From Closterium sp. NIES-65 (taxonomy: Eukaryota; Streptophyta; Zygnematophyceae; Desmidiales; Closteriaceae): a stretch of 64,000 nt of DNA. Position numbers and translations under genes: made by a program. Positions 1 to 64,000 of the stretch are shown in pieces (position 1 is the first letter of the stretch; each line of letters begins with the position of its first letter). The notes under the pieces were generated by a model, which ran no database searches, was not told the DNA's origin, and saw only the letters and a list, made by a program, of their open reading frames with translations. The DNA lies in assembly GCA_948144175.1 (NCBI GenBank), contig CANXME010001994.1:186001-250000 (forward strand). The letters are read 5' to 3'.

Positions 1-1075
1 GTTAGGAGCGGTGACGACGTGTTGAGTCTCGTTGCGGTTGATGTAGATGTCCCTGTTAACCGATTGCAAGATGAGGTCGAACAACACCGTGCTCCGCTCG
101 ATCCACCGCTCCCGAGCATCTCCTTCCTCGGGCATTTTCTCCTCTCCCATTGCAAGTTTGAGCAGATTGTAGCGCTTGAAAATGCTCTTCATCCGCCCGC
201 TCCATTCATTGTAATTGGAGCCATCCAACGCCTCAATCTTGGATGGTGGCGGCTCACTTCTCTTCTCAGCTGCTTCTCAATTCCCTTGACTCATCTCCTC
301 TGCTCCCAATCACAAATTTCAGGTCCCCCCTTTGCTGTCCTCACCGAATTCCCACAATATTTTCACAAGTCTCGGCGCCAACAAAATTTCGGCAGAGTTT
401 CCCCTTAGCGAAAGTCACATCCAACCTCTAGAACTCAACTTAGGCACGCCCACAGGCCATGGTGGGTCTAGGAGGGTCTTTTCACTTTAGTAGACTCCCC
501 GCAAAGTCCTTAATTGCTCTGATACCACTTGTTATAGACTAAGGACGGAGCCTATAAAGATTAGGGGCCGAAATATCTCAAAATCGTTGGTCTAAGATTC
601 TGGGCAGAAACGTCGACTTCACAAGAAACGTCGTCGACGCAAAGTTCACAATACGAATCTCACGAAAATCGAGTATGTTGTAGCTCTAAAATGTAGCTAC
701 ATTTCCCAATTCGAATCACATCAAAAGATGCACTAAATCTTGAGTTATCAATATTGGCGCACTGAGGGATATGATGCCATAGATAGTTAACTCAATCACA
801 AGAGTCTCACAAGTTCACACAAGGGTATGAGAGGGAAGGTCCCCAAGGAGTCCCCAACCAAGGAAACCCCATATGCACATCAAATCCCGTCCCACTTTTA
901 CCTTTGTCACTTTTGCAACCCATGCCATCCACCTTACCCAACTTGGCCACATTTGCCAACCTGATTTGGCTCCTCCCAACCACTTGGCAGCAACAGTGAT
1001 ATTGACGAATTTCCCAACCCCCAAAAGTCTATACCTCTTATGGAGTCAACCCCACAACTTCCTGTAGTCACCACA
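1..1075 (-). mobile_element. Copia element A, partial (gag start, leader, LTR)
   Basis: Minus-strand Ty1/Copia retrotransposon cut by the left window edge. Read leftward from about 260 the reverse strand encodes the typical plant Copia gag opening (LDGSNYNEWSGRMKSIFKRY). A tRNA-iMet-type primer binding site (TGGTATCAGAGC on the minus strand, 516-527) lies two bases from an LTR at 530-1075. The LTR lies inside element B, whose integrase/reverse-transcriptase linker stops at this boundary, so A inserted into B after B was in place. The second LTR and the rest of the polyprotein are outside the window, so I cannot judge whether A is whole. Treated as a fossil. Confidence 0.8.
530..1075 (-). repeat. 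LTR of Copia element A
   Basis: The inner end is fixed by the primer binding site two bases away (plus-strand TGTTATAGAC starts at 530). The outer end is placed at CACCACA near 1075, because open Copia protein sequence of element B resumes right after it. The outer end is therefore inferred, to within a few bases. Confidence 0.65.
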
Positions 1076-4000
1076 ACCAGATATTAAAAGCATACGAATT
1101 TCTAACGTTCGTAACTGTGGGGAAGGAGGAGAGACCTGGGGGGGGACCAAGGGAGGGGGGGTAGCCTGCGACACACCTGACGGAGCGGGAACCGGGGGGG
1201 GTACCGGAAGAGAGGGAGCGGGAGGAGGAGGAGCTGGGGCGAGGAAGAGGGGAGGGGGGGGGAACCGGGAGACCTCGACAGGGGTACCGGACGTAGTAGG
1301 GGACGGACTCGTCGAAATTGACGTCACGAGAGTCAAAGAACCGGTGGGAGGGAGGGTGGTAAAAGGTGAAGTCAGAGGAGGCCTCAGGGAAACCAAGGAA
1401 GACACAGGGGACGCCACGAGGTGAGAGCTTGTCCGCAGAGGTGTCGCGGACAAGCGCCAAGCAGCCCCAGACACTAAACCTCGACGCAACACCAGGGGAC
1501 CCTGTCCAAAGACTGGTCGGTGAAGCCCCTGGCCGAGAGACGCGAGGCCAAAGGTTCAGCTAGTGAGCGGCGTACCGAGCCGCGTAGGGCCACAGAAAAT
1601 GGGGCGCGTGGGCGTGGATCATGGAGGTGCGGGCAATCTCCATGACCAGGCCTAGCCGGCGCTCAGCAACCCCATTCTGCTGTGGAGAGTCTGAAAGAGT
1701 CCAGGACTGGGTGATGCCCTGCTCAGCACAGAATCTGGCGAGAATACCGGAGCGAAACTCACCCTCACGGTTGGAGTGGAGACAACTGACACGACAACGA
1801 CGAGTACTCTCGGTGGCGAGCAGCCACCGGATCAGCGTAGAAGTCACGTCGGACTTCTTCGCCAAAGAAAACAAGGTGGTGTACCGAGAGTAGTCGTCAA
1901 TGACCACTAGGAAGAAGCTCTCTCGCTCAGGTCCAAGCCGGAGAGTGGGGCCCCAGACGTCTAAGTGGAGTGTCTCAAAGGGCTCGGAGGCTGGACGAAG
2001 GGAGGAGGAGTGAGGAGTGGCGCGCAGCCGACCCTGGACACAAGGACCGCACGGAGGAGCGGGGGACGGCGGGAGCGGCAGGAGGTCGCGGGGGAGGCCT
2101 AAGACAAGACGCTGACTGGACATAGCGCGGAGACGAGAGAGGGACGGGTGACCAAGGCGGTGGTGCCAGAGGAGGGCAGGGTGGGACAGCGACCGACACG
2201 AGCACGACGCAGCCACTAGACCTGGCACAGCTACCTGACTGGACCTGGCTACCTGGTGGGACGGGGGAACCGGACGGGTGTCGGTGTGGAGGGTGTACAG
2301 ACCAGAGCCCGGCTCCTAACGAAAAGTGGCCAGAGGGGCGTACGTGTCACCGTCCACACAGACTGCAGTGTCACCCGAAGGCTCAAACCAGACCCCGACG
2401 TGCTGTCTCGCCAGAGGAGCCACACCAACCAGGTTCCTAGAGAAAGTAGGAACGTGGAGGCCGGTCAGAGAACCAGAAGGGGCAGCTGGGCACGGGAGGG
2501 TAGTGGCGTGAGTCGCAATGACCGGTCCCGAAGAGGGATCGGCCAGTGCTACAGAAACCGGCGCCGAGAGTGGAGTAAGAGTCGTGCTGTCGCGGAAGAA
2601 GCACTGCGTCGCTCCGGAGTCCAGTGTGAAGGAGAGCGACGCGTCCGCCGAGGGAGCACCTGTACTAGTAGCTAGACAGGATCCTACACCAGCACCTACT
2701 CTAGCAACAGGCAAAGATCCTACGCTAGGTACAGGCAAGTAAACAGATCCGACAGCACTATAGTCAACATCAGCATACATGGCATAAGACCTAGCATCAT
2801 CCATAGACATATCAAACACAGCAACACCACGAGCAAGGAGTGGTCCCCAGCGCGGTGGCGGGGGAGCGGAGGGACCGTGGTGCAGGACGTACAGGTCGTC
2901 AAGACGGCTGAAGCAGCGTGCAGCAGAGTGGTCAGGGCGGCCGCAGTACGTGCCCCTGCGCGGACCTGTCAGGATCCAGTACTCACAGGGACCAACGTCG
3001 CGGCTGGCCGAGCGGGGTCCCCGACTAGAAGGGGCACCACTGCGCCCAGTGCTCGGGGGGCCCGTAGGTCTCCACTGCTGCGGGGGGGCCCACTGCTGCG
3101 AAGGGCCCCACTGCTGCTGAGTGCCCCACTGCTGCAGAGTGCCCCACTGCTGGGGCTGCTGCTGAGGCGGACGCTGCTGTTGGCCCTGGCGCTGCTGCTG
3201 CTGTCCCTGCCGCTGCTGCTGTCCAGGCGGTGGCAGCTGCGGAGGAGTCTGCTGCTGCTGCTGCGAAAACCCCTCACCACCGTCTAGAGGAGAGCCGTCA
3301 GGTCCCGAGTCACCCCCGCCGCCACCCCCGCCACTAGTACTACCGCCACCGCCGCCACCCGCAACACCCCCAGAACCCCCGCCGCCCTTCCCTCCCTTCT
3401 TGCCGGACTTGCCACGTTTCTGTCCGCCAGAGACAGAAACGGCCGCCGTCTCCTCAGAGGCAGAAGACGCGGCAGTGGCAAGCGAGGCAGTGAAGGTGGG
3501 AAGCTGTGGTACCGCACACCCCTCAAAGAGACGAGGAGGAGGCGCGGAAGAGGCGGAGGCAACAGCGAGGAGGTTACTCTCGATCTTCGAGAGAGCGGTC
3601 TCAAGAAGATCGATAGTAAGCTCAGTGGGGTGCTTCAGGAGAAGCGCGTCGCGGGCTGTGGCTAGACGGTCAGGGAGGCGAGTGACTAACCAGTGAATAG
3701 TGAGCCACATGGTGGGGGGTGCAAGGGCAAGCTGTTCCTCAGTGCAAGCGGCCTTGAAGCGAGCTTCAAGGGAGCGCAGGTGGGTAGCGAGGTCAGCGAC
3801 AGTCTCAAAGGAGGCGAGGTCAGGGTAGATAAAGGGGACGAGGAGGCGGCTGAGGGAGGCAGAGGAGGGAGTGGAATAGCGAGCAACAATAGCAGTATAA
3901 AGGTCTGCAGCAGACTCGACCTGAGTGAAGTGGACAGCCTCAGTTGGCGGGAGAAGGTCGGTCAGGGCGAGACAGGCAGCAGCGTCACGAGACTCCCACA

Positions 4001-4294
4001 CGTCACGAGCGAGGAACCGGCGCTGGTACTCAGCCTCCTGCTCGGAAGTAGGCGGTGGGGAAGTGGGCAGCGGTGAAGGCTGCGGCGGGGCGGGCAGAGC
4101 ACCGGACGCATGCGCAAACAGGTGCACGCCATCCTGGCGCTGGCTCCTAAGGTGGCGTTGGGCCTGCGTCAGCCAGGTACTAAAGTCGATCGCACGCCCC
4201 TCAGGGTCGAAACGGAGCACGCGAGACGTCGCCATGAGGGGCGAGGACAAGTGATAGCGGCCGCCAGCCGCGAGAGGAGGAGGAGAGGGAGGTG

Positions 4295-4795
4295 AGTGCG
4301 AGGCGGGTACGCGCAGGCGGGGCGCGCATTGGCTGGGCGCGGGGGGGCGGGGCGCGCGCTGGCGGGGCGCGCTTCGGCGCAGCGCGCTGGCTGGCGTGGC
4401 GCGCGGGCGCGGCGCGCTGGCGTGCGCGCTGGCGGGGCCCGCTGGCGTGGCGCGCTGGCGGGCGCGCTAGCGGGCGCGCTGGCGTGCGTGCTGGCGGGCG
4501 CGCTGGCGAGCTCGTTGGCGGGCGCGCTGGCAGGCGAGCCGGCGGGCTCGCTGGTGCGCCCGCTGGCGGGCTGGCGTGTAAGCGGGCTGGCGCGCAGGCT
4601 GGCTGGCGCGCTGGCTGGCTGGCGCGCTGGCGGGCTGGCGCGCTGGCTGGCTGGCGCGCTGGCTGGCTGGCTGGCGCGCAGGCTGCTGGCGCACTAGCTG
4701 GCTGGCTGGCGCGCAGGCTGCTGGCGCGCTGGCTGGCTGGCGCGCTGGCTGGCTGGCGGGCGCGCTGGCTAAGGGCGGGGAGGGGAGGGGCGCGC
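4295..4795. repeat. GCTGGC-rich low-complexity tract in the leader of element B
   Basis: About 500 bp of degenerate GCTGGCGGGC / GCTGGCTGGCGC repeats between the primer binding site and the gag start of element B. It is open in several frames because of its composition (Ala/Gly/Arg/Trp-rich), but nothing suggests a protein. Confidence 0.8.
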
Positions 4796-4905
4796 CGGCT
4801 GGGGTGTGGGGTAGGGCGCTGGCGGGCTGGCAGGGCGCAGTGGTAACCCTAGTGGTAGGGAAGGGCGGGCCTAGGACTAGGAGCGCTAACCTACTGCTGA
4901 TACCA

Positions 4906-5035
4906 TGTCAGAATGAGAACTACAGCAGAATGCGTTGTATTGACAGAATTGGGGTACATAACCTAACCCTAACTAGTTGTACCCCATATAGCCCAACCCA
5001 CTATAGGCTATAATATTTGACAATACTCTACAACA
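4906..5035 (-). repeat. Short LTR of Copia element B
   Basis: 130-bp terminal repeat directly abutting the primer binding site. On the minus strand it opens TGTTGTAGAG and closes with TGACA, the usual TG...CA. The partner LTR would lie left of the window, beyond element A. Confidence 0.75.
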
Positions 5036-5706
5036 CACTTTCACTACTATGGTAACTTCAGCAGTGTTTATAGCTCGGCAGCAGCAGCACCAGTAGCAGC
5101 AGACGCTAAATCGCTGGATCAGCTTAGGTACAAGCTTGTGAGGAAAAAAGGGCCTATGTTATACTAATCCCCAATATCGCCCTTACACATGTAGCACACC
5201 ATACCTCCGCACCTCCACTATGATTTAAGATATCGTAACACTCCCCACCATCATCTGACAACCAGACCACACTGCAACAGCAGCAGCAACAGCACCATTG
5301 ACAACAGCAGCAGTGGTAGTGGTGCCAACAAAACCGTGATTCAACTTAGAACAGCGGCAGAGCATCGGAACATTTCTACACTCTGCAGGCAACAGGCCGA
5401 CAGTCTTAACGTTTCTGTCACCTCCTATCGCAGAGTTTTAAAATATCTCAAGCTCGACCTTTCGAAACGATTTGGATCAATTTAACGATCCGCAGCAGCA
5501 CCAGCGGCAGCCCCACCAACAGCACCGCCAGGCACCGGAAACACAACCAACAGCACCACCACCAGTGTGGCAAGCAGCACCGATCCACCATGAAGCGGAG
5601 GACAAATTGATATCCGCATGCACCCAGAAGAAGCACCGGCCGGCCTTTGAGGCGTCTCAAACGGCAGCAGGAGACGACTTTGAGGCGCCTCAAAAGTTGA
5701 GGCGTC
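5036..5706 (-). other. 3' flank of phytochrome with an echo of its last exon
   Basis: Non-coding stretch between the stop codon of the phytochrome and the LTR of element B. At about 5585-5645 it holds a diverged second copy of the end of the last coding exon (the GRCFFWVH stretch can still be read on the minus strand). This is separated from the real exon end by palindromic TTTGAGGCGYCTCAAA units (about 5643-5712). The rest is rich in CAG/CAC triplets; I see no gene in it. Confidence 0.7.
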
Positions 5707-8700
5707 TTAAAGGGCAGCAGGAGCACCAGCTGCAGGCACACCGGCAACACCACCAGCAGCACCGCCAGCAGCAGCAGCACCGCCCCATCGTAAAGCAGAG
5801 GACAAGGGGAAGTCCACATGCACCCAGAAGAAGCAGCGCCCGGTCTCCCTCGTATACACTACCTCTCCCTTCATACTCTTCAGCATCCTCCTCATAAGGC
5901 TCAGCGAGACACCCTCTGCATTACTTCTTAACGCACCGCTCCCCGTGCTCATGCCTCCCACGCTCATCCCCCCGACACTGCCCCCACCATCGCTGCTCGC
6001 TCGACCAAAGCTTCTGTCACCGGAAGCAACGGCAGAGGAGGCAGCAGTTGGGGTGGTGGCGGTGGTGGTGGTGGCGGTGGCAGTAGAGGTGATGGCAGCA
6101 TTGGAGTCAAACATCTGGTTGATTATCTCCTCTGGGAGGCCCCGACCCGTGTGGGAGATTCTGAGAATGGAAGAGAGAGAAAGGGGGGGGGGGGTTGGCA
6201 GAGGGAGAGAAGAGGGGGAGAATGAGAATAGGTTGATGAGGGAAAGTTGGAGTTGAGCACGTGGTGGATGACATCTGTTGGTAGACCCCGACTTTTGAGG
6301 CGCCTCAAAACCGCGAGACATGAGACGACTTTTGAGGCGCCTCAAAACCGCGAGACATGAGACGACTTTTGAGGCGCGTCAAAACCGCGAGACATGAGAC
6401 GACTTTTGAGGCGCCTCAAAAATAGGTTGATGAGGGAAAGTTAGAAGTGAGCACGTGGTGGATGATATCTGTTGGTAGACCCCGACCCATGTGGGAGATT
6501 CTGGGAATGGAAGAGAGAGAATGAGAGCAGGTTGAAGAGGTGAGTCAAGTGCCTTGCTTACATCAAGTTGTTACTTACCTTACAAAGACCCATCATACTC
6601 TAACACACACTTGGTCATTGTGCACCTTACATAGCACCCACCCATCACACACCTTACATCGCGTTCTGTACCTTAGATCAAGTTCTGTACCTCATATCGA
6701 GTCCTGTATTTTGTATCGAGTCCTGTACCTTATATCGAGTTCTGCCATGGTTGTGGTCCCTCGGAAGAGTCGCGACCCCTTTTGAGTCACCTCCAGCTTC
6801 ACCAGCCCCGTGGCCTGCGTGTGGCTCACTGCTGCACACAGCAGCCCGCCCAGAATCTGCGGGAGTTGAAATGAGAGGATGGTAACAGGTTGGCAGAGGG
6901 AAGGGAGAGAGGAATAAGAGCAGGCAGCTTCACCAGCCCTGTGACCTGAGTGTGGCTCACCGCCGCACACAGCAGCCCGCCCAGAATCTGAGAGGGAAAG
7001 CAACAGGGGGTATGAGGAAGGCAACAGGACCCAAGCGGCAAGGGTGTGAAAGCAGAGAGGGTTGAATCTAGCGCCTGCAGTTGACCACCGGTGTGGGCTG
7101 GCTGGTTGGCTGATGACCCCCCCACTGTCAGCTCAGCCCACCCTAGCGTCTGTCCCTTATTCCCTCCCTAAACCTCACCTGCTGCAATCTTGGAGCATCC
7201 CCACACAGTGGCAGGGTAGTTTTGAGAATTCTCAAAACTAATCTCAATCTTGGAGCATCCCCACACAGTGGCAGGGTAGTTTTGAGAATTCTCAAAACTA
7301 ATCTCAATCTTGGAGCATCCCCACACAGTGGCAGGGTCTTCACGTCACTGCCCAGCTCGAGGGTGACCTTGGCGCCCTTGTGCATGGCCAGCAGCGTGGC
7401 CAGCAGCGAGGCCAGCAGTGTGGCCAGCAGCAGAATCACCAGCAGCGTGGCCAGCAGCAGAATCACCAGCAGCGTGGCCAGCAGCAGAATCACCAGCAGC
7501 GCGGCCAGCAGCAGAATCACCAGCAGCGCGGCCAGCAGCAGAATCACCAGCAGCGTGGCCAGCAGCAGAATCACCAGCAGCGTGGCCAGCAGCAGAATCA
7601 CCAGCAGCGTGGCCAGCAGCAGAATCACCAGCAGCGCGGCCAGCAGCAGAATCACCAGCAGCGTGGCCAGCAGCAGAATCACCAGCAGCAGAATCACCAG
7701 CAGCGCGGCCAGCAGCAGAATCACCAGCAGCGTGACCAGCAGCAGAATCACCAGCAGCGTGGCCAGCAGCAGAATCACCAGCAGCGTGGCCAGCAGCAGA
7801 ATCACCAGCAGCGAGGCCAGCAGCAGAATCACCAGCAGCGTGGCCAGCAGCAGAATCACCAGCAGCGCGGCCAGCAGCAGAATCACCAGCAGCGTGGCCA
7901 GCAGCAGAATCACCAGCAGCGCGGCCAGCAGTTTGCTCAAGCAAAACCATTTTTTTTCCCCACCACCTGCCTCTACTCACATTCCTATTCTCTCACCTGC
8001 TGCAATCTCGGAGCATCCCCACACAGCGGCAGCGTCTTGACGTCACTGCTCAGCTCGAGAGTGAGCTTGGCGCCCTTGCGCGTGGCTAGCAGGGTAGCCT
8101 GGCTGATGACTGCCCCACACACGGTCTCCATGGTGAACGGCAGCGTAGCAAGCGGTGCTTGGCTGGAGGGGTGGGGGGGAAGGGAGGACAGGGAGCAAAG
8201 GGTAAGGGAGGGATGTGAAATGGACTTTCAAGAGCAACTAGCATGGCCTCAGCAAGGCCAGACTGATCCCTTGCCCTCACACACTCCCCCACTCACTCCG
8301 CCCCTCGCACTGCCTCACTCCCTCACGCACCTCTGCACACTCACCCCTGTTCGATGGCGAGCATGTCAGTGTCGCTCACAATCTTCCCCAACTGTGTCTC
8401 CAACGACTGCTGAGTCGATTCACCTCTTCCCTAGGACCCCCAACCCGGCCATTCACTCCCTCCCTCACTCCCCCACTCACTCCCTCCCCCGCACACTCAC
8501 CCTTGTTTGATCGCGAGCATGTCAGTGTCGCTGACAATCTTCCGCAGCTGAGTCTCCAGAGCCACGCCCGTGCGCACCCACGGGAGCTGCTTTCCCGAGA
8601 ACCCCACGCCCATCTGCTTTACCCATCCAATGCTTCCCGCTTCACTCCCCATACTCTTTCACCCACTCACAAACCCACTCCCTCGCTCGCTCCCTAACTC

Positions 8701-11700
8701 TCTCACTCCCTCCCTCCCTCCCTCCCTCCCTCACTAACTCCCTCAGACTTGCACCCTTGCACAAGACCTTAAAACTCACCCCTGTTCAATGGCGAGCATG
8801 TCAGTGTCGCTCACAATCTTCCGCAGCTGCGTCTCCAGAGCCACGCCCGTGCGCACCCACGGCAGCTGCTTTCCCGAGAACCCCACGCCCATTTTCTCCA
8901 TGCGCGCAAACGAGTACGCCAGCCCATCCAACGGTCCTCGGCTCATCTCCCTCACATAAGCCACCTGCCTAGCCTTGTCTGAGGCGAGCTTTTCCGCAAT
9001 CTTCTGCTTGTCGACGGCTTGCCGGAGCTCCAGAGAGGCCGTGTGGAGGAAACAGAAGGCGCCCACGACAGAGCTTCCATCTGCTGAATGCCTTGGATGG
9101 ACAGATAACAGCAGCTCCATCAGAGTTCTCTGCGGTGGAAAGGGGTTGGGAGAACAGAAGCAAGGATTAGTGGGAGTTCCAGAGAGGCCGTGTGGAGGAT
9201 GCAGAAGGCGCCAACGACTGAGTTGCCGTCTGCTGAGTGCCGCGGGTGCACGGATAGCAGCAGCTCCATCAGGGCTCTCTGGAAGTGGAGAGTGGTGGGA
9301 ATGGGTTGGGATCATGGAAGCAGGAGTTAGGTTAGGGGTTCCAGAGAGGCCGTGTGGAGGAAGCAGAACGCCCCGACCACTGAGTTGCTGTCTGCTGAGT
9401 GCCGCGGATGCACGGATAGCAGCAGCTCCATCAGGGTTCTCTGCGGTGGAAAGAGGTTGGGAGCGTGGAACCAGGGGTCAGGAGTTCCAGAGAGGAGGTG
9501 TGAAGGAAGCAGAAGGCCCCGACCACTGAGTTCCCGTCTGCTGAGTGCTTGGGATGCATGGATAGCAGCAGCTCTCAACCCCTCTGAACCCCTAACAACC
9601 CTCACCTGGCGGTTGAGGAAGTAGGGGACCTTGACTGCCTCATGCCCAGCCATGGCCTTGCCTGATAACGTCATGAGCTTCGTCATGGTATCACCACACT
9701 CCATACTCCCACCACCTCCCCTTGACTCTCAATCTCGAGTCACGACAAACCTCTCAATCCCTGTAAACCCCTCACCTGGCGGTTGAGGAAGGAGAAGGGA
9801 ACCTTCACAGCCTCGTGCCCGGCCATGGCCTTGTTGATCACAATCAAGAGCTTTGTCATGGCATCGCCACTCTCCGTACCATCTACACCACCGTGGCCCC
9901 ACTAGAGCCCTCCTCCCTCACCCTGCTGAACTTCTCAATCCCTGTAAACCCCTCACCTGGCGGTTGAGGAAGGAGAAAGGAACCTTCACAGCCTCGTGCC
10001 CGGCCATGGCCTTGCTGATGATGATCATGAGCTTCGTCATGGCGTCGCCGCTCTCCATGCGGCAGAGGGAGCCAAAGACGTCCCCGATGAGCATGCGCTC
10101 CCACACCTCAAAGCGCGTGAACCCTGTTACCCTCTCCATCGCCGCGTTCCACTCCGTGCACAGCCCAAACTCTGAGCACCCAAGAGGGGAATCGGGGCAA
10201 GGGGGCAGGAGGGGGGGGGAGAAGAAGGGAAGGGGAAAAGGGGGAAAAAGGAGGGGAGGTAGAACCTGGTCGCTCCCTCCATCGCCGTATTCCACTCCAT
10301 GCAAAGTTCAAAATCTGCACACTCCCCGCCAACCCCACACTCCCCATCCCAACCATCACAACAACCACCACAACCCCAGAGCGTTCAATCAGCTCACCGT
10401 CACAGCCGAAGATGGGGGGGATGAGGGAGCTGTGCGCGTGCACAATGGCTTCATAGCCGCCCTTCACCTTCCTGAACCGGTCCTTCACCACCCTCTCCAC
10501 CGTCACATCCTGTCCCACGAAGCACACCCCCTGCACCTCCTGCTGCTGCTGCTACTGCTGCTACTCACAGCCACACCCACACACATCCACTCCCCATTCC
10601 AACCAACCCAGCCTCAGGGTGTGCCACTCACCATCGCAGCCTCAGGGTGTGCCACTCACCATCGCAGCCGAAGATGGGGGGGATGAGCGAGCTGTGCGCG
10701 TGCACAATCGCTTCATAATCCCCCTTGACCTTCCTGAATTTGTCATTCACCACCCTCTCCACCGTCACATCCTGCCCCACGAAGCACACCCCCTGCACCT
10801 CCTGCTGCGCGTCGCGGCTCACAAACGTATTGGCCAATAGGATCACAGACGACCCCACGTCAATCCCAAGGGCCTCGGCACCGGCTGTAGCGCCGCCGGC
10901 GGTGCTGCCAGCTGCTGCTGTGGCGGAAGCAGCTGCAGCGGCTGCAGCGCTGCCTGTGCTGGCGGTGCGTGCTGAGGGCCCGGAGAGGCTGCGCTCTGTT
11001 CCCCACGAGTGCAGGCGCAGCTGAATGTTGTGTGCCTCGCGCCCTGCCAGAGTGGGGGGGATGGGCGGAGTTGGGGAAAGGGAGAGAGGGAAGAGGGCTG
11101 GTTGGTTCTGTCAATACCCCTGCTGCACTGAGAGGCTGCGCTCCATTCCCCACGAGTGCAGGCGCAGCTGGATGTTGTGCCTCGCGACCTGTGTGGGAGA
11201 GATTTGGGGAAGGGGAAAAGGGAAAGGGCTGGTCCTGTCAATACCCCTGCTCTTGAGGAAGGGGAAAGGGGAAAGGGGAAAGGGGAAAGGGGAAAGGGGA
11301 AAGGGGAAAGGGGAAAGGGGAAAGGGGAAAGGGGAAAGGGGGAAGGGGAAAGGGGAAAGGGCAGCCCTGTGAGCGTCGTCGCCACCTTGTTGTTCCACCC
11401 TTCCACCCTCCCCCCCACCCCACCCACCGTGTGACATTAGAGGGCACACCCACCTTGAAAGGCAAGGTCTAGCGCAGCATGAAGGTGCGTCTTGGATGGC
11501 AGCCCTGTGAGCGTCGTCACCTTGTTGTTCCACCCTCCTACCCACCCCACCCACCCCACCCACCGTGTGACATTAGAGTGCACAGCACAGCCACCTTGAA
11601 AGGCAAGGTTGAGAGCAGCATGAAGGTGCGTCTTGGATGGCTGCCCTGTGAGCGTCTTCGCCACCTTGTTTACACGAAACCCACCAACCGTGTAACACTA

Positions 11701-14700
11701 GAGCGCACCTTGGAAGGCGAGGTCGAGAGCGGCATGCAGCTGCGTCTTGGACTGCACATCTGCTAGGTCATCCACGAGGGATTTCCCGATGGCGGCAGAG
11801 AAGGGCAGCCCTGCGAGCGTCGCGAGCTCCAATTGGCTCGAGGCACTACCTTACCAGAGCTTGCCATGGGGCAAACCTACCTTGGAAGGCGAGGTCGAGA
11901 GCAGCATGAAGCTGCGTCTTGGACTGCACGTCTGCTAGATCGTCGACCAGAGATTTCCCGATGGCGGCAGAGAAGGGCAGCCCTGTGAGCGTCGCCACCT
12001 TGTTGTTCCACCCCGTGATGCACCCCTCACGATCTACAGCCAGGATCGGCGCAGACGCCGTCTCGATGAAGTGCACGAGCTGATCAAAGGTTGCCGCGTA
12101 CAGCTTGTCCAGCTCCTGCGGGTTTTGTATTAGAAGGGAGAAGGTGGGGTGCGGTGGAGAGGGGTGGGGATGGGTTGATGGAGGGGGGGGGAGAAGGTGC
12201 AGAAGCCGTCTCGATGAAGTGCACGACCTGATCGAAGGTTGCCGCGTACAGCTTGTCCAGCTCCTGGTGTTGAGGGAGAGAAGGTTGAAAGCAGTGGGGA
12301 GGGGTGGGAAGGTTGGTTGGAGGAGGGAGAGTGGCTGGAACGAAGGATTGAACCCGAGCTGATTGAACCTGGCCGCGTATAGCTTGTCGAGCTCCTGGTA
12401 TAGTGGAAACAGGGAGGAGGTGGGGCGGGGCAGTGAGGGGTGGGAGGGGGTGATGGAAGGGGAGAAGACGCAGAGGCCGTCTCGGTGAAGTGAACGAGGT
12501 GATCGAGCGTGGCTGCTTACGGCTTGTCCGGTTCCTGGTGTTGAGCAAAGGGCGGAGGGGAGTGGTAAGGGAAAACGGGGTTGGAAGGGGAGGAATTGGG
12601 TCGAAGGAGGTGCAAGAGCTGATTGATACGAGATGAAACGCACGAGCTGATCGAAGGTTGCTGCGTACAGCTTGCCAAGACACATCAAGGCGCATGCAGA
12701 GCACAGCATCGCGAAGAATGATCTGCACCGAGTTGATCGCATCCACCTCCAGGTCCTGCCACAGAGCCAACCAATGCCTCACTACTACCTCCCGGTGGGC
12801 TTGGGAGCTTCACCTCCTCCAGCTTCCAGGTGGGGTTGGGCGCTTGAATTTTTCTAGAAAAACCCAAGAGAGGGGAAGAGGAAAGAGAGGAGAAGAAGAA
12901 GGGCAGGGCAAAGACTTACCTCTGGAGAGAGTGCCATTTCAGCAGCACCACCCCCTCCTCCCCCGACAGGCACACCAAGGCGCATCCTGTGAACGGCATC
13001 TCTGATAATGATCTGCACCGAGTGGATCGCGTCCACCTCTAGGTCCTGCCACGGCGCCGACCGGTGCCTCACCACCTCCCGGTGGGTTGGGTGCTCGTAA
13101 TACCGGGGACAAGAGGGAGAAGGAGGGCGGGAGGGCGGGACAAAGGCTCACCTCTGGAGAGAGCGCCATTTCAGCAGCAGCGCCTCCGCCTCCCCCGACG
13201 GGAACACCAAGGCGCATCCTGTGAACAGCATCTCTGAGAATGATCTGCACCGAGTGGATCGCGTCCACCTCCAGGTCCTGCCACGGCGCCGACCGGTGCC
13301 TCACCACCTCCAGAAACGCCTCAAACGACTGCCGCGGGTTCATCTTCTTTATATCGTCCTTCGGGGCCTTCCCGGGCTTCTGCTTCGCGCCGCTCCAGTG
13401 GATCTGCTTCTGCACGTGCGATCTCAGCCACAGGATGAAGTCAGACTCGCCGATCTGAGCCATTGCTACCCCGCACACGGAGTCCCCGAGGGAGGTTGCG
13501 TGGGGGTAGCCGGCCGCGAGGAGGCTGTCGATGGTGAGGCCCGTGGTGTTGGGGTGGGCTGTTTGGATCCACTCGATAATGGAGAGCACCTGGGCGGAGT
13601 ACGGTGAAGAGGGGCAGAGAGAGTTGGGTGGGGAGTGGTGGGGTGGGGTACAAAGAGAGGTGGAGAAGAGTGAGTCAGGGTAGAGGCTGAGTGGGGTTAG
13701 CCGGCCGCCAGGAGGCTGTCGATGGTGAGCCCGGTGGTGTTGGGGTGGGCCGTTTGGATCCACTCAATGATCGACAGCACCTGAGTGGAGTGCGGTGAAG
13801 AGGAGAGAAGGGGAATGACAAGGGGTGGGGTGCAGTGGAGAGGGGTGACGGGGAGTGAGGCAGTGTAGAGCCTGCGTGGGGGTAGCCGGCCGCAAGGAGG
13901 CTGTCGATGGTGAGCCCGGCGATGCTACCTTTGCTTGTCCCTCTCCCTCACCTGTTCCTTGGTGGGTGCAGTCCCACAGGAGTAGAACTCCCCATCCACC
14001 AGCAGCGCAGCGGCCTCGCACTCCACCAGGTCGCGCATGGAGGGGCGCGCGTCAGGGGCCATGAGGGCGTGGAAGGGCGCGGTAGGAGGTACATGATGGA
14101 AAGTGGTGGAAACAGAGGGAAATACACCTTGTTCCTGTCTCATTCTCCCATCAACTCACCTGTTCCTTGGTGGGTGCAGTCCCACAGGAGTAGAACTCCC
14201 CATCCACCAGCAGGGCAGCACCGTCGCACTCCACTAGATCGCGCACGGAGGGGCGCGCGTCGGGGGCCATGAGGGCGTGGAAGGGCGCATTGGCGAGCAT
14301 CATGTGGCACAGCTGCGTCTGCAGCTGCAGGATCTGCTGCTCCCTCTGCTGCGCCTGCAGCTGCAGCTCCTTGGCCAGTTGTAGCGTGAACACCTGGCAG
14401 GGTGGACGGGAGAGGGGAGCAGGGGAGGTAGAGAGGTGAGATATTGAGAGGGCGTTAGAATGATGCAGCTGCAACTCCTTGGCCAGTTGAAGCGTGAACA
14501 CCTGGCGGGGTGGTGAAAAGGGGAGAGGAAGGAGAGAATGGGATGGAAGGTGGGTGGGGGAGGAGGGCAGAGTCCAACATCAGGCGTGGAAGGGTGAGCT
14601 AAAGGGCACAGGCACGTGTGTGAACTGCTCTACTGAACGCCGCTGAAATGCAGGTCAGCACAAGCAAATGCAAATTAACAAATCTCTCACTCTACCCACC

Positions 14701-17700
14701 AGCACCACACACACCCCAATCTCAAATCTCAGCCCACCTGCATGAGAAAGTCGCAGGCAGAGCGCACAGGGAAGGGCACATAGCGTGGATAAGTGTGATG
14801 GCTCACAATCATCCCCCACACCCGCCTCCCCTCCACACACAACCCCCCTTCTTGACCCACCAGCATCCCATCCCACCGCTCTCAACCCACCTGCATGAGG
14901 AAGTCGCAGGCAGAGCGCACAGGGAAGGGCACATAGCGTGGATAAGTGTGATGGCTCACAATCATCCCCCACACCCGCCTCCCCTCCACACACAACCCCC
15001 CTTCTCGACCCACCAGCATCCCATCCCACCGCTCTCAACCCACCTGCATGAGGAAGTCGCAGGCAGAGCGCACAGGGAAGGGCACATAGCGCGGGGACGT
15101 ATGATGACACACAATCATCCCCCACAGCCGCCTCCCCTTCACCTCATCCAGTGTCGACAACACTCCCCCTCCCCCTCCCCCTCCCCCACCTCCCCCTCGT
15201 CCTCCCCCATCCTCCCCCTCCGCCCCGCCCCCGCCCGCTCTCCCGCCAATCGCCGCCGGCAACGCCTCCTGGTCCCTGAGAACAATAGACAGGCAGAGAG
15301 ACGCGGAGATAGCCATGTTCTGCATGTACTGTGCATGGCACCCATGCACCGCCCGCAGCGTGGACGTCGACAGGCTCACAGGTTGCTTCAGAAACCCCCT
15401 CTCCTGCACCACCTTCACCGGCTTCGACTTCGCGTCGCAGATCATGCGGATCCGATTCTTCAAGAATAAAATCCGGGACGCCTTGGGAATATCCGTGGAG
15501 GGGTAGTGCAGTCCGAGATAAGACTCTAGGGGGCGTTTCCGGTCCTCTGCTATAACCTCCCCGTGCTCGTCCTCGTGGAATTTATACGCCATGACTCTAT
15601 CGTACCCTGTGAGCTGCCGAATCTCCTCTACCAGCGCCTGGAAGAGTAAATCGAGGCTGCTTCCAGAGGGGATGGCTTGCAGGCGTGAGACAGCGTGGGT
15701 GGCGAGCTTGTGGGAGTGCAGAGCCCCAGCACCGTTCACAGCCGGGTCGGAGGGAAGAATCGGCTCGAGGTCAATTAAAATTGTGCCGCGCTTGACCTTG
15801 CTGCTAGTCGTAGGAGCGTTGGATTCCCCATTGCCGTTTGCCACACCAGCAGCGGCGGCAGCGGCGGTGGTGGAGGGGGAGGAGGAGGAGGATTGGCGGT
15901 GCAGGATGGCATAGAAAGGGCGGCAGGAGAGGGAGGACTGCACGAGCACCGGGTTCATGAGCGCCATGTCCCGCGCCCCCATCGCCTTCTCCAGTGCTGT
16001 CACGCTCTCCGGGGTGAAGAGGATGCGCGCATCTGACCCCAGGCCTGCATGGAGTGGGGGGGTGGGGGGTAGGGGTGCGTGCGGGAGTGGGAATGGGTCA
16101 GATTTGACTCGAGAATCACCAACGGCGCCAGCAGTAGCAGCAGCAGCACCACCACCACCACGACCAGCAGCAGCAGCAGCAGCAGCAGAAGGGGCAGCAG
16201 GAGAGGGAGGACTGCACAAGCACGGGGTTCATGAGAGACATGTCCCGCGCCCCCATCGCCTTCTCCAGCGCTGTCACGCTCTCAGGGGTGAAGAGGATGC
16301 GCGCATCTGACCCCAGGCCTGTGCGGGAAGGGGGCGTGGGGAGGAGGGGGGGGGGGGGGGGGGGGGGGGTGTAGGGGGTGCGGGTGTGGGAGTGGGTCAA
16401 ATTTGACTTTAGAGTCAGAGGCAACAACAGCAGCAGCAGCAGCGGCGGCGGCGGCGGCGGCAGCAGCAGCAGCAGCAGCAGCAGAAGCAGCAGGAGAGGG
16501 AGGACTGCACAAGCACGGGGTTCATGAGAGCCATGTCCCGCGCCCCCATCGCCTTCTCCAGCGCTGTCACGCTCTCAGGGGTGAAGAGGATGCGCGCATC
16601 TGACCCCAGGCCTGTGCGGGAAGGGGGCGTGGGGAGGAGGGGGGGGGGGGGGGGGGGGGCGGGGGGGGGTGTAGGGGGTGCGGGTGCAGGAGTGGGTCAA
16701 ATTTGACTTTAGAGTCAGAGGCAACAACAGCAGCAGCAGCGGCGGCGGCGGCGGCGGCAGCAGCAGCAGCAGCAGCAGAAGCAGCAGGAGAGGGAGGACT
16801 GCACAAGCACGGGGTTCATGAGAGCCATGTCCCACGCCCCCATCGCCTTCTCCAGCGCTGTCACGCTCTCAGGGGTGAAGAGGATGTGCGCATCTGACCC
16901 CAGGCCTGCATGAGGAAAGGGCATTGGGTACAGAGGCGGGGAGTGGGCACAGTGGGTGTGTAAGGATGGTGGTGTCTGTTGCCCCCATCGCCTTCTCCAG
17001 CGCCATCACGCTCTCAGGGGTGAAGAGAATGCGCGCGTCTGGCCCCAGGCCTGTATGGGGGAGAGGGCAGGGTGAGCAGGTGCGGGAGTGGGAGTAGGAG
17101 TGGATTCACAGCTGACTTGACAATCACCACCAGCACGAGCACCAGCAGCAGCAGTAGCAGCAGCACTAGCAGCACCACAGTACTGGCTAAAGAAGATCAC
17201 CCTCCAAGCGCCTACAGAGCACCCAAGGTTCCTCCCACGTTCTTTGCAACTTGCCGAACCCTATTACCCCAGTCCAGCCTGTTTCTGCTACCGCCAATCA
17301 CAACTATGTAGAGCTCGCAGAGCAAGCGATATCCCTCTCACGCTGTTAGCCAAATGCTATGATGACCCCAGTCAAGTCTGCTTCTGCCATTGCCACACCC
17401 ACCTCTTTCGCCCACACCCACCTGCTTCTCCCACCCACACCCACCTGTTTCTCCCACACCCACCCACCTGATTCGCCCACACCCACCTGTTTCGCCCACA
17501 CCCACCTGTTTCGCCCACACCCACCTGTTTCGCCCACACCCACCAAGAGCCTGCAGAGCAGCCAAGTCAGCAGACGTGCGGGGCGATCTGCCCGTGGGAT
17601 TCCCCTTGATGCTCGCCTTGGGACTGCCGATCCCCGTACCCTCTGCCGGATCCGAAGCTGCCGCCCCCGCGGACGACCGCGACAGCAGCCGTCGGATGGA

Positions 17701-19184
17701 AAACGATCGTGCGGAGGAGAGGGCAGGAGAGGAGGAGGTGGGGCGCGGGACAGAATTCGAAATGTCGACTTCCCCGGGGAGAGAGGAGCTGGGGGGAGCG
17801 TTATGATCATTCCCATGCCCGGAAGCGGAGGAGGGGCGTGAGGAGGGAGAGCAAGGCTCGTCCAGAGACATGCACCCTACCCCCACCCCCACCCCTCCCC
17901 CTCCTCCGCCGCCACCGCTTCCCCCGCTCCCCCCTCCCGCTCCCCCGTTAGCCGCGCTGCTGTCGCTGGCCCCCCCTGGCAGAGGGGCGGCGGGGGTTCT
18001 GGCGGAGCGGGAGGTGGAGCGGAGGAGCGCGCGGTTGGAGCGGTTGATGGCGCGCATTACCCGGTCCATCACGAACCCGAGGGGTCCTGGGAGGGGGGGG
18101 GGAGCGGGGGAAGGGGGCGGGGGGGAGGAAGGAGGGGGCGGAGTGGAGAAGGATATGTGGGGAAAAATGGATAAACGGTTGGAGTGGTTGATGGCGCGCA
18201 TTACCCGGTCCATCACGAGCCCGAGGAGCCCTGGGGGGGAGGAGGAGGGGAAGAAGGAGGGGGGATGGTGGGGGACGGGGTGTTGGGTGGGGGGAAGGAA
18301 GAAGGAGGGGGAGGAGGCGAGGAGGATATGTGAGGGGAGTTGGATTAGCGGTTGGAGCGGCTGATGGCGCGCGTTACCCGGTCCATGCCAATCTGGAAAA
18401 AAAGCGCGCATTGAGGGGAACAGCACGCATTGGCCGGTTCATGCCAATCTGGAAAAAAAAGCACTCATGTGAGCGATTTTTTTTTTTTTTTGTCGGGAAG
18501 GACTCTCAGGGATGGCACAGGTGAAAGTGGCCCGGGAGCAGGGGGAGCGAAAAGACGAGGCGGAACCTTTTTTTTTAAGGAATACTGGGAATTGGCTATT
18601 TCTAACAACCGGCTGATAAGAACTGGCTGTTTTTGGAAACTGAGCAAATCGTCGAGGGACGGGTTTGCGGGAGTTTCGAGAAAATGTAGAAGGGTGAGAT
18701 ACGGATACAAGCAGGTTGAAATTGAATTGGGGGAAATAGGATGTAAGTAGGGCGAAGAAGGGCGGGCTGATATAGGATCAACTGGTACGGGAAATAGGAT
18801 GGTGGGAGCTTTGGAAAACGCTAACTTGACCGGCGAAGAGTTCGTTCACACGTTACCAGCGCTCTAACCGAGAACGGTACGATTCCATCTCCTACACTAT
18901 CGAGCGTACGTATTTATGTAGTACGTACCGGCGGAGGACTTTTGCGGAAGGCACAGCACTTCGGGTACATTGTCACTGTACGCCAAGAGGCGAAACGTCC
19001 CTTCTTCAACCAATAGGACGCAGCCGAACGACTGTATCATCCCGCCGCGTTCCATCTTTACCAAGAAGTTGCTCACGTCCTTGTCTACCTCCTCCATTGC
19101 TGCTCCTGCGCCTGAACCTCCTGATTTGGACTTTCCGCTCTTGCTCTTCTCCTTGCCAGAGCCTGACCGTTCCTGTGTCTCCAT
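5707..19184 (-). CDS. PHY: Phytochrome (red/far-red photoreceptor), 12 exons
   Basis: Canonical plant phytochrome. Inferred exons: 18929-19184, 17544-18086, 15044-16044, 14160-14393, 13152-13589, 11881-12115, 10660-11043, 9957-10171, 8780-9129, 7997-8162, 6729-6856, 5707-6160. Phases agree throughout, giving about 1467 residues. Domains in order: a short Ser/Gly/Lys-rich N-terminus; the PAS start ([20 protein letters not shown]); an insertion (own entry); and a GAF domain with YPSTDIP and the bilin cysteine in [11 protein letters not shown] (Cys about 502, codon 15338-15340). The PHY domain follows, with tongue residues WLRSH and [10 protein letters not shown], then two PAS domains ([32 protein letters not shown]) and a histidine-kinase-related module. 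That module has no phospho-acceptor His ([12 protein letters not shown]) but keeps a degenerate ATP-lid end ([18 protein letters not shown]), as in land-plant phytochromes. It should bind phytochromobilin and shuttle to the nucleus as a dimer (family knowledge). Start: true ATG at 19184. Confidence 0.94.
6240..6990 (-). repeat. Echoes and palindrome array around phytochrome exons 11 and 12
   Basis: An acceptor echo of exon 11 lies at about 6923-6990. A short 15-21 bp array of its donor (TATATCGAGT...CTGTACC) lies at about 6660-6745, and two acceptor echoes of exon 12 at 6435-6510 and 6245-6292. Between the last two is a 37-bp tandem unit, each copy holding TTTTGAGGCGCCTCAAAA or a one-base variant (6293-6310, 6330-6347, 6367-6384, 6404-6421). 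Exon 11 itself (6729-6856) lies between these blocks. Confidence 0.88.
7160..7400 (-). repeat. Three 60-bp echoes of phytochrome exon 10 joined by palindromes
   Basis: [10 protein letters not shown] is repeated three times with a 60-bp period. Two junctions carry the palindrome TTTTGAGAATTCTCAAAA (7220-7237, 7280-7297). Only the last copy keeps a complete exon end plus GTGAGG donor. Confidence 0.92.
7384..7935 (-). repeat. 27-bp minisatellite in phytochrome intron 10
   Basis: About nineteen copies of a 27-bp unit (CAGCAGAATCACCAGCAGCG plus TGGCCAG), nearly identical. On the gene strand it runs open into a donor-side echo of exon 10 ([19 protein letters not shown], about 7320-7400). The unit resembles the exon stretch reading ATLLAT, so it probably grew out of that echo. 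Being a multiple of three and free of stops it is open in several frames, giving Gln/Asn-, Leu/Val- or Ala-rich nonsense. Confidence 0.93.
8340..10540 (-). repeat. Echoes around phytochrome exons 7, 8 and 9
   Basis: Downstream of exon 7: a donor-side echo at about 10400-10536 ([15 protein letters not shown]). Around exon 8: an acceptor echo (10262-10318) and two donor echoes (9770-9870, 9605-9700). Around exon 9: three acceptor echoes (9495-9572, 9340-9450, 9172-9285, [15 protein letters not shown]) and two donor echoes (8510-8580, 8345-8410, [11 protein letters not shown]). The three intact exons lie among them and are counted in the gene entry. Confidence 0.85.
11263..11362 (-). repeat. (GGGGAAA)n microsatellite
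   Basis: About fourteen copies of a 7-bp unit, almost perfect, in intron 6 of the phytochrome gene. On the gene strand it is a pyrimidine tract (TTTCCCC)n. Confidence 0.95.
11350..11860 (-). repeat. Downstream echoes of phytochrome exon 6
   Basis: Three or four successive copies of the end of exon 6 ([15 protein letters not shown], and [14 protein letters not shown] in part) with their donors, at about 11700-11840, 11580-11680, 11440-11530 and 11350-11395. They are progressively more worn away from the intact exon, suggesting repeated events of different age. Confidence 0.83.
12200..13075 (-). repeat. Echoes between phytochrome exons 5 and 6
   Basis: Two donor-side echoes of exon 5 (about 12915-13075 and 12685-12785, [15 protein letters not shown]) are followed by four acceptor-side echoes of exon 6. 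These last sit at about 12625-12680, 12470-12540, 12365-12400 and 12200-12268, and each repeats [12 protein letters not shown] or a worn form of it. Almost the whole intron consists of copies of its two flanking exon edges. Confidence 0.87.
13690..14505 (-). repeat. Echoes around phytochrome exons 4 and 5
   Basis: An acceptor-side echo of exon 4 (about 14455-14502, [12 protein letters not shown]) lies upstream of it. A donor-side echo (about 13945-14085, [15 protein letters not shown]...) lies downstream. Two acceptor-side echoes of exon 5 (about 13870-13922 and 13690-13785) lie upstream of that exon. The reading frames break off outside the duplicated edge. Confidence 0.85.
14732..15040 (-). 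repeat. Two downstream echoes of the end of phytochrome exon 3
   Basis: A tandem duplication with period near 150 bp repeats the last 50-60 bp of exon 3 (SACDFLMQV) with its donor and the following intron, at about 14879-14940 and 14732-14785. The intact exon is the most upstream copy. The copies are nearly identical, so the event is recent. Confidence 0.88.
16220..17056 (-). repeat. Four echoes of the start of phytochrome exon 3
   Basis: Tandem copies of the 3' end of intron 2 plus the first 80-100 bp of exon 3, ending at about 16318, 16614, 16908 and 17054. Each can be read as [19 protein letters not shown] and breaks off before or just after VLVQSSLSC into CAG/CGG triplets. All lie upstream (in gene sense) of the intact exon. 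Long G runs (about 16350-16368 and 16640-16668) mark two of the junctions. Confidence 0.9.
17544..18086 (-). CDS. PHY: Phytochrome exon 2: Ser/Gly-rich insertion in the PAS region
   Basis: A phase 1-1 exon of 181 codons between the exon ending ...CLPQKSSA and the one beginning LGSDARILF. It starts [19 protein letters not shown], continues with long Ser-, Gly- and Pro-rich, probably disordered sequence, and ends ...[10 protein letters not shown]. That last part lines up with the usual linker before the GTDVRTLF-like strand of other phytochromes, which argues that the exon is real. Because both ends are phase 1, skipping it would keep the frame (about 1286 residues). Three echoes of its acceptor side lie upstream (18170-18232, 18345-18395, 18420-18455) and a 19-bp array of its donor side lies downstream (17398-17543). 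I know no other phytochrome with this insert. Confidence 0.75.
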
Positions 19185-21526
19185 TTAAGAACTAGCGGCT
19201 TGACGAAGTAAGTGCTAAAAAGCGACAGGGATTAAAGGGTTCATTTGGTCGGTGGCCTGTGATTGCACGGAGAAAGTTCCGGTCTAAGGCTTATGCTGGA
19301 GCACCCATGATGACCTGTTTGCAGCTATTATAGGAGACGACGACACCAGGACGTCAGAATGTGAGACTCCCTAGCTTTACTATTACCAACTGGCATGATC
19401 TACTATCCGTGAGTGAAGCTTCACTCTAACAACGATCAATCCGTCGTTCATTCGTCCCGAGAGGTCGAAGTCAGTCAACCTGTGACGAGCAGAAATGCCT
19501 TGGGAATGTCAAACGCCTGTCTCTACTATATTAAAGAACTGACTGACTTCCGACGCATAACTTATGACGCTCTTCGTTGGGTCTATTCCGCCATGGAACA
19601 CCATGTCACAACGAAAATGTACTGGGGTTACTGGCTCTACCATCAGAAACACACACGTACTGACGCACGGCCGTGCCTAGTTCAATGCCTTCAGATGCCT
19701 TATCAAAAGCAAGAACGAACCGCGTTCCACGGTGTAGAGACCTTGCGAAATGGCCTCCTTTCCTTCTACTTGGTCCTAGGACAAGATCAAGGCGAGCCTA
19801 GGTGGCTTTTTGCAACCCAGAGCAACACAACACACTCGACTTGGGATGTGTTGGGTCACTTGCATTCCGTTGCAATGCAACTCGACTCGACTTCAGGTCG
19901 ATAAGGAAAATCGGATCTCCTTTGGATAAAATGCTGTCGCTCGTACGTACACCTGATGCTCATTTGAGTCTCCTTTAATCAGGCTGTGCTTTGGGCTTAT
20001 AAACGTTTTAGACATTTCTCCAAGTTCGTTCCGTTTCGCCAGGGTGTTGAGGTGCTTCTAAAAAACACAGGCTGTAACTCGTTTGTTTTTCGAAAACAAA
20101 ACTGGTGGGCCTGTGTTGTTGTTAGCTCAGGGTTTCGGGTTTCTGCTTGTTTCTGGCCAAGAAACAAGAACAAACTGGGTCAGCATGGTTTGTTTTGCGC
20201 CTAATATTCATACTTCGGCGTTTTCTCGCCCAAATGCAAGTTGATCCGCGTGCCTATACCGTGGGTGCAAATGACTAGAAAAAAACACGGGTGCAGAGTT
20301 TCTAAAATGGGAAGGACAAATTCGCGCGCAGTGGCTGGGCACCATGTGTACGAGGAAATCGAGATGGCTGCCTCTTCCCCCAGACCAAGCTCTTTTGCAA
20401 GGCTGCCTTTCTTGGTAAGTCTACCCAGTTGACTTCCTCGAATACGGGTGTTGCTCTTACATCCCGGGTTAATCCGGATCCTGTCTGGTTACGCACAGCC
20501 TTTGTTGTCAATGTTTAAGCGACTGATTGCAGGTTTGGCGGTTTACACCTGGAAAGGTCACCTGGATATGTGATTACTAAATAGTGTGGGAATGAATGAG
20601 AGTAGTCCATTGAAAATTACGACGTTGATTGCTACATTTAGGTGCCCACCCACCATAATCAGGTGTATAGGCGATTACCTCCCTCTAACCGGGATTCCCA
20701 AGCCGCCATCCGGGTCCTTTGTCCGTGGTGCTGCCGAGCTGACAGTGTTACACTAACGGTTTGTGCTGCCCGCGATGGCGAAACTCCACTGCGACGTCAA
20801 TAAGAAGGTTCCAAAGAGGCAGAAGCACTTTTGTGCTCCGCTTGCTGTCGTCATCAGCCTCGATAACTGTGAGTGCACAACGAATACGATTTGAACACGG
20901 CATGGTTTGCCGGGAGATGTGCCGTCAAACATACGAGGGTGCACGTAGCTCCAAATCAAGTCGCCTCTTTCCGTGACGCGCCGCGTAGCTCTCACCCACA
21001 AGCGTAATCAAAACCACACCACGAAAACTCCTTGGGGCCAAACCGGAGAGAATCCATACCGAACCTCAGACGAATTAGGCAGCCACTAGTCAGTTTGCGA
21101 GGATTTCCTTGTCTCGGGAGGACCAGTAAGCTGCAAGCACATCGATAACGGGAACCAAACAGTGACGTGGCTAAAATAGCCATCCCACTACGACGGCTAG
21201 AAAGTCCACTGTTTACTTACACATAATCCAATGGTACACACAATTCTTATCACATGTCTTACCTGCATTCTTATGCTATACTTCGTAACTTCCCAGCAAC
21301 CTTATAAATTAATATGTCTTGGTTAGGCCTATTGCCTGCTTCACGATAGTAATCAGCACCAACCCCTGCATACGTGCATTTCAACAAATACCACTAGTTA
21401 TGCTTTTGAACAAACACAGCATGCATTGTGTACAGTTAGTATGGGTACACTTGTACTTGTACGCATGCACCTGTACAAATGATTCGCGAAGAACTAGCAA
21501 CCAAGTAAAGTGGCAATAAAAGGAAG
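19185..21526. other. Intergenic region between phytochrome start and PA200 end
   Basis: About 2.3 kb of visibly less GC-rich sequence than the genes, with none of the echoes or palindromes seen in the introns. It should contain the phytochrome promoter (right of 19184) and the PA200 3' untranslated region (left of 21527). Short open frames occur on both strands, but none resembles a known protein. No recognisable promoter motif is called. Confidence 0.6.
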
Positions 21527-24500
21527 CTACACAAAATAGCCCACAGTTGAAGATAGGTCGTTGATGACCTGCACACGGAAAGAAAGCACAGGTACCGTAA
21601 GCGCAAAAAAGGTGGAAAACTCAAAATGCAAGTTCACTCACCCATGTTAAAACTCTAGCTGCTACGCAACCAAAGGCCTCATAATATCTGCATGATGTAC
21701 AATATTACAATAGCTAACACCTCTCATATTCAACCCCTCTACTCACCTCCAGCTGCTCCGCACTGAACGCCTCCTTGTGGATGTGCCAGCTGCAGGCGTG
21801 CGTGCGCAGCACTTACCCCGACTTTTCGAAGGTTCTCAATATAGTCACCCCCACTACTCACCTCTAGCTGCTAGGTTCTCAATATACTCACCCCCACTAC
21901 TCTACCTCTAGCTGCTAGGTTCTCAATATAGTCACCCCCAATCCTCACCTCTAGCTGCTAGGTTCTCAATATAGTCACCCCCAATCCTCACCTCTAGCTG
22001 CTCCGCACTGAACGCCTCCTTGTGGATGCGCCAGCGGTCCGAGTGTGTGCGCAGCACTTTATCCCCCCCAACAGTCAGCCCCCCCTCCCTACGCGCCCCC
22101 ACCACTCACCTCTAGCTGCTCCGCACTGAACGCCTCCTTGTGGATGTGCCAGCTGTCGGCGTGTGTGCGCTTGAAGTCCCCCAGAGCCTTCCCCACCGCA
22201 GGCCCAACTGGAGCAGGCTCTCCTGCCAGGCTGGCAAGCGACAGCAGCACGTCTGGTAACCAGCTGGGGAGAAGCAAATGTTGCAGAAACGGAGAGAATA
22301 ATGGGGTGTGAGTGAGCCCTCTCAGTTGCACGCCCAACTGGGGCAGGCTTTCCTGCCAGGCTGGCAAGCGACAGCAGCACATCTGGTAACCACCTGCACA
22401 TCAACAAATATTCGGAAACCCGAGAAAAATGAAGGAGAATGAACCCTCTCAGTTACACGCCCAACTGGAGCAGGCTCTCCTGCCAGGCTGGCAAGTGAGA
22501 GCAGCAAGACTGGTGACCACCCGCATGGATCCGCATGGTTGGAGAAACAGAACCGGGGAGTGGGCTCTGTTAGTCACATACTATCAAGCTCACAGGCTTT
22601 CCTGCCAGGCTGGCAAGTTTCAGCAGCATTTCTGGTAACCACCGGAACACCGAAGCATGCCGATTTCAACGCTCGAGTTCCTATGTGATTTTTCAGGCAT
22701 GACAATCGTCTCACTTTTGTATGCTAACTGTGCACTGAATACTGCATGCTTCTGCTATTGGAGCAGATCTTACAGGGGAACATCGTATGGTGCTGATCGC
22801 ACGGCAGCTGCAAGCCCAAGCGCCGATCCATGCATCTTGACCGTCCGTGCTGCCGCCTTGGCTGCCGAGTCAGCATCCAACGGTTTTCCCCCACTGGCCC
22901 GTCTGCGGGAGGTTCTCGAGGCCTTGAGCGTGGCTGCAGCTGATTGGATGAAGCTCTGGCGAATGACAGCAGGCCACGTGTCACCCTGTTGGGCTGCCTT
23001 GAAAAGGCCTGCCAGCGTGGTGGATGCCATGTCACGCACCTGTGACAGGTTGAGAAAACAAGGGAATGAACGTATGAGAAGGGGGTGAGGGGAAAAAGGG
23101 GAAGGAATGCACTGCCAGAAGCAGAAAGAGACAAAAAACCATGGGGACATAGAAAGAATACGAACGAATAGTGGCAGACAAAGCAGCGGTGGCGACAAGT
23201 AGTATAGCATGATAGTGCAAGGAGAGAGAGGTGTGTGCATTGAAGAGCAGAAGCAACTGTGTTGCCAGGCATTATGGCGGGCAGACAAAGCAGCGGTGTC
23301 GAGGAGTAGTAGTTTTATAGTATAGCGGCATAGTGCAAGGAAAGAGAGGTGTGTGCATTGGAGAGCAGAAGCAATCCTGATGCCGGGCATTATGGCGGGC
23401 AGGCAGTGATGGCTCGTGACAGATTTTTGAGGCGCCTCAGAGCCAATCCTGTTGCTGGGCATTACGGCGGGCAGGCAGTGATGGCTCGTGACAGATTTAC
23501 CGCAGTTACCACGTGTCAAGGTTCAGGGTTCAGGTGTGTATACCTCTGGCTGTGGGTCTTGCAGGCAGGTAATGACTGCTTCACGGAGCGATGAGAGGTC
23601 GGCGGGTGACAGAAGGAAGCCATTGCTGCAAAAGAAAGAGGATGGAGATGGGAGTATGGTGGTTAGTCAAGCGGCACCGCTGCTGCTGCTGCTGGCATGG
23701 TGGCTGCTGCTGCTGCTGCTTCTGCAGCCAAAGCAGACACCTTGAAGCACCAACTCACCGAAAGACAAAGGACTGGCAGAGCGAGAGAGCAGCAGCCCTC
23801 TCCTTCCAGTTGCCCGACTGTGCTGCTGCCTGCACCGCCGCTGCTGCTGCTGGCACGGCGGTTGCAGGGAGGGGCAGGTACTTGGTGTAGGCGAGACATT
23901 GCTTGGCGAGGAGAGAAAGGTCCGTGTTGGGGGTTTCCTGAGAAAAGGGAAGGACAATGAGAGGTGGAATGAGAGGCAGGTTGAGGTGGAAAAGGCACAG
24001 AAAGTTGTCGACTCCAGGTATGGTGATTGCAGGGAGGGGCAGATACTAGGTGTAGGCAAGGCATAGCTTGGCGAGCAGTGAGCTCACAGGAGGAACACAT
24101 TTTTGAGGCGCCTCAGAAATGGACTTGACGACAGACATGAGGAAACTAATTTTGAGGCGCCTCAAAAACAGACTTGACAACAGACATGAGGAATCTATTT
24201 TTGAGGCGCCTGAAAAGCAGGTACTTGGCGTAGGCAAGGTAGTGCTTGGCCTTGGCGAGCAGTGGGCTCATGAGAAGCACACATCAACGTGAGGAACACT
24301 GCCCAACAAGCGTACCTGGATGGAGAGCAGAGGTGGCAGCAGAGCGACGATCGTTGGGAGGAATGGAGGAGCGTCTCCCGACTTGACAGCAGACATGATG
24401 AAGTAGAGAATCTGAGGGGGTGAAAAGGGTTGGGAGGGGTGGGGAGGAGTTGGGAGGTTGTTATAAGAGTGAATAGAGGAAAAACAACGGAGGGGCGTCT

Positions 24501-27500
24501 CCTGACTTCACAGCGGACATGAGGAAGTAGAGAATCTGCAGGGGCGAAGAGGGGTTAGGAGGGGTTAGGAAGTTACAATTCGAGTAAAGAAACGTGGGCG
24601 GGAGGCGGGCGTTGAAGTTTAGCCAGAAGTTATTCGAAACCAAGCACATGCGTTGTGATAGAGGCTTTTGAGTCGACTCAAAAGCACATGCGTTGTGATA
24701 GAGGCTTTTGAGTCGACTCAAAAGCACATGCGTTGTGATAGAGGCTTCTGAGTCGACTCAAAAGCACATGCGTTGTGATAGAGGCTTTTGAGTCGACTCA
24801 AAAGCACATGCGTTGTGATAGAGGCTTTTGAGTCGACTCAAAAGCACATGCGTTGTGATAGAGGCTTTTGAGTCGACTCAAAAGCACATGCCGTTGTGAT
24901 AGAGGCTTTTGAGTCGACTCAAAAGCACATGCGTTGTGATAGAGGCTTTTGAGTCGACTCAAAAGCACATGCGTTGTGATAGAGGCTGCCCTCACGAGGC
25001 TGCCCTCACAAATGAACATTGATCCATGGAGGCTGCCCTCACAAATGAACATTGATCCATGGAGGCTGCCCTCACAGATGAATTCTATAATGCACCTATA
25101 CGCAAGCACATGCGTCGCGTTTGCTAAAAATGTAGGTTGATTTTCAGAATTCTGGCAAACAACCCACACTCCTGTCCTCCCCATAAAAAAAGTAGGCCCT
25201 CATCCTTTGCATGATATAGAACAATACGGAAATTGCCTAAAACCGATTCTAAAAACATGGGTTTTTTACGGGGAAAGCACTCACCGATTCCATTGTCCAC
25301 ACGCTCTTGTCCTCTTCAGATCCCTCCCTCCCTGCTTCACTGCTCTCCTCATCCCCTCCCTCCTTCCCCTCCACCACCCCTTCCATCTCCCCCTCTTGTT
25401 TCTTCGAACCCTCCTTTGTCTCTTTCTGCTGCTCGGTGCTGCTTCCCATGGACTTGATCACTGTAGCAGCTTTGGCAGCTTCTGCCAAGATATGATTCGA
25501 CAGGCTGGCAGTCGCAGCAGCAGACACGGAAGAGGAGGAAGAGGCCGAACCAGCGAATCTAGTGCTGAGTGCAGCCAGAAGAGCAGATAACACCTCCCCC
25601 AGAAGCTGACGAACCTGTCTCGCGCTATGCGTCATCAGCCCCTTAGCTTCATCTGCCAATCTCACAAGGAAATCCAATTCCTCCTCAGCTTCCTTCTGCT
25701 GCTCCTTACTTCCAGGCTCAGACCTTCCCTCCCCTTGCCCCATCTCCCCTACCGCCACCACCAGCAGCATCAGACGTTTCGCCTGCTGACCCGATGCTGC
25801 ATTTCCCGGAAGCTTCTCCAGAAGCTTCTCCCGCACGAGCCGCTGAATCCTGCCCCTCACTCCCCCTCCTCCTCCCCTTCGTCCATCCCCTCCCCCGTCC
25901 AATTCCTCTGCCCCAAATTCCTTACCACTCACATCCTGTCTCCTCCTAGTCAAGACATATCTCACACATGTGGCCCAGTCGGTTTGAGATTCCACGGAGC
26001 AATGCAGAATGGCTTGGTGGAACAGACGAGCCAACCAACCAGGAGCGGGAGGATTCAGCGACGGTGAGGAAGAGTCAGAACCAAGAGGAGCCTCTGCTTC
26101 CGCCCTGGCCCGAACCTGGTTCTCAGCCTCGGCCAGTACCTCTGGCTCAGGCTCGGCACACCAGGCGTGCAGCACACCAGGGTGTGCAGAGGCAAGGAGG
26201 CCTGCGGTGATCTCTGCTGCTGCGCTCTGTGCTCCCTTGTCAGTCTCTTTGGATACCAGGTCTTGCAGGCATGGGTGGAGTGCGTGCAGGAAGGCTGTCA
26301 CTGCTGCTGTGCTGCCAGGTGCGGCGCCAGATGCGTTACTATCAGTAGCAGCGTCTGCAGCTGCAGGGGAATCGGCAGCAGCGCCAGCACCAGCAGCAGC
26401 AGCAGTAGCAGCAGCAGCACCAGCAGCAGCACCAGCAGCAGCAGCAGCACCAGCAGCAGCAGCAGCACCAGCAGCAGCACAAGCTTGCACGAGCAGCTCA
26501 AAGAGCATCGCATTCGCCACCACAAATGAGGACGACTGCGGACAGGACGGCACCAACCCCCGGGACCTGCTCCTCGGCCAATCTGAGAGCAGCGCTGACG
26601 TGGCAGACGCTCCAAGCCCCGCGCTGAACAGTGCGGATACTGTAGCTCCAGGATTGTCGCCCCCGCCCGCCCCATTCCCCCCTCCCCCTCCGCCAAATAG
26701 ACCCGCTAGCCTTCCCCCGCCGCCCCTGCCCCTCCCCCGCCCGTTTGCCCCTGAAGGGAGATCTCCGGATTGATGGTCGAGTGAGAGATGGGAAGTGAGG
26801 GAGGAGAGGAAGGAGGGAGATGTGAGGAGGGAGAGAGGGAGGGGAGGAGGAGTGAGTGAGGAGGAGAGCGCAAGAGATTGGAGGGGAAGAGGAGGAGGAG
26901 GAGGAAGTGGGGAGGATGAAGGGAGAGAGGCGAGGAGGGGAGTTTGGAGGGAAGGGGGGAGGAGGAGGAGAAGCGCGGAGGTGGCGAGAGGGCGGAGGAG
27001 AGGGAGAGGGCCAGCAAGGAGGCTCAGGTAATGCAGAGGCAGGTATGGGGTCTGCTGTTGTGGAAGAGGAGGAGGAGTAAGTGGAGGAGGTGAGGTGGAG
27101 GGGACGGAGGAGGAGAGGAGGGCGAGTAGTGCATTGGCCATGAGAGCGTACCTGGGAGAGAGGGAGGGGGAGAGGAGGGAGACAGGAAGGTTGGCTGGGG
27201 AGTTTTGAGGCGCCTCAGGAGAGGAGGGCGAGCAGTGCATTGGCCATGAGAAAGAGAATAGCGTATCTGGAATAGAGGATCGTAAGAATTCTCCTTAGCT
27301 GCAGCTCGCCCAGTCTCATGGCTGAGAAAGAGAATAGCGTATCTGGAATAGCGGATCGTAAGAGGAAGAATGCACGGGGAGGGAACGGGCAAGGGGCGAG
27401 GGAAAAGGTGGGGGGTGCAGGGGGGTGAGAAAGGTGCTAATGAGCAGCGCATTGGCTATGAGAGAGTATCTGGGAGAGAGAGGAGGGTTCGATGAGTAAT

Positions 27501-30500
27501 GCACCAGGAGGGGACGGGAGCAGGGTGCACCAGGAGGGGACAGGTGAGGGTTGTAGAGGGATGGGAAGTGGTGAGCGAGGTAAAGGGTATAGTAAAGCTC
27601 GCTCACCACTTCCCATCAGTGGGAGGCAGCGTAATTGAGATCACATTAAATATTTCAAAAAAGAAAAAGAATGAAAAGAGACGTCTTACAAGTGGAAGAA
27701 AAAGGAGGAAAAAGAGGATGACGGGGGGAGGAAGGGGGGGGGGGGGTGCAAGGAAAACGCACCTCCAGTGCGTGGCTGCAGAGGCAATTGCACTACCATC
27801 AGCAGCAGTAGCAGTTGCTGCACTCGCACCACCAGTAGCAGCAGCGGCGGGAACATTAGCAGCAGCAGCAGGAGCAGCGATGGTCCAGAGGAGCGCGAGA
27901 GCTCCCTGTGCTTGAGAAGCGACGTCACCATTACCACCACTAGACTCCCACCCGCTCTCCCACCCACTCTCCTCCCCCTCAGTCTGCTCCACTTGACCTT
28001 GCTCCTCTCCCATAGCAGGCACCCGGCGGGGCCGAACCGGGTTCACTCCAGCGAAGCGAGAGACAAACGCGATGAAGAGCTGATGGAGGGAGGGAGGGGA
28101 TGCACGGGGGGGGGATTTGACAAAGACGGGTTTTGGGCCGCCTCAAAACATGGCGTCATCAAATGGGAGAGGCACAGGCAGCTCATTGACAAACGACACG
28201 ATTGGTAGCGTTGATTTCTACAGCTTGCAAATCCGGTGGGCATGCTCCTTCAGAAACAGGACCGTGGGTTTTGCTCCAGCAGTATTCTAGGTAAAAAAAA
28301 AAAAAGGTATACACAAAGATGTATATGAATCAGGACAACGTGCCATGGCAAGACACGCCAAAGCTATACTAATGAGGCGCTCAAGCGAAGTGACTGTGAA
28401 GATGAAACACTGAGTTCACAATGCGGTTGTGGTCTCTTCTTACCTGGTTGATGGCGTTAAGAGCCTTGAGAGAATCAATGGAGTGCCTGGGGTGGGTGCA
28501 CAAGGGGAGAATGATTGGTGGTGAAGGGGGGGAGGGAATGCACGAGTGCAAGAGAGAGCAGAAAGAGAGGGTATGTGGAGCTAGAGCCTTCAGAAAGTCG
28601 ATACAACTGTTAAAAGTAAAGAAGAAGAAAAACAAAACCCAAGCTAAGAGAAAGTTGCAGCAGCTGGAGTCTGGACGTCGGGAGAAGGCACAAGTGGTTG
28701 CAAGGAGGGTAGCTCACGAGGCCAGGAGTGCAGAGAGGAAAGGAGCCAAAGCCCGCCAGTCGTAAGCGATCTTGCGCATGATCGGCCGGCTCACGAACAC
28801 CTGGCAGGCCCCCACTGCTGCCTCCTCCCTGTCCTCCTTCTCCTCCACTTCCTCTCCCTCCTCTGCCGTTTTCATCTCCTCCACCTTCTCTTCCTCACTC
28901 TCTTGCTTCTCTCGGTCACCATTGCCATCACCACCGTTGCTGCCAGCACTCTTCCCCATCCTGAGCAGCCTTGCCACTGCGCCTGCCTCCCCAGCCACGC
29001 ACGGCGCCAGCTGGCGCAATGCCGTGTCGACAGCTGGCGGGAAGCGCTTGAGAAGGAGCTCCAGGCTGGCACGCGCAACACTGGGAGGTGGGGAGAGCGG
29101 GAAAGATTGCCATGAGGAAAGAGATGACATTTGGAAAGGGGACGGAGAAGCAGCAATAGCTGGCGGGAAAGGAGCGCTTAAGGGGGAGGTCCAAGCTGGC
29201 ATGGCCGACGCTGGGAGGTGGTGCTTAGGGTATAGAAATTTTGGTGCAAGGTTGGATGGGGGGAAACAGGGTTGAGGGGATTAGGGGTGATGGTGGAGGG
29301 GTGATGGTGGAGGGGTGATGGTGGAGGGGTGATGGTGGAGGGGTGATGGTGGAGGGGTGATGGTGGAGGGGTGAAGACCATCAATGTGATGAGTGATTGA
29401 TTAGTATAAGAATGAAAGGGTAAAAGGGGTCAAGGTGCTGACTGACGGTGCTGACTGACGGTGCTGACTTCACTGTAGCAGCAATAGATCTCCCCACCCT
29501 TCCCAGCTGCACTTGCAGGCCGCAACCCCAAGCCCTCTTTTTGAAGCACCCTCAACTCAACTCACCCCTGCACGGACGCATATCGGTGCACTGACAGCAG
29601 CAGCAGATTTCTCAGCAACACCTTCAATCAGCATACTTCTGCTTCTACCTTTTCCTTCCCTCCCATTTCTCCCCTTCCCCCCCAACCAACTCACCCCTGC
29701 ACGGACGCATATCGGTGCACCGACAGCAGCAGCAGATCTCCCAGCAGCACCTTCACCGCCCTAGGGAGGGGCAGTGGGCGGCGCTGGCCGGCGTAGATTG
29801 TCTTGAAGTGCGCCTGAGAGGCCCTCCAGAGGAGATGCTCGTATGCCAGCTCTGCCAGCACCCACGGCGGCCTGAGGGGGGGAGGGAAGGAAAGGGGAAG
29901 CGGGAAGAAGAACAGGGGAAAAGGGAGTCAAGGCACTCAGTGCACACTTCCTCCTGATCTCCCCTGCCTGCATCCATGGTAACCCCTTGGGCTCTGACAG
30001 CAGCCCCGCTGGCTGCTCCTCTTCCTCACACACCCCAGCTCAACCATCCCACCCTTACACCTGCCCTCACTCACCTCCTCCTGGTCTTCTCTGCCTGCAT
30101 CCATGGTAACCCCTTGGGCTCTGACAGCAGCTGCTCCGTCTGCTGCTACTCGTTCCCACACTACCCGGTCCATTCCACCCTCCTCCCCACTCCCCCTCCC
30201 ACTCACCTCCTCCTGGTCTCTCCAGGATTCATCCACGGCGACCCCTTGGGCTCTGATAGCAGCCCCGCCTGCTGCTTCACCACCCTCACACGGACAGTTC
30301 TATCCCACCCTCGTCCCCTCAAACCCTGCCCCTACTCACCTTCTCGTCTCCCCAGCCTTCATCCACGGCGACCCCTTGGGCTCTGATAGCAGCCCCGCCT
30401 GCTGCTTCACCACCCTCGCACAGACAGTTCTATCCCACCCTCGTCCCCTCAAACCCTGCCCCTACTCACCTTCTCCTCGTCTCCCCAGCCTTCATCCACG

Positions 30501-33500
30501 GCGACCCCTTGGGCTCTGATAGCAGCCCCGCCTGCTGCTTCACCACCCTCGCACGGACAGTTCTATCCCACCCTCGTCCCCTCTCAAACCCTGCCCTCCC
30601 TCACCTCCTCCTCGTCTCTCCAGGTTTCATCCAAGGCGACCCTTTAGGTTCTGATAGCAGCCCTGCTTGCTGCTTCACCACCCTGAGCCCGTGCAGAGAG
30701 TCTGAGTACTCAAGTGTGCCTGGGGCGAGGGAAGAGTGGGGTGACAGGAAGTCGATTTTATGGAGACATGGGGTTTACAGATTTTTGAGGAGCTACAGGT
30801 GCCCCGCCTACTGCTTTGCTTTGCTCCACCACCCTGAGCCCGTGCAGAGAGTCGGAGTACTCAAGTGTGCCTGGGACAATGCACGAGGGCAGCAAGGGGG
30901 ATATGACGATATAAACAAAAAGTAAAACCCGACCAGCACATCCCATAGGCTCTGCTACTGTTCTGCTTCTGCAAGCAGCAGCAGCCTTCATAGCAACACT
31001 CACATTCCTCACTGTTGTGGAAGCAAGAATGTCCCAGTGGGTACCTTTGGTCTTAGTGGTCGCGGGTTCAACTCTCATCGGCAGCACCTTCTCTTCTCAT
31101 TATGCCGAACATGACACTCCCACACTCCACCACACTCACCCACAGTGAAGTGTGGTCACAGTTGGCATTGCCATCTGTCCACCCATCCCATACTCACCTT
31201 GTTGGCTCCTATGGTGTGCCACATGCTGCCATGTAGGCTGTTGTTCCAGCCTGGCCCACATGTGCAACATGTGGCCTCAATTGCTAGCTTGGCAAGGTTG
31301 GCTAGCCCTGCCCTCAGCTTTGAGGTGCTGCAGCTAGCCTCAAGAGTTCAGCCACATAAATGTGGCTTCCCACTTCTCTAGAACTCATCCTTGGAAAGGA
31401 CATTGCTCTAGCCTTTCAGGCTTGTACCATCTTCCTACTAAGGATATATTGTTCTTCTCTCATTGTGCCTCAAGTTCACCGATCCTCATTTTACATGGTA
31501 TCAGAGCAAGGCTTCTAGCTTAGTGAACGTTGCACACTTCATGGCTCAAGTTGAAACGCCTCTCGATCGGCACACCCTTCCCATCTTGGAACCAGATGGT
31601 TCCAACTTCATTCCATGGAAGAAAAAGATCTGCTACATCTTCAATGTCCTCGGGCTGATCTCCCTCCTTGGAGATCCCAAGGTTGCTTTGCGTCCTTCAA
31701 TCTCCTCTTCCACAACCAGCGGTGGAGAGACTACCGAAGGCAACAGCGGTGCAGCCCCTAAGACAGCCCATTCGATTGCTTCGCTGCCGGATGAAGAAAA
31801 AGAGGAGCATGCATACTATCTTCTCATGTCAGCCGTCCATCCTCAACTATCGCTCACTCTTGCTCAAGCCAACACGACAAAGGATATGTGGGGATGCATC
31901 ATGGCGCGGTTCGACTGCATGGGCAACCATGCACAAGTGGCTCTCCTCCGGGATCTCATCACTACACGGATGGACCCAACAACAAGTCTTCGCTCCTACT
32001 TTGATCGAGTTGGAAACCTTACACACCAACTCAAATCTGCCGGCTTTGAGCTACCATCATGGGTGGTGGTAATCTCCATCATCCTCAACCTTCCGGACTC
32101 GTTCAAGACCCTTACTGAAACCATTTGCACCGTGAAAGACATAAAGTCTATGACGGTTGAATACCTACATTCACGCCTACTCGATGCCGATTGGGAGCGG
32201 TCACAATCTGGTACAAGCCGTAACATGGAGGGTGCATACAACCTCAATTCCCAGCCCTCCCACCCTCTTCGCTCCGGTTCACGCCAGTCGCCCACCTGCC
32301 GTTACTGCAAGAAAACGGGTCACACCATCGATGAATGCTTCAAATTGAAGAAGAAGAAAGAGCTTGAAGAAAGCTCTAAACGGGAGAAATCCGTCTTCCA
32401 ACCCTCGGTGCATGTCTCCACCAGCTCCTCTGCTGAAGCTACTCCGACCCCCACACCACCTCCTGCCCCATCAACCCCTCAGTCCGTACCTGATTCCCGG
32501 TACGTGGACATTGCTGTCAGCACCAGCCACCACCCCATCTTCTCCACATGGACTCCTCTCGTCGCTGCTGTCTTCATTCTCACCATCCTCCTTCTCCTCC
32601 TCCTCTTCCCTTATGGGGCTCCCTACGCATCGGCATTCACGGCCTCCTCATTCAATATGGAGCGGACTTCGTCGTGGCTGGTGGACAGCGGCGCATCCTC
32701 CCATATCTGCTCGGATCGTTCGCTGTTTTCGTCTCTCAAGAAGCCCAACGAAGAGATCCTTGTTCGTTTTGGTGGAGGAGAGACTTACAAGATCTTGGGA
32801 GTCGGCACGGTGGTGGCTACTCTTCGGTCACCAACATCGGAAACCACCATTCAGCTTGACAACGTTCTATTTCTCCCTTCATCAGTTCACAACCTGCTCT
32901 CTGTTCGTGCGCTTGGTGCTGCCGGCGTTGCCGTCTCGTTCCCCGCTGCTGGGCGCGTTGTTCTCACATCTGATGACGTTCCTATTGGCGAGGGCTACAC
33001 CCGCAACAATCTGTTTTATCTTCAACTGCATCATGGGAGCAGTGCTGCTCCTTCTATCAAGCCAACTGCATGTCCAGCCTCCACCACCACCTCCTCGTAC
33101 CTCTGGCATCGTCGTTTCGGGCATCTCAACATGCAGGCCTTGTCAACACTTCATCGGCAGCAGCTGGTCACCGGTCTTCACCTCTCCTCCACCTCGATTC
33201 CCCCCTGCATCTCGTGCTATCGTGGGAAACAAACACGTCAGCCATTTGGCGTGTCCCATTCTCGCACCACAGCCCCACTCCAACTCATTCACTCAGATAT
33301 TGCTGGACCGCTTTCATATGGAACTACCATTGGCGGCGCTCGCTACCTTCTCACCTTCATCGACGACTACTCCCGCCACATTACAGTGTATCTCCTACGC
33401 CACCGGTCGGAGGCACTTTCATGCTTCAAGGCTTACGTCACTCGGGTGCACAACATGCATTCCCCACACACCATCAAAACCTTTCGCTCTGACGGTGCCT

Positions 33501-36500
33501 TGGAGTTCACTTCCAAAGCCTTCACTTCATTCTTTACAGCTCATGGCATCGCCCGCCACCTCTCCACGCCATACACACCTGAGCAAAATGGAGTAGCTGA
33601 GCGGGCCAACCGGACTTTACTTGAGATGGTCCGTTCCATGCTCCATGATGCACACATGGACAAAGGCTGGTGGGGTGAAGCCGCTCTTACTGCTGCCTAT
33701 CTTCGTAATCATGCCATTAGTCGGGGTGGTTCAACTTCTAAGACTCCCATGGAACTATGGACCGGTGCACGTCCGGATGTATCACACCTCCGCATCTTCG
33801 GTTCACCCGTCTCGGTCCTCATTCCTTCCCAACGGCGTTCTAAGCTCGACGACCGAAGCACGGCCGGCATCATGGTTGGATATGGTCATCTCGACGGCAC
33901 CAAAGCTTACCGCGTCTATATCCCATCTCAGCACCGTGTCATCCTTTCTCGTGATGTCATCTTCATGGAGCCCTCTGCACCGCCTTCCGACGACTCTCGC
34001 GACCCTCCATCGTCATCTCCACCCACATCCTCCTCACTACCTCCTCCTACACACCCTTCTTCCTTGGACCCAATCTCCCCTCCCTCTCCTTTCCCCACCA
34101 TACCTTCCTCCACCAACCCCCACCCACAATCCCCAAACCTGCCCGCACCAGCCACATCTTCTCCTCCTCCATTGTTTTCCAACCTTCCTCTGCCCTCGAC
34201 GCCGCAAGACTTTCACCTTCCATCCTTCTCTCCTCCCTCTTCGCCTCCCCCTCCCCATTGCACGACTCGCTCCTCCCCGCCATCCCCTTCAGCTCTTCCC
34301 GATCCTTCCCTTTTCTCCTTCCTCAAGGTCTTACCATCCCCTTCCGAACCCATTGACTTCACTCTTCCTCCTCTTTCCAACACCTCTGCCAATGCTGCCC
34401 TTCACCATCATTACGAACCTCAAACCATTCATGAGGCTCGTACCGGCCCTGATGCTGCCGAATGGATCAAGGCTGCTGATGCGGAACTCGCTGCCCTGCA
34501 CGCTAATGACACCTACAGCATTGTTCCTCGACCACCCAAGTGCAAGCCGATTCCATGCAAATGGATTTTCAAGGTCAAGGAGAACGCTGATGGTTCTATT
34601 GAACGCCGCAAAGCCCGCCTTGTTGTCAAAGGCTTCAAGCAACGTGATGGTGTTGATTTTCATGACACCTTTGCTCCTACCGTCCGCTTCGCCACCCTCC
34701 GCTTGTTTCTCACCATAGCTGCCGCTTTCAACCTGGACGTCCATCAGCTGGACATCTCCAACGCCTTCCTCAACGGCACCCTTGATGAGATTCTCTACAT
34801 GATGCAGCCTCCCGGTTATGACCTTCCGGCGGTCCATGGTGTTGAGCAAGTTTGTCTCTTGCACAAACCGCTGTACGGGTTGAAGCAAGCTCCGCGATGC
34901 TGGTACCGCAAGCTTCGTGAGGAGCTTGCTGCCTTTCACCTCTTTGCTGCTCGTGCGGACCCCGGCCTCTTCATTGCTCCTCCTCACTCACCTTATCGGC
35001 CTACAGCTGCATCCTTCTTCATGCTTCTCGTCTATGTTGACGACGTCATCATTCTCTCCTCCTCCTCCTCTCTTCTTGCCTCATTCAAGCATGCCCTTTC
35101 ATCTCGCTTCAAACTTCGTGACCTCGGACCTCTCTCCTACTACCTTGGCTTTCACATCACTCGTGATCGAACTTCCTGCACTCTCCACCTTCATCAATCC
35201 AAATTCATCACCTCCATTCTAGACACCTACTCCTTCTCTCCACTGAACCCCGCTGCCACTCCCATGGACACAAAGTTTCAGCCACCCGTGACTTCCTCCC
35301 CGCACTCCTCCTCCTTCCCTTACACCTCGTTTGTCGGCTCCATCATGTATGCCATGGTGGGGACCCGTCCCGACCTCGCATATAGCGCTGGAGTTCTTGC
35401 TCGTCACCTTCACGATTGGTCTACTCCTCACGTCTCGGCTGCCAAACGCATTGCTCGCTACTTGAAAGGGACTACCTCCCTTGGGCTTCTCCTTGGTGGC
35501 ATTCCCGACACCCTCGAACTTCATGGCTGGTGTGACGCCTCTTGGGGACCGGAGGGGGAGCTGCGTCGCTCCGTTACGTGCTACTTGTTCTTCCTCGGTC
35601 TGTCACTCATCTCTTGGCAGTCCAAACGCCAAGCCGTCGTTGCTACCTCTTCATGTGAAGCTGAATATTACTCTCTGGGCGCCGCGGTGCACGAGGCATT
35701 ATAGCTTCGTTCGCTCCTTACTGCAGTTGGACTTCCCCCTACCGGCCCCACCCGTATCTCGTGTGACAACAACAGTGCCATCATTCTCGCCAAGGACGAT
35801 GGCGTCTTTCATCCCAAGGCCAAGCATATCGACATCAAGCACCATTTCATTCGCGATCATGTTGCCGACCACTCCATCACCCTTCACTATGTTCCTACTC
35901 AAGACAACCTCGCTGACATTGGGACCAAGCCTTTGCCCCGTGACCCTTTTCTTCGCATCCGTGGTCTTCTCGGTCTCACCCATGTTTCCTCTTGAAGCAC
36001 CCTACCCCGGGGACATCCTTGAGGGGGGGTGTTGTGGAAGCAAGAATGTCCCAGTGGGTACCTTTGGTCTTAGTGGTCGCGGGTTCAACTCTCATCGGCA
36101 GCACCTTCTCTTCTCATTATGCCGAACATGACACTCCCACACTCCACCACACTCACCCACAGTGAAGTGTGGTCACAGTTGGCATTGCCATCTGTCCACC
36201 CATCCCATACTCACCTTGTTGGCTCCTATGGTGTGCCACATGCTGCCATGTAGGCTGTTGTTCCAGCCTGGCCCACATGTGCAACATGTGGCCTCAATTG
36301 CTAGCTTGGCAAGGTTGGCTAGCCCTGCCCTCAGCTTTGAGGTGCTGCAGCTAGCCTCAAGAGTTCAGCCACATAAATGTGGCTTCCCACTTCTCTAGAA
36401 CTCATCCTTGGAAAGGACATTGCTCTAGCCTTTCAGGCTTGTACCATCTTCCTACTAAGGATATATTGTTCTTCTCTCATTGTGCCTCAAGTTCACCGAT

Positions 36501-39500
36501 CCTCATTCTACACTCACATAGGCATCTCTGTGTGGGTTTATGTGCCACAGCAACCCCTCCCTCTTATCTGGGTTTAACAACAGCCCTTGCACTTCAGCAA
36601 GCAGCGTGAGCGTCTCAGTATCATCCCACTGTCGCCTCACACACGCCTCACAAACAACCTTTTTTAGACGTCTCAAAAAGACAACCATACATGAACCTAG
36701 CACATTCCTACTGCTCGATCACCCCCCTCACCTGGGTTCAGCAGCAACCCTTCCACTTCTGCCAGCAGCATGAGCGTCTGAGTGTGATCCCTCTGCCTTA
36801 CCACCCGCCAACACTCAAGCGCCTCATAGAACATCATTTATAGAGGCAGCTCTCTGTGAGGTGTGCATGTCCCTTCCACCTCTCTGTGAGGTGTGCATGT
36901 CCCTTCCACCTCTCTGTGAGGTGTGCATGTCCCTTCCACCTCTCTGTGAGGTGTGCATGTCCCTTCCACCTCTCTGTGAGGTGTGCATGTCCCTTCCACC
37001 TCTCTGTGAGGTGTGCATGTCCCTTCCACCTCTCTGTGAGGTGTGCATGTCCCTTCCACCTCTCTGTGAGGTGTGCATGTCCCTTCCACCTCTCTGTGAG
37101 GTGTGCATGTCCCTTCCACCTCTCTGTGAGGTGTGCATGTCCCTTCCACCTCTCTGTGAGGTGTGCATGTCCCACAACAATTATCCCCTCACCTGGGTTC
37201 AGTTCAGCAGCAACCCTTCCACTTCAGCCAGCAGTGTGAGCGTCTGAGTGTCATCCCTCTGCCTCACAGGCAGTTCCCTGTATGTATGCGTGCCACACCC
37301 ACTCCCCTCACCTGGGTTCAACAACAGCCCTTCCACTTCTGCCAACAGCGTCAGCGTCTGAGTGTCATCCCTCTGTCGCCATACAGGCAGTTCCCTGTAT
37401 GTATGGGTTTCACCCCCCCCCCCCCTCACCTGGGTTCAACAACAGCCCTTCCACTTCCGCCAGCAGCGCCAGCGTCTGAGTGTCGTCCCTCTGCCGCCTC
37501 ACCAGCCACACACACGCCTCATGAAGCTCCCCAGAAGCTTCCTCGCGCATAGTAACATCGCCTATAGTCACTCCCGACCGTCCCACCACTGCTAGAGGGG
37601 TGCCTGGTGACATGGCGTCGCTGGGTGCGCCGGAGGCTTGGGTCCCGAACCTGGTGGTCAGGTCCGGGAGGTTGGTTCGGGTGCCGGAGAAAACGGCCCA
37701 GAGGCGGCGAAGGGCCACTCGCCAGGCCAGTTTGGCTGGTGGGAGGGAGGAGATGCACGCAAAGAGGGATGGGGGGGACGATTGGGGCGGCGGGGAAAAT
37801 TGGGGTGGGGGGGTGGAGACATGCATAAGGGAAAAAGGGAGAAAACGGCCCAGAGGCAAGTTCGGCTGGAGGAAGGAGAACCACATGTGGGGGCGGAAAA
37901 GAAATGTAAAAGGCAAAAAGGGTTTAGGGAAGAAATATATGAAGGAACGGTGAGGGGGAGTGAGAAGGGGTTGAGGCGAGGGAGGCAGGAGACATACGAA
38001 AGGACTGAGGGGGGAGAAAGTAGTGCATGCACTAAATTTGTGCTTTGAATCGACTCAAAACACGACACACGAAAGGACTGAGGGGGGAGAGAGTGGTGCG
38101 GTGCATGAACTTGATTTGTGTTTTGAATCGACGACTCAAAACACGATACACAAAAGGACTGAGGGGGGGGAAGTGGTGCATGCACTAGATTTGTGCTTTG
38201 GATCGACTCAAAACACGACACACGAAAGGACTGAGGGGGGAGAGAGTGGTGCGGTGCATGCACTTGATTTTGAGTGGCAACGGTTTAAAGACAGAGGTTT
38301 AAAATTCCCCTTCGGTACAACCAACACAGCTCACCTCCAACTGCTGCTGAGCTGGCTGATGCTGACGTGGCAGGCCTTGTGCGCAACCACCGGATATCCC
38401 TCAACGCGCCGCCCAGGTACTTGTCAATAAGCTGGGTGGCAAGTGTTGTCTCTTCTGTGGATGGCACGTGCCACTGGAGAGCTCCTGCTGCTGCCACTTG
38501 TCCTGCTGCTATTGGAGGCGCCGCTGCTGCTGTTGCTGATGCTGCTTGTTTGGAAAACCACCTCTCAACCCCTGGAGCTGAATCTTCCCAGCCCAAGAAA
38601 CTGTGGAGAGACAGGAGGGAGACAGCATAAGTACGGCCATCCAACCAGCGCGCAGGGACAAGAACAATGTGGGAAAATGTCTTAACCATAAGGTGCTTAC
38701 AGAACAAGAATCAGCAAGAAGGAATACAGCAGAGTGGAGAGATAGAGAGCGTGCTCTTAAGCTCACGTGAACTTACGTGTATTTATTCAAGGGGTAAGAG
38801 AAGACGAGCGCGAACAGGAACTGACTTTTGAGTCGACTCAAAAGTTAAACTTACGTGTATTCATTCAAGGGGTAATAGAAGACGAGCGCGAACAGGAACT
38901 GACTTTTGAGTCGACTCAAAAGTTAAACTTGCGTGTATTCATTCAAGGGGTAATAGAAGACGAGCGCGAACAGGAACTGACTTTTGAGTCGACTCAAAAG
39001 TTGAACTTACGTGTATTCATTCAAGGGGTAATAGAAGACGAGCGCGAACAGGAACTGACTTTTGAGTCGACTCAAAAGTTAAACTTGCGTGTATTCATTC
39101 AAGGGGTAATAGAAGACGAGCGCGAACAGGAACTGACTTTTGAGTCGACTCAAAAGTTGAACTTACGTGTATTCATTCAAGGGGTAATAGAAGACGAGCG
39201 CGAACAGGAACTGACTTTTGAGTCGACTCAAAAGTTAAACTTACGTGTATTCATTCAAGGGGTAATAGAAGACGAGCGCGAACAGGAACTTTTGAGTCGA
39301 CTCAAAAGTCAGCTCGCCGAAAGTTAAACTTACGTGTATTCATTCAAGGGGTAATAGAAGACGAGCACGAACAGGAACTTTTGAGTTGACTCAAAAGTCA
39401 GCTCGCTGAAAGTTAAACTTACGTGTATTCATTCAAGGGGTAATAGAAGATGAGCGCGAACAGGAACTTCTGAAGCAGATCCGCTGCTGAGTCAACCACC

Positions 39501-42500
39501 TGTGAGGGAGGGTAACCAGGGAGAAGGAGGGGGTGATACTGAGTAAGCACAAATTAACGGAATCTTTATTAGCCGCTTTGATGAAACGAAAATGTGGCTG
39601 CTGCATGCATTGTGTTTTAGCGATACGATTTTCAGGAATTTACGGAACAATGTTGCAAAACACACCTTCTGGGACGTGGATGAGAAGGCCGCATCGATAA
39701 GCGCGATGAGGCGGTTTTTATGTGCTATCAAAGCAGAGCCACTAAAGGGGACAGCGTTGCTGACGAGATGCATGTGGAAGAGAACAGTGGCCTCCTGAGT
39801 TGTCGACAGCTGATTGGCTGGCAGCTGCGCGGGCGGGAGCAACAGGGGAAGGGAAGGTCGGCAGACGGCAATAAGGAAAGTGAGATAATGGAGATGGTGG
39901 GGAAACTCATGATGTTGCAGGATGTTTTTGAGAATCCTAAAAAAAACCCTGCAACACGATGATGGAGATGGTAGGGAAACGCATGAACTGGTGCTAAAAG
40001 TCACAGAGATGTGAAAGGAAATATTACGCAGGCAACCATTACTGCTCTTTTCTTTACTGCTCGTCCTCACCGCTCTTCACCGCTCGACGCCCCACTCTAC
40101 CACTCACTTTCAGTGCCTCCCCTGCATCCGCAGCAGCAGCAGGAGACTCAGCAAGCACCAGGAATGACGTGGCAAGCAGCGATTGGAGGAGGGACATGGC
40201 AGAATCCATGACTCCGGCAAGGATCCGAGTGCAGGTGGCCTCAGGAGCAGCATAGGCCAGAGCTGCCACGAGTGTGCCGATCTCCTCCTCACACCCGCGG
40301 ACGACAGAGCTGGACACAAAGCGCTCCACCCTTGAGATGACCTGTTGGGTGGTCAGGAAAAGCAGAGGGAGGAGCAAATCCTTAGTAAAAGGCATCAGGA
40401 GCAGCATACGCCAACGCTGCCACGAGTGTGCCGATCTCCTCCTCACACCCGCGGACGACAGAGCTGGACACATAGCGCTCCACCCTTGAGATGACCTGTT
40501 GGGTGGTCAGGAAAAGCAGAGGGAGGAGCAAATCCTTAGTAAAAGGCATCAGGAGCAGCATACGCCAACGCTGCCACGAGTGTGCCGATCTCCTCCTCAC
40601 ACCCGCGGACGACAGAGCTGGACACATAGCGCTCCACCCTTGAGATGACCTGTTGGGTGGTCAGGAAAAGCAGAGGGAGGAGCAAATCCTTAGTAAAAGG
40701 CATCAGGAGCAGCATACGCCAACGCTGCCACGAGTGTGCCGATCTCCTCCTCACACCCGCGGACGACAGACCTGGACACATAGCGCTCCACCCTTGAGAT
40801 GACCTGTTGGGTGGTCAGGAAAAGCAGAGGGAGGAGCAAATCCTTAGTAAAAGGCATCAGGAGCAGCATACGCCAACGCTGCCACGAGTGTGCCGATCTC
40901 CTCCTCACACCCGCGGACGACAGAGCTGGACACATAGCGCTCCACCCTTGAGATGACCTGTTGGGTGGTCAGGAAAAGCAGAGGGAGGAGCAAATCCTTA
41001 GTAAAAGGCATCAGGAGCAGCATACGCCAACGCTGCCACGAGTGTGCCGATCTCCTCCTCACACCCGCGGACGACAGAGCTGGACACATAGCGCTCCACC
41101 CTTGAGATGACCTGTTGGGTGGTCAGGAAAAGCAGAGGGAGGAGCAAATCCTTAGTAAAAGGCATCAGGAGCAGCATACGCCAACGCTGCCACGAGTGTG
41201 CCGATCTCCTCCTCACACCCGCGGACGACAGACCTGGACACATAGCGCTCCACCCTTGAGATGACCTGTTGGGTGGTCAGGAAAAGCAGAGGGAGGAGCA
41301 AATCCTTAGTAAAAGGCATCAGGAGCAGCATACGCCAACGCTGCCACGAGTGTGCCGATCTCCTCCTCACACCCGCGGACGACAGAGCTGGACACATAGC
41401 ACTCCACCCTTGAGATGACCTGTTGGGTGGTCAGGAAAAGCAGAGGGAGGAGCAAATCCTTAGTAAAAGGCATCAGGAGCAGCATACGCCAACGCTGCCA
41501 CGAGTGTGCCGATCTCCTCCTCACACCCGCGGACGACAGAGCTGGACACATAGCGCTCCACCCTTGAGATGACCTGTTGGGTGGTCAGGAAAAGCAGAGG
41601 GAGGAGCAAATCCTTAGTAAAAGGCATCAGGAGCAGCATACGCCAACGCTGCCACGAGTGTGCCGATCTCCTCCTCACACCCGCGGACGACAGACCTGGA
41701 CACATAGCGCTCCACCCTTGAGAGCACCCGTTTGGCTCGCAGGGCAGAAAAGGGAACGAGCAATCGCAATTTCATACTGTAAGGCATCAGGAGCAGCATA
41801 AGCCAGCGCTGCCACCACTGTGCCGATCTCCTCCTCACACCCGCGGACGACAGAGCTGGATACATAGCGCTCCACCCTTGAGATGACCTGTTGGGTGGTC
41901 AGGAAAGGAATGGGGGAAAGGTATCCCATACTATAAGGGCTCAGGAGCAGCATAGGCCAGCGCTGCTGCCACTGTTCCAGTCTCCTCCTCGTACCCGCAG
42001 ATGACAGAACCGGATACGTAGCGCTCCACCCTTGAGAGCACCTGTTTGGCGCACAGGGCAGAATGAGGAAAGAGCAATTTCATGCTATTCGGCCGCAAGA
42101 GCAACATTTATGCAGCGCTACCACCACTGTGCCGATCTCCCCCTCACACCCGCGGACCACCGTGCCGGAGACATAGCGCTCCACCCTTGAGAGCACCTGG
42201 AGGGAAAAACACACAGAGTGGGGATTGATTGGAGAAGGGACAAGAGAGGAGGAGAGGCTAGAGGAGGAATCGGGCGCAGCATAGGACAGCGCTGCTGCCA
42301 GCACTGTGCCGGACGAGTGGGAGGCGAGAAATGTTGATGTTACTTTTGAGAATTCTCAAAAAGAATCGGGCGCAGCATAGGCCAGCGCTGCTGCCAGCAC
42401 TGTGCCGGACGAGTGGGAGGCGAGAAAGGAAGTGAGTGAGAGGATAGTAAGGAAGCGAATGAAGGAAAAGAATGAGAAACTGGAGAGTTACCTGATTGAG

Positions 42501-45500
42501 GAGAGGAGGAGAGAGGCGGGCGAAGAGAGTGCTGACGGTGGAGCGGAAGGTTGATCCCTCCGCCTCCTTCATTAGGAAAGACCTGCGCGGGTGAGAGAAG
42601 AGGGAACAGAAGGAGAGGGGCAAGGGAAACGCGGGGATGCAAGGAGAAGGCTGTGGGCGCGCGAAGAGAGTGCTGACGGTGGAGCGGAAGGTTGCTCCCT
42701 CCGCCTCCTTCATTAGGAAAGACCTGCCGGATAGAGAGTAGAGGAGGGAGGGGAGTGAGCGGGAGAGGAGGGAGGGGAGTGAGCGGGAGAGGGCGAGGGG
42801 GGGCATGAGAGAGGGCGAGGGGGGCATGGGAGACGCCATCCCATCATGGTGACCAGGATGATGAGATGATGAGATCATCACAGTCACCATGATGGGATGG
42901 CGAGTCTTTTGGCGTGGGATAAGACGGCGACGGTTGAGAGTCATTGCTCGCTCAATCTTTCACGACACGCTACCAATGAATCTCAATCTTTCGCCCTGTC
43001 ATCTCTTATTTTCGATCAGTGACCCTGGAGTCCACGGTTCCGATGGTTACACACGAGAGGAATGTGGTTACAGCATAACTTCTCACCTCTCAGTGCCTGC
43101 TGCAGCGCCCGCCACTGTAGCAGTGGGAGCAACACTCTCCAGGTGAGAGAAGAGGGAGAAGAGGCAGGAGAGGAGGCTGAAAAAGGTAGAAGCCTGATAG
43201 CTACACCTATAGAATTGCTCACCTCTCAGTGCCTGCTGCAGCGCTCGCCACAGTAGCAGTGGGAGCAGCACTCTCCAAGTGAGAGAACAGGGAGAAGAGG
43301 CGGGAGAGAAAGTCCTCCAGCCACGTGGACCAATCAATGGAGAGCGAGAACGGGCTTTCCTCGTCCCCAATTGGACCAATCTGAGGAGCAGTAGAGCAGA
43401 GAAACGCACAGGCAAGATGAAAGAGGAGAGGGAAGCGCGTGGCATGAGGAAGGGGAATATAGTTTCGTTTTTTCAATAGAGCACAACTATCAGTTCATAA
43501 GGCAGCATATCAGACACATGCTAAAAAACATCGAAATATATGATACATCCCAAAATATGCACAGCCCAAGATATTTACGAAGGAGAAGACCGAGAGGTAG
43601 AGGTGCAGGGTGGAGAGCATTTTGGGCAAGTCATTGGCGTCAATCCCAGGGAGAGTCGCCACAAGCGCTTCAGACGCCACCCCCCTCGCCCGCCCAACAC
43701 ACGTACACACACCCCAGGATACGTACGGAAGAGAAGACAGAGAGGTAGAGGTGCAGAGTGGCGAGCGTCTTGGGAGGGTCGTTGGCATCAATTCCAGGGA
43801 GCGTCGCCACCAGCGCTTCAGACACCACCTCCCTCGCCCGCCCAATCATCTCCTGCCACGTGTCCATGCCACCACCCTCCCCAGCCCCCACCGCTCCTGA
43901 TCCATCCACCTCCATAGAGTCAAGTGTAGAGTCTTGGTCTGTGAGGGTTTGAGCAGCAGCGAGCAGCAAGGGGCGCACGGAGAGCGCGAGGGTCGAGAGG
44001 GCGGACTCGAGCTGGTGTGTGGCTGTGACCTGATGGCATATGGGGGAGAGGAGGGGGAGAGGAGAGAGGGAGGTAAGAGGCTGATTCAGGGTCCGATAAA
44101 AGACATACTAACAACGAGCAGCAACGGGTGCACGGAGAGGGCTAGGGTCGAGAGGGCAGACTCGAGCTGGTGTGTTGCTGTGACCTGATGGTGGTTTCGG
44201 TGAGGGGGAGAAAGGAAGGAGCAGAGAGGGTTTGGGAAAGGGAGAAAAAGGGCAGCTATGACAGGCGAGGGTGGAGAGGGCGGACTCGAGCTGGTGTGTT
44301 GCCGTGACCTGATGGTGGTTTCGGTGAGGGGGGGGAAGGAAGGAGCGAAGCGAAGAGGATACGGAGACGGTGTGACAAAGGGAGAGCACGGGCAACGGTG
44401 AAAGCAAGAGGGTGAGGGTCGCAAGATCTCCAGAGAGGTACAAAGAGGTACAGAGCGGTACAGAGAGGTACAGAGAGGCATAGGGCGGTACAAAGAGAGA
44501 GGTGCAGGGAGGAACTAAGGAGATGCTACTCACAGTGGTCAGCGCACCCTGGAAGCTCTCCAGGACCACTGGCAGAGTGACACGTGGCGCCAGGTAGGAC
44601 AGGGAGGAAGCCACGCGGGAGGCGACGGCAGAGAGGGTGGGGCTCTTGCTGAAGAGAGCGCGGTTGTGAATGAGACGGGTGAGCAGACGGATGAAGGCAG
44701 TGGTCGTAGCAGGGGACAGGGAAGAAGGAGCACCCGAGGGGTACCTGCGAGGGGTAGCAGGTGCGTGGGATGGGACGAGTAGCATGGTAGGACGGGAGGC
44801 AAGGGGTGGGGCTCTTGCTGAAGAGAGCTCGGTTGTGGATGAGACGGGTGAGCAGACGGATGAAGGCAGTGGTCGTAGCAGGGGACAGGGAAGAAGGAGC
44901 ACCCGAGGGGTACCTGCGAGGGGTAGCAGGTGCGTGGGATGGGACGAGTAGCATGGTAGGACGGGAGGCAAGGGTTGGGGCTCTTGCTGAAGAGAGCTCG
45001 GTTGTGGATGAGACGGGTGATCAGACGGATGAATGCAATGGTCGTAGCAGGGGACAGGGGACAGAGCTGCAGAGGAACCTGAGGGGTACCTGCCTCGGCA
45101 AGGGGTCAGAGGGAGGGAGGGGGGCGACGGCAGAGAGGGTGGGGCTCTTGCTGAAGAGAGCGCGGTTGTGGATGAGCCGGGTGATCAGACGGATAAATGC
45201 AGTGATGGTGAGACTCGACTGTCACCATGATTCATAGTGAGCACACAACCTCCCTGCACTCACTTACCCGTCACCATGAGATTTCTCCTCTGCAGCGATT
45301 CTCTTCGGGAGACGAAAGAAGATCGCCCTTCGCTCAGGCTTCTCACTCGCCTGTCACTCACTCACCAGAAGAATCTTCTTCTCTGCAGAAATTTTCTTCA
45401 TCAGGTGGCATGTAGCCGAATGCAGCATCTTTTCCAGCAGCCCAATCCCTCCTCCCCCGCTACCCCTGTGCCCCCCACTCAACAAGTGAAAGGAAGTCGC

Positions 45501-48500
45501 TTAACTCTCACACTCCCTGCACTGACTCACCTGTCACCGAGAATCTTCTTCTCTGCTGCGATTCTCTTCATGAGGTGGTAAGTAGCAGAGTGAATCATCT
45601 TCTCCAGCAGCCCTGTCCATTCTCCACCGTTGGATGGATGAAAGAACTGCTCCAGATCGTTCGATAGCTTATCAAACAGCCGCAGCACCGACGCCGCTCC
45701 TCCCTGCATCTCCATGGCTCGGTCCGAGCCCGAAGCAGGAGGTTCGGCATCCAAACCATGGGCGGCAGGTTCGGGGTTTGCCAGCAGCCAGACAACAAGC
45801 TTGGCGCCAGCTACAGCCCGAACCACCTGCTGCTGGTGCGGCACTCTGCGCTGCTGCCACCTGTCAAGCAGTGATAGGAAGACACGCGCGCATGCTGGAG
45901 AGACGGGGCGCTCAAGTTGCGCTGACGTGGCGGACGGGGATTGGCCGATGGGGAGGGAGAAAGACTCGAGAATCTTCTGGAAAAGGAAAGGAAGGTGAGG
46001 AGACCAGAGGGAGAGAGGATGGGAAGCGGGAGAGGAGGGAGAGGAGGAGGGAGGAGGTGGGGAGGAGGAGGTGGCTTGGTGCTGGTGGCGTAGCTGCTGG
46101 TGCTTAGCTAAGCGTGCGAGGAGAGAGATCCACTGAGCGTCCCAGAAGGTGCAGTGGGGAATAGAGGACCACAATGAAAGCCACTCCGGCACCCAGACAC
46201 TGCAGCAGGGATAATCAGTAAAACAAGAAGAGGGAGATAAAAGGAAAAAATTAAGCAACAGAGTAACAAAGCAGTGTGAAAGAAAGAAAGGAAAAAAACA
46301 AAAAAACCCAATTCATCTGCCTCACACACTGCACTGCAATGCCACACCCCTAAGCCTCACCTCCATTCAGCAGAGGCATCATCCTCGCCTGGTGCCACGT
46401 GGCGGCACATGGTTGGCAGCAGAAGATTTAGCAGAGCCGCCGCCTCCAGAGCATCATTGCTGCTGACGTCAGCGAATTGTGGCCTGAGGGGGGAAGAGAG
46501 GAGGGTGGAAGGGGAAGCGGGAAGGTAGGGAACAAAGGGGTTGTGGGGGAGAGAGGAGAGGACGTGGGAAGTGGAAGGGGCGCAGGGGTGGGAGAAGGGG
46601 GGCTTTGGTGTACAAGTGGGTGGGAGGGAGGCAGGGAGGAGAGATGTGATAATACAAGGCACAGACATGTAACACATCGCAACAAATTTGCAGATGATGG
46701 TATAATGGTGGTGGGTGGGTACCAATAAAACGTAACAGAATAAAAAATTTCCCTAAAGGAGCACCAAACATCATTGACTAGAACCAGCTGAAACGTTCCT
46801 GGAAGCACCTGAGAGCAACAGAGGCGCACCTGAGGACAACAGAGGCGCGTCTGGGGGCAACAGAGGCGCACCTGAGGGCAATAGAGGCGCACCTGAGGGC
46901 AACGAGGCCCACCTGAGGGCAACAGAGGCCCACCTGAGAGCAAAGAGGCCCACCTGAGGAAGGCCCAGATGTCAGCAGCAGAGTTGGGGGGGAAGAACCT
47001 TCTCCCCCGCCTGATGAGCTCTGTGATGGCGTTGATGTGAATCTGCAGCAGCGCCGCTCCCACGTACCCAGGCAGGGGGTTGGACCCTCTGTGGGCAATG
47101 GAGGGGTTGGGGTTTAGGGTACAAGCAGGAAGCAGATAAGGGGAAAGACTGCCTGGTTCGCCTGACGAGCTCTGTGATGGCGTTGATTTGAATCTGCAGC
47201 AGCGCCGCTCCCACGTACCCAGGCAGGGGGGTGGACCCTCTGATGGCAGCAGAACAGGGTGTCAGGGTTCGAAGTACTGGGTTTAAGGTTCTAGGTTCAG
47301 GGTTCGGAATTAGGTTCTGGTGTGCGAAAGACACTCCAGAACGCATCTCTTAGACTGCCCAAATCGCTCAGTTATGCGCTCAGTTATGGTATTCATGTGA
47401 CTCTGAAGCAGCATGAGCATTATGCATGCAAAATGAGAGGGGGTGACGGGAGGGAGAGTGGTGCAAAGGAGAGGAGTATACCATACGGAGCAGGGGGGTG
47501 GGGTGTAACGTACGGAGCAGAGGGGAGGTGTATAGCGAGGATGGAGTAGAGCGGGCGCCAGGGAATGGAGAGGGAGAGCGAGTAGCGGTGCTTGCGCAGG
47601 ATGCGGGAGAGGCACTGAGACCAACGGATCTGAGCCACAGCGAAAACAAGGGGAGGGGAGAGAGGGAAAATGAAGAAAAGCTAGCTGGAAACGTTACCAG
47701 AAAACGAATTCACGTAACCAGAAGAGGAAGAATAAGAGAGACAGACAGTATTAAAAAAAAAAAAAACGAAGGAACTGTAAGGTGAACGAGAGAAGGCCTA
47801 CCTGAATGAAGAGATCCCTAGGGCCACGGCAGCTTGTGATTATATCGAGGGCAGTCTCTGACACAAGCTCCAGATCAGGGACCTCCAGACGAGACTTGGA
47901 CGCCACGAAGCTACAACAATCGGGTGGAACAGGATGTGGACCCCAAAAAAGGAGATGAGGTGTACTGTAACTGTTACAGCACTTTTTCAGCACAAACGAC
48001 TGCTAGTTCCTTCAACACAAATGCCTTCAAACGTAACAAGCGACTGCTAGAAGTGAGTGCAATGTCTCAGAATGCAAAGCTGGCTGTCGGTACTAGTTCC
48101 TGACACCTCAAAACGCAACAATGACATAATTACGTCATAATCTCTAGATTCACGGATTGCCAGATTTGATCCTTAACTTAACACTGATTGACCAAAATCA
48201 AATCACTCAGTGACGACCAAACGAGATATGCGAAGCTCCCTTGCTGGCACGGTGCGACATGAATCCACCAGAAAAAATCACTTTAAAAGTCTGCGACCCG
48301 TGTCTCCGCCATGACCCGGCTCCTTCCCGCTTATCCTGAACTATCTCAGCGTGAAACCGAAACAGTACCTGTTGACGACGGAGACCCATTTCAAAGTCTC
48401 TCCGCCATGGCCTTGCTCTTTCCCGCGTTTCCACGCGGCCTGAACCTCCTCGGCAACAGCGTGGAACCTCCCAGGCTCCTCGCTCGCCGCCTGTGCCGCC

Positions 48501-48547
48501 ACGTCAGGCGGCAACCAGCTATTGTTCGGATGGACGTACGAATCCAT
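21527..48547 (-). CDS. PA200: Proteasome activator PA200/Blm10 (PSME4), 27 exons
   Basis: HEAT-repeat activator that caps the 20S proteasome and opens its gate without ATP (family knowledge); nuclear and cytosolic. About 2268 residues against roughly 1800 in Arabidopsis, the excess being low-complexity inserts. Landmarks in order: NNSWLPPDVA start, LKWVSVV, IRWSQCLSRIL, FFPPNSAADIWAFLR, SIPHCTFWDAQWISLLARL, FFHPSNGGEWTGLLE, GIDANDPPKTLATLHL, WLEDFLSRLFSLF, LIFYYPLNEYT, WHVPSTEETTLATQL, LAELAYEHLLWRASQ, RYALMANALLALL, AAEITAGLLA, VRDMASTTLAGL and RTHADSWHIHKEAFSAEQLE. It ends YFV, like the YFA tail of plant homologues that docks in the proteasome alpha-ring. I start at the ATG at 48547, which gives a short N-terminus before SWLPP as in Arabidopsis. 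Intron 15 holds Copia element C. Exon map in the next entry. Confidence 0.94.
21750..22015 (-). repeat. Downstream echoes of the penultimate PA200 exon
   Basis: Copies of the end of exon 26 (HKEAFSAEQLE plus donor) at about 21960-22020 and 21755-21795, with three short 50-bp copies of the donor region (CTCACCTCTAGCTGCTAGG) between them. The final 42-nt coding exon lies beyond them at 21527-21568. Confidence 0.85.
22320..22655 (-). repeat. Three upstream echoes of PA200 exon 26
   Basis: Tandem copies of about 110 bp each repeating the acceptor and exon start, readable as WLPDVLLSLASLAG or TRCAAVACQPGR in worn copies (about 22320-22400, 22430-22530, 22575-22655). Each is cut off after the same 60-70 bp of exon. 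Confidence 0.88.
23225..23520 (-). repeat. Tandem units with a junction palindrome in PA200 intron 24
   Basis: A segment containing GGCATTATGGCGGGCAG is repeated three times (about 23265, 23385, 23455). The last two copies are separated by TTTTTGAGGCGCCTCAGAG (core 23425-23442), and the flanking direct repeat is about 55 bp. Confidence 0.85.
24085..24216 (-). repeat. Three 49-bp units each with a GGCGCC palindrome
   Basis: Units starting at about 24101, 24150 and 24199 each contain TTTTGAGGCGCCTCAAAA or a variant. Each also holds about 20 bp resembling the middle of PA200 exon 22 on the minus strand (ATGTCTGTTGTCAAGTC). The exon-like piece has neither splice edge. Confidence 0.82.
24640..24985 (-). 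repeat. 40-bp palindrome array in PA200 intron 21
   Basis: Eight copies of a 40-bp unit, each with TTTTGAGTCGACTCAAAA (first core 24666-24683, then every 40-41 bp) followed by GCACATGCGTTGTGATAGAG. One copy has a single T-to-C change in the palindrome arm. An acceptor-side echo of exon 22 lies beside it (about 24490-24540), and a further direct repeat of 34 bp (about 25000-25080) follows without the palindrome. Confidence 0.95.
26370..26485 (-). repeat. Coding (GCTGCTGGT)n tract in PA200 exon 21
   Basis: An imperfect CAG/CAC triplet tract that encodes an Ala/Gly run of about 40 residues within the 622-codon exon 21. It lies between VANAMLFELLVQAC and FLHALHPCLQDLV, which are conserved, so the repeat is a tolerated insertion between HEAT repeats. 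Confidence 0.85.
27155..27620 (-). repeat. Upstream echoes of PA200 exon 21 with junction palindrome and hairpin
   Basis: At least three acceptor-side copies of exon 21 (YALMANALLALL, YAILFL..., YSLIANALL) at about 27210-27270, 27310-27360 and 27440-27480. The first is joined by TTTTGAGGCGCCTCAGG (27203-27220). At the far end is an inverted repeat with 20-bp perfect arms (27560-27579 and 27598-27617) and an 18-nt loop. Confidence 0.86.
29278..29372 (-). repeat. 14-bp minisatellite (GGTGATGGTGGAGG)n
   Basis: About seven near-perfect copies in PA200 intron 17. The echoes of exon 17 donor (about 29560-29595) and of the exon 18 acceptor (about 29190-29215) flank it. Confidence 0.93.
29945..30595 (-). 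repeat. Five downstream echoes of PA200 exon 16
   Basis: Five copies of the end of exon 16 (LLSEPKGSPWM...GET) with donors, spaced about 120-130 bp, at about 29945-30005, 30075-30130, 30200-30265, 30345-30405 and 30465-30540. The middle three are nearly identical over the whole period, so they arose recently by tandem duplication. A single acceptor-side echo of the same exon lies upstream (about 30790-30880). Confidence 0.9.
31013..31495 (+). repeat. 5' LTR of Copia element C
   Basis: Begins TGTTGTGG and ends ACA directly before the primer binding site. It is the partner of the repeat at 36030-36512 at a constant offset of 5017 bases. Confidence 0.95.
36030..36512 (+). repeat. 3' LTR of Copia element C
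   Basis: Preceded by the polypurine tract GAGGGGGGG and followed by the CTCAC target duplication. Practically identical to the 5' LTR. Confidence 0.95.
36555..37375 (-). repeat. Echoes of PA200 exon 15 and an 11-copy 30-bp array
   Basis: Four donor-side copies of the exon 15 end (LLAEVEGLLLNPGEG) at about 37315-37375, 37190-37260, 36725-36785 and 36555-36625. Between them 11 perfect copies of a 30-bp unit (TCTCTGTGAGGTGTGCATGT plus CCCTTCCACC) run from about 36851 to 37172. A TTTTTAGACGTCTCAAAAA palindrome sits at 36661-36679. Confidence 0.93.
38020..38275 (-). repeat. Four worn units with TCGACTCAAAA half-palindromes
   Basis: Tandem units of roughly 70-80 bp (GACACACGAAAGGACTGAGG...) whose junctions carry CTTTGAATCGACTCAAAAC or close variants (about 38042, 38120, 38195). 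These look like decayed versions of the TCGA palindrome. They lie in PA200 intron 14. Confidence 0.8.
38767..39478 (-). repeat. 78-bp array of exon 13 donor echoes, each with a TCGA palindrome
   Basis: Nine units. Each repeats on the gene strand the last ~40 bp of PA200 exon 13 (FLFALxFYYPLNEYT) with its GTAAGT donor, followed by TTTTGAGTCGACTCAAAA (first core 38826-38843, then every 78 bp to 39216, and two variant units). The intact exon end (39423) is the most upstream copy. The plus strand happens to be open through the array for 186 codons; I consider that accidental. Confidence 0.95.
40342..41730 (-). repeat. 154-bp array of decoy acceptors for PA200 exon 11, 462-bp higher-order period
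   Basis: Nine tandem copies of 154 bp. Each carries the intron 3' end, the acceptor (CAACAG) and the first ~95 bp of exon 11 (VISRVERYVSSSVVRGCEEE...AYAAPD), and then jumps back into intron sequence. Single-base variants recur every third unit: the GACCTGG form at about 40770, 41232 and 41694 is spaced exactly 462 bp, so blocks of three were copied together. The intact exon (40108-40341) is the last, most downstream unit. Confidence 0.96.
41731..42200 (-). repeat. Older, diverged echoes of PA200 exon 11
   Basis: Three further acceptor-side copies (VERYVSSSVVRG..., VERYVSGTVVRG...) with period about 150 bp and clear base changes, upstream of the homogeneous array. They show that the same edge was duplicated in at least two episodes. 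Confidence 0.9.
42255..42450 (-). repeat. Duplicated segment with AATTC palindrome at the junction
   Basis: A segment of about 75 bp (CAGCGCTGCTGCCAGCACTG...) occurs twice. Between the copies lies TTTTGAGAATTCTCAAAA (42344-42361). Located in PA200 intron 10. Confidence 0.92.
42600..42740 (-). repeat. Upstream echo of PA200 exon 10
   Basis: A full-length-looking copy of the exon 10 start (SFLMKEAEG...RSTVSTLFAR) at about 42660-42729, ending in CGCCCACAGCC instead of the exon's real end. The intact exon is the next copy downstream (42492-42582). Confidence 0.9.
42834..42902. repeat. 69-bp hairpin with 20-bp perfect arms
   Basis: Left arm 42834-42853, right arm 42883-42902, perfectly complementary. 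The 29-nt loop itself contains GATGAT/ATCATC pairs. Lies in PA200 intron 9. No palindrome of the TTTTGAG type is involved. Confidence 0.93.
43075..43165 (-). repeat. Downstream echo of PA200 exon 9
   Basis: Copy of the exon end (HLESVAPTATVAGAAAGTER) plus GTGAG-type donor, diverged at several bases from the intact exon (43223-43380). Confidence 0.88.
44100..44320 (-). repeat. Upstream echoes of PA200 exon 8
   Basis: Two copies of the acceptor and first ~50 bp of exon 8 (VTATHQLESALSTL), at about 44130-44190 and 44265-44320, truncated after STLALSV or earlier. The intact exon follows downstream. Confidence 0.87.
44760..45215 (-). repeat. Upstream echoes of PA200 exon 7
   Basis: Three copies of the exon 7 start (TTTAFIRLLTRLIHNRALFS), at about 44805-44925, 44980-45060 and 45135-45215. 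The first two have a period near 175 bp and are almost identical. Confidence 0.9.
46797..46962 (-). repeat. 18-bp array of splice donors at the end of PA200 exon 4
   Basis: On the gene strand the exon end and donor CTCAGGTGGGCCTC is repeated about nine times with an 18-bp period (variants GTGCGCC, GTGCTTCC, one without GT). The unit is a multiple of three and stop-free, so use of a later donor would add multiples of six residues in frame. Confidence 0.93.
47140..47430 (-). repeat. Upstream echoes of PA200 exon 4
   Basis: A close copy (about 47145-47242, GSTPLPGYVGAALLQIQINAI) and a worn copy (about 47335-47427, QSHMNTITERI) of the exon 4 start, both upstream of the intact exon. Confidence 0.88.
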
Positions 48548-49613
48548 GACAAAATCCTCTGTTTCTTGTTTTTCTTCTTCTTTTCTGTCCCCCCCAATAA
48601 GCTTCTCCAACTGCACGTATCAGATGTCAATTCCGCTAGAGAGTCGAAGGACTTCTCTTGCTTTAAAGATATAAACGAAGACGAGCGGTACCCGACGGAA
48701 ACGAAAAAATAAGGCCGTGTCAACTCTAGTTCGCAACCTGCAGATCCCCACTATCGGCCGAACATAATCTCCCGGAAAGCTTGCCCGAAGGGGCTAGCGA
48801 ATCACCTCCTGAGTTTCGCAGCGATGCTAGGCAAAGCAAGCAAATCTGGTGCTAAGACTATTTAGCCCGAGCAATCATGAAAATAAAGCTTCCTGACTCT
48901 GAATCAGCAATGTCGACGCGTTTTAGAGCAGCCAGTTGCTCGCCTGAAGAATCTCAAGCAGGCGAAATCTGAATCAGGAATGACTAATTTTCTGTCTGAT
49001 CAAAGCGGAGATGCCGTGCCAGTGCCACACAGGTTCGAGATTCAGAAGTTGGGGGTGAAATCTGAAGAAAGCGCTGGCGAGGGTATGCGACTTTTGACGA
49101 GACGGTAACCTTCTCGCCGACCACTTGGACCCTGGTTGCGTGTTGGCTCTCCCAAGTTTTTTACGGTGACAGCTGACAAGACAAGTACAGTATGCGGATG
49201 CAAGTAAGCGAAGTTACAACAGTAACTGCACTTCGTCACACTGACGAAACTTGCGACAGCGGAGCCTCCAGGAAATTACAATAGCCAGAGAAGCTTCTGC
49301 CTAACTTCGCCAAGAGTTAGCTTCGTCTGTACAAGCGACGCGGGTTCCGCGGTCGCCGGCGTTACTGTATTTTCGAAATCACACCGCAGTGATTGCATCG
49401 TATAGCCCTTCGCGAATTGTTCTACGAAGCTTCTCTTCGTGCCACTACTGCGCATAACGCACGACGGCGCGTCGTCAACAGCACCTCCTTCTTTTCGTAT
49501 GCGCATTCGAGCTTTAGTTACCTGTAGTAATATCTCCTCTTAGGTCTTGAAGGATGGTACAGGCTCACCCGGTCTCCAAACGCAGCTATCGGTTACCGAT
49601 GTGCTTGTAACGA
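48548..49613. promoter_or_regulatory. Divergent intergenic region between PA200 and BLOS2
   Basis: 1.07 kb between two start codons on opposite strands, free of the intron-type echoes and palindromes. It must hold both promoters. I see no safe core motif to call. Confidence 0.5.
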
Positions 49614-50529
49614 ATGGCGCAAGCGACGCCTTCCGGAGTATCGACTGAACCAACGCATAATCTTATTCCTTCAGATTCCGCGGCCAGAAGCATCGCAATT
49701 GTCACTCGTGGCCAACCGACGGAGGGCCGCGACGCGAGAAACACAGCCTGTACAGCAAACGAGGAAGGCAACAGCGAGTCAGACGCAGCAGAGAAAGCAG
49801 TGGAGAAGCCTAGGTTCTCAGATGAACAGTCTAGTTCAATCATAGCATCCCCGAACAAGGCTCGAGACGCTTCAGAAGCCGAGGCGGCTGGCCTCGAGTC
49901 GCTGTCTAAGCCTCTGTCAGAGATGATGGCGGCGCTTTCGCTTGTGGTGGAAGGAGAATTGCAGGTGAGGATGACGTGGCAGGTGATGATGACGTGGCAG
50001 GTGATGGTGACGTGGCAGGTGATGTTGATGCATTGACACTTGTCATAATGCTGGGTCAAATTTATGCCCAAACTCCTAGAGCTCTTTCTCCCTCTTCAAA
50101 CTTTTCCCCGCAGGCCCACACCACCCCCTCATAACAGCGTCTCACCCACCTCAACCTAGAAGCATCCACAGATGTCGAGTGACTCGCTGGCCTTTCATGT
50201 TCTCATTCTGCTTTCCACATTCTCCCTACTCAATCTCTCCCCCTCCCCTCCCCCTACAGGCCCACACCACCCCTTCATACCAGCGTCTCACCCACCTAAA
50301 CCTGGAAGCATCAGCAGATGCCGAGCGGCTCGCTGACCTGGCGGTCGGCGTGGGTGTCTTTGTGCGCTGCCAGCTGGCAGCCCGGGCGGCAATGCTTCGG
50401 CAGCTAGTGGCGGAGGCGGAGGAGGCGGAGCGGCAGCTTGCTGACCTGGAAGGGGTGGTTGTTGAGCTGGATAGATTCACTGGGAAGCTGGAGAGAGCTG
50501 TGGCAAAAGCTATCAGAGAGGGGGTATGA
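49614..50529 (+). CDS. BLOS2: BLOC-1 subunit 2 (BLOS2)-like protein, 2 exons
   Basis: Two coding exons, 49614-49964 and 50260-50529, total 206 residues. The first ~100 residues are a polar, probably disordered extension. The family core begins LSEMMAALSLVVEGELQ and continues across the join with HTTPSYQRLTHLNL, ERLADLAVGVGVFVRCQL and LEGVVVELDRFTGKLE. This is the order and heptad-like spacing of Arabidopsis BLOS2 (MVKSELQ...LLEKMNL...VAAGLRVFVEQM...MLDKYVSLLE). BLOC-1 subunits are coiled-coil proteins acting in endosome-to-vacuole/lysosome sorting (family knowledge). Start: ATG at 49614. The gene diverges from PA200 and converges on the FMO gene. An acceptor echo of exon 2 (about 50113-50180) lies in the intron. 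The call rests on remembered similarity and moderate conservation. Confidence 0.78.
49955..50025 (+). repeat. BLOS2: 18-bp array of splice donors after BLOS2 exon 1
   Basis: CAGGTGATGATGACGTGG and variants repeat about four times with 18-bp period. Each copy offers CAG|GTGA. All copies are in frame with the exon and stop-free, so alternative donors would add WQV...-type hexapeptides. Confidence 0.9.
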
Positions 50530-50539
50530 TTGTAGCAAA

Positions 50540-50910
50540 GTGGGTGGATGGTGGCTGGAAGGGGTCGCTGTTGAGCTGGATAGATTCACTGGGAAGCTTG
50601 AAAGAGCCGTGGCAAAAGCCCTTAGGGAGGGGGTGTGACTGTAACGAAGTGGGTGGTGGTGGGAGTGGTGATGGGCTGTGATTGTAATAAAACTTCAACT
50701 GCTGCTGTAGGGTGGTGGTTGAGCTGGATAGATTCACTGGGAAGCTGGAACGAGCTGTGTAGCCAGCCATTAGGACGAGGTGTGATTGTAACTTAGAGTC
50801 GAGTCGACTCAAAACTCGCGGCAGCTTGCTAACCTGGAAGGGGCGCTTTTTGAGCTGGATATACTTACTGGAAAGCTGGAACCACCTTTGGTGAAAGCCA
50901 TCAGAGAAGG
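50540..50910 (+). repeat. Three echoes of the BLOS2 last exon beyond its stop codon
   Basis: Copies of the segment coding VVELDRFTGKLERAVAKA at about 50557-50640, 50705-50770 and 50838-50905, separated by GTGGGTGG-type spacer. The last junction carries GAGTCGAGTCGACTCAAAACTC (about 50797-50818), a variant of the TCGA palindrome. The nearest copy keeps the frame to a stop codon. Confidence 0.9.
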
Positions 50911-51439
50911 GGGGTGTGATTGTAATGAAGGGGGAGGTGTCAGGGTGCACTTGATTCTGAGATGAGATGTGACTAATCTTGTGAAGGATTACAGGGGGTT
51001 GTGATGATGGTGGTGACCCTTCATTTCATGGTTTACAGTGCATCGATTTCTAATAAATATACCCGAGAATCTTTGTGATCTCATTTACACTGTAGGTCTT
51101 CACTGTGCTTCCAGTTCCAAACAAGCACCAGCAATTCAACGTTTGTCAAGACGACAGTTGCGAATGATAGTGTATAACTCATCATACGGTATTAGTACCT
51201 ACCTGCCCACCACCGCTCATTCCGAAGAATGTACCGTTAGTGTGTTCCTGAAAGACTATTGCGCTCCACATTCTGAGCACACCTGAGCTCCACCTCCTGA
51301 GCTGGGCTGATGTTCTATCATATAATTTACACACTGAGCTTTGCACACAACACTGAAGCTGTCTCTAAAGAAAAAGTGGTGAGATGGGAAGCAAAACGCT
51401 TACCGAACTCCAATCACACCTCGTCCCCATCACATCTGC

Positions 51440-51761
51440 TGCTGTTCTCTAATCTCTGTAACAAGTCTGCAAATTCTGCATGACCAGCAGCCACCAGGTT
51501 CCACTCCGCCCACTCGTCTCAATACGACCGGGGGACGACACCTCCTTTATAGCCTCAGTCAGAAGTCGCCTGCAGTGCGTGGCAACTCCCGTAACAAACC
51601 CTCAAACTCCCCATGAGCAGCAGTGACCAGGTCCCACTCCACCCACTTGTCTCGGTACAGCCCCGCGGAAGGCCTCTTTCAGCCGCCTCACTACTTTGTT
51701 GCCGCCTTCAGAGCCAACATTGAGCGATGAGGGTGTTTTTGAGAATTCTCAAAAACACCCT
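51440..51761 (-). repeat. 3' echoes of the FMO last exon and a 32-bp palindrome
   Basis: Beyond the FMO stop codon lie two diverged copies of the coding end (YRDKWVEWDLVTAAHGEF at about 51590-51690; DEWAEWNLVAAGHAEF at about 51440-51550). Between the gene and these is a perfect 32-bp palindrome (51730-51761) centred on GAGAATTCTC. Confidence 0.9.
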
Positions 51762-51784
51762 GAGAAGCACAAGGCTGACACGAG

Positions 51785-54700
51785 TCACACATCGCCCCCA
51801 TCGCCTGTAGTGCTTTCTAACTCCTGTAACAAGCTCGCAAACTCCTCTTGTGCAGCAGCCACCAGGTCCCACTCCACCCACTCATCTCGGTACGACCCTG
51901 GGAATGCTTTTTTCAGCCGCCTCACTGCTTCGTACATCTCCCTCCGCCATGCTGGCAGGGGTAAGCCTCCGCAGTCCGTGCTGAGGCTGTCCATGTAGGG
52001 GAACTGGTGCGGTGGGGAGTGGTGGGATGGGATGGGGCATGGTGGTGCGCACACGTAAAGAGCCTGGGAATGCTTTCTTCAGCCGCCTCACTGCTTCGTA
52101 CATCTCCCGCCGCCATGCCGGCAGGGGTAAGCCTCCGCAGTCCGTGCTGAGGCTGTCCATGTAGGGGAACTGGTGCGGTGGGATGCATTGGGGTGTGGTA
52201 GGATGTGGTGGGAAATAGCATTGAGTTAGCATGAGCTTCGTACATCTCCCGCCGCCATGCTGGCAGGGGTAAGAGCCTCCGTAGTCCGTGCTGAGGCTGT
52301 CCATGTAGGGGAACTGGTGCGGTGGGATGCATTGGGGTGTGGTAGGATGTGGTGGGAAATAGCATTGAGTTAGCATGAGCTTCGTACATCTCCCGCCGCC
52401 ATGCCGGCAGGGGTAAGAGCCTCCGCAGTCCGTGCTGAGGCTGTCCATGTAGGGGAACTGGTGCAGTGGGGAGTGGTGGGATGGGATGGGGCATGGTGGT
52501 GCGCACACGTAAAGAGCCTGGGAATGCTTTCTTCAGCCGCCTCACTGCTTCGTACATCTCCCGCCGCCATGCCGGCAGGGGTAAGCCTCCGCAGTCCGTG
52601 CTGAGGCTGTCCATGTAGGGGAACTGGTGCGGTGGGATGCATTGGGGTGTGGTAGGATGTGGTGGGAAATAGCATTGAGTTAGCATGAGCTTCGTACATC
52701 TCCCGCCGCCATGCCGGCAGGGGTAAGCCTCCGCAGTCCGTGCTGAGGCTGTCCATGTAGGGGAACTGGTGCGGTGGGATGCATTGGGGTGTGGTAGGAT
52801 GTGGTGGGAAATAGCATTGAGTTAGCATGAGCTTCGTACATCTCCCGCCGCCATGCTGGCAGGGGTAAGCCTCCGCAGTCCGTGCTGAGGCTGTCCATGT
52901 AGGGGAACTGGTGCAGTGGGATGCATTGGGGTGTGGTAGGATTTGGTGGGAAATAGCATTGAGTTAGCATGAGCTTCGTACATCTCCCACCGCCATGCAG
53001 GCAGGGGTAAGCCTCCGCAGTCCGTGCTGAGGCTGTCCATGTAGGGGAACTGGTGCAGTGGGTGGGATGCGGCGGATGTGGTGGAGTGTGGTTGGATGTG
53101 GTGGGATGCACAAGAAAAGTAGAAGTATGTGGCTCCAGGTCGTAGCTACTCCAGGTGATACCTGCTCCAGGTGATACCTGCTCCAGGCCTTACCTGCTCC
53201 ATGCCTTACCTGCTCCATGCCTTACCTGCTCCATGCCTTACCTGCTCCAGGTCTTACCTGCTCCAGGTCTTACCTGCTCCAGGCCTTACCTGTGCACCTC
53301 CCCCAGGTCGTACCTGCTCCATATCCAGCCAGCCTGTGGGCGTAGCTCTGATGCCTTCCTCCAGAGCCACGAACAGTTCCCCTCACGTTTCTACTCAACA
53401 CTACCTACCACCCCAGGCTGTACCTGTCCCAGGCCGCACCTGTCCCGGGCCGCACCTGTCCCAAGCCGTACCTGCTCCATATCCAGCCTGTGGGCGTATC
53501 TCTCAGGCACACCCTGGCTCCTCCAAAGTCACACACAGTCCTCCCTCACACGATACCTCCACTCATCCTTACCTCCCCAAGTCGCACAACACCCAAGTCT
53601 ACCTCCCCCAGGTTGCACCTGTTCCATATCCAGCCTGTGGGCGTATCTCTCAGGCACGCCCTGCTCCTCCATGCGTGCATACAGACGACGCACGCCGTCC
53701 TCCATATCGGATCTGGGCGGCACGGGCAGCTGGCCGGATAGCAGCTGCGCCACCCACCGCGCCTGCAGCTGACATAGAGGAAAGGGGACGACCTGAGGGG
53801 AAGGGACAGAGGGTACAAGGGAAGGGAGGGAGAAGTTGAGACAGGAACGCAGGAAGGAGGAGGTCTGGGTATGAGCAGCTGGGTGGACAGCAGCTGAACC
53901 ACCCACCGTGACACAGCGGTCTTGTGACATTATTTCTCCATGAGCTGCAAACCGACTGGCAGAGAAATAATGTCAAAAGACCGATTGGCAGGAAGGAGGA
54001 GGTCTGGGTATGAACAGTTGGGTGGGCAGCAGCTGAGCCACCCACCGCGACACAGCGGAAAGGGGACGACCTGGGCGGGGGTCTGGGGGGGCAAATGAAG
54101 GAGAGAGAGAGGAAGCAAACGCTCGCCATTTCAAAGAATCTTAGCTTGCGTTGCCTAATGATTCAAGAGATATAATCAAGCATGAGACCCTTTGGAAAAA
54201 CTAATAAGAAAAACCATGCGAGAGATATAGAGGGGGCGGAGGGAGATTTACCTTCCAGGGGAGGCCGATGAAGGACAGCGAGGGGGCCAGTGTGGTAGGG
54301 AGGACGCGGCGGAAGAGGAGAGAGGGAGAGGAGGGAGGGGGGGGGCAGCAATGCGAGATATATAAAGGGAGAGGGAGGTACCTTCCAGGGGAGGCCGATG
54401 AAGGAGAGCGAGGGAGCGAGTGCAGGAGGCAGGACGTGGCGGAACAAGGGAGTCACACGACCGGTATCGACGGAGAGGAGGGAGGGGGGGAGGGCGAGGA
54501 AAGGGAAGGAGAAGCTGTAGCTGCATGGGGGGAAGGGGGGCGCAGGAAGGGGCGAGATGAGGGGACAGAGAAGTTACACGGCAGTTGTTGATGGAGGGGA
54601 TCTGTGCTAATGAAGAAGGGCAGCAGTAGGCAAGGTCGCCTTTAGCAAAGGGATGGTAGTCAACCAGTGAAAAAAGTAACCCTCAAAAAAATTGATTAAG

Positions 54701-57700
54701 ATCCGAACGTACAACTCAGTTCAAACTCTAGACGAAAGCAAACATGTTTCGGCTTTGCACGGGGATCATACCCGCTAGGCCTTCATCAGTGCAAGAGTTC
54801 AAAGTGAAAGAGCGAACAAGCAAGGGGTCTTTAAGATGAAAAAGATGAAGGGGCGCAGGAAGGGGCGAGATGAGGGGACAGAGAAGTTACACGACAGTTG
54901 TTGATGGAGGGGAGGGTGGAAGGGGGGGGGGGGGGCGAGGAAGAGGAAGGGTAGTAGTAGTTATGTTGGGGGGGAGAGACGGGGGGGAGAATGGGTGGGG
55001 CGGGGTGGGAGGATGAGGGGACAGACGGGGTGAAAGCAACTGCTTATGGGAAAGGGTTGGGAAGAAACTGCTTATGACGTGGTGAAAGAAACTGTTTATT
55101 AAAGCACCCTACTGCACATGGAATGGGCAAGAACGAGTCCATGTGATGTCAGCACAGGCAGTAGGGTTTTTTTGAGAATTCTCAAAAAAACCCTACTGCT
55201 TATGATGCGCTAAAGCACCCTATTGCACATGGAGTGGGCAAGAACGAGTCCATGTGATGTCAGCACAGGCACAGACACACACCCGGTGCAGTGCATGATG
55301 ACGTCAGCATGGCATGTGAACCCATCTTCAAACTCCACCGTCCCATCTGCGTTGGCTTGCTTGATCTGCGCTCGCGTGCAGTGGGGCGGAAGGGGCGGCA
55401 GGGGGGGAGGGGGGGAAGGGGCAGAAGGGGCGGAAGGGGCGGAAGGGGCGGAAGGGGGGGAAGGGGCGGAAGGGGGGGAAGGGGGGGAAGGGGAGGGGCA
55501 GACGGGGCAGAAGGTGCAGAAGTGGCGGAAGGGGCAGAAAAAAGTGGGGGTGGGAGGAATCCTTGAGGCGCCTAAGAAAATCAGGAGAGGAAAAAGAGGC
55601 AGCTCCTCCCACCTGCACATTCAAAGAACCTCTGGATAAGTGAACACTGGGTAAAAGAGCAGGTGAAGCAGAGGAGGTCCAGGCAGAGCAGCTAAGGGTG
55701 CGTGCGCGCAGGTTTTTGAAACGCCTCATATTTTAGGCGCCCCAAAAATTGAAGCAGAGGAAGTCCAGGGAGAGCAGGCAGCTACGGTTGCGTGCGTAAA
55801 GGTTACTGACCATGGGGTGCTGCTGCACTCTGCTCTGCCTTTCAGATCCTCCAAGTGTCCAGCAGCATTACCTCCAGCTAAGGCCGAGAGCAGCTAAGGG
55901 GGAGGAGAGCAGCGTGCGAGGTGGGTACTAACCATGGGGTGCTGCTGCAATGTGCCTCTGAGATCCTCGAAATACCCCGTCTCTATTGCTGAAGGGCAGA
56001 GAAGGTAAGTAGAGGAGGTAGCTAAGGGGGAGAGAAGTATGTGTGGTGAGGCCACAGCTACTAACCATGGGGTGCTGCTGCACTCTGCCTTTCAGATCCT
56101 CGAAATACCCCGTCTCTATTGCCCCGGTGGCTGCACCAGCACCAGCACCAGCAACAGCAGCTGCAGCGGCAGGAGAAGAGCGCCAGCCTCGCGCGCAGAT
56201 GTGCACCTCTCGTGCCACTGCTGCCACCTCCCTCGCTATGTCCTGCCCACTCGCCTCTGCGCCCACCACCACCACCACCTGCCATGGGGTGGGATGGGGA
56301 GAAGAGAAGTTTGAGATGTGCAAGCGCCAGTGTTCCACCAACATCTTCCGGCCCCCACCTTCCCGCGCGCAGATGTGCACCTCTCGTGCCACTGCCGCCA
56401 CCTCCCTCGCTATGTCCTGCCCACTCGCCTCTGCGCCCACCACCACCACCACCTGCCATGGGGTGGGATGGGGAGAAGAGAAGTTTGAGATGTGCAAGCG
56501 CCAGTGTTCCACCAACATCTTCCGGCCCCCACCTTCCCGCGCGCAGATGTGCACCTCTCGTGCCACTGCGGCCAGCTCCCTTGCTATGTCCAGCCCACTC
56601 ACCTCCGCGCCCACCATCACCACCACCTGGGAAGGCATGGGATGGGGAAACAGGCATGCAAACGAGCAACAGAGACGGCAAGTTCAGGAGACTGTTTTCC
56701 TTTGTTAGGGAGACAAAAGAGATGAGAAAGGAGAGAGAAAAGAGAAGAGAAAAGAGAAGAGAAAAGAGAAGAGACTTCTTTGATAGAAGAGACTCTGACG
56801 ATGCGTCTTGAGACCCCTCTTTCCTCTCCAATGAAAGACAAGAGACTCCTTTTACAACACAGTGCTGAATATGTGTTTTAAGAATGTGCAAACCCCTCTC
56901 CTCCCATCTTGCCTGCAAACCCCCCTCGCCTCACCTTGCGTGCAAACCCCTCTGGGTGGCGCCTCACCTTGCCTGCAAACCCCTCTGGGTGGCGCCTCAC
57001 CTTGCCTGCAAACCCCTCTGGGTGGCGGTAGTTGTGGCTGTGCATCTGAATGCCTGGCCACGTGTCCACACCTGTTTGGTTGGGATACAGAAATCAGGGG
57101 AGACAAGCATGGGGGAGTAAAAGAGGAGGGTGAGATCTGCAGCCCACTCTCCTTCATACAGAGGAGTGATTTTCTCCTCTCTTCCTCACACAGGTGACTT
57201 TTGAGTCGACTCATAAGTCACCTCGAGGGTGAGATCTGCAGCCCACTCTCCTTCATACAGAGGAGTTGTTTTTTCCACTCTTCCTCACACAGGGAAAATG
57301 GCACACTTGGTTCATGCGTCAGCAGCCAACTGACTACCTCAACTACCCACTCTCACACTCACTCACTCACTCACTCAGTCATTCACTCTCTCACTCACTC
57401 ACCCACCCACTATCACCCACCTGGTAACAAACCTGCCCCCCGTTACAGTCTCACCCGCTATGCTTGCAATCTTGGGCTGTGAATAGTGACCGTTACACAC
57501 CACCAATACATCAAACTCCCTCTCCTCCTCCCCTTCCTCCGCCCTTACCTCCCTCTCCTCCTTTCTCCCTTCCTCCCTCCCTTCCACCCTCTCCCCATTC
57601 CCAATCCCTCCTGCTGCACCTGCCGAACCTCCTAAACTCCCTCTATCCGCACTAATACTCCTATGCAGTCTAGACCGAGCAATCTTAAGACGCCATCTCA

Positions 57701-58757
57701 CAGCAGGAGCTTCAGCCCCTTCCGCGGCCGTCTCTAGAAGATCCCAAGCTTCCTCCTCGACGTACGCATTCCCCGCATTCCCCACGTTCCCCTCTCTCCC
57801 CGCTTCCGCTTGGCTGGTTTCCGCTTCCGCTCCATTCCCCGCCTCTGCGCCGCCTCCCCCTTTTCTTCCGCCTTCCCCGCTTTCTTCAACGGCTGCTTGG
57901 CGGGAAATCACAGGGACGGCCGAGATTACTCTACTGTGGAGCTCCACGCGATTCGAGATCCCGAATCGATCCGCGTACCTGCAGAGATATCGCAGCACCT
58001 CCCTGTGCGACGGAAACCGTCGCAGATCGGCGTCGTCTCGTCGCGAATCCGCGCTGGTTTCACCGTCTGCGTCGGCATCGGGACGATCGCCAGGTAAAGG
58101 CGCGGAGAAGGGAAAGTCTAAATAACCCATTAATTCTCGGGGTAAATTCGTCCGTAGCGACGCGTACATGCTGCTATGGACCTGTTGCCGGTTCGGATCC
58201 AACCCTAACAAATCTTCCGTTTCTATCCGCTCGTCATAAGCCCACACGCCGCCTATCTCACCCCCCGCTTCAATCACAGTCACGGCGTGCCCCTCTCGCA
58301 TCAGCTCGCGCGCAGCGGCCAGTCCCGCGGCGCCTGCGCCGATCACGGCAACGTCGAGCTGCTGACGCCGGGACAACGAGTCGGCCGTTGGTCGAGTCGA
58401 CTCGCGGCTCGACGGTGTGTTCTCCGACAAGACCGCTGAAGCCATTCCGACTAGCCCGCTTTGGTAACGCGAGCTCAGTGACGGGGTAGCCTTATCGGGG
58501 AAGGCTGAGACGAGGATAGACGGCGTTCGGAAACGGAGCTCGAACGGCGTTTGAGAGGAGTACGAAAACCGTCTGTCCAGGAAACGATGAGAGTGTAGGT
58601 TCTGAGAGGAATGTCGAGGAGGACCATCAAGTGTGGAAATACGCGCGCCGCAACCAGGGAGGATCCTGCTCGTGCGTCTCCGCGCGAGGCTACTAAGGGA
58701 GATACTATACGCGGCGGATTGCGCGATGAGCGGTGCGGCAAGCGCGTGAGACGGCAT
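51785..58757 (-). CDS. Flavin-containing monooxygenase, plant GS-OX-like, 7 exons
   Basis: NADPH/FAD enzyme that oxygenates soft N or S nucleophiles; plant relatives S-oxygenate glucosinolates or make other S-oxides. The substrate here is unknown. Exons: 57455-58757, 57001-57071, 56066-56278, 55283-55365, 54382-54520, 53619-53792, 51785-52003; 733 residues. Motifs in order: the FAD site VAVIGAGAAGLAAARELM, SMYASLRTNLPRELMGYLDF, CNGHYSQP, the FMO signature WPGIQMHSHNY (F/WxGxxxHxxxY), the NADPH site VVVVVGAEASGQDIARE, DVIMHCTGY, LAPSLSFIGLPWKVVPFP, and C-terminal WRREMYEAVRR...YRDEWVEWDLV. About 120 N-terminal residues precede the first conserved block. They are Ser/Arg-rich and could be a plastid or mitochondrial transit peptide; an in-frame Met (MASAVLSEN) nearer the core is an alternative start. 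Confidence 0.92.
52060..53065 (-). repeat. Seven upstream echoes of the FMO last exon (about 142-bp array)
   Basis: Tandem copies each carrying intron end, acceptor CACCAG and about 70-110 bp of exon 7 (FPYMDSLSTDCGGLPLPAWR). Copies starting near 52172, 52320, 52463, 52632, 52770, 52912 and 53054 are 95% or more alike by eye. Period alternates between about 140-148 and 165-170 bp, as some copies keep an extra piece (VRRLKKAFPGS). The intact exon is the most downstream unit. Confidence 0.94.
53150..53500 (-). repeat. Donor echoes of FMO exon 6, including a 16-bp donor array
   Basis: Two longer copies of the exon end (HRLDMEQ plus GTACG donor) lie at about 53455-53500 and 53300-53345. An array of about eight 16-17-bp units (GGAGCAGGTAAGGCAT and variants) follows at about 53155-53290. 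The intact exon's own donor reads CAG|GTGCAACC, weaker than those of its echoes. Confidence 0.9.
53880..54075 (-). repeat. Acceptor echoes of FMO exon 6 flanking a 14-bp inverted repeat
   Basis: Two copies of the exon 6 start (RWVVQLLS-like and RWVAQLLP-like) at about 53880-53910 and 54005-54075. Between them is an inverted repeat with 14-bp perfect arms (53925-53938 and 53962-53975). The second copy keeps the upstream GTCGTCCCC with its acceptor. Confidence 0.85.
54690..54800 (-). ncRNA. Hammerhead-ribozyme-like motif (degenerate, uncertain)
   Basis: On the minus strand CTGATGA (54783-54789) and GAAA (54747-54750) flank a stem-forming stretch (GGC...GCC), and a GTC lies downstream followed by AGAGT. 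AGAGT can pair with ACTCT just upstream of CTGATGA. That is the order of hammerhead core parts. Against it, the base pair next to the core is A/C, there are unpaired bases before CTGATGA, and helix III would have only about two pairs. It may be a decayed ribozyme from a retroelement or a chance match. Confidence 0.25.
54890..55060 (-). other. FMO intron 4: worn acceptor echo and G-rich tracts
   Basis: Contains a diverged copy of the exon 5 start (YYYPFLFL-like, about 54915-54960), a 40-bp direct repeat of 54540-54600 at about 54850-54905, and long G runs. No gene. Confidence 0.6.
55085..55270 (-). repeat. Duplicated segment around a 42-bp perfect palindrome
   Basis: About 50 bp (CACATGGARTGGGCAAGAACG...) occurs at 55105-55160 and again at 55215-55270. 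Between the copies stands a perfect 42-bp palindrome (55158-55199) with the core TTTTGAGAATTCTCAAAA. The outer arms GCAGTAGGGT and ACCCTACTGC extend the symmetry beyond the usual 18 bp. Confidence 0.95.
55375..55520 (-). repeat. GGGGCGGAAG-type minisatellite
   Basis: About 14 units of 9-10 bp (GGGGCGGAA, GGGGGGGAA), a pyrimidine-rich tract on the gene strand just before the acceptor of FMO exon 4. Confidence 0.85.
55800..56640 (-). repeat. Echoes on both sides of FMO exon 3
   Basis: Two acceptor-side copies (about 56340-56460 and 56535-56632) repeat VVVVVGAEASGQDIAREVAA and run open into each other for 178-bp periods. Two donor-side copies (about 55925-55985 and 55800-55860) repeat GYFEDLxG...QHPM. 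The intact exon (56066-56278) lies between the two groups and is annotated with the gene. Confidence 0.9.
56885..57000 (-). repeat. Donor echoes of FMO exon 2
   Basis: Three or four copies of RHPEGFAGK plus GTGAGG donor with a period near 36 bp. The intact exon is the most upstream. The 36-bp period is in frame. Confidence 0.9.
57125..57300 (-). repeat. 72-bp direct repeat with a TCGA palindrome between the copies
   Basis: A segment containing GAGGGTGAGATCTGCAGCCC occurs twice. At the junction GGTGACTTTTGAGTCGACTC...AAGTCACC forms a 30-bp palindrome with one mismatch (57193-57222). Confidence 0.93.
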
Positions 58758-59330
58758 GTGGGCTTTACTTCACCCTACCGCGACGCGTTACGAGTAGAAA
58801 TGCGAGAAGCGGAGAACCAAGAGGTGCGGTGCGGTGTGACCTTTGAAACAATACAGTTTGAAACGAGGTAACCTCTAGGTGTGCTGAACCTGACACCACG
58901 GCTTCGCGCCAAATCTGACAGTCACCCTAGTTGAAAGTTTTGTAGTTCAGCAAGGGATGCGTCAACATCCCTTTGGCTGGCGAAACCAAACTCCCACAAA
59001 TTCTTCGTGACAGGACGTAACCAGCTTTCGCCTTCAACGGGATTCAAGCCCACCCGAGCTGACTGACTGCGAACGAAAACAGGGGACTGGTAACCACAAC
59101 TAACGGAATAATGCCACGCGACTGGCTTCAAAGTCCGCCTAGAACCCAGATTTCTCACCGTTTCATTTTCCTGTGCCAATTTCGGGTTTAGGGGGAAAAC
59201 CCGAAACCCGTTAGATCAGATGTATTACCCGTTTATCATACTGCCGCTAACCCATTTGTTAAGACTTTTGTTGAGAGCAGCTTGTTTATAACCTGCACAA
59301 AAGGTACTAGCTCGCACTTCCACGTCAGCA
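58758..59330. promoter_or_regulatory. Divergent promoter region between FMO and TRM2A
   Basis: 573 bp between two divergent start codons, with no repeat or gene in it. No clear core-promoter motif is called. Confidence 0.5.
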
Positions 59331-62300
59331 ATGGGGTCCTCTCCCCCAGGTTCCGCCGTTACCTCTTCTATAACTTCCGCGGAAACTCCGCCAATTGCGG
59401 GGAATACACCCACTGCACCTGGCGCTGACCTAACGGTCCCTGCTCTGTCAGCTGACGTTGCGGCAGCTCCGGCAGCAGCGGCGCCGCCAGCGGAAATTGC
59501 AGCAGCTCCCGCGGACGGTGGAAAGCAGGCGGAAACCCCAGTAGCGGCCGTGCCGCCTGCAGAGGTTGTAGCGGCTGTAGCGGCGGAGGTTGCGGCTGTA
59601 ACGGCGGGGGGTGCGGCTGTAGCAGCGGGGGGTGCGGCATCAGCGGACGGCGGAGAGGGGCCGATGTGGAAGACGACTCTGTGCTCGTTCTTCCGCAAGC
59701 ACGGGGAGTGCAAGCACGGCGCGCGGTGCAAGTTCGCGCACGGGGAGGCGGAGCTGCGCGCGCGCCCGGACGGGTCGTTTGACCCCACGTCCGCGCGCGG
59801 AGGGGCTAAGCGGAGCGAGGCAGGGGAAGGGGATCAGAGCAATAAGGGGAGGAATCGGGGGAGGAAACGCGGAGGGGGAGGGTCTTGGGGAAGAGAGGCA
59901 GAAGAAGCGGAGGGTGGCGGGGACGAGGGGAAGGAAGGCGGGGCAGGGGGGGACGGCGAGTGGAGTCGGCTTTGCGTGCAGAACCTACCAAAGTGGTGGA
60001 ATGTGAAGCACTTTCGCGAAATGCTAAACGAAATGGTGCGAACAGGTTACATGCCACTACGAGCATGGATTTAAGGCAGAGGGAGACGAAAACACTGCAC
60101 CTTAAAAAAAAAACACCAAGATTGCTGCAGCTCAAATTTCAAAACCCTCCCTCAGCAAGATACAAGATAAGGCAGATTGAGGACGACGTTCCAACCCAAA
60201 ACCCTTCGCCAAACCCCTGAACCGCTAAACTTTCCCCCGCTAAACTCTAGTTCGCTATACCCCATCCATTGCCGATAGTTTCCACACTCACACTCCACAA
60301 TCCAGCGCTCCATCCAAAACCTTTCTTGCATAAAACCCTCAGGTTCCCAAACCAAAGGCGTGTTCCTGATCCCTTGACCTGTTATTCTGGGGCTGTTTGG
60401 TGGGCGGCAGAGTTTGGACTATTGCGGGTCGAGGAAAAGCCAGGGCGTGGCGTTTGGATTTGTATCGTTTGAGTCAGCTACCGCAGCAGACAAGGCCACT
60501 CAGGTGGGCAGGGGAAGCAGGCTAGAGTGGGGGAGCAGGTGAAAAGGGGGATTCATGGGGTGAGGGGAGTAAAGGTGAGGGGGGGAAGGCGGGTGAGGAG
60601 GGGACGGCGGGTGAGGAGGGGTAAGCGGGTGAGGAGGGGTAAGCGGGTGAGGAGGGGTAAGCGGGTGAGGAGGGGAAGGCGGGTGAGGAGGGGAAGGCGG
60701 GTGAGGAGGGGTAAGCGGGTGAGGAGACTGCAGGCAGCGCAGAGCGGTAGCAGAGGTATCTTCAACAAGGCATATTGATGTTACTTTTGAGAATATCTCA
60801 AAAGCAACATCAACAGAGCGGTACCAGAGGTAACTTCATCAACGCACATCACACCCACACGCTTCTCCCCTCCCCCCAACCCACCCCCACCCCAACCCCC
60901 CCCATCTCCATCCCCCACCCCCATGCTCACGACTGCTGCATGGTAAGGCAGTGAGGACCCGATTGCTGGACGTGCAAGCAGGGCGGTTTGTAAGGCACAT
61001 GACAACTACCATACCCATCCACAACCCCACCCCTCATACCCCCACACCCAACCCCACCCCCCCACGCTGGACGTGCAACCAGGGCGGTGTATGGGGCACA
61101 TTACCTCTTCCATACCCATCAACACCCCCACCCCCACCCCCACCCCACCCCTCCCACCCCGCACGACTGCAGCTGTTGCATGGCTAGCAGGTGAAGAACC
61201 AGACGCTGGACGTGCAACCGGCATGGTGTAAGGGGCACATTACAGCTAGATTATCCCACCTCCACACCCAACCTCACACGCTAACACACCCCCACCCCTC
61301 CTCCCACACCCCACGAGAGCAGCTGCTGCACGGCAAGCTGGTGAGGAACCAGACGGTGGACGTGCAACTGGCGCGGTATGTAAGGCGTGTTAAACCAAAC
61401 ATACCCACTCCACTCCCACGAAACGCCCTCACACCCAACCCCACTCGTCTCACCTGCAGCTGTTGCGGGGCAAGCAGGTGAAGAACCAGATGCTAGACGT
61501 GCAGCCGGCACGGTACCGCACTCAGAAACAGACAGCTTTTGCCGCCCAGGAGGGCGGCGAAGGGCATGAGGACAAGAAGAGAAGAACGGAGGGGGAAGGA
61601 ATGGGGGACGCAGGGGAGGATGGTGGGAAAGAGGAGGGCGAGAGAGGTGGGGAGGGTGAGGATGAGGAGGAAACGGAAGAGACGGATGGGGAAGGAGAGG
61701 ATGGGGGAGAGGGAGGCAGAGGAGGAGAGAGGGAAGGGGAGAAAGCAGAGGGGAGGGTGAAGAAGGAGGCATGGGAGGCGGTGACGCCACTGGCGAGGAT
61801 GGGGTATCAGGAACAGCTGGAGATGAAGGGAGGGAGAGTGGCGAAGGATCTGCAGCGGATTGTGACGAAGATGAGGAAGCTTTACTCGAGAAAGAGCTTT
61901 GCTCAGCTGCCTGAATGGATCAAGTCTGCTAAAGCGAGAGGTGAGTGAGAGGGGTGACCGCAAAGGGGCGAGTGAGAGGCGAGAGAATGTAGCAAAGGAG
62001 CTGCAGCGGATTGTGACCAAGATGAGGAAGCTTTACTCGAGAAAGAGCTTTGGTCAGCTGCCTGAATGGATCAAGTCTGCAAAAGCGAGAGGTGAGAGTG
62101 TGTACAAGGACCTTTTTCCGATTGTGAAGAAAAGAGAAGCCGTATGTAAGGATTGCTCAACGGCCTGAATGGATCAATACTGCCAGAAGTGAGAGGGGAG
62201 GTGAGGGAGGGGTGCGAGGAGGTGAGAGAGCGTCAGCGCGTTGCAAAAGAGCTTTACCCAAAAGAGCTTTGCCCAAAAGAGCTTTGCCCAAAAGAGCTTT

Positions 62301-64000
62301 GCCCAACTGCCTGAGTGGATCAAGAGTGCCAGGGAGAAAGGTGAGGGCGAAAGGTGCCAGGGAGAAAGGTGAGGGCGGGGTATGGGAAAGTGAGACTGGG
62401 TGGGAAGGAAATCGGTTTTGAGACGTCTGAAAACCAATCTTAATTCACGAAGGTGAGACTGGGTGGGAAGGAGCTACACCCTGGCCTGGGTGATCACAGA
62501 TTCGGTTCAGGGTTTTGGGTTTTGGGTTTAGGGTTTCCCCATCCTGAAACACCCAACCAGCCGTTTGCAGCTAATGCAACAAGTGCAAGTTCTCCTTCCT
62601 TTCTTCCTCCTTCTCCCTACCCATTAAACCCCTATCCCCACAGCCCACCTCCCCTGCACCTTTGAGAGAATCCATGCCTCACCGGTGGTGGACAGTTATC
62701 CACATGATAAAAGTAGAGATTTGAGAAGTCTCAAAAATCCCCACAGCCCACCTCCCCTGCACCTTTGAGGGAATCCATCCATGCCTCACCACCAGTGGTG
62801 GACGGTTATCGCAACAAGTGCAAGCGTGGTCAACAGCTGTAGCCTGTACACTCCATCTTCCACTTTATCCCCCCACGCATCCCTACACAGCCCAGCCCAC
62901 CTCCCCTGTGTGTTTGAGGGAATCTACGCATCACCAGTGGTGGACGGTTATCGCAACAAGTGCATGTCCTCTGTTGTTGTACCCTCATTCTCACACCCCA
63001 TCCCACCCCCCACCCCACAGCCCACCTCCCATGCGTGTTTGAGGGAATCTACGCCTCACCAGTGGTGGACGGATATCGCAACAAGTGCGAGTTCTCCATT
63101 GGACCCTCTGCTGCTGGTCAGCCCACCGTCGGATTCCTTCTCGGAAACTTCCGGTGAGAAGCATACGCTGTTCGGGCAGGCATGTCAGCAATAAGAGAGG
63201 CAATGGAAGGGGGTCATAGCGTGTTTTTTGAGAATTCTCAAAAAACACGCTCTGCAATGGAAGGGGGTCATATATCAGACGCGTTTCATCTTGCTGTCTG
63301 CCCCCTTGTTACATCTTCTCACATCTTGCCTCATCGCATCTCGTCTTGTCACACCCCATCTCTTTCTTCTCTTGTCCATAGCGATGGGGTGACAGCTGTG
63401 GCTGGCTGGCAGCGTCTTTTGAGGCGCCTCAAAAGGGCAGCGCCGTTGGTGGTGTGCTGGAACATTTCCCGACATTGGGGACATGCACTTGTTGCGATAA
63501 CCGTCGACCACTGGGGACCCTGTGGTCGATTTTCGAGTCGACTCAAAAAGGGACCCTGTGGTCGGGACGTGCACATGTTCCTCGCCAACGCCTTTTCACG
63601 GCTGATGCAGAGGGTGTTGTGAGGGTCTCAGGTCACACCTTTCCCAGCTCACCCTGCTCCTTCCTACCTTCCCCCCCAATTCCAGCGACGGAGTGACAGC
63701 CGGGGTGTCCAAACATCTCCCCCATCGCCATCGCCTTTGCACGCCTGGTGCACCCCGGGTGGTGTGAGGCTCGAGTCAAACATGCCCCTGCCCACGCTGC
63801 TCCCTCCTGCCGTCCCTCTCTCCCCCCCCTCCCCCCAGCGATGGCGTGACAGCAGTGGCAGAGCCGTCAGGCTGTCGAAACATCTCCCCCGTAGCCATCG
63901 CCTTTGCACGCCTGGTGCAGGGGGTGGTTCGAGAATCACCCTTGGCTGCGTGGGACAAGGTCAACAACCGGGGCTTCTGGCGGTTGCTCACGGTGGGTGG
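59331..64000 (+). CDS. TRM2A: tRNA (uracil-5-)-methyltransferase, TRM2A type, 5' part
   Basis: SAM-dependent enzyme forming 5-methyluridine in tRNA (family knowledge; TRMT2A/Trm2 group), cut by the right edge. Exons seen: 59331-60035, 60411-60503, 61460-61940, 63021-63153 and 63839 onward; phases agree. Order of parts: an Ala-rich N-terminus; a CCCH finger (C-x8-C-x5-C-x3-H in CSFFRKHGECKHGARCKFAH); a Gly/Arg/Lys linker; an RRM (RLCVQNLPKWW...GVAFGFVSFESA...VKNQMLDVQPAR); a Glu/Gly-rich acidic insert; VTPLARMGYQEQLEMK; and the start of the methyltransferase fold (SPVVDGYRNKCEFSIGP, PTVGFLLGNFRDGVTAV, FWRLLTV). Plants such as Arabidopsis carry the same CCCH plus methyltransferase layout. The catalytic Cys and SAM motifs lie beyond the window. 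Start: ATG at 59331. Confidence 0.92.
60575..60730 (+). repeat. 18-bp minisatellite in TRM2A intron 2
   Basis: About nine copies of GGTGAGGAGGGGTAAGCG and variants. Each contains GGTGAG, so it may be another expanded donor-like array, though no exon edge is recognisable in it. Confidence 0.9.
60735..60845 (+). repeat. Direct repeat around an imperfect AATATT-type palindrome
   Basis: CAGAGCGGTAGCAGAGGTAT and its near copy flank GATGTTACTTTTGAGAATATCTCAAAAGCAACATC (about 60776-60811), a hairpin with 17-bp arms and one mismatch. Confidence 0.88.
60925..61440 (+). repeat. Four upstream echoes of TRM2A exon 3
   Basis: Copies of the acceptor and exon start (LHGKLVRNQTVDVQLARY and similar) at about 60933-61000, 61062-61100, 61168-61235 and 61318-61390, with period 110-150 bp, each truncated after 40-70 bp. 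The intact exon is the next unit downstream. Confidence 0.9.
61945..62345 (+). repeat. Downstream echoes of TRM2A exon 3
   Basis: A close copy (about 61990-62091, KELQRIVTKMRKLYSRKSF...) and two shorter ones (about 62155-62200, and 62235-62341 with a 16-bp GAGCTTTGCCCAAAAG array inside) repeat the exon end LPEWIKSA(K/R) plus GTGAG donor. Confidence 0.9.
62400..62490 (+). repeat. Direct repeat joined by an ACGT palindrome
   Basis: GTGAGACTGGGTGGGAAGGA occurs on both sides of TTTTGAGACGTCTGAAAA (about 62414-62431, one mismatch), within TRM2A intron 3. Confidence 0.88.
62640..62960 (+). repeat. Three upstream echoes of TRM2A exon 4
   Basis: Copies starting at about 62641, 62742 and 62888 repeat the acceptor and the exon start (CCCACCTCCC...GGAATC..TCACCAGTGGTGGACGG). 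The first two are joined by GATTTGAGAAGTCTCAAAAATC (about 62715-62736). The intact exon starts at 63021. Confidence 0.91.
63190..63280 (+). repeat. Direct repeat around a 34-bp perfect palindrome
   Basis: GCAATGGAAGGGGGTCAT occurs on both sides of a perfect 34-bp palindrome (63218-63251) centred on GAGAATTCTC, in TRM2A intron 4. Confidence 0.95.
63375..63785 (+). repeat. Echoes of TRM2A exon 5, an inverted echo of exon 4, and two palindromes
   Basis: Copies of the exon 5 start (GVTAVAGW at about 63383; GVTAGVSKHLPHRHRLCTPGAP at about 63690) lie upstream of the intact exon. TTTTGAGGCGCCTCAAAA sits at 63417-63434 and TTTTCGAGTCGACTCAAAA at about 63531-63549. The latter stands between two copies of GGGACCCTGTGGTCG. 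At about 63470-63525 a piece of exon 4 (VVDGYRNKC) is present in inverted orientation. Confidence 0.87.

Follow-up and report, generated by a model that had tools for sequence, protein, structure and literature searches.

Ultra-short palindromic elements are already known from organelles. The organelles of Volvox carteri possess short palindromic repeats, which are hairpins of 10–100 nt with a common core, lie in introns and spacers, and are regarded as selfish; they propagate in organelles with loops that are mostly TAAA or TTTA, and the available text of that report describes them as inert in the nucleus (PMC2670323). The GC clusters of yeast mitochondria, such as GC42, are tiny palindromic mobile DNAs that are GC-rich, are flanked by AG or ACT, show a putative target duplication, and merge as units (PMC4478555). 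The available text of the two reports leaves the mode of movement open for both the Volvox repeats (PMC2670323) and the yeast GC clusters (PMC4478555). In mouse and human cells, the fill-in of staggered breaks is described as generating tandem duplications of tens of bp (PMC8355091). For Closterium, which is placed in the Zygnematophyceae, we found no report of nuclear palindromic elements in the open-access literature.

In this study, we analyzed a 64-kb stretch of Closterium DNA (hereafter the window), which is nuclear DNA with intron-bearing genes for phytochrome, PSME4, and FMO (Table 1). An earlier note on this DNA described a palindrome family, TTTTGAG-N4-CTCAAAA (hereafter P). We give close to an even chance to the reading that P represents a family of ultra-short palindromic (hairpin) elements without coding capacity that have spread in the Closterium nuclear genome and were captured at filled-in staggered breaks; the mechanism, the donor, and the enzyme are what we infer from data covering the 64-kb window.

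The PSME4 protein P0122 of strain NIES-65 is 100% identical to the window over one 224-residue stretch, which places the window in NIES-65 or very near it, although the records from which those proteins derive may be different ones. The FMO protein P0005 of NIES-65 has 16 PEGFA units of an 11-residue repeat, versus 3 in the window (approximately 4 when decayed units are counted), which are encoded by a 33-bp array of about 4 copies inside the FMO gene (56887–57027); thus, the copy number of this array varies. The plus-strand gene at 59–64 kb could not be named from domain or protein matches beyond its CCCH zinc finger, and neither known RNA families (at the gathering score) nor tRNAs were found in the window. 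A Copia-type retrotransposon lies on the plus strand within a PSME4 intron (31442–35704) and has one open frame of 1420 codons with gag, integrase, and reverse transcriptase domains. On the minus strand, another Copia-like stretch spans 1560–2315 and perhaps extends to 4466; integrase domains are located in 1563–2315, and no Pfam family was found in the possible extension (2319–4466). Tandem arrays include a 154-bp unit repeated 12.7 times at 40237–42199, which is mostly intronic and whose units echo one PSME4 exon (P0121 residues 690–725), a 30-bp array of 10.8 perfectly identical copies at 36850–37173, and a 27-bp array of about 18 copies at 7388–7931, which adjoins a phytochrome exon echo and has several open frames. 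A short run at 62510–62545 resembles TTTAGGG, the telomere repeat of plants.

P occurs in 26 exact copies in the window and gives 42 matches when up to two mismatches are allowed, versus a mean of 0.16 and a maximum of 2 in 100 dinucleotide shuffles, which confirms that the family is real. Every perfect palindrome in the window that reaches 18 bp includes the P core; there are 25 of these, ranging from 18 to 42 bp, while 20 shuffles averaged 0.2. Among the dispersed 14-letter words, defined as non-repetitive words found in at least three places spaced over 1.5 kb, 10 of 11 correspond to P; apart from the remaining word, which is pyrimidine-rich, no other dispersed word family was found in the window. 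The 42 matches group into 21 loci, one of which (TTTTGGG-CCGC-CTCAAAA at 28131) was excluded because its center is not self-complementary and the best nearby repeat is 8 bp long and non-adjacent; we take this match for chance. The 20 loci retained, or 23 (one per 2.8 kb) with three more degenerate or odd-centered ones (at about 50795, 55714, and 60785), agree with the 20 or more loci counted in the earlier note, two of whose positions are corrected here (57198 to 57199 and 62414 to 62416).

A chance origin of P is ruled out by the shuffles and by 120 chance matches listed from viral contigs. Half-sites were rejected as seeds of P because they are not enriched (9 observed versus 7.6 expected); only whole palindromes are. 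As for foreign sources, tandem P arrays were absent from the viral contigs scanned, and the single bacterial tandem-array match, in Bacteroidetes contig L121, consists of GAGAGCTCTC repeat units that are unrelated by eye and form a short array (L121:494–690).

Table 1. Palindrome loci and genes in the window.
Position	Feature	Strand	Remark
5645–5714	GCGC-type palindromes in a cluster of three: one has one mismatch, the other two are more decayed		3' end of phytochrome gene
6228–6486	65-bp repeat, four GCGC palindromes with 19-bp spacers, 65-bp repeat; 93.8% identity		
7185–7337	33-bp repeat in three copies, two 24-bp AATT palindromes between		within phytochrome exon echo; empty paralogue 7992–8099
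23372–23496	53-bp repeat, decayed GCGC palindrome, 53-bp repeat		
24039–24290	62/74-bp diverged repeat around three GCGC palindromes, 31-bp spacers		adjacent-repeat test not passed
24644–24986	22-bp repeat in nine copies with 8 TCGA palindromes; 18-bp inserts		
27203–27220	decayed GCGC palindrome, PSME4 intron		18-bp repeat some way off
36654–36686	ACGT palindrome between 6-bp repeats, PSME4 intron		
37991–38270	TCGA-type palindromes with GTG/CAC outer arms, 3-unit array, PSME4 intron		
38770–39473	8 palindromes (7 TCGA, 1 TTGA) alternating with exon 3' end and splice donor, PSME4 intron		
39884–39986	imperfect AATT-type hairpin (45-bp insert) between 29-bp repeats		at least half seen in NIES-64 gene model
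42267–42427	AATT palindrome with one-sided outer arm TGTTGATGTTAC, between 65-bp repeats		
50790–50816	degenerate TCGA-type copy		
51728–51764	32-bp AATT hairpin, only 4-bp repeat, FMO 3' flank		
55100–55271	42-bp perfect AATT hairpin with non-palindromic tail, between 61-bp repeats, FMO intron		
55664–55777	two strongly decayed GCGC-type copies between 28-bp repeats		
57126–57293	TCGA palindrome with TGAC/GTCA arms, between 69-bp repeats, FMO intron		
60742–60846	hairpin with 5-nt center AATAT, core arms intact, outer arm TTGATGTTAC; 31-bp diverged repeat		
62386–62472	ACGT palindrome between 24-bp repeats		
62634–62810	AAGT-centered palindrome between the copies of a 67/74-bp exon-echo repeat		two empty paralogues downstream
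63200–63272	34-bp perfect AATT hairpin between identical 19-bp repeats		
63408–63442	GCGC palindrome between 7-bp repeats		
63514–63564	TCGA palindrome between identical 15-bp repeats		
17.9–5.7 kb	phytochrome gene	minus	protein matches, Closterium strains
48.5 to ~26 kb, perhaps beyond	proteasome activator PSME4 gene	minus	protein matches, Closterium strains
58.4–51.8 kb	flavin monooxygenase gene FMO	minus	protein matches, Closterium strains
59–64 kb	gene with CCCH zinc finger	plus	domain match

The centers of P are GCGC at 6 loci, TCGA at 5, AATT at 5, ACGT at 2, and AATC and AAGT at 1 each. Self-complementary centers are thus found at 18 of the 20 loci, AATC and AAGT being the exceptions, versus 2 of 120 chance matches from viral contigs (the first 120 matching stretches among those listed). 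As the self-complementary centers are of only four kinds, the count of 18 in 20 overstates how much independent evidence there is for symmetry. In a pairing analysis of the 18-mers (13 distinct rows, 500 shuffles, five measures), 90.6% of cells were paired and 10 cells showed a two-sided change, neither of which was reached in any of the 500 shuffles, and the covariation score was above all 500; two other counts were ordinary, namely 2 pairs with two-sided change and 6 pair types. Palindromes can stay symmetric through template correction, and a copy that templates its other half would drift symmetrically in its center and outer arms. Hence, the switching of the centers between symmetric tetramers can also be explained without the special process that the earlier note invoked.

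The 18-bp size given earlier applies to the core, whereas many palindromes are longer, for example 32 bp at 51730, 34 bp at 63218, and 42 bp at 55158. At these three copies the outer arms are mirrored; they read AGGGTG before T5 at 51737 and AGCGTG before T6 at 63226, each with its mirror on the opposite side, and the two have AG-G/C-GTGT in common. Likewise, the outer arm TTGATGTTAC is common to 42344 and 60785, being one-sided at 42344, while other loci show little symmetry beyond the core. Because the outer arms are mirrored and partly common between loci, we consider the copies to be members of a hairpin family rather than locally templated: the P core is the constant part of this family, and the outer arms diverge. 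Copying of the outer arms from local hairpins is disfavored, as the arms are not local sequence and some loci have them in common. The same features, together with the recurrence of one core, leave the earlier suggestion of hairpin-primed repair, taken as repair from local flanks, unsupported.

Conserved arms around a variable, symmetric spacer also look like a dimer site, and P could be a functional binding site, e.g., of a dimeric protein, that was spread by tandem duplication and kept by selection. We judge this to be very improbable: dispersed copies have unrelated local repeats on either side, decay is seen in several of them, and the outer arms vary by locus.

The copies of P were tested for adjacent direct repeats by one fixed procedure, in which a score of 12 or more counts. 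Such repeats were detected at 14 of the 20 loci. Among 300 control blocks taken from this window, 41 had one, and among the 120 chance matches listed from viral contigs none did. With hand-set limits at 19 loci, repeat lengths run from 4 to 69 bp (median 33), and no fixed duplication length was found among them. The claim that most copies lie between direct repeats of 20–75 bp is accordingly retained as to adjacency, but the fixed test detected no adjacent repeat at 6 of the 20 loci and the length range is wider at its lower end; taken singly, the shortest repeats (4, 6, and 7 bp) carry little weight. Single inserts between the repeats measure 18–50 bp (18 bp at 24666). Purines are weakly favored at the left target boundary (p 0.0035, versus p 0.20 at the right boundary and p 0.09 for the two together), so the cut might be guided and the breaks not random; the target consensus at P sites is weak and one-sided. 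The inserts at 6293–6421 and 24101–24216 have the form P-spacer-P-spacer-P with a spacer that differs from the flanking repeat, and the spacer of the latter resembles sequence near 24378.

Local duplications without P are very common in the window, which means that duplication needs no P and that the flanking repeats could be partly independent of it. Hairpins provoke slippage, and P may have come first, with its hairpin later provoking replication slippage or breakage that duplicated the neighboring DNA. The existence of repeat-plus-palindrome arrays and the rampant local duplication are in line with this order of events, as are the ages of P and its repeats, which are not clearly tied. The flanking repeats of a copy differ by 0 to 18%, and among the 16 loci with repeats of at least 15 bp P arm mismatches tended to increase with this divergence, though not significantly (Spearman rho 0.43, p 0.09; rho 0.40, p 0.14 without 24101; rho 0.58, p 0.02 without 60785). 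However, a lone P located exactly between two repeats would require two jumps, and the empty paralogues described below carry one repeat and no P. We therefore regard slippage at a pre-existing P as improbable.

Empty sites were predicted by joining the flanks of the 20 loci in silico, and paralogues of the joined sequences were sought within the window. The empty site predicted for 7220 has a single 33-bp repeat and lacks P; it aligns with the phytochrome exon at 7992–8099 over 108 bp without gaps at 88.9% identity. The site predicted for 62719 with refined limits aligns gapless across the right repeat edge to two other echoes of the exon that the 62719 repeat itself echoes. The 36661 paralogues aligned only with many gaps, the 38043 alignment was only partial, and the remaining 16 of the 20 loci had no usable paralogue in the window. 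The sites at 7220 and 62719 are paralogues, not alleles. These paralogues, in place of the alleles or sister strains named in the earlier note, show a single-copy repeat without P at both loci, and the note's idea of a process that inserts a palindrome while duplicating the target gains support.

The main rival that remains is a miniature transposon or a reverse-transcribed hairpin RNA: P would be a remnant or miniature of a real transposon, or a copy of such an RNA, moved by the enzyme of a larger element elsewhere, and the repeats would be target-site duplications. The direct repeats and empty sites suit this reading, the one-sided arm at 42344 compared with 60785 resembles end truncation, and the purine bias at the left boundary points the same way; the variable repeat length would be easier to reconcile with target-primed reverse transcription than with a cut-and-paste transposase. 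We nevertheless think it unlikely, with perhaps one chance in several, because the repeats range from 4 to 69 bp, there is no poly-A or fixed terminus, and the window holds no larger element with P ends. Neither Copia-like stretch contains a P match.

The mapped phytochrome, PSME4, and FMO genes and their immediate surroundings contain 26 of the 44 listed P positions, and none of these 26 overlaps a mapped exon (one alignment kept per exon, 11.2 kb in total); the other 18 lie in regions of unmapped exons, namely PSME4 below 26 kb and the plus-strand gene at 59–64 kb. Positions 7280, 39290, and 39379 touch exon-echo alignments that were left out of the exon map. The earlier statement that all copies are in introns or 3' flanks is upheld for the mapped exons but has two exceptions. 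The 39926 position touches an exon of the NIES-64 gene model, and a decayed third copy at about 5699–5714, which is not among the 44, overlaps the phytochrome frame at its end and includes the stop codon. The orthologous phytochromes P0127–P0129 have the same APAAL C-terminal residues, and because the proteins of Yama58-4 and NIES-54 share this ending, the stop is old. Ordinary introns also occur in the stretches that lack P, which measure 16.2, 9.5, and 8.5 kb, so the absence of P from intergenic DNA tells little.

Protein models of other strains contain suggestive traces of P. The NIES-64 model P0126 has no complete P-encoded motif; it reads DSQN into the 39926 copy, covering approximately half of that palindrome, and this copy is thus probably common to NIES-64. 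The NIES-54 phytochrome model P0128 has LTFETSQK, the expected translation of an ACGT-type P, in an intron where the window (10170–10400) has no P, which suggests one difference in P position between strains. The P-encoded motif was absent from nine other Closterium FMO and PSME4 proteins and from P0127, P0129, and P0131. These traces also bear on the possibility that P is a sequencing-adaptor or assembly artefact, since short palindromes with restriction-site centers resemble linkers. The copies bear independent mutations and sit in diverged repeats, and signs of the family appear in gene models from NIES-54, reported as sequenced with PromethION and short reads, and NIES-64, reported as sequenced with PacBio (PMC10407611). 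An artefact is therefore hardly credible.

In the break-capture reading that we tentatively favor, the element would exist as a short DNA that is self-complementary, or as a hairpin copied into DNA; a strand that is palindromic can pair with itself and so readily gives a duplex or hairpin, as DNA folding also indicates. It would be joined into double-strand breaks with staggered ends, whose fill-in would yield the 4–69-bp repeats and trap the palindrome between them; tandem arrays could later arise through amplification of the repeat-palindrome unit. The recognized or copied part would be the constant arms, while the center and outer arms could drift yet stay symmetric if each copy templates its own other half. 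Break capture draws its support from the frequency and exclusivity of the core, the self-complementary centers, the pairing measures above all shuffles, the lack of enriched half-sites, the adjacent repeats at most loci, the single inserts, the two empty sites, and the traces in protein models. Against it, the window showed neither a donor molecule nor an enzyme or master copy, and the two P-spacer-P-spacer-P inserts are not single elements. The 6 loci that failed the adjacent-repeat test, the abundance of duplications lacking P, the loose tie between palindrome decay and repeat divergence, the two ordinary pairing measures, and the purine bias also count against it.

A bolder proposal is that P is a nuclear selfish DNA of 18–40 bp with no genes or transposase of its own, which multiplies by the capture of a self-complementary duplex or hairpin into staggered breaks, each event fixing a tandem duplication of tens of bp. 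We hold this to be rather unlikely. If true, a selfish palindrome would be a main source of local duplications, exon echoes, and arrays in close algal relatives of land plants. More generally, a nuclear family this dense, with long flanking duplications and empty sites, would make the question of movement directly testable across the several sequenced Closterium strains and would link a mobile sequence to how small tandem duplications arise.

MITEs and fold-back transposons have inverted repeats, are non-coding, and are flanked by duplications of characteristic length, and their outer termini are conserved. P resembles them in its inverted repeats, flanking duplications, and lack of coding capacity, whereas, unlike in MITEs, its inner core is conserved, its outer arms vary, and its duplication length is not fixed (4 to 69 bp, 19 loci). 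Unlike introner elements, the 18-bp P core has no splice-site pair by inspection; at 38770–39473, the splice donor belongs to the duplicated repeat, not to P. The variable duplications at P would suit SINEs and LINEs, which use target-primed reverse transcription; a poly-A or fixed 3' end was not seen at P. The small tandem duplications attributed to CST/polymerase alpha-primase are similar in that direct repeats of tens of bp arise from filled-in break ends, but the available text describes no conserved palindrome at their junctions (PMC8355091), and the P loci have one. P resembles the yeast GC clusters as a tiny palindromic DNA with putative target duplication and, in some inserts, several units; in contrast to them, it has TTTTGAG arms and flanking repeats of 4–69 bp and is nuclear. 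Like the Volvox organelle repeats, P is a short hairpin-forming family in non-coding DNA where exons are mapped; unlike them, it is nuclear and intronic and consists of perfect palindromes with GCGC, TCGA, AATT, or ACGT centers, alongside repeats of up to 69 bp.
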